Positions 1 to 64,000 of a DNA stretch of 64,000 bases are shown piece by piece; positions within the stretch are counted from its first letter, which is position 1; each line of letters starts with the position of its first letter. Source of the DNA: Melieria omissa (taxonomy: Eukaryota; Arthropoda; Insecta; Diptera; Ulidiidae); contig OZ020269.1 of assembly GCA_963971225.1 (NCBI GenBank), positions 39,887,264 to 39,951,263 of the forward strand, read 5' to 3'. The notes beneath the pieces were generated by a model. That model saw nothing but the letters and a program-made list of their open reading frames with translations. It had not been told where the DNA came from and did not search any database. The position numbers and the translations under genes are program-made.

Positions 1-4
1 CGCG

Positions 5-304
5 ATGACATATGAGGCGACATGGATTGGGAGCACTCGGTATGCACCTGCAAGGATACGCCAGATCCAGCCAGACAACGACATTACGATCCAGGCAATA
101 AGCTCTGAGCCACCGGACAGGCCACGAGTGGTCTCCTCTAAAGTTGTTTGCTGGGTATGTGGCAAGCAGGGCCACATATCACGAGACTACCGCCAACGAA
201 AGAGGCGTTCCCGTTCTCGATCGCAATCGCCTGAAGCGAGAAATACTGACAATCGAGGCTCAGCCAACAAGCGCAGGGCTGAGGACGAGGAGCCGTTAAA
301 CTAA
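5..304 (+). pseudogene. Gag C-terminus with CCHC zinc knuckle (gypsy copy 1)
   Basis: This is the last ~99 codons of a Gag frame, ending at a TAA. It contains one retroviral-type knuckle, CWVCGKQGHISRDY, where the last Cys of the C-x2-C-x4-H-x4-C pattern is replaced by Tyr. The intact relative at 51385-51423 reads CWRCGKQGHISRDC, so the Tyr is probably a degenerative change. The tail is Arg/Ser-rich, as is usual for nucleic-acid-binding Gag ends. The start lies outside the window; the ATG at position 5 is internal. Confidence 0.8.
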
Positions 305-399
305 AACGGGTCAGCCCAAAGGGGCGTGAGCTGATCCCCACAATCTGCCGCCCCACCGTCCTGGTCTCACAGCTGTAACGACAGCCCAGCAGCTTGACA

Positions 400-1124
400 A
401 TTGAAGGAAGGATAGATGGAAAGTTGTTCGTGTTGACACTGGATACTGGAGCGTCTGGACTGCGACTGGCGAGCGTGCGCCGGTAAGAGGAAAAGTTACA
501 AAAACGATTGCTATCGGCACCAGCAGCCTGGAACATGAGTTCATCGTCGCGGATATAATGGACGACGTGATTATCGGCGTGGATTTCATGATTAAGCACG
601 GTTTTACGCTGGACCTGAAAGAAAATGTGCTGAGGTATGCCAACGTTGAATTCCCGCTGCGCGCCGGCTATGAGCGAAGTGTGGCGGTAAGGAAGGTTGT
701 ATCGTGTCAACACCGGAGGATACCAGGGAATTCTGAGGCGATTGTGTGGGCAAAGGTGGATGAGGACGATGGGACGAGTCGGCTGTGGGTTGTAGCAGCA
801 CCGAAACAAGGACACGACAACATCATCATCGGACGTACATTAGTGGAACCTAAGAATGGCGGAATACCAGTTAGAATAATGAACCCCCTGAATGCACCCA
901 GATATGTCGGTAAAGACGAGGTAATTGGCGAGTGTAAGGAAGCTGTAGCCATGGTCATTTGCGAGAGTAGCCCACCTGGAGGTAATAGGAAGAACGCTTT
1001 CAACATGGACGTCATACCGCAAGAGAACACGTGGAGCAGCGAGTTGACGGCGAACCAGAAACAGGAGGCGAGTTCTCTCCTGCAGCACTATGGGTCACTA
1101 TTTGCGGCGGAGGAACAGCCATAG
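400..1124 (+). pseudogene. Aspartic protease region of pol (gypsy copy 1)
   Basis: A LDTGAS catalytic motif is encoded at about 439-456. The frame then shifts before about 471, and the rest of the fold continues in a second frame (residues VIIGVDFMIKHG at about 570-605, typical of the ILGxDFL flap segment). This frame ends at 1122-1124, out of phase with the reverse transcriptase that follows. The enzyme would have cut the Gag-Pol polyprotein. The two frameshifts make it inactive. Confidence 0.75.
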
Positions 1125-2390
1125 TGAAGCACAACATCGACACCGGAAGTGCAAAACCGATTCGCCAACCGCCCAGACGAGTTCCTCTGGCCAAGAGGGA
1201 AGAGGTCACAAAATTGATCGAAAACATGCGGATAGAAAAGGTCATAGAGCCTTCTTCGGGCCCCTGGTGCTCACCGGTCATGCTAGTCAAGAAAAAGGAT
1301 GGCAGTACCCGATTTTGTGTGGACTATCGGAAGCTCAATGATGTGACCAAGAAGGACAGTTATCCACTACCTCGGATCGATGACACACTGGACACTCTGT
1401 CAGGCACACAGTGGTTCTCCACGCTCGACTTACGCAGCGGCTATTGGTAGGTAGAGCTTGCAGACAAGGACAAGGAGAAAATGGCTTTCAGTGTTGGGGA
1501 TGGTTTGTGGCAGTTCGCCGTCATGCCGTTTGGACTCTGCAACGCACCAGCAACATTCGAGCGGCTAATGGAACGCGTGCTAAAAGGGCTGCATTGGCGG
1601 ACGTGTCTGGTGTACCTCGACGATATAATCGTAATGGGTAAAAACTTCGACGACCACCTGGGAAAGCTAAAGGAGGTATTCGAACGGATACGAGAAGCCG
1701 GGCTTAAACTCAACCCAAAGAAGTGCTCGCTGTTCCAAAAGGAGGTCAAGTATCTGGGTCACACAGTTTCCGCCCGCGGAGTACATACGGATGAAGGCAA
1801 AATCACGGCGGTGAAGGTGTGGCCCCGGCCACGCAATCTACACGAACTCCGCATTTTCCTGGGCCTGTGCACATACTACCACCGATTTGTTCCGGGATTC
1901 GCGAACATAGCCAGCAGCTTACACAAACTGACGAAAAAGAGCCAAGCTTTCGAGTGGAACGAGGAGCAGGAACAGGTTTTCGCACGTCTGAAGGAAAAAC
2001 TGTGCACTGCTCCAATTCTGGCCTTCCCCGTGCCTGGGGAGATGTTTGTGTTGGATACAGATGCAAGCGGGAATAGTATTGGCGGTGTGCTATCACAGAT
2101 AATAGACGGCCAGGAACAAGTGATAGCGTACGACAGTAGGATTCTATCGAAACCGGAACGCAACTACTGTGTGACACGGAGAGAACTGCTGGCGGTATTG
2201 GACTGCGTAAAACACTTCCAAGAATATCTGTATGGACAAAGGTTTCGCCTGCGCACAGATCATGCGGCATTGAGATGGCTCCTGAACTTTAAAGACTCTG
2301 AAGGGCAATTGGCGCGGTGGATCGAGCGACTGCAGAGCTACGACGCAAGTGCAGTAGCCATGGAAATGCGAAAGCAAAGAACAGATAGTG
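1125..2390 (+). pseudogene. Reverse transcriptase / RNase H region of pol (gypsy copy 1)
   Basis: The RT fingers and palm are clear: [17 protein letters not shown], then [11 protein letters not shown], then the YLDD catalytic box at about 1609-1623. A TAG stop at 1448-1450 replaces the Gln of the very conserved GYWQVEL motif (CAG to TAG), and the same frame continues immediately after it. RNase H follows with DTDASGNSIGGVLSQ and ends in RTDHAALRWLL. The frame is lost near 2390, where the integrase takes over in another frame. Apart from the nonsense codon, the RT core is well preserved, suggesting moderate age. Confidence 0.9.
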
Positions 2391-3699
2391 GACGTCCGGT
2401 TGGTAAGCGTTATGCCAGAGGAAGAGTGGTCTAGGAAGTGGCTACAAAAGGACCAGCGTGAGGATGCGGATCTTGCAAAAATCGTCGAAGGCAAGGAGCA
2501 AGGCGCACGTCCAGACTGGCAGGAGATGGCCGGTGAAAGCCCGATCGCTAAGGCTTACTGGGCACAGTGGAAAAGTCTGCGGCTGAAAGAAGGATGCCTG
2601 TACCGCGAATGGGAGAGCGCGGATGGTCGGACCAGCAACTCCCTAATGGTAGTGCCGAAATGCAGGATCAATGAGGTATACCATAACGACTCCAGTGGAG
2701 GGCACCTAAGCATCACCAAAACCGTCGCCAAAATAAAAAGACGATTCTACTGGGTAGGAAGTCAGGAGTCTGTAGCCGAGTGGATTAAGAGCTGCGACCG
2801 ATGTTCAGCCGCGGAAGGGCCGACAAGAAGATCTCGAGGCCGCATGCAACAGTACAACGTGGGAGCACCCTTCGAGCGGATTGCTATGGACGTCGCCGGC
2901 CCATTCCGAACTAGCACTCAAGGCTACAAATACGTGCTGGTGGTAATGGATTATTTCAGCAAATGGCCCGAAGTGTACCCTATTCCTAACCAGGAGGCCA
3001 CCACGATCTCGGAAAAGCTGGTAAACAACTGGGTAGCCCGGTTCGGAGTTCCGTTGGAGTTGCACTCAGATCAAGGCCGGAATTTCGAGTCTGCGGTATT
3101 CAAGGAAGTGTGTGAGCTGCTGGGGATAAAGAAAACGTGTACCACTCCTTTGCACCCACAGTCTGACGGCTTGGTGGAACGCTTTAACCGGACTCTGGAA
3201 GAATACCTGCGGAAAGTGGTAGGCAGGAATCAAAAGGATTGCGACACGCATATCCCCCTGTTCCTGATGGCGTATAGGTCAGCCCCGCACGACACGACAT
3301 CACTCACTCCAGCCCGAGCAGTGTTCGGCACAGAGTTGCGGTTACCCGCTGACTTGAAGTTCGGGGTAGTCAGCACGACGGGAGGCGCTAAGACGGACTA
3401 CGTGGTCAATAAGCGGGCGGAACTGGAGGAAATTCACCAGTTTATAAGGAGCCGCACCAAACTGGTCAGCGATAAGGCGAAAGCCAGATATGATCTACGG
3501 GCCAACTCAGCAGGGTTCCAAGAAGGCGATCTGGTAATGCTCTACAACCCGCAGCGGAGGAAATGTTAGGATTAACAACGCGGTATACAGGATTCAACGT
3601 TGCAGCAATAAAGGCGCTAAGCTGAAGGTAGTCCATTTGGAGCGCCTGGCGCCTTATCACAGCGGAGCCTCGGCACTTGTTCGGGACGAACAAGTCTAA
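2391..3699 (+). pseudogene. Integrase region of pol (gypsy copy 1)
   Basis: An H2C2 zinc-binding segment (GGHLSITKTVAKIKRRFYW to CDRCSA) precedes a complete D,D35E core: MDVAGPF, then HSDQGRNFES, then LHPQSDGLVERFNR. It joins LTR DNA into the host. The frame closes at 3567-3569 after YNPQRRKC. The last ~40 codons continue in another frame to a TAA at about 3697-3699. Comparison with the C-terminus at 52090-52302 shows that about 20 codons of the chromo-like tail were deleted at this junction. Confidence 0.9.
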
Positions 3700-3710
3700 G
3701 TGGTGGGCAG

Positions 3711-4087
3711 TGTAACGATAAGACAGTCTGTCGCTGTGCAAAGCAACCCTGCCGCTACGTGCAACGACGGCCGCGATAATAAGTTTTAGTCCAACCTGGC
3801 AACGACGGTCGCGATCATCATGGAAAACTTTAGTCCACTCTGGAATGCGCGAGAACGATCCGCGCGATGGCCGGACAGGTATAAAAGGCAGCCGGGTGCG
3901 GCGCAACGAGGCAGTCTGGTTTTGATTAGTGAAGGTGCCACACCGTGTAATTTAGCAAATACTTAAGTGTAAAGACAGTGAAGTGTAAATCTGTGGAATA
4001 AAGTGATTGTTGGTTAATTTTATTGACTGCATTTGAGAAACTGAGTGTGGTTTATTTTCAAATTACGCAATCCAGAGATACGTAACA
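3711..4087 (+). repeat. 3' LTR of gypsy copy 1
   Basis: The LTR starts with TGTAACG just after the purine-rich tract AAGTGGTGGGCAG and ends ATACGTAACA, giving 377 bp with TG...CA ends. A TATA-like GGTATAAAAGGCAG lies at about 3878-3891. AATAAA near 3997 could serve as the poly(A) signal. The target-site duplication cannot be tested because the 5' LTR is outside the window. Confidence 0.85.
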
Positions 4088-5614
4088 GCCCTCTAGAACT
4101 AGTATTCGTAACAATATTTTATAAAACATACGACGCCTGCTACACGTTCAATATTTATTGTGATATTTGAATCGCGATCCATATTGATGGATTGATAGAT
4201 CGCGCGCGAATGGTAGAAAGTAAAGCGGCAGCTGAGTTTTGGAAGTTAGGTAAATAATTGCAAATAAATAACCACCTTAAATTTCGCGAAGGTTATTTTT
4301 GGTATATTTTTTTTATTTTCGATCAAAGTTGAAAAAAAGGCCGAAATATAGACTTTTTGAGAAATCGGTAGATCGAATAACTTTGAAGACAAAACAAACA
4401 TTTTATATTTTAATTATATTAACAATTAACGTACCTTTTACAAAAAACCAACAAGTTACCGATTGGTCATTTCATTTACATACAAATCAATCTTGAATAT
4501 GAAAAAAAAAACCAAAAAATACACATTTTTCTCGATGTGGAAAAATTGTCAACTTTGAGCGGCTCTACCTCCCAAACTACTCATCCGATTTAAATGAAAG
4601 TTACATTTTCGTAATCCCTGAAAAATTCGCAAAAAGATGCGTGTATTCATTTTATCGAACGATTTCATGAAATTTTTGATTTTTGCAACGTTTTGTCGAC
4701 CGTTGGGCCATAGTGCGTCGTTTTACCTAGAGTTTTCCATGGAGCATGGTTCGAGGAATTGTTTTCAGGCTCTTCATTAGCATTCAACATAAAATAGAAA
4801 AAAATCAAATAGCAATGTTCCATTGAAAATATAAATTTAAAATACGAGAATAGTAGTACTGACACTACTTAAAATGGGCATGGTCCACCCATTATCGACA
4901 GAGTTGCCAAAAGAAGTGTTTCATAAAATATGAAACCTTCTATATTAACAAAGCCAATCCGCGAATTATGGTTGGGCTCGCTGTTTTATTGAGAGTCATA
5001 TTATCCAATTGTTTCAATTAATTTAATTTTAATAAATCAATGCTAAAATTTTTTTAAAAAAAAGAGAGAATTTAAGTAGTGCAATATTCGTTATTTGTTG
5101 AGTTATTGATTCTTTATACTGAGTTAAAAAAACAACAACTTACAACTTAAAAAAATTATCCCCACCCCCCCTTTCCCCATTTTGAGGTAGATTTTTTAAG
5201 AACGCTAATATATAAATTTCCTTCTCTGTACTATCCGGTTTTCTTGCCAAGTTTTAAATAGATTAATATAAAAAAAAAAGGAATAAGCGTAATATGGTCT
5301 TCACCACCACCTCCCCATTTCTGGCTAGACATTTTTGAAATCGTTCCTTTTAAGGGTTGACTTTTTAAGATCCAACTATTCAAAGTTTATTATTATAGCT
5401 CCAGCGGTTTGGGAAATAATAATAATAAAACAATTGGTTATTTGATTTGTTCTAACATATCTTTTTTTGGAAAACTATCATCATTTACAAATGAAGCAGC
5501 CCAAAATTGCAAAAATTTCAGCGAATTTCAAGCACTCCTTCTACTGTTGTCCCATTTTTGTAAAGGGTGCACTGTGCTCCGGCTGAGCTGTAAATACATA
5601 ACATGGGTTTAGTC
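4088..5614. other. AT-rich intronic sequence, no gene seen
   Basis: No convincing coding segment, TIR pair or RNA gene was seen here. It holds poly(A)/poly(T) runs and a C-rich patch near 5161-5180. If the cGLR exon at 9357 has upstream exons, this stretch would be intron. Confidence 0.5.
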
Positions 5615-6274
5615 CAGGGTTACCAACTGTCCGGTTTTCGACCGGACTGTTCGGTTTTCGGAAGCTTTGTTCGTGTCCGGTTGCAAAGTACAACCGGACA
5701 TAAAAATGTCCGGTCGTACATAAACTTGCCAAGAAAGTATTTAGTAATATGTAGAAATGAAAAGTTGTTTAATTTACTGTTAGATGCACATTTTTGACCC
5801 GATGACACAAACATACTTTCACTTCAGACGGAAACTTCGTTTCCATTGAACCAAAATTCATGAAATTTTGACTTAAAATCGGGAAAAAATTTTCCTTGTT
5901 CTGGCTTCGCCCCTGCTTCACTCACACCTTGATTTATTCAAAGAAAATTTGGGGCTGTTTCTGAAGAGCACGGTGAAAGGTTTCACCAACAAATTAAGCG
6001 ACATGAAGAAAGTAGCAATGCTTGCTGAGCAGTAGCGGCTTAACGGGGGGGCGGAGGGGCGGACCGCCCCGGGCCCCGGGCTGCAGGGGGGCCCCCGAGA
6101 GAAGCTTGTATATAAAAATTTCAAGTTTTTCAAAACTGAAACTTGTAAAAAAAACCTTTTGCGCTCCACAATGGTTGATGAAAGACTAAGTTATCAAACA
6201 AATTTACAGTTATTATTATTATAATTATTGGTTGGATAACAACACATCGTCCCGAAAATCCGGGTTTCTTCTTT

Positions 6275-6417
6275 GATAGACTCTTTTATAAAAGTAATTC
6301 TATGCTCTTCTTACATGCTGTTATGCAGGGGAAATATATTTTGTCATGCCTTTTTTTATAAAGTAGCCCAGTAGCAGGGTTTTATAAAATATTTCTGTAC
6401 ATTTCTGAAGATTTAGA
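6275..6417 (-). mobile_element. Tc1-like relic fragment
   Basis: The reverse complement aligns by eye to about 53340-53525 inside the Tc1-like element at 53114-54295. Shared stretches include TTCTTACATGC, GGGAAATAT and ATTTCTGTACATTTCTGAAGAT, with several small deletions. There is no intact frame and no TIR. Confidence 0.6.
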
Positions 6418-6420
6418 TTA

Positions 6421-7161
6421 CACTACTCGACACGAAAAATGCACCTAAAAATAAAATGTATGTTTTCCATGCCTGACATATTTTGGTCCTGAAAGTTCAA
6501 AATAGAAAATTTAGTTAAAAGGAGACAATTTTCCTCTTTCATTTGATACCCATATCTCCATCATTGCACTACTTTGGGTGAGAAAATGTAATACTGACTA
6601 CGCCAGGATACTATAAATGATCTCTAGTATCACGTCTAGATCAAAATTTGGATGGGTCTCGGAAAAATAAAAAAAAATTTCGCACGGACTAATAAATGCA
6701 AACTTGGTGTTCTCACTCACTCATCATAACTTTGTCATTTTTCTTCCAATTCTATTGATGTTAGGCTTAATATTTCATTTTAAATCTTAAAATCAGAGGA
6801 GATTTATTTATTTATTTATTATTTTTAATAACAATTAAAATTGTTTTTTAAAGTGGTCGAAAAATTCACTTTGTTAAAACTTTCACCGTTAGTAACTTCC
6901 CCAAATCTGATTCGGGCAATCTAGAAAGGCTAAGGTATTATCTGCTGAACGACGGGCAGCTCGTGTTAATCGGATAATTCTTTTAGGAGATGTGCTCATA
7001 ACTGAAACAATAGGGGAAAAAACTCGTTTTTCGAAGATTTTTCGAAAACGCTTCTTAAAAAATTTTTAGATTTTCAGTTTTGTGTTCAGCGGCCAAAGTT
7101 AGTCTAGAAAACAATTTTATTTTTAGGTGTACACGATTGACCCATTTTTTGTCGAGTAGTG
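6421..7161. mobile_element. CACTA/EnSpm-like non-autonomous element
   Basis: TIRs start CACTACTCGACA and continue with a matching AAAAATG...CACCTAAAAATAAAAT on both sides. The flanking TTA at 6418-6420 and 7162-7164 is a perfect 3-bp TSD. CACTR termini with a 3-bp TSD fit the EnSpm/CACTA superfamily. No transposase frame is visible in the 741 bp, so it would depend on another copy. Confidence 0.65.
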
Positions 7162-8692
7162 TTATTATGGCTAGATCGGAGTAACGAAGCAAGATTTTCT
7201 GTTTTTTTCGAGATTTAAGATGGCTTTTTGAAATGACGAATTTGATCTCCCAAAAGTTTTCCTAATTTCAAGAAAGTTTTTATCAATTTTGGAAAGCTTT
7301 AGTAAAATTATCCTTTTATCCATTTTTCATTTTTTTCTCTGGGCTTATATTGCTTTCTTTAAAATTTCAAGCACATATACGTTTCAAAATAATTTGCAAG
7401 TCCGTTTACTGTTCAATGGAATACAAATTAAAAAAAAAAAGTAAAAAGCATAACCGGAAATTCCCGCTATTAGTTTTGTACGCAATCTTATTCTGCACCG
7501 TTTTGTGGGGGCCCCCTCCGCCGTCGCCGCCCCGGGCCACGGAATACCTTAAGCCGCCACTGTCGCTGAGTACGTTTGGAATTTGAAGCGCGATTTTGAC
7601 CCATCTGAGCATTCCCGTAAAGCGAAAGCGTCTTTTTGGAAATCATAATAATTGTTTATTTTTTTAAGAGGGGACTTCTTGTTTGGAAACCACCTGAACT
7701 ATTTTTCAATGGAAAATATTTTTTTTTAGTATTCAACGTTTTTCTCAACATCTTAAGCAGAGCAAGCAATTAATGAAAAAAGAAATGAAGGTTTCGTGTT
7801 TAAGGCATTTTAGTTTTTTGGGGGAAGTTTTGAGAAAGTTTTGTTGTTTGAAAACCCCCTTAATTTTTAATGAGGAATATTTTTCAAAAAGAAAGTATAG
7901 TATTTTTTCCAATATTTTACTCAATTCAAGCTTTTTATGAAAAAATTTTCCGAAAAACATACAAAATGCGGGTAAGGAAAGGGGGAGGGGGTTCATGTGC
8001 ATACAAAAAACATTTACATTTTTAATGCAAATAACTTTGTCCTAGACATCGAAGCTCTAGCTCTTCAAGTTTTCATACTTTCCGTGTAAAGGTCTATAGG
8101 GACCCTTTAACCTTTATGTGCAAATTACAAAAAACTCAGACGTGCTGGATTATTCCTTTTTTGGCAAAAATGATCTGTACGACGTCCTCTTTCAGAAATA
8201 TACGGTCGTTACTCTGTTGCACAGAAAAAGTTGCACAGATTGTTGTACTGTGTAATTAGCGTTAAGTCCGAAAAGAAGTACAGTGCACTCGCGAAAACGT
8301 GAACTAATAAAAAGTGCACTGTATTCTTTTAAATAAAAAATCGTATTATTGAATGATTGTTATGAATTAATGAATTCAATTTGCTTGCCTAATTCTTTTT
8401 TTTCTAACATATTTATGGTAATTATTTATTTTTTGCTTTTCAAATTCTTTACTTTGCTGAATTTCATTTGTTTTCACTGTTAACATTTTGTTTTTTTTAC
8501 TTACTGCTCTTTTGTGCATTTTTGTTGTTTTATTTGTTAACTTTTTTGTAAATCATATGAACACACAACATACATAGGTCATTAATTAAATTGTGGAATA
8601 TAATTTCTAAAACCCCCCGCCCCCCCTTAAACCATTTTATAAAAGTTTGCCCGGTTTTCAAAAACAAAAAAGTTGGCATCCCTGGTTTTGTC

Positions 8693-9356
8693 ATTATGGC
8701 TTCAGTGCGCCGGTAATTCGTATTTGTATTTGAAAAATGTTTCGATTTAATTATTAGGAAAACGATATTGCTCCCTTGCCAAAAACTTACTCCTACAAAC
8801 TAAATGAAAACATATAAGGCTAACTTTATGCAAATATTTTGAAAACGGTCATTATAAGCGTGCGTATTGCAACATTGGAAAGGTTTGGAAAAATTTGGAA
8901 AAAATTGTATTGTAAGTTTGAAAAACGTTTATTAATTCGTTGCAAATATGTTTGGAAAACGTTTACTAACTCGTTTGCTTCCAAACACATTTGTCTTCTT
9001 GTTTATTGGATTATTTAACTAATAAGAAAAGGACTGAGGAGAACATAGAAAGTTTAAAGAATATTTCTGACCTTCGCTGAACAAAATTTCTTTAGCAGCG
9101 TCATCTGTTAAAGAGCCCACTTATTGTACCTTAAAGCGTTTTTCCACATAAGCAATTTTTATTAAACCCAAATTTTAGGACAAAATAATGTTATTTTTAG
9201 CAATCAGCTATAAATTTCGTGTTTTGTAACAAGTTTTGTAGACTTACCCGAAAAAAGCGCTTACAAGTGATGGCAAATGTTTATTATTGCACAAATTCGC
9301 AATCTGAAATGCATTCAATTGTGAATAGGGCTATTAATTTTTAATTTTACTTACAG
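8693..9356. other. Intronic sequence before the cGLR exon
   Basis: No gene, TIR pair or RNA gene was seen. It ends with a good 3' splice site, a T-rich tract followed by TTACTTACAG at 9347-9356. Confidence 0.6.
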
Positions 9357-10069
9357 GTAGTTATGGAGACAATGTTAAAGTAAAGCTGCCTAACGAGTAT
9401 GATTTTGTATTTCACTTGAAATTTCCGGAAAGCGCTCTTATAATTGTGACCGCAGATAAGTCAAATCCTGGATTCGTAAAAATTAATCTAACCCAAGTTT
9501 TAAAAAGGATTGAAAATCAAAAGCATCATTCGGAAACATATAAATGTTTGAAAAAATGGGTTACAAGGGAGAATTATCTCATAGTCGAGAATTTACAATC
9601 GTGGTTGCATAGTTGCTTTATAAAAGCATTAAATGATTTGAGCTATATAATTACGGCCAATGGACAATCATCAATCCTCAAGTATCAGCACTTAGGCCCA
9701 GCACATACTATAACTGTTTTGAGCCCAAACAAGTACTCAGTGGATTTCGTTCCAGGTATACTGCTTAATTGCAAACAGGCAGTCTTGCAAACAGTTAACT
9801 GCAACTGGGAAGCTATTCCGAAGCCTTTAAATAGAAGTCAATCGAAAAAGACTATAATATTTCGGACTTCATATTATATTGCTGAGCATGAAATAATTAA
9901 AGATAAATATACCTTAAAGTGTGCTTTGAGAATGCTGAAAAAATTTCGAGATGCACACCCCAATATGAATAACTTAAAAAGTTATTATATAAAAACCCTT
10001 TTTCTGTGGAAAGCTGCTAAAGAAAACTGCAGTTTTTGGCAACAAAGCCTTAGCGTGGTACTAATTGAG
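9357..10069 (+). CDS. cGAS-like receptor (cGLR / Mab-21 domain), internal exon with catalytic core
   Basis: cGLRs are nucleotidyltransferase-fold innate immune sensors that make cyclic dinucleotides to activate STING. The exon opens, using one base from the previous exon, with GSYGDNVKVKLPNEYDF. This closely resembles the cGAS active-site segment, with the GS loop and the metal-binding Glu and Asp of NEYD. The third acidic residue is in KYSVDFVPGILL at about 9738-9773. Later come FRTSYYIAEHE and LKSYYIKTLFLW, typical of Mab-21 family C-terminal lobes. The vertebrate zinc-thumb Cys/His cluster is absent, as in insect cGLRs. The exon has no stop and is bounded by TTACAG at 9351-9356 and GAG|GTAAGT at 10067-10075, ending in phase 0. 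The N-terminal part lies upstream and was not found. The exact family member is not assignable by eye. Confidence 0.88.
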
Positions 10070-10174
10070 GTAAGTGTTATTACAAATAAGATTATCCAAC
10101 TTACCCTGCGGGACACTGATGCTCACTTGACTCATTTGACTATCAGTGCTGATCAAAGTGGAACAAATGTAGAA

Positions 10175-10383
10175 TAGCGAACACTCATGAAAAAAAAACG
10201 GAAAATTTGGCCATATAGAGCGTATTTTTGTGAATTTAACAAACTAAAAATTTGTTCGATATGGGTATCAAACGAAAGGTCTTTTTCATACCTTTTTATT
10301 AATGCTAATCACTAGACACGTAAAATGCACTAACAAAAAGCTAAAAAAAAATTTTTTTTTATAAAAATTTTTTAAAAGCAGAC
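10175..10383 (+). repeat. Left part of an older repeat split by the BEL provirus
   Basis: With the continuation at 16040-16130 this matches the reverse complement of 27867-28225. Shared blocks include ATAGCGAAC-C/A-CTC, ACAAACTAAAAATTT, GATATGGGTAT-AAACGAAAGGTCTT and, after the BEL element, GTTACCATATTGTAGCCTGTGAAATTCCC. The BEL provirus interrupts the alignment with its 5-bp TSD. Confidence 0.65.
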
Positions 10384-10640
10384 TGTTCGGGATTTGAGTG
10401 GCAGCGCCGGCGTAGCGGTCTAGCCGTCAAGTGTATTGCGCAGCGGCGGCGCCATCTGCCAGGCGTCCTATTCGGTCAAACGGCGCTGCCGTGTAGCTGT
10501 CAGTCGATTAAAATTGATTTGTGAGTTCTTTTGTTCTTCTCAATAAAGCAGCCGAGCCGAGTAGACGTTTTCTTAAGTTGGTGCTTCCTATACGGTCGGT
10601 TTTGGTAATTTGGACACAAAGCGCTATTTGGCGCGCAACA
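10384..10640 (+). repeat. 5' LTR of BEL/Pao element
   Basis: Starts TGTTCGGGATTTGAG and ends GGCGCGCAACA. AATAAA sits at about 10542. It is followed by TAATTTGGTGCCTCCTGTGAGG, where the primer-binding site is expected; I did not assign the tRNA. Confidence 0.95.
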
Positions 10641-10677
10641 TAATTTGGTGCCTCCTGTGAGGATCTTCGATTTCGGA

Positions 10678-13222
10678 ATGGCGGAGCTCAATCTTCGGGC
10701 TACGATGCAGAATGCCATAAAACGTTCCTGCACTCGTGTCCAAGACAGCTCATTTTTGGCAGACATTGTGGCGGTGGAGCAAGAGAAGCGAAAATTGGAA
10801 ACGTACTACGTGAAATTCGTTCATAATCATGACATATTGGTGGCTAAGGCGACGGCAGTGGAACTATCGCAACATGAAGAGCTGGTTATTCAGGTAGAGC
10901 AGTTATACGACGAGGCGCGCGTCGCGTTGGACCGCGCATTACAAGGTGCAGAAAGGAGTCGCAAAAGTGAGGTTAAGTCGCTTCAAGTTAGTGGTTGGGA
11001 AGCGCAAGGTGGTGAATTGAAATTGGATCCATTGGGGATCCCTACCTTTGACGGTGCATTACATAATTGGTTGGCGTTCAAAGACGCATTTGAAACACTT
11101 GTCCACAATCACAACTTGCCCGAAGCTTACAAGTTGGGTAAACTGCGAGAGTCAATCAGTGCAGAACAGGTGCCGCTAGTGGGCGGTATGTATTCAGGAG
11201 GTTATGAAGAGGTGTGGGCGGCGCTAAAGGCGAGGTATGACAGGCCCAATTTGTTAGCTGATGGACACGTGTCTCGTTTTATCAACATGGCGGCGTCCGC
11301 ACAAGAAACATCTTCGGTTTTGTTACACGTGGTCGACACTGTTCGTGAATCATTTCGCGCTCTTCGTGTTATGCAATTACCGGTGGAGGGTTGGGACGTC
11401 CTTGCCGTGCCCATCATTATACCAAAGTTGCCCTCCACAACTCAGCACGCTTGGGGAATGAGTCTGGTGAACAACGACATTCCAAAGTTGGAAGATTTGC
11501 TTAATTTCTCGGAACGGCGAGCGCATAGTCTTAACAATAGCAAGGCGTGCCAGAATCCTCCGCGTTATTCAGTGCGGCGTGATCACACAGCTACGATGCG
11601 GCCGGTGAGGTCTCACCTTGCCGTGACGGACGACGGAGGATGCCATTATTGCAAGCAGCCTCATCGGATCACTCGGTGCCCACAGCTGGTGGCGCTTACA
11701 GTGACTCAACGTTTTGACTTTGCGAAGAGCTTGAAGCTCTGTTTCAATTGCCTGCAGCCCGGTCATTCGGCACAACGGTGTGCATCAGGCAATTGTCGAA
11801 ATTGTGGTCAGAAACATCATACTTTGTTGTGTCGTGCTCGAATCGAATCGGTTAACCCGCCAGTGGAGATGCCGCTGGTCGCGCGGTCAAACCTCCAGCC
11901 ACCTGCGCTGAGCCCACACGTGACGATGATGGCGCAGTCAAACTTCGTCAACCGAATTGTTTTGCTGGCTACTGCCACGGCTCAGGTCACGGTTGCTCAT
12001 CAGGAGGTTACGGCACGACTTTTGTGCGATCCAGGCTCACAGATGAGCTTCATATCAGAACGCTTGGCTGATCAGTTACGGCTGCGCAGGGATCGGTGCA
12101 CATTAACAGTTGCAGGCATTGGGTCAACCCCTCCGTTGCAGGCCAAGGGTATTGCTCACCTGCAGCTGGCTTCCATTTACGGGGATTTCTCCTTTCCATT
12201 GGATGTGGTGGTCTTGCCAACAATTGCGTCCGCCATGCCAGCGGTGACAGTAGATATACAACAGTGGCCACATTTGCGAAAGTTAAAGCTAGCAGATCCA
12301 CATTTCGGAGTTCCTGGGTCGGTTGATATATTAGTGGGTGCAGATGCTTGGGGTCAAATTGTTGAGAGCGAAATCATTAGACGACGACCGGATGAACCAT
12401 ATGCGCAGCGGACAAAGCTCGGATGGGTGGTCTTCGGTCCTGCCACTGCCACAGCAGGCGTCGAGTATACACAGAATTTACATGCTCAAGCTAACACTAT
12501 AGACGACCATTTAGACGACATATTGCAGCGCTTTTGGCAATCGGAAGAGGTTTCTCCCCCGGATGTTACAGACGACGCATGCGAAGACTATTTCATGCAC
12601 CATCATTCTCGTACGCCACAAGGGAGGTACGTAGTAAAGCTTTTGTTTAAACGTGATCCAGCATGCCTTGGGGATTCGCATCAGATGGCTCTACGGCAGT
12701 TTTATCAGCTCGAACGACGCCTCATGAGGAATCCAGAGATGCAGCAGAAGTATTTGATGTTTATGCGCGAGTACGAACAGCTGGGACACATGGTGCGGGT
12801 AGAGAAATCGAGGATTGAAGAGCAGAGCTATTATATACCCCATCATGCTGTCATGAGTAAGTTCCGGGTGGTATTTAACGCATCCGCTAAAACGTCGAGC
12901 GGCGTCTCACTGAACGACATACAGATGGTGGGTCCAACAATGCAGTCTCCGTTAATCAACATACTTTTCAGATTCCGTCGATATCAATTTGCTTTGACGG
13001 CTGATGTAGAGAAGATGCTCCGCCAAATCATGGTGGCCCCGGAGCATCAGAACTGGCAGCGCGTTCTTTGGCGCGAGGCGCCCCACGAGACTCTTCATAC
13101 ATATCAATTGACAACTGTTACTTATGGTATGGCTTGCAGCCCGTACAATGCGGTTCGGACACTTAATCAGTGCGCGGCTGACAACAGTAATTTGGTGGAT
13201 TCCCAACGAGCGGAAATACGAA
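10678..13222 (+). pseudogene. BEL/Pao Gag-protease-RT (first part of polyprotein)
   Basis: The first ATG in good position is 10678 (MAELNLRATMQ...). The N-terminal half is a DUF1759-type Gag with GIPTFDGALHNWLAFKDAFE. Three zinc-knuckle-like segments follow: CHYCKQPHRITRC, CFNCLQPGHSAQRC and CRNCGQKHHTLLC. The protease has CDPGSQMSF where most relatives have D-S-G-S, so a Pro sits in the active-site triad. The RT fingers and palm are present up to VTYGMACSPYNAVRTLNQ, with the first catalytic Asp in LTADVEKM. A single-base slip just before about 13222 moves the YVDD box into another frame; the original frame runs on to a stop at 13345-13347. Confidence 0.88.
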
Positions 13223-14834
13223 GGATGTCATATTGTCGTCATTTTACGTCGACGATTTTCTTATTAGTTGTGGAACTCGAGTTGAAGCAGTGCAATTGGC
13301 CGCCGACGTGGAAACCGTGCTGGGCGCTGGCTGCTTCAAGCTCCTAAAATGGAACTCTAACGACGTTGAAGTCTTGCGGTCGGTCCACCCCCCAGACCCT
13401 TCTCAACGAGAACTGGCGATTTACGCGGACGTCACAACCGTACTCGGACTTCGCTGGGATCCAGTACTAGACGAATTTCTTTTCGATGTTTATCTTAAAT
13501 CCGATGAGGTATACCCTACGAAGCGACGAGTGCTGAGCGACGTAGCACGATTATTTGATCCTACTGGTCTACTAGCTCCCATCATCATATCCGGTAAGAT
13601 TTTTATTCAATCCCTCTGGGCGGCCGGTCTAAGTTGGGACACACCATTACCTGACGATCTCAGAAATACATGGATTACGTTTTATTATGGATTGAAATCT
13701 CTCAACAAACTGCGAATACCTCGTTGGCTAGGAATGTTGACTGACGTCATTCCCACTCTTTACGGCTTCTGTGACGCTAGTCCTAAAGCGTACGGGGCCG
13801 TGATCTACGCTAAAACGATTGATGCATATGGGCACATTCGTGTTGGCCTGATTACAGCCCGGACTCGAGTCTCGCCTCTCAAAGGCTCTACTATTCCCCG
13901 CCTGGAATTGTGTGCAGCGGAGTTGTTGGCGCAGACTTTGGATAACGTTCGCAAGGCATTAAATCTGTCGGACGCACCCTGCCTATTATTTTCTGACTCT
14001 CGTATTGTACTGTGCTGGATTCGCAAGTCTCCAACCACACTGAAGCCATATGCAGCGAATCGCGTTAGTCACATTCAGCACCTGACGCCGGTGGACTCGT
14101 GGTATCACATTCCGTCCGAACAAAATCCTGCAGACTGCGCAAGTAGAGGATTGTCTTCGCAGGAGCTCTTGAATCATCAGCTGTGGTGGAAAGGCCCAGA
14201 TTGCATATACTACGACCAGTTTACTAGAAACCAAACCAACATTACACTAAATGGAGAGGAATTCGGCGAACTACAGCGTGAAACAAAGGTGGTTGCTCTT
14301 GTTGCACAATCTTCGTCCCAATTGGCCATCACTATTCGGACGTCATCGGGCATGCTTATCCCTATACTTGAACGGTTCAGCAACATACAGCGACTTCTTC
14401 GAACCGTGGCGATAGTTCTCCGTTGGAACCCGAACCGCCGCAGCTACTGGCGGCAACCAGTAATCATGGCTCCAGAGATCTACTACGCTCACATGATTTT
14501 GGTACGTATGGTACAATGCACTTTCTTTTCGACAGAGTTGCAGTGCCTGAGGTTGGGAAAACCATTGCCAAGTCACAGTTCGCTTCTTTCATTGGATCCT
14601 TTTTTGGACAAGGATGGCATGCTCCGCGTGGGCGGTCGCCTGTCGAAATCGGCTCTTCAATATGAGCAACAACATCCTCTCATTTTGCCACGACAGGATC
14701 CCCTAACTCAGCTCATTGTTAGGCGCATCCATCAAGAGACGTTGCACGGTGAAACTCAATTAATGCTCCAGACCCTGCGTCAACGATATTGGGTTCTCAC
14801 ATGGCATCTCTACCCAAACAGCGCGTTCGTGTAA
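13222..14834 (+). pseudogene. BEL/Pao RT palm, RNase H and linker (second frame)
   Basis: The frame carries KDVILSSFYVDDFL (RT catalytic box), then FDPTGLLAPIIISGKI and WDTPLPDDL, hallmarks of the BEL Pao_A-type region. RNase H follows with YGFCDASPKAYGAVIY, FSDSRIVLCWI and HIPSEQNPADCASRG. The frame reaches the first half of the integrase zinc region (HQETLHGETQLMLQTLRQRYWVL) and then falls out of phase, stopping at 14832-14834. Confidence 0.88.
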
Positions 14835-15817
14835 CCCGACCATTTTTAGCTGCTGGAGTAGACTATTGCGGTCCATTCACATTGCGAGTCGGCGGTCCAC
14901 GCTCAAGGACTACAACGAAGACTTATGTAGCGATATTTGTTTGCATGGCCACCAAGGCGGTGCATATCGAGGTCGTTGAAGACCTCTCAGCGCACGCGTT
15001 CCTAGACGCATTTACACGTTTCGTCAGTCGCCGTGGGCGCTGCCGCGAACTATTTAGTGACAACGCGACAACTTTCCACGGGGCTAACCGGTTGCTGAAG
15101 GAAGACTTAGCCGAATGGACATCTCAACGCAACCAACAGGAATTAGCAGACAATGGCACAACGTGGCGGTTTATTAGCCCCAGGTCTCCCCATCAAGGTG
15201 GGCTGTGGGAGGCAGCCATAAAATCGGCCAAGCGACACCTAGTTAAAGTTGTTGGCACCCAAAATTTACGATTCCCGCAGATGCAGACTCTCATGGTACG
15301 TATTGAAGCTTGTCTCAATTCGCGACCGTTGATCGCACTACATGACGGCCCTGATGATCGCCTGGCTCTGACACCGGGAGACTTCCTCGTTGGCGAACCA
15401 CTCCTGGCGATCCCAGAACCAGTTATCGCCGATGTTCCCCCATCAAGATTGAAACAATGGCAATGGTTACGCAGGTTACATCAAGAGTTCTGGCATCGAT
15501 GGAGTGACGAATATCTAACGACACTACAGACCCGTGGAAAATGGCAGCGGCGTTCCGATGACCTCCGCATTGACGATATCGTGGCTATCAAGGAGGACAA
15601 TCAGCCACCTTCCCAGTGGCGTCTTGGCCGAGTTATAGCAGGTCATCCTGGTGAAGGGGGACTCATCCGCAATGCTACAGTGAAGACCAAATCAGGCAAC
15701 TCCACCCGGGCAGTCCAGAAACTTTGCCGCCTCTTGTCGGAGACAGAATTCGAACCGGGTGGTCCGACCGGGCAGGATGTTCGGGATTTGAGTGGCAGCG
15801 CCGGCGTAGCGGTCTAG
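14800..15817 (+). pseudogene. BEL/Pao integrase core and tail (third frame)
   Basis: The D,D,E core is complete: GVDYCGPF, then LFSDNATTFHGA, then PHQGGLWEAAIKSAKR. A DUF5641-like tail (RLHQEFWHRWSDEYL...WRLGRVI) follows. The stop is at 15815-15817, inside the 3' LTR. Between YWVL (second frame) and MASLPKQRV here, about 25-30 codons expected to carry the Cys-Cys half of the H2C2 zinc site are missing. Confidence 0.88.
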
Positions 15818-16034
15818 CCGTCAAGTGTATTGCGCAGCGGCGGCGCCATCTGCCAGGCGTCCTATTCGGTCAAACGGCGCTGCCGTGTAGCTGTCAGTCG
15901 ATTAAAATTGATTTGTGAGTTCTTTTGTTCTTCTCAATAAAGCAGCCGAGCCGAGTAGACGTTTTCTTAAGTTGGTGCTTCCTATACGGTCGGTTTTGGT
16001 AATTTGGACACAAAGCGCTATTTGGCGCGCAACA
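15778..16034 (+). repeat. 3' LTR of BEL/Pao element
   Basis: Reads the same as the 5' LTR over all 257 bp. It is preceded by the purine-rich GACCGGGCAGGA and followed by the TSD copy CAGAC. Confidence 0.95.
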
Positions 16035-16039
16035 CAGAC

Positions 16040-16130
16040 CAAAGCATAATAAAGCTGCAATGAGTTTGTTACCATATTGTAGCCTGTGAAATTCCCTTTA
16101 TAATGAAATATAAAAATGTTTACTTTTGTT
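16040..16130 (+). repeat. Right part of the older repeat split by the BEL provirus
   Basis: Contains GTTACCATATTGTAGCCTGTGAAATTCCC, matching 27885-27917 in reverse complement. It continues the repeat begun at 10175. Confidence 0.65.
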
Positions 16131-16164
16131 GTTTTTCAATATATATTTTTAATTTTTTATAACT

Positions 16165-16478
16165 TGATCTTTGGTTCAAAGTAATTTCGTAGTCATCTTC
16201 GCCATCACTTTCGGCCATATTAAAAAACGTTTTCAAAAGATCCTGATTTCTAGCTTTACATTCTTTAAGAAGCATAAACTTTGGAAGCTAGCCATCGACA
16301 AAATTAGAAGTGTTGCACAGTTGCAAAACATGGCCATTACTGCACCAATAACTACCTTCGCGGGGTATTAATTTCCACTCCATTAACTTTTCAAGGACGT
16401 TTTCGCTGATCTCAAAAGCCTCTTCACTTTTAAATAGCTGGTACAATTTACAAAGAGATTCATGTGGTCCATATTGAA
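16165..16478 (-). pseudogene. Possible transposase N-terminal fragment (IS1595/Merlin-like zinc region)
   Basis: On the minus strand one frame reads QYGPHESLCKLYQLF, then LEKLMEWKLIPREGSYWC, then NFVDG, followed by a TAG and more acidic codons (MAESDGEDDYE). The pattern W-x-LIP...C...GH..L...DG resembles the zinc-ribbon start of IS1595/Merlin-type transposases. The match is short and has a stop, so this is tentative. It could also be an unrelated pseudogene. Confidence 0.35.
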
Positions 16479-16568
16479 ATAAAAATTAAAATTTGGGATA
16501 GTTTCGAACTAAAAAGCACACTTATATCCTTCGCTTATCGTTCAACGGTACTTTTCTACACTTATATT

Positions 16569-17981
16569 CAGGCCCGACGAGAGGGGGGTGGTAAAGGTGG
16601 GATTCCCACCGGGCCCGGAGTTTCTAGCGGGGCCCCGATTTCAATCGAAATCTCAAAATTTGGGAAAAGTTTAATATGCACTTTTGCAATCTGATTCTGA
16701 CACACGGTGGGCTGCAAGAATCGATGGTGTGAAACCGTTTGCAAAGAATCTTCCTGGATTGAGAAAGTCTCTTGAAGAAATCAAAAAACTGAATCTGACC
16801 GCAGAAACTCTTCGGGACGTCAATGGCATTCTAAAATACATGAGTACATTTGAGTGTGTCTTGATGGCTTCCATTTGGTTCAAAATTCGTCAGGCTATTA
16901 ATGAAAGAAATCTGGTTCTTCAAGAGATGAACGCTACCATTGACGTTGAAGTCGACAATCTTCGAAGTTTACCGACTTGCAGCTTCTACGCGACCAGTGG
17001 AGTGGAATTCATAATGAATGCAAAATCGTCGCCGACAATTTCATACTTCATCCATTTTACGACCAGCCTGGAAAAAAAACGTGTTGACTCGTCACATGAT
17101 ATCCTCAATGAAGACTGCACTATTGAAGAAATCGATTTCAAGAGAAACACTTTTTTTGTCATAATCGATTCAATCATGAGTGGAATAAGTAGAAGATTTC
17201 AAGCTATAAATGAACTGAATGAAACATTTTCATTTCTGTGGCAGTTTTCAGATACAAACATTCAAGAATGTCAGACTGCTGCAGAAAAATTTGCAGTCAA
17301 ATATCCTGCTGATGTATCTCAAAACCTATCAAATGAAATTATACACCTCAAGAATATATATGAAGCAAATTTTGGACCTCAACTACCGCCATTCGATTTA
17401 CTCAATGCCATTTATGCGAAGAAATTGAACAGACTTTTCCCAAACGTTTGCATCGCTCTGCGTATATTTTGCACGATTCCAGTATCTGTTGCGAGTGGTG
17501 AGCGGTCATTCAGTGTTTTGGCAAGAATAAAAAACTTCCATCGGTCCTGCTCAACCCAAACTAGAGTGTCAGTCTAGCTACTCTGTGTTTGGAAGCACAA
17601 CTGGCCAGAGAATTAGATTTTGAAGAGCTCATCAACTCGTTCGCTTCAGCTAAAGCAAGGAAAGCTCACTTATGAATAATCATTTGTGCAATATCGTTGA
17701 ATTTTATAAAAAGTAATACCTTTTCTTATATTAAAATGATTTATTCAACAAATATTCATTGTAAGATCATAAAAGAAATTCTTTTTCCAAGTATTTGTAT
17801 TTTTATTTCTTGATACTATCAACTCGACCACTATATGTACATATTCTATTCTGAGATAATTTATTTATTGTGTGGCACGAGTTTACAACTTTTATGGAAC
17901 AGAATAGAAGTAAAGGGTTTAGGGTGGGGGGGGGGGCGGAGGTAACTACCACCGGGCTCTGATATCCTCTCGACGGCCCTG
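16569..17981 (+). mobile_element. hAT element, internally deleted
   Basis: TIRs are CAGGCCCGACGAGAGG and CCTCTCGACGGCCCTG. The 8-bp TSD CTTATATT is perfect at 16561-16568 and 17982-17989. It carries the C-terminal part of a hAT transposase but lacks its N-terminal zinc finger and catalytic start. Confidence 0.95.
16684..17675 (+). pseudogene. hAT transposase C-terminal fragment (ZMYM/TTF-type group)
   Basis: The frame opens with SDTRWAARIDGVKPF, a typical internal hAT motif. It ends in the dimerisation domain CTIPVSVASGERSFSVLARIKNFHRS. A frameshift near 17565 puts the last residues (LATLCLEAQLARELDFEEL...) in another frame, ending at TGA 17673-17675. Intact members of this group run to 600-800 residues, so half is missing. 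The upstream boundary is an internal deletion close to the left TIR. Confidence 0.85.
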
Positions 17982-17989
17982 CTTATATT

Positions 17990-18404
17990 CTTTGCAGGAA
18001 AGTATTAAAGTATTAATCTACCTTTTGTGTGGCCGGCCTTTTGCCGGGCTGCAAAAAATAACCCTCATGGAAGTAACTGGGGCATCAGGTTCAGTAAGAA
18101 GTGTACAGTATTTTTATATTCAATTTCTACGATTGGAAGATATCGCGCTTAAGTGAAAGTTGTTCATAAACGCCATTTCAATATTGCAGGCAGATTCTTT
18201 TAAACCTCAAAAAAACTCACACATAAGATGTTCGGGTGATATTTCACCCATATGGTACTTTGCATAGTTTTAATTAATTTGTTGACCAATTATCATATAA
18301 TAAAAAAGAATTTGCTATCTTTAATCTTTGTTATCTTACAGATAAATAAGTTAACAAATTTTTCCATAATGTTTTGCAATTAGGGCAACTAGATTAGGTT
18401 ATTG
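17990..18404. other. Intronic sequence, no gene
   Basis: Nothing coding was seen. It contains one copy of the near-palindrome GGGTGATATTTCACCC at 18234-18249, which recurs at 25609 and 27786. Confidence 0.5.
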
Positions 18405-18560
18405 TAGCTGCCTCTGTAAGAGACACACTTGAAGGCCTATTAGGAGACCCGTTGTGATATACCACAAATTTCGCCCGTTTTTAAATGTGTATGTAATACT
18501 GTTTTTCGAACATATGTTTCAGCACTCATTTCAATCGGATGGGGAAAGGGGGTAAGGAAG
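18405..18560 (-). repeat. SINE 3' fragment, second copy of the 40607-41009 family
   Basis: GCTGCCTCTGTAAGAGACAC, CCCGTTGTGATA-ACCACAAATT and TTTCAATCGGATGGGGAAAGGG match 40624-40765 with small differences. The tRNA-like head is absent here. Confidence 0.65.
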
Positions 18561-18734
18561 GGCAGTAGTTAACTAAAACTTTGTGTTCACCACAAGTATA
18601 CTTTTTTTCAAGAATTGCAAGCAGAATATGCCTCTCGATCGTGTTTGATACCAAATTGGCGCCGTGTTCCAATAGTTCTTTTACTTTTTTTACGCTCTGA
18701 TTTTCTGACAAGGTTTGCAAAAATGGCTGTATTG

Positions 18735-19430
18735 AGATAAGAAGTCAGCATGAAGATTTTCCTTTCGCTAACGTTGCTCTACGCAAAATCTTTAGCTTTA
18801 CTAAACTCAAATCTAAGTCTTCAAGAAAAATTCGCCGCTTGTACTTTTTGTACAAGCGATCCAGATGGAATCAACAGCAATTGATTTTTCAATCATTTTT
18901 TGAATCGGTGATAGTTAGTCACTGGTCTAAACTGTCAACTAATGCTTTTGACTTATTGTAAAACGATATAATTTCGGGTAATTTTTTGTCACCCACATAT
19001 CCTGGTTATGATGAAAAGTGCTCAAAGGGGCATCTTCTTCTTGTTAACTTTTTCATAGGACGTACATAGCAGTTGTCGCTAAACCCACGTTTCTCATATA
19101 TCTCTTATGGGTGTTAACAAGCTTCATTCTTGATTACAATCGTTACGTTCTTGGCGAATGGTTTTGTCACCGATAGAACGAAAAATTGGTCTGCCTTTGG
19201 TGTAACTCTAAAGATTATCAAGAGATTCTCCATTCGACTTATAAACACCACTCAAAATTGAAATACCAAACTATGCCTGAATATCACCAACGCTGATCCA
19301 TGCACTGCCAAAAACTCGCAAACCTTCAACATTAGTTTTGTCAGTTACTATCTTTAACATTGGTCTTCATTAGTATCTTTTATTACTGACACACGACTTC
19401 AAGCATAACGAGTTATACCAACTGTAGTTG
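18735..19430 (-). pseudogene. piggyBac transposase relic
   Basis: Minus-strand translation, with several stops and slips, gives ISILSGVYKSNGESLDNLW followed by GRPIFRS, then further on GDKKLPEIISFYNKSKALVD and SLDQ. These correspond to the piggyBac (DDE_Tnp_1_7) signatures GVYRSxNExLxxLW..GRPIF and KKPEIIxFYNxTKGGVDxLDQ, in the right order. The middle catalytic part is largely deleted. No TTAA-flanked TIR pair was found. Confidence 0.7.
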
Positions 19431-19439
19431 AAATAAAAT

Positions 19440-20501
19440 AATTGGCACCTACTTTTCCGTTGAGTTCAGGAGGCCCATTGATCCATAAAAAGGTTTTGCC
19501 TATAAAAGCAGGTCAAAACATTCCATCCAGTGACGTAATTTTATGGCATTTTCTGTATGTGTTGCGTTGAATTTCCATACAATTTGCATATGGGCATCTC
19601 CCAGTGGCACGGACGCGACATTCGCACGCTTTCAATTACACCAAAAACAAGAAAGAAACACAAAAAGTCGGTAAGTTTTTTTAGTGTTCTAACGCGCTGA
19701 AATGGTGCTACATTTTAGAAATATATTGGAAAGATTTAGTACAAATTAGTACAAAATAAAAAGCAATTATGCAATGAAACGGACGCGACAAAAAAAAGAA
19801 GTTTTTTTGAAGCTCTTATAGAAATATACAAAATTTAGCGATTTTTGGGAACTTTTTTTTTATATATATACATGCAAATGAAGGTCAAAGGATAACTTTT
19901 CTTCGTAGATTTGTAAGCAGCTCTTTGCAAGAATTTGGCGATGCGATGCTTCTGCGGATGAATTTTTAAATATGTAATACTTTTTAGTAGCAAAAAGACA
20001 AACAATTTCAAAGTTTGAATTTCAGTAGATTTATAAAACTTATTAAATTTAACAAATTTTTGCTTCTAAATATTTTTCCCGAGCCTTTAAAAAATTGTAC
20101 GATATATCGTACAAATGACCACAGTATGATTTATCGTACAAATGGCAGGCAAAGGTTGCAAGTGATGTTAGCATTTTTTTTTAAGTTATGGATTTGGTAA
20201 CAGAATTTTTCTGTTTGCTTGAATACCACGCCCATCACTAAATCGTATGACTAATAAAATTCGACTGATCGACTATTTCTATTCAGAAATAACAATTACT
20301 TAACGATTTTGTGTTTCACTGGGCAGACACAGATTATGTAAGGTTAGACATGAGTACTTGCCACTCCCACTACGATAATAAGAATCGGCTATATTCGGTA
20401 TCTTTCTATAAAGCTATATGGTGTTTAGTTGATTCTGTGTTTTATTGAGGGGAAAAGGGCTTTGTAACAGCAATAACGGTTTTATAAGGCCTGATAGATG
20501 T
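19440..20501. other. Intronic sequence with repeated short motifs, no gene
   Basis: Two copies of ACGGACGCGACA (19609-19620 and 19779-19790) and a 20-bp perfect palindrome TTGTACGATATATCGTACAA (20095-20114) occur here. Copies of both also lie on the other side of the P-like element. Nothing coding was seen. Confidence 0.5.
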
Positions 20502-21055
20502 TACCAAAGAATATGAAGTAATATAGAACGCGCATCTCATACAAGCAAACGCGTTGTATGGTGGGTACTGCTGGTAGTACCCTCTGTTATTGACAGCAGA
20601 AATCTCTGTTACTAACAGCAGAAATCTCTGTAACTTCGGCGTAACATGTGAATTGAAGTCGCTTCTGTACTCATTCGTATTCTCGCTGCTGTTGCGCCAC
20701 TTGATAAACATGACGATGAACGCTGCTTTTGTTGTTGTATTCCCTGCTTTATAATATTGGCAAACAAAAAAAAGTTAGCGGTATACTGTTTTTTGCGCTG
20801 TGCCGTGCAGGCGGGATAGCATTGTTGTTGGTAATTGTTGCGTCGCTATTTCTGCTTTCTTTTTTATAATCATAAGCAAATTACAATTAGCAAAAAAAAT
20901 GCGTGAACTTGGTGCAGTAAAATATGGGTGCAAACATGTTGCACAAGAGCGTTTATAGTTATTTATTAAAAATATTATTGTAAGGTTTTATGCTTATTGT
21001 TTTACTTTCGTTTAAATTTATCTTTCATAAATAATAATTTTTAATAAAAATTTTT

Positions 21056-23587
21056 TTATTTGCCAACAATTATTTTCAATTTTCGTTCTTTCGAACTTCC
21101 TTTTTGCACAGCCCACATGCAGTGTTTTCGTAGAAGAACTAAAATAAGAAAATCTAAAATTTGGACTCTATGGTTACAGCACTCACCATGGAACCATTCA
21201 GGTGTAGCATTTTTACAAGATTGTAAAACGTGTGCTTTAATACCAATTTTTTCAGGTTCTGCTTCGAAGATTTTATGAAAAATTAAAATATGTTTTATGC
21301 ATACATTCATTAGGGAATTGGAAGGAGCAAAAAGATCACCAAAATCAGAAATTGACTGATAATTTTTGTGAAAAATAAAAATTTCACTTGGAGCAGTCAA
21401 AACTTCATCCCTTCTTCTCAATTCGTCACCGCATTTTTCACAATTTAATTTAGGAATGATTTTGTACGCTAAGTATCCAACAAAATACCTCATGGAAACC
21501 AGCTCTAAGTTAATATCTTTCGGATTACAAAAGGTGTCACCTACAAAATACGCCTTGTGCATCTCATTACTTAGATCAAGATTTTCCAGGATTTCATTGT
21601 CATTATCATCGCCATTAGTCTGCAAAACATCCTCATTAAAAGAAACGCTTGAAATTAAATTAGTCATTGAATCTTGCGTCTCTTCACAATTGGTAGACGA
21701 GCTAAACTTTATTATTTTAAAGGCTAATAACCTGGCTAAGATATTATTAAGTTCGGCTACAGAGGGGTTACAGTTATTACCTCCTTTTTGCCTTAACACA
21801 GCAAACGTATTCTCCAACTTGTCCTGGTTAAAGGCCTTTGTCATAATAAAAAACTTGTCCGAATTATTTTTTAATATTTCATCTACAAGTAGAAGGACCG
21901 ATTTTAAGGATAGTTTCATGCCATCTAGGAAGAAAACTCGTTTTTTTTCATCAACAAATTTCACTTCCTCTAGATAATATAAAAATGTTTGAATAAATGT
22001 GTACGATTCTTTCTTAATCTGAAGAGCAGATCGGTAGCAGTTATCTGCATACAAAGATCCACTATTCATGCAATCAAATATTTGATCAGTTTTTGCTATA
22101 AAATCAGCTGTGGATAACGCTACCTCTTGTGAGATTTTTTTAAATCCACTTATGTCTGAAATTGTTCTGATAGCAGCTTCAACTGTTTTACTGAACACTT
22201 GCGTGGCAAATTTAACACGCATTTTTTCAAATGAATTTGGAAATATGTGTTGTCTAGTTAATTTTGGGCACATTTTGGTTTTACAATTTTCTTCCCTCTC
22301 CCAAAGCTCTTGAACTACTGTAAAGCTAACTAAACCATCAGGCGTTTTCAAGTCGCATTTAAGCCAACCATTTCGCAATGACTTGATTAAATGTGGGAAA
22401 TCGAACATGCAATAAATTTTTTGATTTTGAAATTGAAAGTATGGTTTCTCTATACATACGCCTAAGTCGGAGAAACACTTTCTATTAGAAGACCCCTGAT
22501 CACAAACCAAAACGTTCACTACTATACCAAAATTGCTTAAAATTTTAAGATTTTCTTTAATTATTTTGCACAACGTATCTGCTGTTAATCCATTCTCTGA
22601 CACAAAATAGTTTAAAATTGAACACCAACTCGAGAACATGGACTTCAACATAAATACACATACTTGCTTACCAATTTTTTTTGTTCTTTCGAAGCCTGTG
22701 CATTCAAATCCGTCAATTAAATCTAGTTTTTGATTGTATCGTAATTCTCTACGTATTGCCATTTCGTCCATTAAAAGAACCATATTATTTTCATTTTTTT
22801 CCTCCAACTCTAAGCACATCTTTTTAATGAATTCAAAAGCCACATTGTTGATACCGGGCTGAAGGAACTTTATTGGAGCCCACCGATTTAAGGTGCTGAT
22901 ATGTGGCAAATTGAAATTTAACTTATCTCTTAGGAAAGAATATGTTGATTGTGAAATATAAAAAATATTTTGCGCTAAATATTTCACTTCGTCAGAATAT
23001 TCTTTTGGCCGGGTGCTAAGTAAAAGTTTACAAAATGTTTTGGATTCCAAGTTGATATGTTTTAAAGAATCAATTGAATTTTTTAAAGTCTTTGAACAAC
23101 AATTCTTGGATTTTAAAATAAAGCGCTTTTCTTTTCGCAATTTTTCGTTAATTTTTTTGAATTTTTTTAATAGGTCGCTGTATTTCTTTTTGTAATAATG
23201 GGTTATTTTGACGTTTTTTTCGCAATTACTGCATACTATGTCATCATAACGTGGTCGTTTCAATGAAGAATCTGGTTCTAAAAATTCTTCATCCGAAATC
23301 TCATGATCTTCGTCTAAGTTTAAGGTTGGAATCGCATCCTTTTTTAGAAACCTTTTTCCTACATAAGTACTGGAGAAATGATTTTCACAAATATACAGTT
23401 TTCGGTTATAGTCGTCATAAGATATATTGCATTTTTCGCGCCAAATTTGGCCAAACACGAAATCAGCAGCGGGGAATCTAAATAATCTAAGATTCTCGCA
23501 TTGTCGTCTCGATTTGTTGCAACTGCGAACACAACATTGAATTCCAGACGTTGAGGAATTTCTATTTGTCTTTATATTTGTAGCCAT
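21056..23587 (-). CDS. THAP-domain P-superfamily transposase (P element / THAP9-like)
   Basis: This 843-residue open frame starts at the ATG 23587-23585. Upstream in-frame codons to 23671 run into an inserted MITE and are not native, so I place the start here. Residues ~18-90 form a THAP zinc finger: CCVRSC, FRFPA, IWREKC, C-ENH and the terminal DAIPTLN box. A lysine-rich coiled-coil-like stretch follows. The catalytic part shows LLMDEMAIRREL, then VCDQGSSNRKCF, then MFDFPHLIKSLRNGW, the acidic residues expected of an RNase H-like P transposase; these would cut and join DNA at TIRs. The length compares with 751 residues in the P element and ~900 in THAP9. No internal stop or frameshift is visible, unlike nearly every other element gene in the window. 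Introns are not apparent. Confidence 0.88.
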   Translation of the reverse strand: MATNIKTNRNSSTSGIQCCVRSCNKSRRQCENLRLFRFPAADFVFGQIWREKCNISYDDYNRKLYICENHFSSTYVGKRFLKKDAIPTLNLDEDHEISDEEFLEPDSSLKRPRYDDIVCSNCEKNVKITHYYKKKYSDLLKKFKKINEKLRKEKRFILKSKNCCSKTLKNSIDSLKHINLESKTFCKLLLSTRPKEYSDEVKYLAQNIFYISQSTYSFLRDKLNFNLPHISTLNRWAPIKFLQPGINNVAFEFIKKMCLELEEKNENNMVLLMDEMAIRRELRYNQKLDLIDGFECTGFERTKKIGKQVCVFMLKSMFSSWCSILNYFVSENGLTADTLCKIIKENLKILSNFGIVVNVLVCDQGSSNRKCFSDLGVCIEKPYFQFQNQKIYCMFDFPHLIKSLRNGWLKCDLKTPDGLVSFTVVQELWEREENCKTKMCPKLTRQHIFPNSFEKMRVKFATQVFSKTVEAAIRTISDISGFKKISQEVALSTADFIAKTDQIFDCMNSGSLYADNCYRSALQIKKESYTFIQTFLYYLEEVKFVDEKKRVFFLDGMKLSLKSVLLLVDEILKNNSDKFFIMTKAFNQDKLENTFAVLRQKGGNNCNPSVAELNNILARLLAFKIIKFSSSTNCEETQDSMTNLISSVSFNEDVLQTNGDDNDNEILENLDLSNEMHKAYFVGDTFCNPKDINLELVSMRYFVGYLAYKIIPKLNCEKCGDELRRRDEVLTAPSEIFIFHKNYQSISDFGDLFAPSNSLMNVCIKHILIFHKIFEAEPEKIGIKAHVLQSCKNATPEWFHGECCNHRVQILDFLILVLLRKHCMWAVQKGSSKERKLKIIVGK

Positions 23588-23630
23588 ATTGTAACAAGCC
23601 GAAACACAAAATAGAATTACAATGTTGGAC

Positions 23631-23878
23631 CAAGCCCGTAGACAGGATTTTTTTTCGGGGGGGTTACTCAAATCAAAACCCGACAGCTGACTGAAAACAA
23701 GCTTCCAAGCAAAATTAAATTACTAATTTAACTTAATTAGGCACTTGGGCTCAATGTAAACGTAGCCATGCATGGTGTGATTAGTAACTAGTTTAGAATA
23801 TTATAAATTAAAACAATGTTCTAACATTTCGGGGGGTCAGAACCCCCTAACCCCCCTCCCCCCCTAGCTACGGCCCTG
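23631..23878. mobile_element. hAT-type MITE inserted 43 bp upstream of the P-like transposase ATG
   Basis: Ends are CAAGCCCGTAGACAGG and CCTAGCTACGGCCCTG, and the 8-bp TSD TGTTGGAC is perfect (23623-23630 and 23879-23886). The homologous site in the copy at 43400-43425 lacks it, which confirms the boundaries. It is 248 bp and non-coding, with G/C runs next to its ends. Confidence 0.9.
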
Positions 23879-23923
23879 TGTTGGACAATGGCGTTAAAAT
23901 ACTTCTTAAAAAAATTCAAAATT

Positions 23924-24270
23924 GGTATCAACCACGTCAAAATATAAACAAATAATTTTACTTGGAATGCGCCACGTAAAAATATTTATAGAAATTTCAA
24001 ATTGGATTCAACCACGTCAAAAAAAACCGCTGCAAAAGGTTCAAAATTGGTATCAACCACGTCAAAATATAAACAAATGATTTTACTTGGAACTCGCCAC
24101 GTAAAAATATTTGTGAAAATTTCAAATTGGATTCAACCACGTCAAAAAAAAACCGCTGCAAAAGGTTCAAAATTGGTATCAACCACGTTAAAATATAAAC
24201 AAATGATTTTACTTGGAACTCGCCACGTAAAAATATTTGTGAAAATTTCAAATTGGATTCAACCACGTCT
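23924..24270. repeat. Tandem repeat, ~125-bp unit, nearly three copies, upstream of P-like transposase
   Basis: GGTATCAACCACGTC recurs at 23924, 24049 and 24175. Within each unit CGCCACGTAAAAATATTT also recurs. Similar single units occur in the relatives at 39310-39400 and 43130-43270. Short frames on both strands through it are by-products of the repeat. Confidence 0.85.
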
Positions 24271-24746
24271 AAATATTTGCAGGTTTTAAAAATCAATCAA
24301 AGCGCAGCATTTGAGCAAACAAATACACAACAAAGCTTCGATTGATAGTGACATTACAGCAAAACCAAAAAAGCATACACACAATAAACGACAACAACAA
24401 AAACATTCGCGAATCCCGAGTCATCTTCGTTGAAACGATGATGACGATGCCTTCGTTCGTTGTTTGTTTTTTGCTTGCGCTTCGGCAAACAAGATCAAGA
24501 AACATGCATGCAAAAAATGATTGAGCGAACACTACGCTGCAACAACCACCACTTCAATTTAGACGAGTGAAGCCGTTGCGAACAATAACATAGCTTTTTG
24601 CTGTTGTCCTACGCAAATCTAACAGAAAATGTTATGAACCTAACATTTTCAAATGCCTACGCTTCGCTCTTCCCGCTCGCATCAGAGCAACCGAAAACAC
24701 TTTTGTGCCCACATGCGCGTTCTATATTACTTCATATTCTTTGATG

Positions 24747-25638
24747 TATAATTTATATAGTTTTCGATCAAAATGAAATCACGTTTTGATTTTTGTTGTT
24801 GAATTTATATTTTCTTATCAAATAAACCAATGAATTGTTCATAAAATTAAAAAAACGAAAAAAAAGTTTCATGCATTTTTACTCCTTTGCGGACCATTGT
24901 ACGATATATCGTACAAAATTGATGAAGCTGTTATTCTCAACCAAAATTATTTTTTTGATATTTTCTTGAATTTTATTGCTAAAATGTTCAATGAGAGTCA
25001 ATATTTTGAAAAAAAAATTGTATCTCAAGAAATGCGGAAATTTACCGGAAATCGAAAAACAATCGAATCGATTCAGAGCTTCCGGTTACGGACGCGACAA
25101 ATTTTAAACACCCATAAAATTGTTTTCCGATTTTGCCGGGAACCAATTATTATATTTTCCTAACGGGAACAACGCACCTATTTAAAAACTGACAGCTACT
25201 TGCATTTGAAAAGTTTGTCCACTAATGGCAACAACTAATAAGGTTTTTTGGGCACGGACGCGACAATAGGATACAGGAAGAAGCAAACTAAAAAAACTTC
25301 CGTTCTTCGAACTCCACTTTCTCTCGCTTTCTCTAATACATAAGATTGTTGTTAGTAGAAAACTTTTGCATTACAAGAAAAATATAATATTACTTGAATA
25401 AGATAAAAACGCAAAGACAAAATGTGCATGTAATTCGTCAAAAGGCTCAGAAAATTTTTTTTTTCTTTTACAGTAGTATATTTCGGTCAAAAATTAAAAA
25501 AAATTAAAAATTCTTTTACATTTATAAAATATAGATATTTAAGCTGTATTATTGGATAATAAAAAGTTTTTCTGACCAATTTGAATTTTTCACTTGTGGT
25601 GGACCTATGGGTGAAATATCACCCGAACGTCGCACACT
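24747..25638. other. Intronic sequence, no gene
   Basis: Contains the second 20-bp palindrome (24897-24916) and two more ACGGACGCGACA motifs (25088-25099 and 25254-25265). GGGTGAAATATCACCC lies at 25609-25624. Nothing coding was seen. Confidence 0.5.
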
Positions 25639-27058
25639 GTGTGAAATGGTCAATCTAGCGGAACTAAATTAATAACTCTTGAATGCGTAAAGATATCGTG
25701 GTGAAATTTTGTACAGATACTGCTGGTGTTTCACCTGAGAACTGGCATGAATATGGGCATGGTCGGCCTACTTTCAAGTAGGGTTGCCATCTATATATAT
25801 AAAAGAAAGTGGATGTATGTGTGTAAGCACATCACGCTCAAACCGACCGGCCGATTTCCATGGAGGTTTTTTTGTTGAATTAGTATTGAGTCAGTTCAGG
25901 TTCGTGCGAAAAGAAATTTCCGGAAAATCTATTGGAAAAGTCGGAAAATCCCTGCCATATTGCCGTGAATTCTGAACATTTTCAGACGATAACTTTGGAA
26001 CCATTAGTCAAACATCAATGAAATTCACTAAGAAGTTACTATTAAGTCATGTCCTTCGACAGGGCGAATTTGGCGAGCATTGGACGAGAGGGCGTGGCAC
26101 CATCCATACAAGCTTCGAAATTTTCAGGTGCACAGTATTGAAATTTAGTATGGCGTCGTCCCATAGATGAGTCATTCTACTGGTAAGATTTAATGGGCGT
26201 TGGACAAAGGGCGTGGCACATTTTTGTGACCCAAATATTTCACTGAACTTGAACTGAAACTTTGTACGAACCCACCATTTTTTCTTTCGGCAGAGAACAG
26301 TGTGGGAGTATTGAATAAGGGGGCGTGGCACCGCCCATATAATTTAAATCTGTTCAAGCGCAGTCCATTTCTTTACTGAAACTTAGCAGCAACATTGCTG
26401 ATTTGTGGGCCTCGATTGCGTTAATCAGTAGCTCCTCCTCTTCCTTTAGTTGGTTTTTTCGTCAATTTGCATCGCCTTCATTATAAAAAACAACAGTCAG
26501 ATAGCTCACAGCAGAAGCCATACTAAATTTCAATGCTGTGCACCTTACAATTTCGAAGATACTCCATTATTAAGGTTTGGCTTGTATGGGTGGTGCCACG
26601 CCCCCTCGTCCAATACTCGCCCAATTCGCCCTGTCGAAGGACATGACTTAATCGTAACTTCTTAGTAAATTTCATTGATGTCTGACTAATGGTTCCAAAG
26701 TTATCGTCTGAAAATTTTCAGAATTCACGGCAATATGGCAGGGATTTTCCGACCTTTCCAATAGATTTTCCGGAAATTTCTTTTCGCACGAACCTGAACT
26801 GACTCAATAGTAATTCAACAAAAACAACTTCATGGAAATCGGCCGGTCCGTTTGAGCGTGATGCGCTTACATACATACATCCACTTTCTTTTATATATAT
26901 AGATGGCAACCCTACTTGAAAGTAGGCGGACCATGCCCATATGCATACCAGTTCTCAGGTGAAACACCCGCAGTATCTGTACAAAATTTCACGACGATAT
27001 CGTTACGCATTCAAGAGTTATTAATTTAGTTCCGCTAGATTGAACATTTCGCACACGC
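25639..27058. repeat. Foldback element with ~0.5-kb inverted arms
   Basis: The left arm (about 25639-26151) and right arm (about 26517-27058) are near-complementary over their whole length. Both include TCAATCTAGCGGAACTAAAT, the TATATA-AAAGAAAGTGGATGTATG block, GTTATCGTCTGAAAAT and CATGTCCTTCGACAGGGCGAAT. The ~365-bp loop contains further GGGCGTGGCAC motifs. Short matching frames in the arms are mirror images, not genes. The TATATATATAAAA...CACGCTCAAAC block resembles ends of some insect Helitron-like repeats, which is an alternative origin. Confidence 0.8.
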
Positions 27059-27866
27059 GCGGGTAGCGTGGAGAGACCAAGCAAAAAAAAAAACTTTGTA
27101 TGAGTGGGGCAAATATGGGCAGCCAAATTTAACTGAATCTTCAAAAACATGAACCAAAGCAGTTATTAAGAGACATTTTAAATCGGATACACGCGGCTAC
27201 ATTTTGTAATCTCAAAGCAAAATCACAACATTTGAAAAATTTTTATATGTCCGAATAAATTGCTCTGTAACCACTAATAATATACATAACGGTATTCAAG
27301 TTTACCTGATAAGGTGACGAAAAAGGTGCTGATAGCTAATAACAGAGTTTGTATATGCGCGTTCGCCGTGATAATCTCGAATTACATCTAAATCACAAGT
27401 GACTCACAAATTTCAACAATTTTCTTTAATACAAATAGCTGCACATTCAATATGATCGTTCGCGATGTGATTTTGCCAAACAGAAAATACTACGAGAATC
27501 GAATCCCTCAATGTGTTAGCTAATTTTGAATTATTAAATTTTTTTTTTTTTGACATTCGAATTTTTGAATAAAGTTCCGCTAGATATGCAAAATTACACA
27601 GTGTGCGTCGCCCACGTAACTTTTTTGTAATCACCGTTATAATCAAATCAAAAATCAAATCATAATCAAATAATCAATATGTTGTAGATAAATTCTAAAA
27701 CTTATATTGGTTTGCTACAAATACAAGAAGCCTTAATCATTTTGATAAATATATAGGAAAGTTATAGCATCTCAAAGTTGAAAATGGGTGAAAAATCACC
27801 CGAACGACGGATTAGGGTTAATTCATTTTAAATTTAAATATAAAAGTGAAATCACAAAATTATTAA
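27059..27866. other. Intronic sequence, no gene
   Basis: GTTCCGCTAGAT...ACACAGTGTGCG at about 27571-27607 resembles the outer end of the foldback at 25639-27058. GGGTGAAAAATCACCC lies at 27786-27801. Nothing coding was seen. Confidence 0.5.
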
Positions 27867-28225
27867 ATGTTTTATATTTCGTTGTGAAGGGAATTTCACA
27901 GGCTACAATATGGTAACAAATTTATTTCACCTTTATTATAGATTTTTTCGAGAAAAAATCCGTTTTTTGTTTTTATAGAAATATTTTTTTGTTTTTATAT
28001 TTAATATTAACATTAAAAGAAAGGTATGAACAAGACCTTTCGTTTAATACCCATATCGTGTAAATCAGTTGGAGATTAATTGAGTTTTTTTGATAAAAAC
28101 TTTAAATTTTGACCCCGAGCCCCGCCTTTTGTGGACGTTTCCCAGGCAAAATTTTTAGTTTGTCAGATTCAGGTGCCAACTCTCTATATAAAAGCATACT
28201 CATTTTTTTCACGAGGGTTCGCTAT
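27867..28225 (-). repeat. Inverted second copy of the repeat split by BEL
   Basis: The reverse complement aligns to 10175-10383 joined to 16040-16130. This copy has no BEL insertion, so it serves as the empty-site control. Confidence 0.65.
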
Positions 28226-28235
28226 ACTGCATTTA

Positions 28236-28985
28236 TGCCATCAATGTTTCCATCACCTTCCTAAGGGCTTTGTGAAGAAAGTGATGGAAACTTTTGTGTA
28301 CATGTGATCTTGCATCATCTTTCAACACACGAACTCCAGTAACTTGTGGAACATACAGCTGTCTCATTTACTCCTATTAAAATTGAATTGACGCTGGCAG
28401 TCAGCACTGATGAAGAAGTTCATCACCACTGATGTGTAAACGCATCAGCGCTGATGTAAATATCACCAAAGAATATGAAGTAGTACGTGTATAGAACGCG
28501 CATGTGGGCACAAAAGTGTTTACGGCTGTTATGATGCGAGCGGGAAGAGCGAAGCGTAGGCATTTGAAAATGTTAAGTTCATAACATTTTCTGTTAGATT
28601 TGCGTAGAACAGGGTTGCCCAAAACCTTCTTATGGAAGACCCTGCCAGACGCGTCCCTGCAAGGACAGTGGCCATCATTTGATCAATCATATGACAATCA
28701 CATGTGATGAAATTTCGATCACAATCTCCATAATTTTTCCACTAGCAGTGTGAAAAATGTGATGGGTATTTTTGTGTCCATGTGATTCTGCATCACCTTC
28801 GTACACAGGCGATTTAAAACGTGGTCCAACATATAAGTAGTTGTCTCGCTCACTCTAATCAGCAATGATCAAATCACAATCACGTGTGATTAGTCACTGC
28901 TGATAAAATTTCTCTCATCAGTGATATCAAAAGGCATCACATTTGACGCATAAACCTATCACAGCTGATTGAAAATAAAAAAGCC
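28236..28985. repeat. Two diverged copies of a GATG/CATC-rich repeat around a P-like end
   Basis: 28236-28463 and about 28662-28985 share patterns such as GTGTxCATGTGATxxTGCATCA and CAGCxCTGATGxxxAA. They are separated by the P-like terminal segment at 28464-28609 and a short tail. No coding potential was seen. Boundaries are approximate. Confidence 0.4.
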
Positions 28986-29063
28986 TTGGCATTTTATTAT
29001 TTCATGTGTTTATTTTTATAAAAAAGGTTTTTTATTATTCAAATATCATTATTTACACAGTTA

Positions 29064-30334
29064 TCAGGTGTACAACTTTGCTTCCGCCGTTTTTTTCCAA
29101 AATTAAAAGCTTTATTGCGAAAAAGTGCTTACAGATGTATTATTCAAAGTATTGTCCGTCGCTAGCGACAACTTTCTCCCATCTTTCCGGCAATTTTCGG
29201 ATCCCGGCTCGAAAAAAGGAGTCCTCTTTTGACGCTATCCATGAAGCAATCAATTTTTCCAATTCTTCGAAGGATTGAAAATGTTGATCTGCCAGGCCGT
29301 GTGCCATCGAACGGAATAGGTGGAAGTCAGAAGGGGCGACATCTGGGGAATACGGCGGGTGGGGCAAGACTTCCCATTTCAGCGTTTCCCGGTACTTTTT
29401 GACCACTTTTGCGACGTGAGGCCGAGCATTGTCGTGTTGGAGGATGACTTTGTCATGTCGCTCTTGATATTGTGGCCGCTGTTCTTTTAGCGCGCGACTA
29501 AGGCGCATCAGTTGCGTTCTCCTGTGATGGTTTCACCCGGTTTTAAGAGCTCGTAGTAAATCACACCGAGCTGATCCCACCAAATACAAATCATAACCTT
29601 GGCGCCGTGAATATTCGGTTTTGCCTTCGACGAAGAAGCATGCCCGGGCTTTCCCCATGATTTTCTGCGTTTAGCATTATCGGATCGAACCCACTTTTCA
29701 TCACCGGTTACGATTCGATGTAAAAACCTCTTACGATTTTGTCTTTGAAGCAGTTGCTCACATACAAATAGACGGCGCTCGATGTCCCTCGGTTTCAACT
29801 CGTACGGCACCTAGTTTCCTTCTTTCTGAATCATGCCCAGGGCCTTGAGACGTTTTGAAATGGCTTGCTGACTCACTCCCTACGATTCGGCAAGCTCTTC
29901 TTGGGTTTGGCACGAATCTTCATCAAGCAATGCTTCTAGTTGTTTATCTTTGAAGGTTTTTTCTCTTCCACCACCATGTTTGTCTTCGACATCGAAATCA
30001 CCATTTTTAAAACGTTGAAACCACTCCCGACACGTTCTTTCACTCAGAGCAGCATCACCGTAAGTTTCTGAGAGCATTCGATGGGCTTCAGCTGCATTTT
30101 TTTCGAATTGTAACAGAAAAGTAAAACTTCCCGCAAATGGCGAGAATTGGGCACATAAACGGACATTTTCGAGCGTGAATAATACAAAAACAAGAACAAC
30201 TGTCACTGAAACGGCGATGACAAATCGTTAGGCACTGTCCACACTCACTTTAAAGGCATTACCATCTATGTATTTCAACCAGCCTCAGCCGGTACACCTA
30301 TCGGAAAACGGCGGAAGCAAAGTTGTACTCCTGA
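29064..30334 (-). mobile_element. mariner element
   Basis: TIRs are TCAGGTGTACAACTTTGCTTCCGCCG and its complement with one change. They are flanked by TA at 29062-29063 and 30335-30336. The 1271 bp length is standard for mariner. The single gene on the minus strand is broken. Confidence 0.95.
29140..30166 (-). pseudogene. mariner transposase (D,D34D), inactivated
   Basis: ATG at 30166 (SVYVPNSRHLREVLLF...), helix-turn-helix region with EEDSCQTQEELAES-like text, then catalytic segments TGDEKWV, HDNARPHVAKV and SPDVAPSDFHLF, the D,D34D signature. Damage: a slip in the A-run near 30103, TAG codons near 29879 and 29811, and a frameshift near 29510. The C-terminus ends at 29140 after LPERWEKVVASDGQYFE. 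Full length would be ~345 residues. Confidence 0.92.
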
Positions 30335-30353
30335 TATAATACGAACCAAAGTA

Positions 30354-30901
30354 TCAGGTGTACAAGTAGAAAACCGCCGTTTTCCACTGGGTGGTGCCAC
30401 CTTTGGAAATCGGTGAGAGAATTCCGATCAGAAACATCACATGGCAAGCTAAGATATCGGTTAACAACTCCACATCATCTCGCTTGTTTATTCTTATTGT
30501 CCATTTTTTTGTTGGTGCGTGAAGATGTCGAAATTTGAACCGAATAAGCGTCATTTGCGGGAGATTTTGCTTTTCGCGTTTCATTCGAAAAAATCTGCAG
30601 CTGAAGCGCGTCGAATGATTGTAGCAACTTATAGTGAGTCGTGTATCAGTGAAAGAACGTGTCGAGAATGGTTCGTGAAATTCAAAAATGGTGATTATGA
30701 CGTGAAAGACAAGGATCGGCCGGGTCCCGTGAAAAAGTTTGAAGATGCAGCTTTGGAGACTCTGTTGGATGAAGATTCTTGTCAGACGCAACAAGAACTC
30801 GCGGATTCTTTGGGTGTGACTCAGCAATCCATTTCCCTTCGCCTGAAAAGCTTGGGAATGATATTATGAAAAAAATGGCGGTTTTCTACTTGTACACCCA
30901 A
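30354..30901 (+). mobile_element. Second mariner, internally deleted (548 bp)
   Basis: TIRs are TCAGGTGTACAAGTAGAAAACCGCC and GGCGGTTTTCTACTTGTACACCCAA. TA flanks both sides (30352-30353 and 30902-30903). It starts only 19 bp after the first mariner and is a different subfamily judging by its TIR. Confidence 0.92.
30525..30869 (+). pseudogene. Truncated mariner transposase, DNA-binding half only
   Basis: MSKFEPNKRHLREILLF opens a paired-like helix-turn-helix region, and the frame ends after SLRLKSLGMIL with a TGA next to the right TIR. The whole catalytic domain is deleted. A product of 114 residues could still bind TIRs. Confidence 0.85.
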
Positions 30902-31354
30902 TAATTAAATTATTAAAAATTTTGCAAATGTAAGGAAATGAAATTGACCCTCAGTCCACGACATTTTTGAGGTAAGGAGCGCTAGCGCTGAACACAATCT
31001 GCAAAGATTCAATGAAAAGAACGCTAACATTAGGCAAACAATTCTTTTGATACGCTTCTCATCTATTTTTAATAAAATTTAGTTAACATATTTATTACAA
31101 AAATAATAAACAATTGTACTTATCTTTTATTAAATTTTCCACCGCTGACTTGTTTTTGACACACTTTTATTTCACTTTTAACAATTTGACAATTGTGTCA
31201 TGGGCGCAAGCGTCATAACGGCACGTGCCGTATGTACATATAGTGCCATCCCGTTTTCTCATACGGGGAAATTTTGTGTACTTGTGAAACTTCTTTTTCC
31301 CGCTTGCATGGAACATACTTAAAAATTTCCTTTGTAAATGTTTATGTGTTACGT

Positions 31355-31459
31355 AGTTTCAGCGAGAATTTTTGTAAATGCGTTGGAGTTTCGATCACAC
31401 GCGTCTGGCAGGGGTGTGATCGAAACTCCAACACATTTACAAAAATTCTCGCTGAAACT
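31355..31459. repeat. Near-perfect hairpin, 46-bp arms
   Basis: The left arm 31355-31400 and right arm 31414-31459 are complementary with a single G/T-type mismatch, around a 13-bp loop GCGTCTGGCAGGG. Part of the loop also occurs near 28640-28655 in inverted form (CCCTGCCAGACGCGT). Confidence 0.95.
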
Positions 31460-31902
31460 AAATAAATAAATAAAATAGGCGCCCATTGCTCCCAGGTTGC
31501 CCCCAGATGTGTCAAATATATCACCGACACCGATTTATTTTCTCCTCCGAATGTTTCTTCCAAACATACCTACCCGCTAACTCCAAGTCTTAAGGGGAAT
31601 GCCATACAAAATTGACCATTTTCTATGCCATTGGCTCCCACTTGTAGATGTAGTAGTTAAGTAAGCGAGAAAACATCATATCTCGGAAACTACTGAATCG
31701 ATTTCAATGATTTATTCAGCGATCACCAACATTCTTGAGTACAAAAAATACAAAATTAATTAAGGTTTAAAAATTCACCACCAGAGAGCGACTCCCATAC
31801 GATCGGATTTGTGACGTTGTCAACTTTTGGGTTTCTACAAAGCAAAAATCAAAATGTATTGCCGAAACCCCACTAACCTCCTTACTTTGAATATAATTGC
31901 AA

Positions 31903-32411
31903 TAGTTTTTTTTGTTCCTTGTTCACTCCTCTCGGGAGCATAGGGCCCCACAAGACAGCCTTGCGTTGGTTACATTAATCAGTTGTGTTGTTCTGCCAGG
32001 GTAGGTGATTGGCCTGCCGCAGGTAGTCCTAAGTGATGGAATCATCTAACGCCGCTCAGGAACGTCGCCTCCGCTCGTAGCGCGATCTGTTGTGAGGAGG
32101 TTACAGCAGAATGGTTGGGGACCTCGCTAGGATCAGGTTGGTGCGCGCTGTTTTCGCAGTTGTCCGCTTCCCCTTGCAGATGTCGCTCGTGCGACTGCTT
32201 TGTGGCGGCAATGCCCTCTCTAAATGTAATGGTGGCAATGCTGTCTGTCAGCAACTCAGCAAATTAAAACACAACGAAATGTTCCCGTGCGCTGCAGTCG
32301 CGCCGGCAACCGTTATTCCTTTTTGCATCATTATATAATAAAAGAGAAGTTGTTACAACGTGCAAGCTCACGTTTCATTTCGTTAGAGGCAACTAGCCCT
32401 ACAGCTTTGCG
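31903..32411. other. GC-richer unassigned stretch
   Basis: No TIR, SINE head or protein motif was recognised. A 75-codon open frame at 32111-32338 has no motif and I do not call it. The start TTGTTCTGCCAGGGTAGGTGATTGGCCTGCCGCAGG looks repeat-derived. Confidence 0.4.
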
Positions 32412-32414
32412 TAA

Positions 32415-32843
32415 GGGCGCTGTTATGCAGACGGTCAAATGACCGTCGGTCACGATAGTTGTTGTTGCTTCAATGTAAAATGAAAAATTGAGAGAGAGAG
32501 CGGGAGAGTAAAATTTGACCGCGTCGGTCAAAAATGATGAGGCTCTCGATGCCAAATCATGCGATCAAATCAGTGTTGCGTTGTGAAATTATTCACAACA
32601 CATGTGTTTTCGGAGCAAAATGGCACACTTATCGCGAAAATATGTATCTAATGACGGAAAAAATGGTGCGTCGAAATGAAAAAGTACGGAAAAAGTGCTG
32701 CAAGTAAGCGAAAAGTGTACTGGTGACCGGCGATCAAATGACCGTCTGCATAACAGGGTTTTGGCACAGAGTAGAAAAAACCAAACGAAAGCGTAAAAAG
32801 TATGGTGACCGACGGTCATTTGACCGTCTGCATAACAGCGCCC
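32415..32843. mobile_element. MITE with TAA TSD (PIF/Harbinger-type)
   Basis: TIRs begin GGGCGCTGTTATGCAGACGG and remain identical for 39 bp through TCAAATGACCGTCGGTCAC. TAA flanks both ends (32412-32414 and 32844-32846). A 3-bp T-A-A TSD with GG-starting TIRs fits PIF/Harbinger. Extra internal partial copies of the TIR (GATCAAATGACCGTCTGCATAACAGGG near 32730) are present. Confidence 0.85.
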
Positions 32844-32879
32844 TAACTGTTTATTTGTTTTGCTTTTATCAGCCGCACA

Positions 32880-33110
32880 GTGCATAATTGCGTGTTCTAT
32901 TGCGTGGAAGTAAGTGGAATAGGAATAATTGGGTTGGGAATCAATGAACTAGGATATGTTGCAGGGTTTTTAGGAAAATTTAGAGAACAGGAAAAATCGG
33001 AAAAATTGGATGGAAAAGTGCGGGGACCGTGCACACGACGGGAGTTGAACCCACGACCTCTGGGATGATAGTCTAGTGCACTCACGCTAGGCTATCGAGG
33101 CTGCGACCAG
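32880..33110 (-). repeat. tRNA-derived SINE
   Basis: On the minus strand, an A-box-like TAGCCTAGCGTG (33083-33094) and a B box GGGTTCAACTCCC (33040-33052) sit 30 bp apart inside GCCTCGATAGCCTAGCG...GTCGTGTGCACGG. The acceptor arms do not pair well, so it is not a functional tRNA gene. A non-tRNA body follows to about 32880. Confidence 0.75.
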
Positions 33111-33380
33111 CCCAGTTCAACAGTTCTCGATTTTTGAGCAGTCGTGAGTGTAGATAGCCAAAGCAAGTACTCTCTTTTGTCAGACCCATTTTCTGAGTGG
33201 GTATTTTGAAACATAAGTCAAAACAATTTCATAATTGAGTTACCAGGATGCAAACATTACATGTGGGCAACGATGCTGTCGGAAGGGGCGTGAAACTCAT
33301 CAGAGACTAACATATAATAACGCCGTGTGACATAGAAAACAAGTTTTTCTCCAAGCTGCTTACGCTAGGAGTAGCTTAAA

Positions 33381-34579
33381 AGGTTCGGTTGAGGGCATAA
33401 TTCGGTTGTGGGCACCCCTTCGTATCTTTTGATAGAAAGCAGGCTGGGTTTTTTTGACTAAGGCTATTTGTTCATTATGGAAGCACGATCTTTTTGTGCC
33501 AAATACTGAATCGAACAGACACGCCTGCTTTGTGCTGGGACCATATATATCTTTCTGTGCTTAAAAAATAAGACAAAAATTTTTTTCAACATTTTAAATC
33601 GTCATAAATCGAAGTGAATCCATCGAGAAAGCGAGTAAAATGCATTTGTATTTAGTAAATTTATTATACTTTGTGATCCAATATTGATTACAACCAATAT
33701 GTTTACCCCGAACAAATTTTTCACTACTTCTCAAAATGGCTGCCTAATTCGGTTGTGGGCACCGCAATCAGTTCGGTTGTCGGCACCCGTTTTTTTGTGA
33801 TTTGGTAAGTTATATCATCGGAAATGGTCTTTTTACGCATTTTTTGGTTGTTGTAGCTATATCGTCCGAGGATAAATAAAAAAAAATCGTCCGATATCTT
33901 TTTTAATGTGCTGGATGTAAGTAAACATTGTTCTGCAGATAAGCTAACCACAAAATCGACTGCCGCAGCGTATGCGATTTCCCGAACCACTCTTCAACGC
34001 TACATGAAGAAGGTGGAAGAAAATTTCGGAGACATCAAAGCCGTCGACGGTGGTGCTTTCTTAGATCTTGTTCGTGGATGTTATCGAATCAGGTTAACTG
34101 GTGTTTTCCACCTTCTTCACGTCACAGCACTTGAAGAGTGTTGATTAATTAGGTTGAATTTCATTTTACTTTAGGTCTTCTCGACAGCCCAGGAGAATGA
34201 CTTGGTCACTTACATTTTGAAATGCCCGTCCATCTAAAGTGCTGCCGACATGCGTACCAGCTACTTCACATGCGTGCATTGTGCTTCAAATAATTAAACT
34301 TTAATTTTTTTCTATATTCGTGTTGGTTTTTCTTCATATTTCCCCGTTTCCAGCAGATTTTCCACGGGTGCCCACAACCGAACCAAAAAAAAATTTTCGT
34401 TAAAAATGACTACTTTACAAAATTAAAAAAAAACTTTTACATTTGACGGTATCGATTTATTTTTGTCATTACTTTTTAGCTAAGGTCTCTAGCTTTCCAT
34501 AGATGCCAATATGTCCGATTAAGAAGAACTTGGTGAAAAGTTATGAGCCAAAAACAAAAAGGTGCCCACAACCGAACCT
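33381..34579 (+). mobile_element. pogo/Tigger-like element, degenerate
   Basis: Ends read AGGTTCGGTTGAGGGCA on the left and GGTGCCCACAACCGAACCT on the right. Extra copies of TTCGGTTGTGGGCACC occur inside at about 33748 and 34368, so two deleted copies may be nested. It encodes a psq-type helix-turn-helix fragment. Confidence 0.65.
33908..34240 (+). pseudogene. pogo-like transposase fragment (psq helix-turn-helix)
   Basis: The frame reads LTTKSTAAAYAISRTTLQRYMKKVEENF, the psq/CENP-B-type N-terminal fold of pogo transposases. About 90 bp later the same segment appears inverted (34095-34141, CACCTTCTTCACGT...CTTGAAGAGT). A further piece VFSTAQENDLVTYILKCPS follows a TTTACTTTAG near 34176, matching the next pogo motif. 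The DDE domain is absent. Confidence 0.65.
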
Positions 34580-35085
34580 ATTTTCCTACCTATACCGGCT
34601 GCATAAAAAATTAACATTTCCTCACAAAAATCTAATAATTTCATCTTAACACTCACGATTGCAATTATATTCAAAGTAAGGAGGTTAGTGGGGTTTCGGC
34701 AACACATTTTGATTTTTGCTTTGTAGAAACCCAAAAGTTGACAACGTCGCAAATCCGATCGTATGGGAGACGCCCTCTGGTGGTGAATTTCTGAACCTTA
34801 ATTAATTTTGTATTTTTTGTACTCAAGAATATTGGTGATCGCTGAATAAATCATTGAAATCGGTTCAGTAGTTTCCGAGATATGATATTTTCTCGCTTAC
34901 TTAACTACTACATCTACAAGTGGGGAGCCAATGGCATAGAAAATGGTCAATTTTGTATGGCATCCCCCTTAAGACTTGGAGTTAGCGGGTTTGGAAGAAA
35001 CATTCGGAAGAGAAAATAAGTGGGTGTCGGTCATACATTTGATACATCTGGGGGCAACCTGGAGGCAATGGGAGCCCATTTTATA

Positions 35086-35581
35086 AAAACGACCATTTTG
35101 TATGGGAGCCCCATTAAGGGTTGGAGATAGGGGATGAGTGTGTTTGAAAGAAATGTTCAGTAAGGAAAACTAGAGAGATCGGTCATAGATTTCAACTCTC
35201 TAAGAGCAACTTCTGACCAGCTTTGGAGCAATTTGTGGAATTTGCCAGCTTTTTTGTGAACTTTGACCTCGATGCGACGCCATTTAGCCCCACCCTAGCC
35301 CCAAAATTGTTTGGCTCATACACTTGTTCACCAAACCGCATAAAATGAGAGGTTGCGGAGCAACCATTATTAAGAATCTCCATACAACACTAATTCCACT
35401 CAAATGCTCAGCCTAAGCCGAAGATCATTTACAACAGAAGTGCCCATGCCCAAGGAGCAACGAGAGCATAGGTCGTTGCTCCTTTGTTTTTGTAAATGCT
35501 CTTCAGCATAGGCTGAGGATTCTCGTTCCTCATTTGTTTTTGTAAATGATCTTCGACATAGGCTGAGCGTTCTAGTGTACA
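35086..35581. other. Unassigned repeat-derived stretch
   Basis: The first part is a diverged tandem copy of the inverted-repeat arm. 35429-35570 is an inverted relative of 40430-40531 (TTTGTTTTTGTAAATGCTCTTCAGCATAGGCTGAGGAT). No gene was seen. Confidence 0.5.
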
Positions 35582-35999
35582 AGTTAAGGAAATTTATATT
35601 TAAATTCCCAAAAAAAAACTTTATTTTTGCTTCATTCTTTATCCGAGGTTTGATTGAAACTGACTTAATGCTATTTTACACTTTCGCTTAACACCTACGT
35701 TTGCCCTGTTTTGCTGTCGTTAGGAATTACCTATTTTTGCAGTTGTGCAGGTATTTGCACAAATGCAATTGACCGAGTCAATTCTTGGAATGACCAATTT
35801 TGCAGTGTGCAGATATTTGCACAAGTGCACTGGCCGGTAGTGGCCCAGTCGCTGAGTTAGCGATTTCGTTTATTGCCGAATTTGTGGGGTTAATGAAATT
35901 AAACGGGAAGTCAAGCCACCGGTGGTGGCTCAGTCGCTGAGTTAGCGACTTCGTTTAATGAAATTAAACGGAAAGTTTAGAGCACTGACCGTGTTAACT
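35582..35999 (-). repeat. 3' LTR of errantivirus-like element
   Basis: It lies downstream on the minus strand. It is about 99 percent similar by eye to 38462-38884. Confidence 0.88.
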
Positions 36000-36032
36000 C
36001 TTCCCCACTTAAAGACGGTTGTCCGCAAGCGT

Positions 36033-37175
36033 TTAAAAAAAAGGTATGTCATTGAATTTTAGATAGGTGGGAGTGCTTTGAGTTACTGATGTTGGTTCTA
36101 CAAAATTTGGTAATTCCGGTTGTTTTACCTCTGTTGGTAATGAGGTTTGTATAATGATTTTCTGCTTTGGTTTACAACATGTTCTTAATGATATTACAAA
36201 AATTACAAATATGCTTACAATAGCGATTATAGAATATTTACTCGTAGTCGAGTCTTTTCTAAGAAGTGCGATATATTTGGTATTGTTGATGTGTAATTCA
36301 TTTAACATTTCGAGTGACAGGGTATTCATAAATTCTTTCTCAAATGGTGTTTGTTGAAAATTGTGTGGTTTGATCTTTACTTGTGGTGCTAAGGCGTTTC
36401 TATACAATTGCTTCTTTATTCTAACTGTTTCGTTTTGAAATCTTAGCAAAAATGTGCCGTTTAGTGTGTAATTTCTATTTCCGATATGTATTGTGTCGTT
36501 ACAATTATTGATTAGGATGATTCCTGGCTTAATTTCGTCTATTTCGTTTATGTGGTGATCATTGGTGAATGTGCAAGATGAATTAAGGTCTTTGAGTAAT
36601 GGGGGAATGCAAGTATCGTTGCTGATATCGATTAATTCGTTCTGATGACATATTTTTGCCGAATTAAAGATTTTTCATTTGTTAATTACGGCATATATCT
36701 CGTTCCTACTGTAAATGATTTCTTGGTAATTAATTATGCAATATTTTTACTTCTGATAATTCTAATGCTTCCTCTATTGATTGAAAAGGCATGTTTTCTT
36801 CTTTGAATTTTTCTATAGCAATTCTGGTTTCCTCCGAAGTCAGAAGCATTGAATTTATAATATTGTTACTTGCCCATTGTATGGCGTATCTAATGTTTAT
36901 AAGTTCTTCCTTTATAATTTTAACTTTATTATGCGTGCTTTGAATTAGGCCGTTATAAAGATTGTCGTCTTTCCTAATAGCGTTTATTATGTCATATTAT
37001 GTCATTATTTAATTTTGTCAAATTATTTATTCACTCGTTTATTTCCCTGTTTATAATTATTTGGTTGTTATTATTATTGTTTAACTCATTCATATTATTT
37101 TTAACCGTGCCGATCAGGTTTATGGCTCGCTTTTGCTTTTTGGGTGTTAGTTTAGGATTTGTTGGGATGTCGTGG
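36033..37175 (-). pseudogene. Envelope-like gene remnant of the errantivirus-type element
   Basis: Insect errantivirus envelopes are fusion glycoproteins. The upstream part has a basic furin-like site KKQKR followed by a hydrophobic, Gly-containing stretch (about 37100-37160). Downstream the reading is broken by many stops. The last open part (36033-36449) has a hydrophobic membrane-spanning segment rich in Ile/Val/Phe, then a Cys-Cys pair and a short polar tail, as in such proteins. It is clearly inactive. I give no reconstruction. Confidence 0.7.
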
Positions 37176-37551
37176 TAAAGGTAAGGAAGGAATATGTTAT
37201 TTCGGGCGCGACTTTATCCACCATGGTAAGTATGTCATTAAGAAAGTTTCCGTATTTCTCAATATCCGTCACATGTATTATCTTGAGTCATTTGCACATC
37301 GTTCGTCAATTCCTTGGTCAGTCAAGTTACAAAGGTTATGATTTGGGTTTAGGATGGTCTGGACCATGCTTGGTCCTTGACTAGATCTGCTAAATTAATT
37401 GTTCTATGGGGGTCGTTCGCCGTGGGAGGTTCTTGGTTGTTGGGGGCAGCCAAAATAGGAGGGCGGATTAAATTGTTCGGATTTGGCATGTTGATTATTG
37501 TTGATATAACGAAATTTTTTTTTTATTTTATCTTAATGTTTTTATTCCTGT

Positions 37552-37713
37552 TTAAGATTTTTTAGCTTCCCTTTCTCTTTGTACAATTATTTCTCTTAAA
37601 TATTCTAATTTTTTTATCAGCTTTTTATATTTAGCCGACTCGTCTCCTCTAGAATAGAGTTCTGCTCTATTTGTAAATATATTTATGGCTTTTTCTACGT
37701 GCGTTAGCTTCAT
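37552..37713 (-). pseudogene. Short Gag N-terminal remnant
   Basis: An ATG at 37713 opens a 53-residue lysine-rich frame, MKLTHVEKAINIFTNR..., in the position where Gag should start. A stop cuts it at 37552. A Pro/Asn-rich segment (MPNPNNLIRPPIL) is encoded just downstream on the same strand. Assignment to Gag rests on position only. Confidence 0.4.
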
Positions 37714-38461
37714 AACATTTATTAGAAAATTTATTGAAAATTTATTGATTTAATTGAAAATTGAAAATTTGAGAAAAACAATTCTTTTTTTTCTTTTATT
37801 TGTGAGTTAGCTCCTTTCTACTCCGGAGGGTCCCCCTTTCGGTGGTGAATCGCGGAGTTAGGGTTGTTTATAAGTTGGTTTGCTTTTTGTGTTATAGTTT
37901 TACTGCTTTTTATTTGTTTCCTATTTTGATTAATGCTTAATTGCTAGGCTATTTTTCCCTTACTTATTATTAAAAATTTCTTATATCATTGCTTAACTTA
38001 CGATACGAATAAAATTATGTTGAGGTGCTTCATCATCTTGTGTAGGTGTGACATCAAGCGTAGTCCTTGTCAGGCGTTGGTCCTTGTTCCGAGGGCTTCT
38101 CGTTGTATGTGTTCCTGTGTAGTTATCTCCTTATTTGCTGATTTTATTGTTTGTGCGGTGAGCTGAACGGCTGGTGTATCACACCTCCCGTTTACTTTGG
38201 CAGCTACTAGGGGGCCTCTTTTCTCAGTCAATTCGTGGGCACAGCTTGTTTTGGCTTTATCCTTACGTCTATGCGTATTGTTTTGTCCGCACTACTTGAG
38301 GGCTTTTTAGCGATGATACGTCTATGCGTATTTTCTTTCCGCACTACGTGAGGGCTTTTTCGCGACGCGTGGCTTTTGACGGCACTTATTATCCGGCCTA
38401 CTGTGCTGCTTGAGGACCTATGTAGGCGGATACGCATCTATTTTACATTCGCTCGGGCGCC

Positions 38462-38884
38462 AGTTAAGGAAATTTATATTTAAATTCCCAAAAAAAAACT
38501 TTATTTTTGCTTCATTCTTTTTCCGAGGTTTGATTGAAACTGACTTAATGCTATTTTACACTTTCGCTTAACACCTACGTTTGCCCTGTTTTGCTGTCGT
38601 TAGGAATTACCAATTTTTGCAGTTGTGCAGGTATTTGCACAAATGCAATTGACCGAGTCAATTCTTGGAATGACCAATTTTGCAGTGTGCAGATATTTGC
38701 ACAAGTGCACTGGCCGGTAGTGGCCCAGTCGCTGAGTTAGCGATTTCGTTTATTGCCGAATTTGTGGGGTTAATGAAATTAAACGGGAAGTCAAGTGCAC
38801 TGACCGGTGGTGGCTCAGTCGCTGAGTTAGCGACTTCGTTTAATGAAATTAAACGGAAAGTTTAGAGCGCTGACCGTGTTAACT
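38462..38884 (-). repeat. 5' LTR of errantivirus-like element
   Basis: On the minus strand it is followed by the primer site TGGCGCCCGAGC. It ends at the TACA TSD. Confidence 0.88.
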
Positions 38885-38937
38885 TACACACACAGCACAG
38901 TATGCTTTGTTGGTGCAAATTGGCGACAGTTGTCTTC

Positions 38938-40341
38938 CACCAAAGAATATACAATATAAAGAATACGCATCTTCAAAAATTTTTCAAGCGTGTTTCTTAA
39001 AGCGGGCGAGAAGAGATGAGCGGAGGCATAGGTTGCGGGAAATTTGCTCGCGCTCAACAGTTTGCGATCTTGTTTGTCGAAGCGCAAGCGGAGAGTAAAC
39101 AACTAACCAAAGCATCGTCATCGTCGTTTCAACGAAGATGATTCGGGATTCGCTAATGTTTTTGGTGTTGTCGTTTATTGTGTGTATGCTTTTTTGTGTT
39201 GCCGATTGGTTTTGCTGCACAGATTGCTGTCAGCTCACCATCAATCGAATCGTTGTGGTGTATGGCTTTTTGCTGGCCAATGCTTTGATTGATTTAAAAA
39301 TTTGGTGGTTGATGCCAATTTAAAATGTTTACAAATATTTTTACGTGGCGAGTTCGAAGTAAAATTATTTGTTTATATTTTCACATGGTTGATTACAATT
39401 TTGAGAATATGGGAAAACTACGAAAAAAATGAACTGATGGGCATATTGACTTCAAAATTCGTGAAAACACTTGAAATCAAAAGTAGATACGTGTTTTAAT
39501 TTTGTTTTTTTTTTAAATCGAAATCTAACGGACAAACCAAGGCTTAAAGATTTATGGAAAAACATAATTTAATAGGTCTATCGACTTTAAATATGTCGAA
39601 AGCACTACTAAAGCAATAAATAAAGAAATTAATAATAAGACAAGTATTTTGTCATAAGAAAAATGTTATTTCGGCATGCCTACGCCTAAAAATAGTATAA
39701 ATATTCTACACCTGAATGGTTCCATGGCGAATGATGTGACAATAAATTTACAATATTAGATTTTCTTATTTTAGTTCTTTTAAACAAGCATTATATGCGG
39801 GCCGTAAGAAAAGTTCCAAAGAACGGAACGGAAAATTATTACGGGCTAATAAAAACGTTTTCTTTTCTTTCCAATTCCATTTTTATTTAATTGTCTTTGT
39901 TGATTACTTATTATTTATTTTTTAATTGCCTGTAGCGATCATATAGGTCGCCATGCCAGCCATATTTTATTTTCTTTTGTACGATTTTGCGCACACTACA
40001 GTCGGCAGTGAGTTCAGGAGCAATATGCGACGCCGTGCAGGGTTATAGAAGAAGAACAAAAGCCAGCCAGAAAACAGAAATCGTTTTACAATTTCAGCTT
40101 TTCGCCAGCGCAACAACAAGAACAACAGCACATCGTGTTCCTCCTCTTCGGACAATTGAGCGAGAATGAACGAGTGAGCATTCGTGTTTCTATGATTTGC
40201 GCTCAGAGCATTGTGCTGTCGTTTCAAGTGTTTCCTCTCGTTGTCTACCCCCCGCATCCTGAAGACGGGTGGCGATATCAGCACCCGCATTCAAATTTTT
40301 GCTTGTACGAGATGCACACTCTTTATGTTTCATACTTTTTG
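38938..40341 (+). mobile_element. P-like relic, deleted copy
   Basis: The left end is CACCAAAGAATATACAATATAAAGAATACGCATCTTC. The right end is GTACGAGATGCACACTCTTTATGTTTCATACTTTTTG, an inverted diverged match. Inside are the subterminal block shared with 24350-24500 (TTTCAACGAAGATGA-TCGGGATTCGC) and a scrap of the transposase 3' coding end at 39706-39791. Confidence 0.7.
39706..39791 (+). pseudogene. Scrap of P-like transposase C-terminus
   Basis: Encodes TPEWFHGE, a stop, then CDNKFTILDFLILVLLNKH, corresponding to the end of the transposase at 21125-21210. Everything between this and the element's 5' end is deleted. Confidence 0.75.
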
Positions 40342-40606
40342 CTTCCACGTAAGTTTTGTTGTTGTTTAGCGTATGAATTAATTTTTATGTATTGGTGTTT
40401 GCTCTTCCATAAGAAGGTTTTGGGCATCCCTGATTTACAAAAACAAATGAGGAACTGGATTCCTCAGCCTATGTTGAAGAGCATTTACAAAAACAAATGA
40501 GCAACGAGAGCATAGGGCATGGGCACCTGTGGCGTAGCACAACAGCAAAAAGCAATGTTATTGTTCGCAACGGCTTCACTCGTGTACATTGAAATGGTGG
40601 TTGTTG

Positions 40607-41009
40607 GTTGGTTGGTTGGTTAAGTGGCTGCCTCTGTATGAGACACACTTAGGCCTATGGGCCCGTTGTGATACCACAAATTCCACCCGTTTGAAATGTG
40701 TATGCAACACTGTTTTTTCCAACATGTGATACAACACACATTTCAAACGGATGGGGGAAAGGGAGGGAGGGAGGGGACCTACAGTTTAACGCCGAATCCG
40801 AACGGCGATTGGCAGTTTTTTCTTTCACACTTGGAGGTTTTGCCATTGCCTGCCAAGAGCGCACTTGTGCGATTCTTGTAATTCTCATTTCCTTCATGTG
40901 GATAGCGATAGAAGTAAATGAGTGTTCTTTCCAGCCCAAGCCAGGAATCGAATCTGGAGCGCTCGGTATGAGAAGCCAGCGCGCTACCCGCTGAGCTATC
41001 GAGGCCGAC
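40607..41009 (-). repeat. tRNA-derived SINE, complete, 403 bp
   Basis: A 15-bp TSD AAATGGTGGTTGTTG flanks it (40592-40606 and 41010-41024). On the minus strand it starts GTCGGCCTCGATAGCTCAGCGGGTAGCGCG (A box) and has a B box GATTCGATTCC near 40950. It contains GGCGTTAAACTGTAGGTCCCC, which I recall from dipteran SINEs, and ends in an (AACC)n tail. An internal inverted repeat (CCGTTTGAAATGTGT and ACACATTTCAAACGG) could form a stem. It is not a functional tRNA. Confidence 0.92.
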
Positions 41010-41224
41010 AAATGGTGGTTGTTGTAGCGTAGTGATCGCTCAATCATTTTTTGCATGTATGTTTATTGATCTTGTTCGTCGAAGCGCAAGCGGAGAGCAA
41101 ATAACGAACCAAAGCATCGCCATCGCCGTTTCAACGAAGATGACTCGAGATTCGCTAATGTTTTTGTTGTTATCGATTATTGTGTGTATGCTTTTTTGGT
41201 TTTGCTGCACAAATTGCGGTAATT

Positions 41225-41938
41225 CAGTGTTGCCGCTGCAAAATTTTAAAAAGTCGCAAATAAAGTGTCACAGCCGAAAAAAAGTGTCATCAAGTGATCA
41301 AATTTTTTTTATACCACATATATACATATACTTTAAATGTTTTACCTTTCAAAACTCATTATTTTTAATAAATTTCTAAAGGAGATAATTTTCTGTGGAA
41401 AAAACTGTTTTACTCTTTAATTAATTGATGAGGGATATATTAAAATGTCGCAATATGCATGTTATGTGAACATTTGCATTTCAAAGCTTATGCGTGATAT
41501 ACTTACTTATCTATTGGGAGCCAGCAAAATTAACTAAGCACAAATAACTTAGGCTATACCACAAAATAGAGCGTTAATTCAGATAATTTTGTACATTTTT
41601 GCGGGAAAGCTTTGACATAATAACAGGGTTGCAAGTAGTTTAAATATTGCCAGAGGTGTATTTTTTAAGTACTTAAGTGTCACTTTTGGAAAGTGAATAC
41701 TAAAAGGAATGCATATTTTGAGTATTTTGAAACACGCAAAAATAAAAAAAATTAACTTTACGAAACTTTCAAAATGTATGTATGTACATATAAACTTTTT
41801 GATAAAAAAATGGGGCAAAAGTCGCATGATTTTGAAGAAAAGTGTCAAAATAAGCCTATTTTTAAAAAGTCGGTTTCAGGTGGCATCGGTCTCCAAAAAG
41901 GGTCAAATTGACACTTTAATCGCACAACGGCAACACTG
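41225..41938. mobile_element. hAT-type MITE (714 bp)
   Basis: TIR CAGTGTTGCCG on both ends, with a second shared block AAAGTGTCA slightly inside. Flanks CGGTAATT (41217-41224) and CTGTAATG (41939-41946) match 6 of 8. It interrupts the second P-like copy. No transposase. Confidence 0.75.
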
Positions 41939-41970
41939 CTGTAATGTCACAATCAATCGAAACTTTGTGG

Positions 41971-43080
41971 CAGCGATTAAATGATGTGAAACTGGGAGAG
42001 CCGGTAGAAATACATGCACAGAATTACACTAATATTATTGCAAAATTGCAACCTTGGGGCCTACTAGTAGGCCCCAAGCTTGATCAGGAACGTAGTTTTT
42101 CCTCCATATAAATTTCTAAAACGGGGTTGTTCTAATTCATTTCAAAATTCCAGTGTTGCGTGGTATGAGTCGTTTTTTGTGACCAACGAAATTTGTCTTT
42201 TTATTTGTATATTTTTGGTGCCATTTCGTAATATGTTTGTATAAAATTGACTAGAAAAATATATTATTGCCCAGAAGTGCCAAATTAATCCTTGGGTATG
42301 CTTTTAATTTAATTAAATTAAGATTTTATTAGCTGCATCCAAAAAACAACCCTGCGGTCAAACTAGAGCATTTAGCACCAAAAGCATACCTGGGGGGCTA
42401 CTCTGTAATGTGATTCGAAAGCGAAAGCGATTCGAAAGTGAGTTGCGATGCGAAAGTCAATCGGTACTCTGTATCGCTTTCGCATCATTGAAAAACGGCC
42501 CTTATTTTGTTTCGAGAGTAACTAGCGTCGAGTGTCATAAAATTCAAACAAAATTAAAAAAAAGTAAACAATCGATTTTTTTTTAAACTTAAAATCGAAA
42601 TACGCAGTGCTACAAATGCGAAAGGGGAAAATCGAAATGCGAAAGTAGAAAATTTCAATGCGATTGTCGGATTTCAGAGTATTTTAATTTAATTTTATGT
42701 TCGCATCGCATTAGAGAGTAGCCCCCCTGATCTGATCTGATCGTTAGAGATTCGCTAAATGAAAAAATGCGAAATAAAAAGGACGGCAATTGACCCCGTC
42801 ATATTCAATGCATTTAGTTGTGTGTTCTTTGGTATATTTTTCATTAATATTTACATAATGAAACCAAAAAAGTTCATGTGTTGGCATTTAATGCAAAAAA
42901 TTAATGAGAACATACTTTAAAAAGCAAATAATTGAAATGAATCCCTAATCCCTAATATCGGGAGAAGAGCAGACACAGTGAAGAGCTGATCACTGCCAGC
43001 ACACACGGACTGTTTACGTGAATTGCAAAAAACGCACAAAAATCGGCTTACTCTCCCAGTTTCACATCGCTTAATCGCTG
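41971..43080. mobile_element. hAT-type element, non-coding (1110 bp)
   Basis: TIR CAGCGATTAAATGATGTGAAACTGGGAGAG and its complement with small changes. The TSD CTTTGTGG is perfect (41963-41970 and 43081-43088). It hosts a further MITE at 42393-42726. No transposase was seen. Confidence 0.88.
42393..42726. mobile_element. MITE with GGGGGCTACTCT ends
   Basis: TIR GGGGGCTACTCT-TAATG-GAT both sides, flanked by CTG (42390-42392 and 42727-42729). The interior has many GCGAAAG/CGATTCGAAAG motifs. The superfamily is uncertain; a 3-bp CTG TSD is unusual for PIF/Harbinger. Confidence 0.65.
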
Positions 43081-43532
43081 CTTTGTGGTGCATGGCTGTT
43101 TGTTCAAATGCTGTGCTTTGATTGATTTTAAAAACCTGCAAATATTTAGACGTGGTTGAACCCAATTCAAAATTTTTACAAATATTTTTACTGGGCGAGT
43201 TCCAAATAAAATTATTTGTTTATATTTTGACCTGGTTGATACCAATTTTGAACCTTTTCCAGCTGTTTATTTTGACGTGGTTTAATCCAATTTGAATACA
43301 ATATTAAATATTATTATATTATATTATGCTTACTATATTTTGACGTGGTTGATACCAATTTTGAATTTTTTGAAGAAGTATTTTAACGCCATTGTCCTAC
43401 ATTGTAATTCCAATTTGTGTTTCGGATTGTTACAATATGGCTACAAAATATAAAGGCAAATAGAAATTCCTCAACGTCTGGAATTCAATGTTGTGTTCGC
43501 AGTTGCAAAAAATCGAGACGGTAATTCGATAA

Positions 43533-44146
43533 CACTGGTCTGCAAACAAATTTTTTTTGCACTCCTTCTTATTATTATGCACGATTATTATAGATGTGAT
43601 ATTTCTCAACAGAAACTGGGTTTTAAAAAATTTGTATCACGTATATATTTTTTGTGAGGGAATTTTTAAGAAAATAATTTTTTTTTCGAAAAATCAATAA
43701 GCGTTTTAATAATTAGGATAAAATATTACATATAATCATATTAAAAACATAAAAAATCATAAGACATTGTAAATACATGTTGTTTCTATCATTTTACTTA
43801 GTAGTTTTTTTTCTTTTCATATTTTCTACTGGAGTTTCGCGACGAATCGACCAACAAAAGTCGGCAAGCATTGCTTCCGACCATTTTCCGTTGTAGCGCC
43901 TCTCAATGTGCGATATATCCTGATGAAATCTTTCACCGTGTTCATCAGATACCGCTCCAAGATTTTCGGGAAAGAAATCTAAGTGAGAATCTAAAAAATG
44001 AATTTTAAGTGACATGTTGCATTTTGCATACAAAAAAAATTTTTTAAAGTTTTACGTGATAGCAAAAAATAGGAAGCAAAAAGCATGTTAAGCTCTTCAT
44101 ATTTATCATATTTTTATTTAAAGGAGGATTTCGTTGCAGACCAGTG
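43533..44146 (-). mobile_element. CACTA/EnSpm-like element carrying the HGERFHQ domain
   Basis: TIR CACTGGTCTGCAA on both ends, TSD TAA (43530-43532 and 44147-44149). It interrupts the THAP-coding part of the second P-like copy. CACTG start plus a 3-bp TSD suggests EnSpm/CACTA, but the family is not certain. Confidence 0.72.
43794..44033 (-). pseudogene. Conserved transposon-borne domain fragment (HGERFHQ motif)
   Basis: The 79-residue frame includes DSHLDFFPENLGAVSDEHGE, RFHQDISHIERRY and MLADFCWSIRRE, ending in a basic tail KRKKTTK. It matches the split fragment at 5916-7640. It is only the C-terminal piece of a larger protein. I do not know its function; the run of charged and aromatic residues and its repeated presence in TIR elements suggest part of a transposase. 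Confidence 0.7.
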
Positions 44147-44220
44147 TAATCTTAGATTATTTAGATTCCCCGGTGCTGATTTCATGTTTGGTCAAATTTG
44201 GCGCGAAAAGTGAAATATAT

Positions 44221-44517
44221 TGAAACGAAAAGGCACTCTGTGCTGTGCATGAACGCTTTTGCAAGCATACTTTTAGGCATGCACTGTGAAGTACGGCAAA
44301 CTGGTATAATTCGCTTGGTATAGTCCGATATGGCAAGGTTCGCGAGAAATGGGCTGTGCGAGAATGGTCGAGCATTTTCCAATTGGAAGTTGCAAGAAAC
44401 TTCGGCGCGATAAGAAAACAGGTATAAAAAGCAGCAGTGTGCAGCGCAGAGGGTCGAGTCTGTGTTGAGCAAGCAATGGGGAAACGTGCAATAGTCGTAG
44501 TGTAAAGTAGATACAAG
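44221..44517 (+). repeat. 5' LTR of gypsy copy 2, left part
   Basis: Matches the 3' LTR at 52314-52588, with an extra ~20 bp (AGGCATGCACTGTGAAGTA). GGTATAAAAAGCAGCAG at about 44420 is the TATA region. The part ends at the ATACAAG TSD. Confidence 0.88.
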
Positions 44518-44555
44518 CACAGAATAAACAGTAATACAGAACGCGCATCTCATAC

Positions 44556-47500
44556 TTACTTACTTACTTAACTGGCCATAACAACCCGTTATCGGGTTAC
44601 GGCCTGCCGCAAAACTTCTCTCCAGGCGCCTCTGCTTCGCGCGCGCCTTCTCCAGTTGGTCACACCAAGAGATACCAGGGCCTCTTCCACTTGGTCCTTC
44701 CACCGGAGACACGGCCTCCCTCTTCGCCGTCGACCTCCAACCATCGCATCGAATACCTTTTTCGCCGGAGCTTCGTCGTCCATGCGGCAGACATGACCGA
44801 GCCAGCGTAGCCGCTGGATGTTAATTCGCTGCGCTACGTCCATGTCCTTATACAGCTCATACAGCTCGTTATTGGTTCGTATGCGATAGTCGTCACCAAC
44901 CCGAACAGGGCCGAAGATTTTGCGAAGCACCTTCCTCTCGAACACTCCAAGGGCCGCTATGTCGTTTCGTGTCATTGTCCATGCTTCAGCGCCATAGAGG
45001 AGCACGGGCAAGATAAGCGTCCTATAGAGTGAAAGTTTTGTCGGTCGAGAGAGGTCTCTACTTCTCAATTGCCTACCGAGACCGTAGTAGCACCTGTTGG
45101 CAAGAGTTATCCTTCGCTTTATCTCCAGACTGACATCATTGCTGCTGTTGATGGCGGTGCCAAGGTAGACGAATTCCTTGACAACTTCAAAAGCATACCT
45201 GTCGGCCTCGACGTGAGACCCTAGCCGCTGCGAGTCCCTGCGTGTAGACAGCATATACTTCGTCTTGCCCTCATTTACCACCAGACCCATTTTGGCAGAT
45301 TCTCTTTCGATAGCCGCAAAGGCAGCGGTGACATCTCGCTTGTTACGTCCGATGACATCAATATCATCAGCGTAAGCAAGGAGCTGGACACTTTTGTTGA
45401 AAATTGTGCCATTACGATGTACACCGGCCTTGCGCAGAACACTCTCCATGGTGAAGTTGAAGAGGTCGCAGGACAAAGGATCACCCTGTCTGAAACCTCG
45501 AACGGTATCAAAGGGGTCGGGGAGGTCACTGGCAACCTTGACGGAGCTGCGCGATTGCTCAACGTCGCTCTGCAAAGTCTAACGAGCTTTGCAGGGATAC
45601 CAAGTTCAGACAATGCGGCATATAGGCGATCCCTTATCGGGCTATCGAATGCTGCCTTGTAATCGATGAAGAGATGGTGTGTATCGATTTGATTCTCATG
45701 GGTCTTCTCCAGGATTTGGCGTAGAGTGAATATCTGGTCGATGGTGGACTTACCAGGTCTAAAGCCGCACTGATAAGGTCCAATTAGCGCCTTGGCGAGT
45801 GGCTTTAGTCTTTCACATAATACGCTCGTCAGGACCTTGTATGCAATGGGAAGTAGGCTGATACCCCTGTAGTTGGCGCATATTGTTGGGTCGCCTTTCT
45901 TCAGCACAGGACAAAGGGCACTGAGGTTCCAATCGTTGGGCATTCGTTCCTCCAGCCATATTTTGCAAATGAGCTGATGCATGCACCCAATCAGCTCACC
46001 GCCGCCGGCCTTGAACAATTCAGCTGGTAGCCCATCCGGCCCTGCAGCTTTGTTGTTCTTGAGTCGCTGGATAGCGACCCGGACCTCGTCATGGCTGGGC
46101 GGTGGCACATCCACACCGTCGTCGTCGATTGGTGCCATCTGGACATCTTCACCACTGGCGGTATTGTTCCTTTCGTCGCCTGCGAGCAGCTTGGTGAAGT
46201 GCTCCTTCCACAACCTCAGCACACCCTGCGCATCCGTAACCAGATCCCCGTTTTCGTCTCTGCAAGAAGATGCCCCAGGCTTAAATCCTTCCGTAAGACG
46301 CTTAACTTTTTGGAAGAATTTTCGGGCGTCATTCCTGCTCCTGCACTCCTCGATTTCCTCACGCTCGCGCCTTTCTTGCTCCCGTTTCTTGCGTCTAAAA
46401 AGGCACCTCTCTTTCTTCCTCTCCTCCCGGTATTTTTCTGTCATGGCTCGCGTGGCGGCCGACTGCAGGGTCTTCTTGTATGCAGCATTCTTCACTGCAG
46501 TGGCTGCGCGACACTCTTCATCGTACCATTGGTTTTTTGGTGGTGGGCGTCGAAAACCAAGGACATTTTCTGCGGCGGCGCGCATAGAGTGGGATAAGTG
46601 AGCCCATAATCCGCCGATGTCATCAGGTGGAGAGGGGGAGCGACCGAGCTGGTTGGAGAGTTGAGCGGAGTAGGCTTCGGCTACCCCTTGTGATCGCAGC
46701 TTACTGATGTCCAGCTTTCTTCGCAAACTAGGTTGTGCGGTCTTCGCTGCGCAAAGACGCATGCGTACCTTGGCTGCAACAAGGTAGTGGTCCGAGTCGA
46801 TGTTGGGTCCTCGGAACGTGCGCACATCTAGAATGCTAGAAGCATGCCTTCCATCAATCACAATGTGATCAATCTGGTTGCGGGTAGATTGATCGGGGGA
46901 TAACCAGGTGGCCTTGTGGATATCGAGGTGCTGGAATCTGGTGCTACTAACTACCATGTTTCGTGCCGCGGCGAAATCGATCAGCCTCAGACCGTTGTTC
47001 GAAGTGGTCCCATGGAGGCTGAACTGCCCGACTGTGGGGCCAAAGATGCCTTCTCGCCCGACCTTTGCGTTGAAGTCCCCGAGGACAATTTTGACGTCAT
47101 GGGCCGGGCACCTGTCGTAGACGTCCTCGAGCTTCGCATAGAAGGCATCCTTGGTCGCATCGTCCTTCTCTTCCGTCGGGGCGTGCGCGCAAATCAGGCT
47201 GATGCTAAAGTATCTAGCTTTGATGCGGATCGAAGCCAGCCGTTCGTTCACCGGAGTGAACCGAGAGACGTGCTGGCGAAGTCTCTTGCTGACCACAAAT
47301 CCGCAGCCAAATTCGCGCTTCTCCGCATGGCAGCTGTAGTAGATATCGCAGTCTGCTCGCTTGGAGCAACCTTGTCCTGTCCATCGCATTTCCTGGATGG
47401 CGGTGATGTCAGCCTTACATTTCGTGAGGGCTTCCGCCAGTTGGATAGAGGCACCTACCCTATAGAGGGTCCGGACATTCCAGGTGCATATCCTCAAATC

Positions 47501-47810
47501 ATGGTCCTTGAATCGTTTGCTGTGGTCGTCAACTTTGTGGGTTCTTTCCGAGGCTTGCTTTTTGGCTTTCATTGGTATTTGGTTTTCCGTGGCGGGCACC
47601 AAACCCTGCGCACAACCCAAATTTTAAGTCCTGGGGATAGGACTCGCTGCACACATTAGTTCACTATTCAGCGGATGCCAAATAGCTATCCAGAAGGGCC
47701 GCGCGGAGGCTGTGCATCAGCTTGGATTGGACAGGGACAAGGATCGTTCTGGCGTTCGCCAGGTTGAACGCAATCAGAGACTTTACCTTGTATGTCCGCT
47801 CCCTTCCTTC
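44556..47810 (-). mobile_element. RTE-clade non-LTR retrotransposon (3255 bp)
   Basis: A 10-bp TSD CATCTCATAC flanks it (44546-44555 and 47811-47820). The 3' end on the minus strand carries a short (TAAG)n tail, as RTE elements use microsatellite tails rather than poly(A). One large reading frame encodes endonuclease and RT. A single frameshift interrupts it. Confidence 0.93.
44589..47620 (-). pseudogene. RTE endonuclease-reverse transcriptase, one frameshift
   Basis: The N-terminal frame (47620 down to about 45550) has an APE-type endonuclease: ICTWNVRTL, AIQEMRW, VLGDFNAKVG, IDHIVIDGRH and DSDHYLVAAKV. The RT starts with NNKAAGPDGLPAEL, PVLKKGDPTICANYRGISLL and CGFRPGKSTIDQI. A slip near 45550-45575 moves to a second frame with GFRQGDPLSCDLFN, LLAYADDIDVIG (catalytic box) and the RTE C-terminal motif WLGHVCRMDD...GRRRRGRP, ending at 44589. 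All catalytic residues are present. Only the frameshift prevents a full ~1000-residue product. Confidence 0.93.
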
Positions 47811-48770
47811 CATCTCATACAAATTCGAAAATGTTAAGGGGTCGTAATATTACGACCACTGTTAATTGAACATTACGTCCTCTGCTATTAACATTACAAA
47901 CTGCACTAGACAGCTTTCGCTTCTGTTATATTACAGAACAAACAGCACAGAAATAAGAAGAAAGTAATGATCGTATGCGGCTCCGTGAAGCATTGAAGGA
48001 AAAATAGCATCCGCTGTGGTTGCTGTTGTTGTCGGCCAACAAAACGAAGTGCCTCTTGCTTCTTACATATATGAGGAGAAGAGCAATAAGCTAAGCTGGT
48101 TGTTGTTATTGTTGCCGGCTGGGCAATGCAAATTGAATTCGAATTATTTTTGCTTTGTGGTTTATTCTGCGAGCAGCGCAGTGCGTACATACGCTGTCGG
48201 TAGCAATTTTACGACGGAGTATAGCGTGAAAAAATTACATGAGAACGAATGTCAAAAGGGGCAACTTATCGACTTAAAAAGTCTCTACGCTTTAAAATTA
48301 TCACACTATTTTTAATTTTGAAGATAGTTAAACGATTTGGCACAATCTTTATGTGTGAAATATCTTTTTAATTGTGGATTACACATACATATATCGAGAG
48401 AAAGCCAAACAAAAAAATTATTCTGCCATCATTCAGGACCGTCGTTGCTTACTTACATATTTCTTATAACCTTTTACTTTATAATAGATATGTGTGAACA
48501 TACATTATACGTGATTAAATGCACAAGTTTGTATTTGCGATTCTACGGAACGTCTCATTTTCATAGGATGGACAAACAAATGTTTTGGCCAAACAACTGG
48601 GGCCTAGAGTGAGGATAAAAAGCGTAAGGATAAAATAATAAATCGCGGCAAGGAGTCATTTATGCCAAAATTAGCGAAACCTTAGCCTTTAAGTGCTCAT
48701 AAGGATATAAAAATCTTTTCGCGCAGAAGGTCGATCGCATAATAACGTGAACAAATTTTGTTCTTATTAA

Positions 48771-49371
48771 CACTGGATTGTTCGGATAGGTACAAATGTA
48801 TCCCCTCGGAGAAGTAAACATAAAATGTGTACACTATTTATTATGCAAGTACAGTGAGACTCCATGATAGCCTCAAATGGTCTGTGCAGATTCTAGAAAA
48901 AGAGGAAAAAATAAAAAAATGGGTATGTGGTATTGGGTGGGAGTCGCCAAAAAAAAGTCGTCTCATTCTGCTTGGCATAGGTACAAATGTACTCCCGTGT
49001 ATTTGTATACGTTACACAGGTGCTATCAACTGGGAGTTAGGGTTAATACATTTTGATGAACAGCTTGTAATGTTCAGAAAAGTATATATATATATATAAG
49101 TATATATGTGAGCAAGAAAGTTATTGGCATCTGTAAGATTTGTTATTTTCCCGAAAAATTTAAACGCAAACGCCCCAATCATTCCTCCGTTCATTCCTCG
49201 CAGTCGCCTAACCATGTAAATAATTATAATCCACAAAAATAAAACTTATTTTTGCACAAGCAAACATACACCCGCCGTTTTTTCATTTTGTTTACAACTT
49301 AAAGGAGAAATCCCATGGAGGTACATTTGTACCTACGTTGAGCAAAATACGTTGAGCCGAACACTCTAGTG
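48771..49371. mobile_element. MITE with TTAA TSD (piggyBac-type)
   Basis: TIRs CACTGGATTGTTCGG and CCGAACACTCTAGTG are flanked by TTAA (48767-48770 and 49372-49375). Subterminal GTACAAATGTA-C occurs on both sides. No transposase. Kolobok also uses TTAA, so the family is open. Confidence 0.75.
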
Positions 49372-49735
49372 TTAATCAACACACGTCGGGCATAGCCAGC
49401 CAAATTCAGCCAGATACAAAAATTCAAAATGTACAATTTTCATTCGCTCATCAACACAACAACAACAGCACATCGCCCTTCATTCGCTTCATTGAAAAAA
49501 ACAGTAACTTGTATGGCCGGCATCGAGCGCACGAACTTGCCCTGCACCATTCGGCACTTACCGAAGTTACAATAACAGAGATCATCATCGCACGAGAAAT
49601 TAACAGAACAGACAAAAGTTCTGTTCAACCAACTCTGTTATCTTCCCTTCTGCTGCTTTCGGCCCGCACCCGAAATTCAGATTGCTTCGCTGGTCGACAT
49701 GTGCATTCTGTATACTGTTTATTTTGTGATACAAG

Positions 49736-49861
49736 CAAAGTGTAATTTTGTAAATAAAGTGATTGTTAGGTTTACTACGTTTGCGCTGAATAATTGCAGT
49801 TGTTTTATTTTCAACACAATCAAAACGAACCTTGGAAGACGAGCTTGGAATTTTCGTAACA
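49736..49861 (+). repeat. 5' LTR of gypsy copy 2, right part
   Basis: Continues from 44517: CAAAGTGTAATTTTGTAAATAAAGTG...GGAATTTTCGTAACA. It matches 52593-52718. Confidence 0.9.
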
Positions 49862-49928
49862 TTTGGTGTCAGAGGTTCGGATTGTGTTGGTGAAGATTAA
49901 AAAAAAATAAAATTATAAAAATCCAGAC

Positions 49929-50618
49929 ATGGTTAAACTCGAGCTGCTGAAGGGGGACCAGCTGAAGAAGGAGCTGGCTGCATGGAATTTGCTGACTGCT
50001 GGTGGAAAGGTGGAGTTGCAGCTGCGTTTGCGAGAGGCGTGTGAATCACGAGGCATCGATGGGGCTGCACACGAGTTCGGAACGCAGGAACAAGAGGCGT
50101 CGGCCAAGGTGGAGGGATCGCCTGCTGCTGCTGCGTCATTGCAAAGTTCGACTGCAGTGGCTGCGCCACCACAAGCATTGAACATGAGCCACTTAATGGT
50201 TGCACTGAAAGGCATGTTTGAGACTTCCAACCGTGAAATGGCAGCCAAAATGGAAAATGAAAATCGCGAAATGTCGGCGCAAATGGCAGCGAAACTGGAA
50301 ACCACGAATCAGGAACTTTCGGCGCAAATGGCAGCGAAACTGGAAACCACGAATCAGGAACTGTCGGCGCAAATGGCAGCGAAACTGGAAACCACGAATC
50401 AGGAACTGTCGGCGCAAATGGCAGCGAAACTGGAAACTACGAATCAAGAAATAGCGAAAATGGAATCGGCGAACCGAAAAGTAGCAGAGCGAATGGAAAC
50501 CAAACTCCAGGAAAATGCGGAAAAATTGGAAAATGCTAATCGCGAGTTGTCCAGCAAACTTCAGGAAAATTCTGCACGCTTGGAGCAGAAAGTGGAAGAG
50601 ATTCAATTAATTAATTAA
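49929..50618 (+). pseudogene. Gag N-terminal part with SAP-like motif and coiled-coil repeats (gypsy copy 2)
   Basis: ATG 49929 begins MVKLELLKGDQLKKELAAW and NLLTAGGKVELQLRLRE, which resembles a SAP DNA-binding motif (Leu spacing, G-K-x-x-L). Residues ~100-180 hold four near-identical 15-residue units MAAKLETTNQELSAQ encoded by 45-bp tandem repeats (50284-50455). This is a predicted coiled coil, probably for Gag assembly. A small AT-rich insertion (ATTAATTAATTAAATTTATTAAT) at about 50606-50628 introduces the stop; the same protein resumes at 50629. Confidence 0.82.
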
Positions 50619-50628
50619 ATTTATTAAT

Positions 50629-51585
50629 GTGAAAGTTGAGCACCTAGAGACGCGAGTAGAACATTTAGACAAACGAGTTGACAGTCTGGAGGATTCAATA
50701 AACAGAAAAATCGACGAGCGGCTTAAAGAGGTACAGCTGCGAGCAAGGGTGCAGTCGGTTGAGGAAAGTTTTGCCATAGCAGTGCCTACTTATGATGGCA
50801 CTACGTCGTTCGACACATTGAAATTACAATTCAATATGGCTGCTTTGAATAGTCAGTGGACCCATGTTAGGAAAGGTCGGAGACTGATACTGGCTCTAAG
50901 AGGTCCTGCGGCTGAGGTAATAAAAACAGTTCCGGAAGGTTTGAGAGGTGATTACGAGACCGTCATAAGGGCGTTGGCAGCCAGATACAGTGACGAGCAC
51001 AACAAAATGCTGTATTATTGCGAGCTGAAGAACCGCAGGAAACAAACAGTCGAGGCGCTGCAGACATATGCAGCAGACATTGAGCGGCTCGTACAGTTGT
51101 GCTACCCGAAATTCGGCGCTGATGACCTCGAGAGGATGAAGATTGAGGCATTTATTGAAAGTCTTCATGACCCAGAGACAGGACGCAGTGCATTGATGAT
51201 GGGCAAGCCGACATTCCGTGAGAAGGTGACAAGCGCATTGACGTATGAGGCCACCTGGAGGGGAAGTTTTCGACAGTCACCTGCGGAAAGGCGTCGAGCC
51301 CAATCTGGACGTGTCACGCAGAGCCAGACAGTGAGCTCGGTGGCACCAGCGGGGCTGCGGGCAGTGTCATCTAGAGTCAGTTGCTGGCGATGTGGCAAGC
51401 AAGGCCACATATCACGAGACTGTCATCTGCGAGAAAAGCGTTCCGGACAACAGACGTCGCCAAGAAGGGCTGACGCTCTTTCACATCATTCGTGCAAAAC
51501 CGAGCGCAGGCATAATTCGCAAGCCGAAAACGAGGGACAAATTGTGGATGTTCGGTCGGTAAGAGTTGTGCAAGATGAAGATTGA
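50629..51585 (+). pseudogene. Gag capsid and nucleocapsid part (gypsy copy 2)
   Basis: Begins VKVEHLETRVEHLDKRV (heptads) then a capsid region TYDGTTSFDTLKLQF...LALRGPAAEVI...LQTYAADIERLV, typical of gypsy Gag. The CCHC knuckle CWRCGKQGHISRDC follows at about 51385. The frame then runs directly into sequence matching the integrase N-terminal linker (VRVVQDED), stopping at TGA 51583-51585. The jump marks the loss of protease, RT and RNase H. Confidence 0.85.
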
Positions 51586-52302
51586 CTTGCGGGAAGGCTA
51601 CAGAAGGACCAGCGCAAGGATACGGATCTCGCGAAGATCATCAAAGGCAAAGCTCAGAGATGACGGCCGGACTGGCAGGAGATGGCTGATGAGAGCCCGA
51701 TCACGAAGGCTTACTGGGCACAGTGGCAAAGTCTACGTCTGAAGAATGGCAGCCTATATCGCGAGTGGGAGAGCAGGGATGGCAGGACCAGAAAATCCCT
51801 AATAGTGGTCCCGAGAGGCCGAATCGACGATGTCATCGAGGAAAACCATAACGACTCCAGAGGAGGGCACCTAGGCATCGCAAAAACTGTCGCCAAGATA
51901 AGAAGGCGGTTCTATTGGGTAGGATGCCAGGAGTCTGTCGCTGAGTGGATCAGAGGCTGTGATCGGTGTTCGGCTTCGAAAGGGCCGAGGAGAAGATCGC
52001 GGAGCCGCACTCAACTAGTTGAAAGCAGGTTAACGGCGAGCTATGGTCTACGGGCTAACCCATGAGGGTTCCAGGAAGGCAATCTGGTAATGCTTTACAA
52101 CCCACAGCGGAGGAAAGGTTTATCTCCAAAACATCAAACATCATGGAAAGGACCGTACAAAGTCGTGACGAAGATTAATGACGTGGTGTACAGAGTTCAA
52201 CGCTGCAGCAGCAGACACGCAAGGTTGAAAGTAGTCCATTTGGAGAGCCTGGCGTCTTACTCCGGCGGAGTCTCGATACTTGTTCCGAATGAACAAGTCT
52301 AA
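51586..52302 (+). pseudogene. Integrase zinc domain fused by deletion to integrase tail (gypsy copy 2)
   Basis: LQKDQRKDTDLAKI, then HNDSRGGHLGIAKTVAKI and CDRCSASKGP give the H2C2 domain. The catalytic core is missing: at about 52010 the sequence jumps to SYGLRANP, a stop, then YNPQRRKGLSPKHQTSWKGP and the C-terminal end at TAA 52300-52302. The tail is intact here and shows what copy 1 lost near 3569. Confidence 0.85.
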
Positions 52303-52313
52303 GTGATGGGCAG

Positions 52314-52718
52314 TGAAACGAAAAGGCACTTTGTGCTGTGCATGAACGCTTTTGCAAGCATACTTTTGCGGCAAACTGGTATAATTCGCTTGGTATAGTC
52401 CGATATGGCAAGGTTCGCGAGAAATGGGCTGTGCGAGAATGGTCGAGCATTTTCCAATTGGAAGTTGCAAGAAACTTCGGCGCGATAAGAAAACAGGTAT
52501 AAAAAGCAGCAGTGTGCAGCGCAGAGGGTCGAGTCTGTGTTGAGCAAGCAATGGGAAAACGTGCAATAGTAGTAGTGTAAAGTAGATACAAGCAAAGTGT
52601 AATTCTGTAAATAAAGGGATTGTTAGTTTTACTGCGTTTGCGCTGAATAATTGCAGTTGTTTTATTTTCAACACAATCAAAACGAACCTTGGAAGACGAG
52701 CTTGGAATTTTCGTAACA
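52314..52718 (+). repeat. 3' LTR of gypsy copy 2
   Basis: It is 405 bp from TGAAACG to CGTAACA, after the purine tract AAGTGATGGGCAG. The TATA region GGTATAAAAAGCAGC is at about 52497. The TSD copy ATAT follows. Confidence 0.92.
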
Positions 52719-52731
52719 ATATCTTATGACG

Positions 52732-53111
52732 TCCGTACGAACACAAACGAATGAATTTCGTTCGGTATGGTAGATTTTTTGCCAAGACAATTACTTTTTA
52801 CTGCATTTTTCGCAAAAATACATATCGTCTGTCATAATCAAAGTCAAAACTTCTATTATTTGCACATAAAAAATGCTGAAAAAGAAAATAAAAAAAGTAG
52901 AACTTCTCACTAACCCTCTTGACATTGAAAATTCAGACAGCTCTGGTATCAATCAGCTGACAACTTTCACAAATGAAATAGACATTGACAAATAAAATAA
53001 ACAAATTCACAAATTAAATAAATTTTCACAAATATGAAAACCCAGACATTCTTAGACTGTTGAGAAGGAAAGTGGTTTTCATATAGTAAAGGGGCTATAA
53101 GAAACCACACA
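52732..53111. other. Intronic sequence, no gene
   Basis: Homology to the P-like copy stops at about 52731. Nothing else was recognised. Confidence 0.5.
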
Positions 53112-53113
53112 TA

Positions 53114-54295
53114 CACTAGTCAGAATAAGTTTGCGTACAGGCAAGTCTAAATTATGTTATGATTAATTTTGACCTCAAAAATGGGTTCTCTGTTTATAAA
53201 AACGTATCCACATTTTTCATATATGCCTTAACTGAACTTTTTGTTCTGTTTTAGATGAATTAAAATAATAAGTTTTTAATCTACCCGAGCAAGAGGATTA
53301 GATTGTTTTCGGTCAGTGCATCATAATCTAAGGCTAGTTGCATTTAATATCTTCAGAAATGTACAGAAATGTTTCATAAAACCAGTAGCAGTGACTTTAT
53401 AAGAATAGTCCTGAAAAAACATATTTCCCTTACATATTAGCATGTAAGAAGCCCATATTTAGCTTACTTACAAAGAGCAAAGAATTGCTTTCGTAAAAAA
53501 GTCCATCAAAGAGTCTATCTATAGAAAATTGGACGATACATTATTATCTGATAATGGTTTGGCATATTTGGCATTAAAAGGCATCAACTAATGTGAAGAG
53601 GAACCTGTTAATAACAAAAATCAAAAATTAACAAGTGAGAATAGCATATGTGGGGATATGGTATGGGGCTGCATGTCAGGAAAAGGAGTGAGCGGCTGTT
53701 TTTTTATTCAGAAATACTTCCGAGGGGTTATTTACATATTCTAAGAGCTTATGTAAGCCAAAAGTTCTTTTCAACCTTAGGGCGCAATGCATACGATGTG
53801 AAGCTAGGTTTGCTATTAACTGGCTCAACAAAGTTGACAAAGTTCCTCTCAAGTCACCTAACGTGCATCTAATTGAGTATATAAGGGGTTTACTTGAGCC
53901 CTGAGCCCAACAAGACTTCATCTTCAAAGATATACTAAACGCTGAAAAAACACCGAATTTAATCAAATTTACGCCGAAACTTCTGTAGGGAGTTCAAGCG
54001 AGAAATGCAAATTCACAAAGTTATTAATTTTTGGACAAAGCTTAGTTTCAATTAAATTTTAACTACATAACCTTATCTTGTACGCAAACTTTTTCTGAGG
54101 TGAATTCATAAAATCTTTTTTTTTGCCCTTCTTTTACAGTTTGGTCAAGTTTTTTATATTATTATCTTAATAGAATAAAGGAACTAAGTTTACGGAAGAA
54201 ATAAAAAATGTTTTGGTTTTGAAAAATTACTTTAACCGATTTATTTTTCATATGAAAAAACTACGTACCCCTTGTAGAACTTATTCTGACTAGTG
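53114..54295 (+). mobile_element. Tc1-like element, degenerate
   Basis: TIR CACTAGTCAGAATAAGTT on both ends, flanked by TA (53112-53113 and 54296-54297). A further inverted copy of the left end (TTGTACGCAAACTTTTTCTGA) lies at 54075-54095. The length of 1182 bp is usual for Tc1-like elements. The transposase is badly damaged. Confidence 0.85.
53640..53960 (+). pseudogene. Tc1-like transposase fragment
   Basis: One frame gives MVWGCMSGKGVSGCFF, matching the Tc1 VMVWGCxSxxGxGxL motif. After slips another gives INWLNKVDKVPLKSPNVHLIEYI, matching the catalytic SPDLNPIExxW region, in which N replaces D after P. Several stops and frameshifts are present. Confidence 0.7.
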
Positions 54296-54394
54296 TACGT
54301 ATACAAGGAGACGGCGGCGATGGGTATAGCTGTGGCTGCCCAGAAATAAATGCAGAATTTGAAAATGAAATCAAAAACCAGCTGTTGGAGTTAA

Positions 54395-55126
54395 GGGGGT
54401 GTTCTGTAGTAAAATTTTCAAAAAATCGATTTTTTTTTTTTGCATTTTTCAACAGGTAATGTTGTTATCTATCGTATAAAAAAAGGTCTTTGATGAATTC
54501 GGACCGGAAAGTCATTTGTAAAGGAGGTTTCGTCACGCGCTCCGCCGAATTTCCACAGTACTTTCAGTGAACAAAAAACTTTAAACGCGTTTTTCCCGAA
54601 ACCATGTTTTTCGAACTGGTTCACACGATTACAAATGAGTAGACGGATTTTGATAATTTTTTTTTTAAATGTTTCTAAAAAATGTCGCTATCGTCCGACG
54701 AGCGTTTTTTTCGATTTTGTTATTAGTTAGTGTTAAATAAATTTTTTTCATTTGAAAAAATGGGAAAAAAAAAAGTTGTTTACTTTCAAGTCGCGCCATT
54801 TTGAGAATTTTGATGAAAAACAAAAAAGCTCCCGTCGGACGATAATCGCACTCATATAGATTACAACAAAAAAATTTTCCGATTTCCATGTTTCAGACTG
54901 GAGCAATCGTGTGAACCGTCAACGCATGTTTTTTTGGAGGGCATCACTTTGCGGTGCTGCAGTGCAGCAACGAATCAATATTTTTCCAAACCTTATACTG
55001 AATTTTGTAGTTAAAAGTATAATAAAACATTGAAAAAAAACCGCATAAAAAAAAATTGAATAGTTACTTCACAGTAGAATTTCAAAAAACACCTAAGAAA
55101 ACGAGCTGTTACTACAGAACACCCTC
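54395..55126. mobile_element. MITE with TTAA TSD and internal inverted repeats
   Basis: TIR GGGGGTGTTCTGTAGTAA and TTACTACAGAACACCCTC, flanked by TTAA (54391-54394 and 55127-55130). A second inverted pair inside (GTTCACACGATT and AATCGTGTGAAC; CGTCCGACGAG and GTCGGACG) suggests a foldback shape. Kolobok or piggyBac type. Confidence 0.78.
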
Positions 55127-55432
55127 TTAACTCAGTTTTGGTACAACCACAGAATAAACAGTATACAGAAGGCGCATCTGAAATAATTTTGCGATTTCAT
55201 TTCAGACGCGGTCGGGAAGCAACAAAGGTGAGGAAAATGTAAAGGGAACCGAGAGAGTAAGCGCGAATTCATATACACGCATAGATTCGATGGTTTTCGG
55301 CTTTATTCCACGGGTCGGCAAAATTGACTATGAGATGGTGTTAGTGAGCGCAGTAAAATGTTTCTCCACTGTGGAAATTATACCTGAACAACGGCTGATT
55401 GAGAGAGCGTACTGTGTACGTGTGCTGAGCGT

Positions 55433-55965
55433 CAGTGCTGCCGAACGTACTACTATAGTACTATTTTACTACTATTTCATCATCTGTACTACCGTACTAC
55501 CCACAGGCCGATTGTACTACTATTTTCTGAAATATAAGTTTTAGCTATTTAATTTTCATGTTTTAGGTAAGGCTATTAGAAAAGAATATAAAAAAATGTT
55601 GCCGAACTGAACATTGCCGAAGCACGAAGTTTAGACCAATCTTGCCGTTTTTTATTTCTAACCAAATATCCTTGGTTTGTGAGCAACTGTATCACATGTG
55701 TTTTCGTATGTTTCACTTTTTACTGAATTTTTTCGATCAAGAAATTGAGCTCGTTGTAGAGATACCGTTGTGCGACTAAAGTGACAATTGCACCTTTTTT
55801 TAACCACGTTGCAAAATGCTGTTCGTACAATACTTAACATTGTTGTAATCACATAATACATATATTTAAATACAAAATAACTTAATATTTTTGAATATTC
55901 TTGTAAGAATCTTTTAAAATTTGATAAAGACAATAAAGTGGTTGTTGGAACGTCGACAAGCACTG
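55433..55965. mobile_element. hAT-type MITE
   Basis: Starts CAGTGCTGCCGAACG and ends AAGCACTG. The 8-bp TSD CTGAGCGT is perfect (55425-55432 and 55966-55973). Its body is an inverted relative of 57190-57803. Confidence 0.88.
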
Positions 55966-56052
55966 CTGAGCGTATTGCTCATAAGAGTAAGCTTTGCCGA
56001 CCGCTTCTTTATTCTCATTTCGACAACAACACGCAACGTTGTTGCTTTCCGC

Positions 56053-57803
56053 CAGTGCTGCCGTTTTTAAATTTTTTTCAGTAGTACAAATTACGATTTT
56101 TGGGTAGTATTTATGAACTTTGAGTAGTATATATGCATGTTTTCTTAACAGTGTAAAAACCGCAAGGATTCATCAACCACTAAATCAAATACTAAGTTTC
56201 AAAACACATTAACAATTTTATTTATACAAATGTGAAAGAGACAATGTAATTCAGTTAAAGAAATTCATATAAACAAATTTTATATGTTTTAATTATATAC
56301 TTAAAGTAAGTTTTTTGGTGGATCCCTTTTTTCCGTAAAAGTTTCTCCTAATAAACTTTTCGAAGATAAATCGAGTGGACAGTAGCGTTCAGTTAACATT
56401 TTCTTTTCTAGTCTTTAATTAAATTTACTTCGGACTACTATGCGGAAACGCAATTACAGTACCAATAAACTGTCAAAGAAGCGGAAACATAAATTCATTA
56501 ATATCGTGTTTTTTTCTAAAACATCCCCAAAATGGTTATAAACCAAGATTTTCGAAATTTGACTCAAGTTCCAATTTCGCAATGCCCTTTATTCCGCTTC
56601 TAGAACTTCAACATTCTGTTCTTCAATTAAATCTTTCAATTAGGGGAACTATGGTAGGAGATAAATTTTTTGGATTTATCCTTTTCAAGCACCCTTAACT
56701 AAAGTCGACCTAAGCGACTAGCTAGTAGTAATATTTGCATTACTAGTAGTAGTAGCTTTATATTTTCATTACTAGAATATGTACAATTTCCCGCCTAAGT
56801 CAGTCCGATTTATAATTATTTGTCTACGGATATACTCTATACACCCCATTTTGAAGATATTTCTATAAAAAAATAAAAAAAAACAAACAAGAGAAACCAA
56901 TCAACACCAAAACAAAACAACAAAGCACGACGAACAATATTTTTCATTTATATTTTCTTTAAAATGGCATAATTAAGAATGGGATAATTTTGAGCATACT
57001 TTGAATTGAATTTTTTAATTTAATAATTATTATTTTTTTATTAACAATCCAACGGAATTTGTCCTCAATTTGCACTGGTTGAATAAAAATGCCAATCCCA
57101 AGAGAAATCGAACGATTTTATACACTTTTATCAGCATATTCCAATGATTGCGAATTACACGTTTCAGCTCAGTTTAATTTTTTCTGACTTGTCGACGTCC
57201 CAACAACCACTTTATTGTCTTTATCAAATTTTAAAAGATTCTTACAAGAATATTCAAAAATATTAAGTTATTTTGTATTTAAATACAGTAATTTACTCTA
57301 TTATTTCACGACGTTAATTTTTGGGTATCGCATCCGTTGCGCTGCTTAAAGTTTATCACTTTATCAAAAGCTTATGTGTATTATGTGATTACAACAATGT
57401 TAAGTATTGTACGAACAGCATTTTGCAACGTGGTTAAAAAAGGTGCAATTGTCACTTTAGTCGCACAACGGTAACTCTACAACGAGCTCAATTTCTTGAT
57501 CGAAAAAATTCAGTAAAAAGTGAAACATACGAAAACGCATGTGATACAGTTGCTCACAAACCAAGGATATTTGGGTAGAAATAAAAAACGGCAAGATTGG
57601 TCTAAACTTCGTGCTTCGGCAATGTTCAGTTCGGCAACATTTTTTTATATTCTTTTCTAATAGCCTTACCTAAAACATGAAAATTAAATAGCTAAAACTT
57701 ATATTTCAGAAAATAGTAGTACAATCGGCCTGTGGGTAGTACGGTAGTACAGATGATGAAATAGTAGTAAAATACTACTATAGTAGTACGTTCGGCAGCA
57801 CTG
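56053..57803. mobile_element. hAT-type element, non-coding
   Basis: TIR CAGTGCTGCCG and CGGCAGCACTG, perfect 8-bp TSD CTTTCCGC (56045-56052 and 57804-57811). The right ~600 bp is the inverted counterpart of 55433-55965, including GTAGTACAATCGGCCTGTGGGTAGTACGG. No transposase was recognised. Confidence 0.9.
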
Positions 57804-58019
57804 CTTTCCGCAACAAGCCAGCTTGGCTTTACTCGTGCACATTGAAATGGCGGTTGATTTGGCAAAGCGATCGCCAAGACAAAATCAATAGGTAGTTGCA
57901 GCACCAGAACTGATTCAACTTTTTTCTTTGATAACACTGCACAACAGCATGTCTGTTGCATGCAGTTTTTTACATGAATCTGAATCGTTTTTCCACGCTG
58001 TTTTCAAAACCATACTCCG

Positions 58020-59010
58020 TTTTTATGTAACAGCTCTAGTTTTTGCAAAAAATGGGCGTGTCACTTTTTCGAATTTTGCTCGGCTTTTTTCTCGTTTTCG
58101 ACTGTTATTTCTTAACCAATAATCCTATCAACATTATTTTTATATCGTTGCACTTACAACATTTCACGCCATCTTTCCTGACATTAATCAATTTTATGCG
58201 TTCTAAATGGGCGTGATAATAAGGTTTCAAAGTAAGAAAATATTGAATTTCAAGGCGTTTTTTCTGATGGCGAAAATTGTACAGATGTTTCATAAATCAA
58301 GTTTCGAAGTATATGAATATCTTAAGAAGAAACATCAAGCAATACAACACAGCCAAATTATTTATCGGAATACACATTCGCGTCGAAATAATAACAAAAC
58401 TTTACCATAGCGATTTTCATCTCTTTTCATACTTTTTCCTTAAAAAATTAGGAGCCTCAAAATATGCTCTTTTTTATGTTCCATTTATAGTTTGGAATAC
58501 AAGCAAAAACAAAAATATTTTGAATTTTTCGAAACAAAAAAAAAATTAAAAACTTTGCATATTTTCAGGCCCCTAATTTTTTAAGGAAAAAGTATGAAAA
58601 GTGATGAAAATCGCGATGGTACATTTTTCCTGTTATTTCGATGCGAATGTGTATTCCGCCAAATAATGTAGCTGTGTTGTATTGCTTGATGTGTCGACTT
58701 TCGTTATACACCTAACTCGTTAATTGTTTTACAAAAAATGTGTATGTTTTTGACCATCAAAGAAAACGCCTTAAAATTACATTTTTTCCAACTTTGAGGT
58801 CCAATTACCGCGGCATTTTAACATTTATGAAAATAAGTTGCATCGGAAAAGAAGCCGTGCGGTGTTGTTAATGCGATAAGGTGAAAATCATGTGAATCGG
58901 TTTTTTGGTTTAGAAACTACGATCGAAAATATGGAAAAAGTAGAGGAAAAACTGAAAAAATGACAGGGTACCTATATCTCACAAACTAGAGCTGCTAGAA
59001 AAAATCGGAG
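58020..59010. repeat. Foldback with ~0.45-kb arms
   Basis: Arms about 58020-58480 and 58545-59010 are inverted copies: CAGCTCTAGTTT, AAGGCGTTTT-TGATGG, AAGCAATACAACACAGC, GGAATACACATTCGC-TCGAAATAA and CATACTTTTTCCTTAAAAAATTAGG. The loop is ~65 bp. No gene. Confidence 0.8.
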
Positions 59011-59621
59011 GGTAGATTCGGAATCAGCGCACCCAAATTAGTAAGAAACAGTAGAAAAACTCCATGCAACAGAAAAAAAGTGTTTTTTTGTTGCGCTGTT
59101 GCACAACATTGTAGCAATAGTTTTCCACTTTTTATCACTTTCTTAATGCGTCTTGGTTGTTCCAATATTTTTACACATATGTTAATTTTCATTGTAGCCA
59201 TTTATACTTTTTACAACATCTATTTTACAAACAGACCAAAGGAACTAATAAAATTCATTGAATTTTGGTTTTTCCGTAGTGCTACTACCTTATTTATGCG
59301 CCTTGGCGATCGCTCAATCAATTTTTCTATGCAAACTATGCCTGTCCACTTCTTGTTCTTGTTTGTAAAAAAGCAAGCGGAGAGCAAGCACGAGCCACCA
59401 CAAACATGCAAGCGGCACATTGCTTTGTTGCCCAACAACAACAACCACAGTGTGTGGTGCGCGGTCGCAGCTTCTCAGCTTACGCTCTCGCGCTCTGTGC
59501 ATTCTCGTCCCTTTTACTGCTTCCCCCGCATCTACAAACGGGTCCTACCGCTGGAACCCGCAAAGAAAATTTTCTTTACACCAGATGCGCATTCTGTATA
59601 TTGTTTGTTCTGTGGTGCAAC

Positions 59622-60473
59622 TAAGCGCTCAGTGGAAATAGGCTATACCCGTAATACTACATTTACATTGAGCTCAAATGCGTGATTTGGGCAAAAATTC
59701 TCAAATGCGAAGCCAAATCACGCATTTCCCATACAAATTCAAATCAAATGACTCATTTCAACAAAACGACGAAGAAAATGCGATAAAACATGACAAATTT
59801 TTTCGAACGCATCATAAAATGAAAGCGCCTTCAAAAGATTTTACCTCTTTTTGACAATTCAACAACAAATGACAATTACAACAAACGAAAATTATCAAAA
59901 TGGATAATTAGAATTGAATTTTCGTTTGCTTGATATATATAGATTATTCTTAGTACGTAAGGTGTGTTATACATTTGTATTTAAATATTGCAGAGTGTAG
60001 ATCATTGAGGCAGCAAAAAATTCTTTAGTCAGCAGCCGGAAAAAATGCTCTGTGAGCTGCGACAAGGACATAGGCGTTAAGCGTTTGACATTAGCTGCCA
60101 AGCAAAATGCAAATGAGGCAATCTAAATGTAAACGTAAACGTAGTATAAGTAGTTATGTTCAGAAACTACCACATTTTGAATAGCAACAAAAGCTTTAGT
60201 CGATATAAGTGCAATAAATGTGAGTTAGTTAATAAGTACAAATAGTCTTTATCCGTTATTTCTATAATGTTCTCTAAATAAAGGTATTTCCATAGACACC
60301 TAACACATTCTAATTATTCATATAATAACCTATTATTATTGACAAATTTGATTTCAGTATGTGTTACTACTTTTATCAAATATGCACTTACAATTTTAAT
60401 ACGAGATTACTCGAAACACGAATTTTCAACTCAAGTGATTGTTGCTTCTGACCGCAGAATTTACTTTTTTTAG
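59622..60473. other. Intronic sequence before the second cGLR exon
   Basis: A short inverted pair AATGCGTGATTTGG and CCAAATCACGCATT occurs near 59670-59730. Nothing coding was seen. It ends in the acceptor ACTTTTTTTAG. Confidence 0.55.
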
Positions 60474-60672
60474 ATGTTCAGGGATTTGGAGGAATGCCTA
60501 GATAAAGGACAATTGCCGTTTTATTGGGACAGCAAATCGAATTTACTTGGACTTTTGAGTCAGTCTGAAATTCATGAAATGTTCAAATATGTTCATAAAA
60601 CGAATTCCAAACTGCGGAGAGCTAGAGAACAGTTGACGCCATCTTCACAGAATGCGTTGATTTGCATTTTTT
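60474..60672 (+). CDS. cGAS-like receptor (cGLR / Mab-21 domain), C-terminal-lobe exon
   Basis: It reads MFRDLEECLDKGQLPFYWDS then NLLGLLSQSEIHEMFKYV and TNSKLRRAREQL. The pattern (amphipathic helix, LPxFYW, NLL, then a long helix) is that of the last part of Mab-21/cGAS C-terminal lobes, where cGAS has LENYFIPEFNLF. It begins in phase 0 after TTTTTTAG and ends in phase 1 at GTAAGT (60673), so at least one more exon follows. The ATG at the start is an internal Met codon, not an initiator, because the upstream sequence is a splice acceptor. Together with 9357-10069 it covers most of the catalytic domain. Confidence 0.82.
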
Positions 60673-60810
60673 GTAAGTATTGCTTTATAACTCGTAAGAA
60701 TAATTCAAGCTATTTGTATTGAGTTCCTGTATTACAAGTAAATATAATTGAAGTCTGTGAATTTTTATAATATCTAACTTAAACCGCTGTTACTTGAGAA
60801 TCCCGTATAC

Positions 60811-60972
60811 CAGTGGCGGATTTAGGGGGCAGTTAGGGGTTGAAACCCTCCGAAATATTAGGGTCGATTTTAAAACTGCATACAATTTAAAAGGCATTTT
60901 TATGGCGTTTTATGAATATTAAATAATTATTTTTTGAACCACCCCAAAATATTTTTTCTTAATCCGCCCGTG
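60811..60972. mobile_element. hAT-type MITE, 162 bp
   Basis: Starts CAGTGGCGGATTTAGGGGGC and ends TTAATCCGCCCGTG. TSD-like flanks CCGTATAC (60803-60810) and TCATATAC (60973-60980) match 6 of 8. Confidence 0.75.
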
Positions 60973-60984
60973 TCATATACTCAT

Positions 60985-61166
60985 TTATATCCGAAGAAGT
61001 AAGTGAGTGAGTGAGATGTTTGTTTATTTGCAAAGTTGCACGGATCTGAGAGTTGAAATTTTCAATGAGTCTGCTGCATAGCTCCGGTTGAGTTCGAGTA
61101 AGGACCTGGATTATGTTGGCTTTAAAGGCCTCGGTTGATTGTGGTTTTAATGATATGTAAATGTAT
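60985..61166 (-). pseudogene. Possible IS630/Tc1-type transposase C-terminal scrap
   Basis: Minus-strand reading gives KPQSTEAFKANIIQVLTRTQ then PELCSRLIENFNSQIRATLQ and INKHLTH. The text fits the last helices after the catalytic Glu/Asp of DDE transposases of this class. The gypsy LTR at 61167 cuts it off upstream. It is a short match, so moderate certainty. Confidence 0.45.
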
Positions 61167-61439
61167 TGAAACGATAAACCACTCTGTGCTGAATGCTTTT
61201 CTATGCACGAATGCTTTTCCAAGCATACTTTTAGGCATGCACTTTGAAGTATGGCAAATTTGGTATAATTCGTTTGGTATAGTCCGATATGGCAAGGATG
61301 GTTCTCGAAGAAATGGGCTGTGCGAGAATGGTCGAGCGCTTTCCAATTGGAAGTTGCAAGAAACTTCGGCGCGATAAGAAAACTGGTATAAAAGCAGCAG
61401 TGAGCAGCGCAATGAGTCGAGTCTGTGTTGAGCAAGCAA
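61167..61439 (+). repeat. 5' LTR of gypsy copy 3, left part
   Basis: Matches 44221-44473 with small changes. The TATA region GGTATAAAAGCAGC is at about 61386. It ends GAGCAAGCAA at the insertion. Confidence 0.9.
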
Positions 61440-61703
61440 CCCTACAAGAACTGCCTGACCGAAACTCCACTACATTCAAAACATTTTTTTAATTTACCAA
61501 TACATTTGCATGAAATTTGGCCCATATGAAACAAAATATCGCTGCAATTTGTCTTTCATTTAAACTGAAACAAACCATTTGACAACCATAGAAACATTAA
61601 TTGCTTATATACGCATGTATAAGAATGAGACAACAATAGAAGCAACTGCTGACAAGAACTCGCATCGGAGTTAATATAAATGATTAAGAGCCGTCGGCTG
61701 CCG

Positions 61704-61785
61704 AAGCTACGTAGCTCAGCTGGCTAACGCGTGCGGCCACGAGGCAAATGCGACGCGCGAATCCATGTTCAATACTCCGCTGCTT
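61704..61785 (+). repeat. tRNA-like module, left
   Basis: The A-box-like TAGCTCAGCTGG at 61712-61723 and a B-box-like GTTCAATAC near 61767 have tRNA-like spacing. Stems are too poor for a real tRNA. A CAAACACCAAAAAAAAAGG tail follows. Confidence 0.6.
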
Positions 61786-62171
61786 CAAACACCAAAAAAA
61801 AAGGAAAAACAGGAAGAAGGTAAGAATTCGAATTAAAATTTAATTTAAATAATATTATATTTGAATATTTAAAAAACTCTGCACTTTCAGTAACTTCAAT
61901 ATTGGGCCCATAACAAGTACCGAAGCGCAAGCCCAATATATTATTTTATTTAAACTAATTTAAAATAAATTCAGGCAGAAGTAAAAGCAAACGGTTTTTC
62001 CAAAAAATTTCAATAAAAACCTGCATTTTTGCAATATTGAGTATTGGTTTGTGACCGATATTTGCATCAGCATTTCAGTCAAAAATTTCGGCACATGACC
62101 GGTCAACTGACTGACATTTCCATTTTTTTTCGGTGTTTGCTGCAACAACGAAATAAAAAAAAAGTTTGCTC

Positions 62172-62240
62172 CAACGGTGAATTGAACTAGCAGAGTCTTG
62201 ACTCAACCCAACGCACTAGCACGCTGAGCTACGGCGGCTG
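62172..62240 (-). repeat. tRNA-like module, right, inverted
   Basis: On the minus strand TAGCTCAGCGTG (62220-62231) and GTTCAATTC (62179-62187). It is followed by CAAACACCGAAAAAAAATGG, the same tail motif as the left module. It lies at about the same distance from its TIR as the left module does. Confidence 0.65.
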
Positions 62241-62516
62241 CCGCGGCGGCGGCGGTGAGATAGCCATACAAAGCAATACAAATATTTGGAGGTTGGAATA
62301 CGTATGCGTTAGAGCAGAGCAAAAACACTTTTCTTAATATGCAAAAGGTGTGTGTTAGAGTGAAACAAAAAATCACACGTATACAAAAGTTTCTATCATT
62401 TTTGTTAACTCGCCTGTAGAAAAATGATAGAAACTTTGTTCCGAGTGCTGACCGATATTTCTATCAGGCATGTCGGTCATATGACCGATCATATGGCCGA
62501 AAGTGTTCTTGTAGGG

Positions 62517-62675
62517 AATGGGGAAGCATGCAATAGTAGTAGTGTAAAATAGAACAAGTGTAAATTTGTAAATAAAGCGATTGTTAGTTTTGACTACGTT
62601 GCGCTGAATAACTGAAGTTGTTTTATTTTCAAACACAATCAAACGAACCTGGGAAAATTTGAGATTTTCGTAACA
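62517..62675 (+). repeat. 5' LTR of gypsy copy 3, right part
   Basis: AATGGGGAAGCATGCAATAG...GATTTTCGTAACA. Matches 52550-52718. Confidence 0.9.
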
Positions 62676-62736
62676 TTTGGTGTCAGAAGTCAGGATTGTG
62701 TTACTGAAAGTAAAATAAAATTATAAAAACGCAGAC

Positions 62737-63996
62737 ATGGTTAAACTTGAGGTGCTGAAGGTGGACCAGCTGAAGAAGGAGCTGGCTGCCTGGAATTTGT
62801 CGACTGCTGGCGGAAAGGTGGAGTTGCAGTTGTGCTTGCGAGAAGCATGTGAGGCACGAGGTTTCGATTGGACTGTGCACGAGTTCGGAACGCAAGAGCT
62901 AGAGGCGTCGGCCAAGGTGGAGGAATCGCCTCCGGGTGCTGCGTCACTGCAAAGTACGACTGCAGCGGCTGCGCAACTACAAGCATTGGAGTTGAGCCAG
63001 TTAATGGTTGCACTTAAAGGCATGTTTGAGACTTCCAACCGTGAAATGGCAGCCAAAATGGAAAATGAAAATCGTGAAATGTCGGCGCAAATGGCAGTGA
63101 AACTAGAAACTACGAATCGAGAAATGGCAGCGAAACTAGAAACTACAAATCGAGAAATGGCCGCGAAACTGGAAACTACGAATCAGGAAATTTCAGCAAA
63201 GGTCGACACTGCAAGCCGAGATATGGCGGAAAATTCTGCGTGCATAGAGCAGAAGGTGGAGGAAATTTCCGGTAGACTGAACGGGAAAGTTGAGCATCTC
63301 GAGACGCGAATGGACAATTGGGGCAAACGAGTTGACGACCTGGATGATTCCTTGAACAAACGAGTTGACAGTCTGGAGGATTCGGTGAACAGAAAAATGG
63401 ACGAGCGGCTTAGAGAGGTACAGCTGCGAGCAAGGGTGCAGTCGGTTGAGCAAAGTTTTGCCATAGCAGTGCCTAGTTATGATGGTACTACTGAACGTGT
63501 CACGCAAAGCCAGACAGTGAGCTCGGTGGCACCAGCGGGGCTACGGGCAGTGTCATCTAGAGTCAGTTGCTGGCGATGTGGCAAGCGTTCCGGACAACAG
63601 ACGTCGCCAAGAAGGGCTGACGCTCTGCCACACCATTCGTGCAAAACCGAGCGCAGGCATAATTCGCAAGCCGAAAACGAGAGACAAATTGTGGATGTTC
63701 GGTCGATAAGAGTTTTACAGGGGGAAGATTGGCTTGCGGAAAGGCTACAGAAGGACCAGCGCAAGGATACGGATCTCGCGAAGATCATCAAAGGCAAAGC
63801 GCAGAAATTACGGCCGGACTGGCAGGAGATGGCTGGTGAGAGCCCGATCGCGAAAGCTTACTGTACAATGGCAAAGTCTGCGTCTGAAGAATGGCAGCCT
63901 ATATCGCGAGTGGGAGAGCAGGGATGGCAGGACCAGGATATCCCTAATAGTGGTCCCGAAAGGCTAAATCGACGATGTTATCGAGGAAAACCATAA
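62737..63996 (+). pseudogene. Deleted Gag fused to integrase linker (gypsy copy 3)
   Basis: ATG 62737 opens with the same SAP-like start as copy 2 (LKVDQLKKELAAWNLSTAGG). The coiled-coil region uses 11-residue units (MAAKLETTNRE). The capsid is cut out between YDGTT and ERVTQSQ near 63492, and the zinc knuckle is cut after CWRCGK near 63585. The frame then enters integrase-linker sequence (WLAERLQKDQRKDTDLAKI) and loses phase near 63865. The 419-residue frame is open only by chance of in-frame deletions. Confidence 0.85.
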
Positions 63997-64000
63997 CGAC

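What the first reader, a model, noticed from the sequence alone, without database searches (positions are those of the whole stretch)
9357..60672. A cGAS-like immune receptor gene split by a 50-kb transposon-filled intron
Two exons of a cGLR with intact GS, E-x-D and D catalytic residues are 50.4 kb apart. Splice sites are consensus (GAG|GTAAGT and TTTTTTAG|ATG), both phase 0, and the protein continues across the join in register with the cGAS fold. The intron carries well over 20 insertions. Whether such a locus still makes full-length transcript is open.
Basis: partly seen in the sequence, partly recalled or inferred. Interest (0 to 1): 0.9.

Follow-up and report, generated by a model that had tools for sequence, protein, structure and literature searches.

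The report
Fly virus-sensor gene, transposon-swollen intron
In an unidentified fly, a gene for a probable virus-sensing enzyme related to human cGAS has an old intron that is only about 64 bases long in the fruit fly but has here been swollen to 50,000 bases by jumping genes, which raises the question of whether the full-length sensor is still made.

Summary
Exon A (9357-10069) and exon B (60474-60672) are consecutive exons of one dipteran cGAS-like receptor (cGLR). They match complementary halves of one Pfam domain, and abut without a gap in 44 of the 59 homologues that match both. No other cGLR exon was found in the window. The intron is old: 12 of 16 homologues that match exon A only read on through a GT donor at the same codon. 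In Drosophila melanogaster cGLR2 the orthologous intron is 64 nt (inferred from a read-through ORF). Here it is 50,404 nt, about 790-fold longer, with at least 11 separate transposon stretches. One, a BEL/Pao element with identical LTRs and a 5-bp target duplication, lies 315 bp past the donor in sense orientation and brings a polyadenylation signal. The exons are intact (2 of 52 conserved positions changed in A). The first and last coding exons were not found in the window. Transcription is untested. Side finding: 18 of 34 homologues with a C-terminal tail end in a CaaX prenylation box, and syrphid homologues end in a hydrophobic tail, so this group may be membrane-anchored, like OAS1 p46; five paper searches listed no report of this. 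The gene itself is an ordinary family member with an extreme intron.

The parts
9357..10069 (+). exon A: 2 nt finishing a split G codon, then 237 codons; NTase core with S of the GS loop, E-Y-D and third D, plus first half of the C-lobe
   Evidence: model pLDDT 87.5
10070..60473 (+). intron, 50,404 nt, phase 0, GT-AG
10070..10177 (+). read-through extension if the donor is skipped: 35 codons and stop
10379..16039 (+). BEL/Pao LTR retrotransposon with 5-bp target duplication CAGAC; LTRs 10384-10640 and 15778-16034 identical (257 of 257); AATAAA at 10542 in the first LTR; coding region lies in three overlapping frames
16675..17577 (+). hAT transposase fragment
   Evidence: PF05699
20505..24743 (-). 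P-element-like transposon: 31-bp exact terminal inverted repeats, 887-codon open frame 21056-23719; no target duplication seen; the stretch 23.9-24.7 kb inside these bounds is shared with other repeats of the window
25638..27055 (.). fold-back repeat, 476-nt arms, 95% complementary
29143..30866 (.). mariner-type fragments on both strands (DDE_3 piece below its cut-off; HTH_48 above it)
31470..35084 (.). element with inverted ends (270-nt arms 96%, 96-nt arms 90%)
35582..38884 (-). Gypsy/errantivirus-like element, only about 2.5 kb between its LTRs; LTRs 415 matches, 3 mismatches, 5 gap positions; TACA duplication; partial Gypsy env-type frame
44589..47623 (-). non-LTR retrotransposon, endonuclease and reverse transcriptase in two frames
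49899..52015 (+). partial gypsy-group element (integrase zinc finger), related to copies at the window's start and end
55433..57803 (.). element with 368-nt inverted ends, 99% complementary
58059..58965 (.). fold-back repeat, 409-nt arms, 74%
60474..60672 (+). exon B: 66 codons plus one base, second half of the C-lobe (Mab-21_C 61-101 of 102)
60673..60678 (+). donor GTAAGT after exon B, phase 1, pointing to a further exon not found in the window
   Evidence: P0118 reads on in the same way at the same place

Best explanation
This is one cGLR gene of a schizophoran fly, of the group that includes D. melanogaster cGLR2. Exons A and B encode the catalytic core and most of the C-lobe of a cGAS-fold enzyme that would be switched on by nucleic acid (dsRNA in the active dipteran cGLRs of PMC8410604) and make a cyclic dinucleotide for STING. 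The intron between them is old and was probably short; repeated transposon insertions lengthened it to 50.4 kb without touching the exons or splice sites. SHOWN: gene family, exon order and phase, shared intron position, a 64-nt orthologous intron in D. melanogaster (from protein-level read-through), at least two young insertions. INFERRED: that the intron is still removed to give full-length mRNA, and that some transcripts end early in the intron at the sense-strand LTR signal 0.47 kb past the donor, giving a truncated protein with half a C-lobe and no C-terminal tail.
For: Complementary Pfam halves. Gap-free join in 44 of 59 homologues that match both parts, 4 extra residues in 9, 1 in 3, aberrant in 3. 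Adjacent columns 427|428 in a 33-row alignment. Donor read-through at the same codon in 12 of 16 homologues that match A only, one of them with a one-residue offset. The D. melanogaster read-through ORF fits exon B in a second frame for 55 codons, against at most 6 in 200 shuffles, giving a 64-nt intron. Conserved residues kept: 2 of 52 changed in exon A, where 20 of 31 homologues have 2 or fewer, and 0 of 6 in exon B. The model of the Lucilia homologue (pLDDT 89.8) puts the join inside helix 291-308, and its best solved match is the beetle dsRNA sensor 7lt2, TM 0.77/0.82. BEL target duplication and identical LTRs.
Against: No RNA evidence. The first and last coding exons were not found in the window. 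The similarity ranks of exon A and exon B over homologues do not agree for this gene (Spearman -0.30, p 0.04, over 47 homologues; -0.14, third lowest of 51 sequences), and exon B sits weakly beside the D. melanogaster cGLR2 group (SH-aLRT 84) while exon A is unresolved. With 66 residues this is weak, but it gives no support. The BEL insertion is so recent that intact exons do not prove present function. The joined window protein was not modelled.
Confidence: 0.85

Rival explanations
1. Exons A and B are remnants of two tandem paralogues; 60474-60672 belongs to a separate gene.
For: Some flies have two cGLRs of this group (Anastrepha P0001 and P0028). Exon A and exon B similarity ranks disagree, and their places in the trees differ weakly.
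Against: Each half was found once in 64 kb, the halves are complementary to within one model position, phases match, and no partner exon was found near either. Two independent, exactly complementary losses would be needed.
Confidence: 0.06
2. The gene is dead or dying: the intron is no longer spliced, transcripts end in the BEL LTR, and the exons look intact only because the insertions are young.
For: BEL LTRs identical over 257 nt, sense strand, AATAAA at 10542, LTR starting 315 bp after exon A. Annotated or predicted relatives that leave the protein after exon A exist (P0017, P0027, P0033).
Against: Both exon frames and all four splice sites intact; 2 of 52 conserved positions changed. Drosophila Y-linked genes with megabase repeat-filled introns are active in the male germline (PMC13370334 and PMC12965833, search listing and start of abstract only).
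Confidence: 0.09

Closest known systems
D. melanogaster cGLR2 (P0111) and related dipteran cGLRs (Anastrepha P0001, Glossina P0002, Lucilia P0005)
   Same: exon A identity 41% to P0111 and 56, 54 and 51% to P0001, P0002 and P0005; catalytic residues; intron position and phase as in D. melanogaster; third D 113 residues after the EYD, 113-117 in P0001, P0005 and P0111
Tribolium castaneum cGLR (PDB 7lt2)
   Same: fold and motif context, including PGF where the flies mostly have PGN
   Different: 20-25% identity in the structural alignments; intron structure not compared
Giant repeat-filled introns of Drosophila Y-linked genes
   Same: transposon-rich introns inside coding genes (search listing and start of abstract only)
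   Different: those are megabase-scale, Y-linked male fertility genes; this is a probable immune receptor gene whose chromosome is unknown
Horseshoe-bat OAS1
   Same: a dsRNA-sensing nucleotidyltransferase gene hit by an LTR insertion; in the bat it removed the CaaX prenylation signal (passages of PMC10683996)
   Different: here the element sits in an intron between the catalytic exon and the rest, and loss of the tail is not shown

Membership tests
cGLR | Mab-21/cGAS nucleotidyltransferase core plus C-terminal helix bundle | tested here: met
   PF03281 and PF20266 above cut-off; the C-terminal domain is complete only when A and B are joined
cGLR | catalytic triad [E/D]h[E/D] ... [E/D] | tested here: met
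   E13, D15 and D129 invariant in 20 of 20 rows
cGLR | literal spacing of 50-90 residues between the second and third acidic residue, as printed in PMC8410604 and PMC9980059 (passages) | tested here: inconclusive
   113 here, outside the printed range; but 110-119 in all 71 sequences in which the two motifs were found (window included), 117 in D. melanogaster cGLR2, so the printed range does not separate cGLRs as I counted
cGLR | G[S/G] activation loop | tested here: inconclusive
   S present; the first base of the G codon lies on an exon not found in the window
cGLR | structural similarity to solved cGLR/cGAS | tested here: met
   exon A model to 7lt2, E 6.1e-14, TM 0.71 by query length, 0.46 by target length; full-length stand-in P0005, TM 0.77/0.82. 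The joined window protein itself was not modelled
cGLR | no Zn-ribbon (insect cGLRs) | not tested
   not examined as such
cGLR | nucleic-acid-activated synthesis of a cyclic dinucleotide | not testable with these tools
   needs enzyme assay
CaaX-tailed dipteran cGLRs (grouping made here) | C-terminal CaaX box on the last exon | tested here: inconclusive
   the last exon was looked for and not found in the window

The most novel reading that the evidence does not exclude
Many dipteran cGLRs are membrane-anchored nucleic-acid sensors: prenylated through a CaaX box on the last exon in schizophoran flies, tail-anchored by a hydrophobic helix in hoverflies, a counterpart of OAS1 p46. In this species transposons have filled the intron between the catalytic exon and the anchor-bearing end, and a sense LTR just past the donor offers an early polyadenylation site, so that transposon load sets the ratio of anchored full-length receptor to a truncated, unanchored form.
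Probability: 0.12. Interest if true: 0.85.

Novelty: new member of a known kind. Interest (0 to 1): 0.5.

Why it matters
A roughly 790-fold difference in one orthologous intron of a probable innate-immune sensor is a clean case for asking how far splicing tolerates transposon load in a gene that may be needed quickly during infection. It also led to a testable lead of wider reach: CaaX boxes or hydrophobic tails at the C-termini of many fly cGLRs. If these anchor the sensors to membranes, insects reached the same solution as vertebrate OAS1 for finding viral RNA at replication membranes.

Tried and rejected
Searched the window for the first coding exon and the C-terminal exon with 75 homologues (tblastn) and by scanning phase-1 acceptors downstream of exon B (61 candidates of 15 or more codons, recounted). 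The single candidate with C at -4 (60724-60770, ending CEFL, 51-nt intron) shows by eye no likeness to homologous tails, and one such among 61 is unremarkable; rejected. Tried to name the species from the P-like transposase (30 hits, top four 44-54% identical) and from the cGLR (top hit 50% over 98% of the query; highest 56% over 79%): not possible; probably a schizophoran fly outside the sampled families. Considered an assembly gap: no N in the window. Considered SKL endings in four Drosophila-type models (P0034, P0035, P0048, P0070) as a peroxisomal signal (recalled): by eye they look like read-through of the exon B donor; not followed. Young LTRs were not turned into years. One paper search (intron / 64 bp / cGLR2, two of three terms) was too loose to be of use.
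Full report
WHAT WAS CHECKED. Exon A (9357-10069) opens after a consensus acceptor with the last two bases of a split codon, then 237 codons, and ends at GAG|GTAAGT. Exon B (60474-60672) opens at TTTTTTTAG|ATG, has 66 codons plus one base, and ends at GTAAGT. Pfam gives Mab-21 (3.9e-33) and positions 3-59 of Mab-21_C for A, and positions 61-101 of the same 102-position model for B (1.4e-8). A search of the window with 75 homologous proteins found A and B; the best of the 827 hits elsewhere had E 0.041, and I looked at the best 60.

ONE GENE, OLD INTRON. In a search of 5.8 billion clustered proteins with the joined exons, 75 proteins matched. Of these, 59 match both A and B (local BLAST, E up to 10), 16 match A only, none B only. 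The projected ends abut exactly in 44 of 59; 9 have 4 extra residues, 3 have 1, and 3 have aberrant junctions. Of the 16 with A only, 12 continue with V at the donor position (one with a one-residue offset), eight of these with VS, which is what reading GTAAGT in frame gives; the other four (P0017, P0033, P0046, P0061) end or diverge there otherwise. Among named species this places the intron in a tephritid (P0027) and in D. melanogaster (P0115), and models of two muscid flies end at the same codon (P0033, P0046). Exon B's donor looks shared too: the unnamed P0118 reads ...KIF|CK, the window ...CIF|CK.

HOW LONG IT IS ELSEWHERE. D. melanogaster cGLR2 isoform D (P0111) and two unspliced open frames (P0115, P0116) are identical up to the donor. 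After it, P0115 runs 21 codons and then follows exon B in a shifted frame: 55 codons are compatible with P0111's exon B, against at most 6 in 200 shuffles. That gives an intron of 64 nt; I did not see the DNA. In an unnamed relative, 61% (A) and 67% (B) identical to Lucilia, the two exons come from contigs of the same length, 1,462 nt (P0053, P0118), which would leave at most about 550 nt; that they are one contig is inferred from the length alone. The window's intron is 50,404 nt, 788 times 64. These are the only two comparisons I could make, so whether long introns occur elsewhere in the group is unknown.

WHAT FILLED IT. Supported separate elements inside the intron: BEL/Pao, hAT fragment, P-like, four elements with long inverted repeats, mariner fragments, a Gypsy/errantivirus-like element, a non-LTR element, and a gypsy-group fragment. 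That is 11, plus three dispersed repeat families (copies near 24.1/39.3/43.1 kb, 24.4/39.1/41.0 kb and 44.3/52.4 kb, the last also at 61.3 kb; the 24-kb copies lie inside the P-like element's bounds). The claim of well over 20 was not verified. The BEL element is the most telling: target duplication CAGAC on both sides, LTRs identical over 257 nt, sense strand, first LTR starting 315 bp after exon A, with AATAAA at 10542. AATAAA occurs 67 times on this strand of the intron, so the hexamer alone proves nothing; its place in an LTR close to the donor is what counts. A transcript that misses the donor would add 35 codons and stop at 10177.

STATE OF THE PROTEIN. E13, D15 and D129 are kept in all 20 aligned rows. 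At positions conserved in 90% or more of 31 homologues, the window differs at 2 of 52 in A and 0 of 6 in B; 20 of the 31 homologues themselves have 2 or fewer departures in A (each held against the others), 11 have more. One of the two departures (F for N after PG) is also seen in the beetle enzyme. Exon A alone is predicted as the NTase core (pLDDT 87.5) and matches 7lt2. In the full-length Lucilia stand-in (pLDDT 89.8) the join lies inside helix 291-308, and residues 385-415 are disordered. I did not model the joined window protein.

RESULTS THAT DO NOT HELP. Similarity ranks of A and B across homologues disagree: Spearman -0.30, p 0.04, over 47 homologues, and -0.14, third lowest of 51 sequences, in a version run for 50 of the 59 homologues as well. 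The B tree (72 columns) puts B beside the D. melanogaster cGLR2 group with SH-aLRT 84; the A tree leaves A unresolved; the joined tree puts the gene in an open fork with Teleopsis, tephritids and calyptrates (37 homologues). Other isolated lineages (syrphids, outgroups) also score low, but Teleopsis (0.32) and Scaptodrosophila (0.48) do not. The printed cGLR motif spacing of 50-90 residues is not met literally (113), as in every relative counted.

A LEAD FROM THE HOMOLOGUES. I tallied C-terminal ends in 57 of the 59 proteins with exon B (P0025 and P0059, with aberrant junctions, left out). Of the 34 with at least 20 residues beyond exon B, 18 have cysteine at -4, each with I, V or M at -2 (CTIS, CSIL, CIIQ, CIIL, CRIL, CVIC, CIIF, CLIS, CCIT, CVIF, CIMS, CVIL, CTVL, CVIA, CVIT, CVIA, CCIA, CLIN): tephritids, Glossina, blowflies, Musca, drosophilids. 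At the family's cysteine frequency (1.3%) chance would give this with probability 4e-25, a figure that ignores relatedness. The 16 without: eight of the D. melanogaster cGLR2 group (60% or more identical to P0111) and the partial D. ananassae model P0054 of the same group, three tephritid paralogues, two with hydrophobic tails, one Musca autumnalis isoform, and Haematobia P0018. So D. melanogaster cGLR2 itself shows no CaaX box. Of 13 further proteins from the profile search none ends in a CaaX box; P0118 ends CKLF only because it reads through a donor. P0017 and P0069 also have C at -4 but are truncated and were not counted. Six proteins (two each of Episyrphus and Eupeodes, and two unnamed) end in a hydrophobic stretch, mean hydropathy 1.43-1.97 over 19 residues, five of them 1.6 or more; no other of 57 proteins of 330 residues or more reaches 1.2. 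CaaX as a prenylation signal, and OAS1 p46 as a CaaX-anchored dsRNA sensor, are described in PMC10854198 and PMC13372824 (passages). In searches for cGLR2 + prenylation, CaaX + cGAS-like + STING, prenylat + cGLR + Drosophila, CAAX + cGLR, and farnesyl + cGAS-like receptors five different papers were listed. I read passages of three (PMC10854198, PMC13372824, PMC10683996), where the CaaX or prenylation text is about OAS; the other two (PMC12795460, PMC12737575) I know only from title and start of abstract, which do not concern insect cGLRs. The library holds open-licence papers only. In PMC8410604 the term CaaX did not occur, nor prenyl in PMC9980059. Whether the window's gene has a CaaX box is unknown: its last exon was not found.

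JUDGEMENT. The gene is an ordinary member of a known family, and transposon-filled introns are a known kind. The size of the change relative to the 64-nt orthologue, the fresh sense LTR next to the donor and the unsettled question of full-length expression make it worth a transcript check. The CaaX and tail-anchor pattern is, to me, the more interesting by-product.

Noticed in passing
homologues P0001, P0002, P0004, P0005, P0006, P0007, P0009, P0010, P0012, P0014, P0016, P0019, P0020, P0024, P0030, P0041, P0049, P0056: C-terminal CaaX boxes in 18 of 34 tail-bearing fly cGLRs, suggesting prenylation and membrane anchoring.
   Followed up: partly
homologues P0062, P0068, P0106, P0107, P0109, P0110: cGLRs of hoverflies (four named, two unnamed) end in a hydrophobic stretch like a tail anchor.
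   Followed up: partly
window 21056-23719 (-): Intact 887-codon P-element-type transposase (THAP, RNase H, GTP-binding insertion) between exact 31-bp inverted repeats; the four best relatives are only 44-54% identical.
   Followed up: partly
window 25638-27055, 31470-35084, 55433-57803, 58059-58965: Long inverted repeats in the transcript of a probable dsRNA-sensor gene could fold into long double-stranded hairpins in the pre-mRNA.
   Followed up: no
homologue P0013 (Zeugodacus cucurbitae isoform X3): A predicted isoform starts with a transposon-type endonuclease domain joined to the cGLR at the GS exon, so transposon sequence may sit in this gene in other flies too.
   Followed up: partly
homologues P0017, P0025, P0027, P0033: Isoforms or models in Rhagoletis, Bactrocera, Zeugodacus and Haematobia leave the protein at the exon A donor, by read-through or another exon.
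   Followed up: partly
homologues P0034, P0035, P0048, P0070: Several Drosophila-type models end in SKL, a peroxisome-type tripeptide (recalled), probably by reading through the exon B donor.
   Followed up: no
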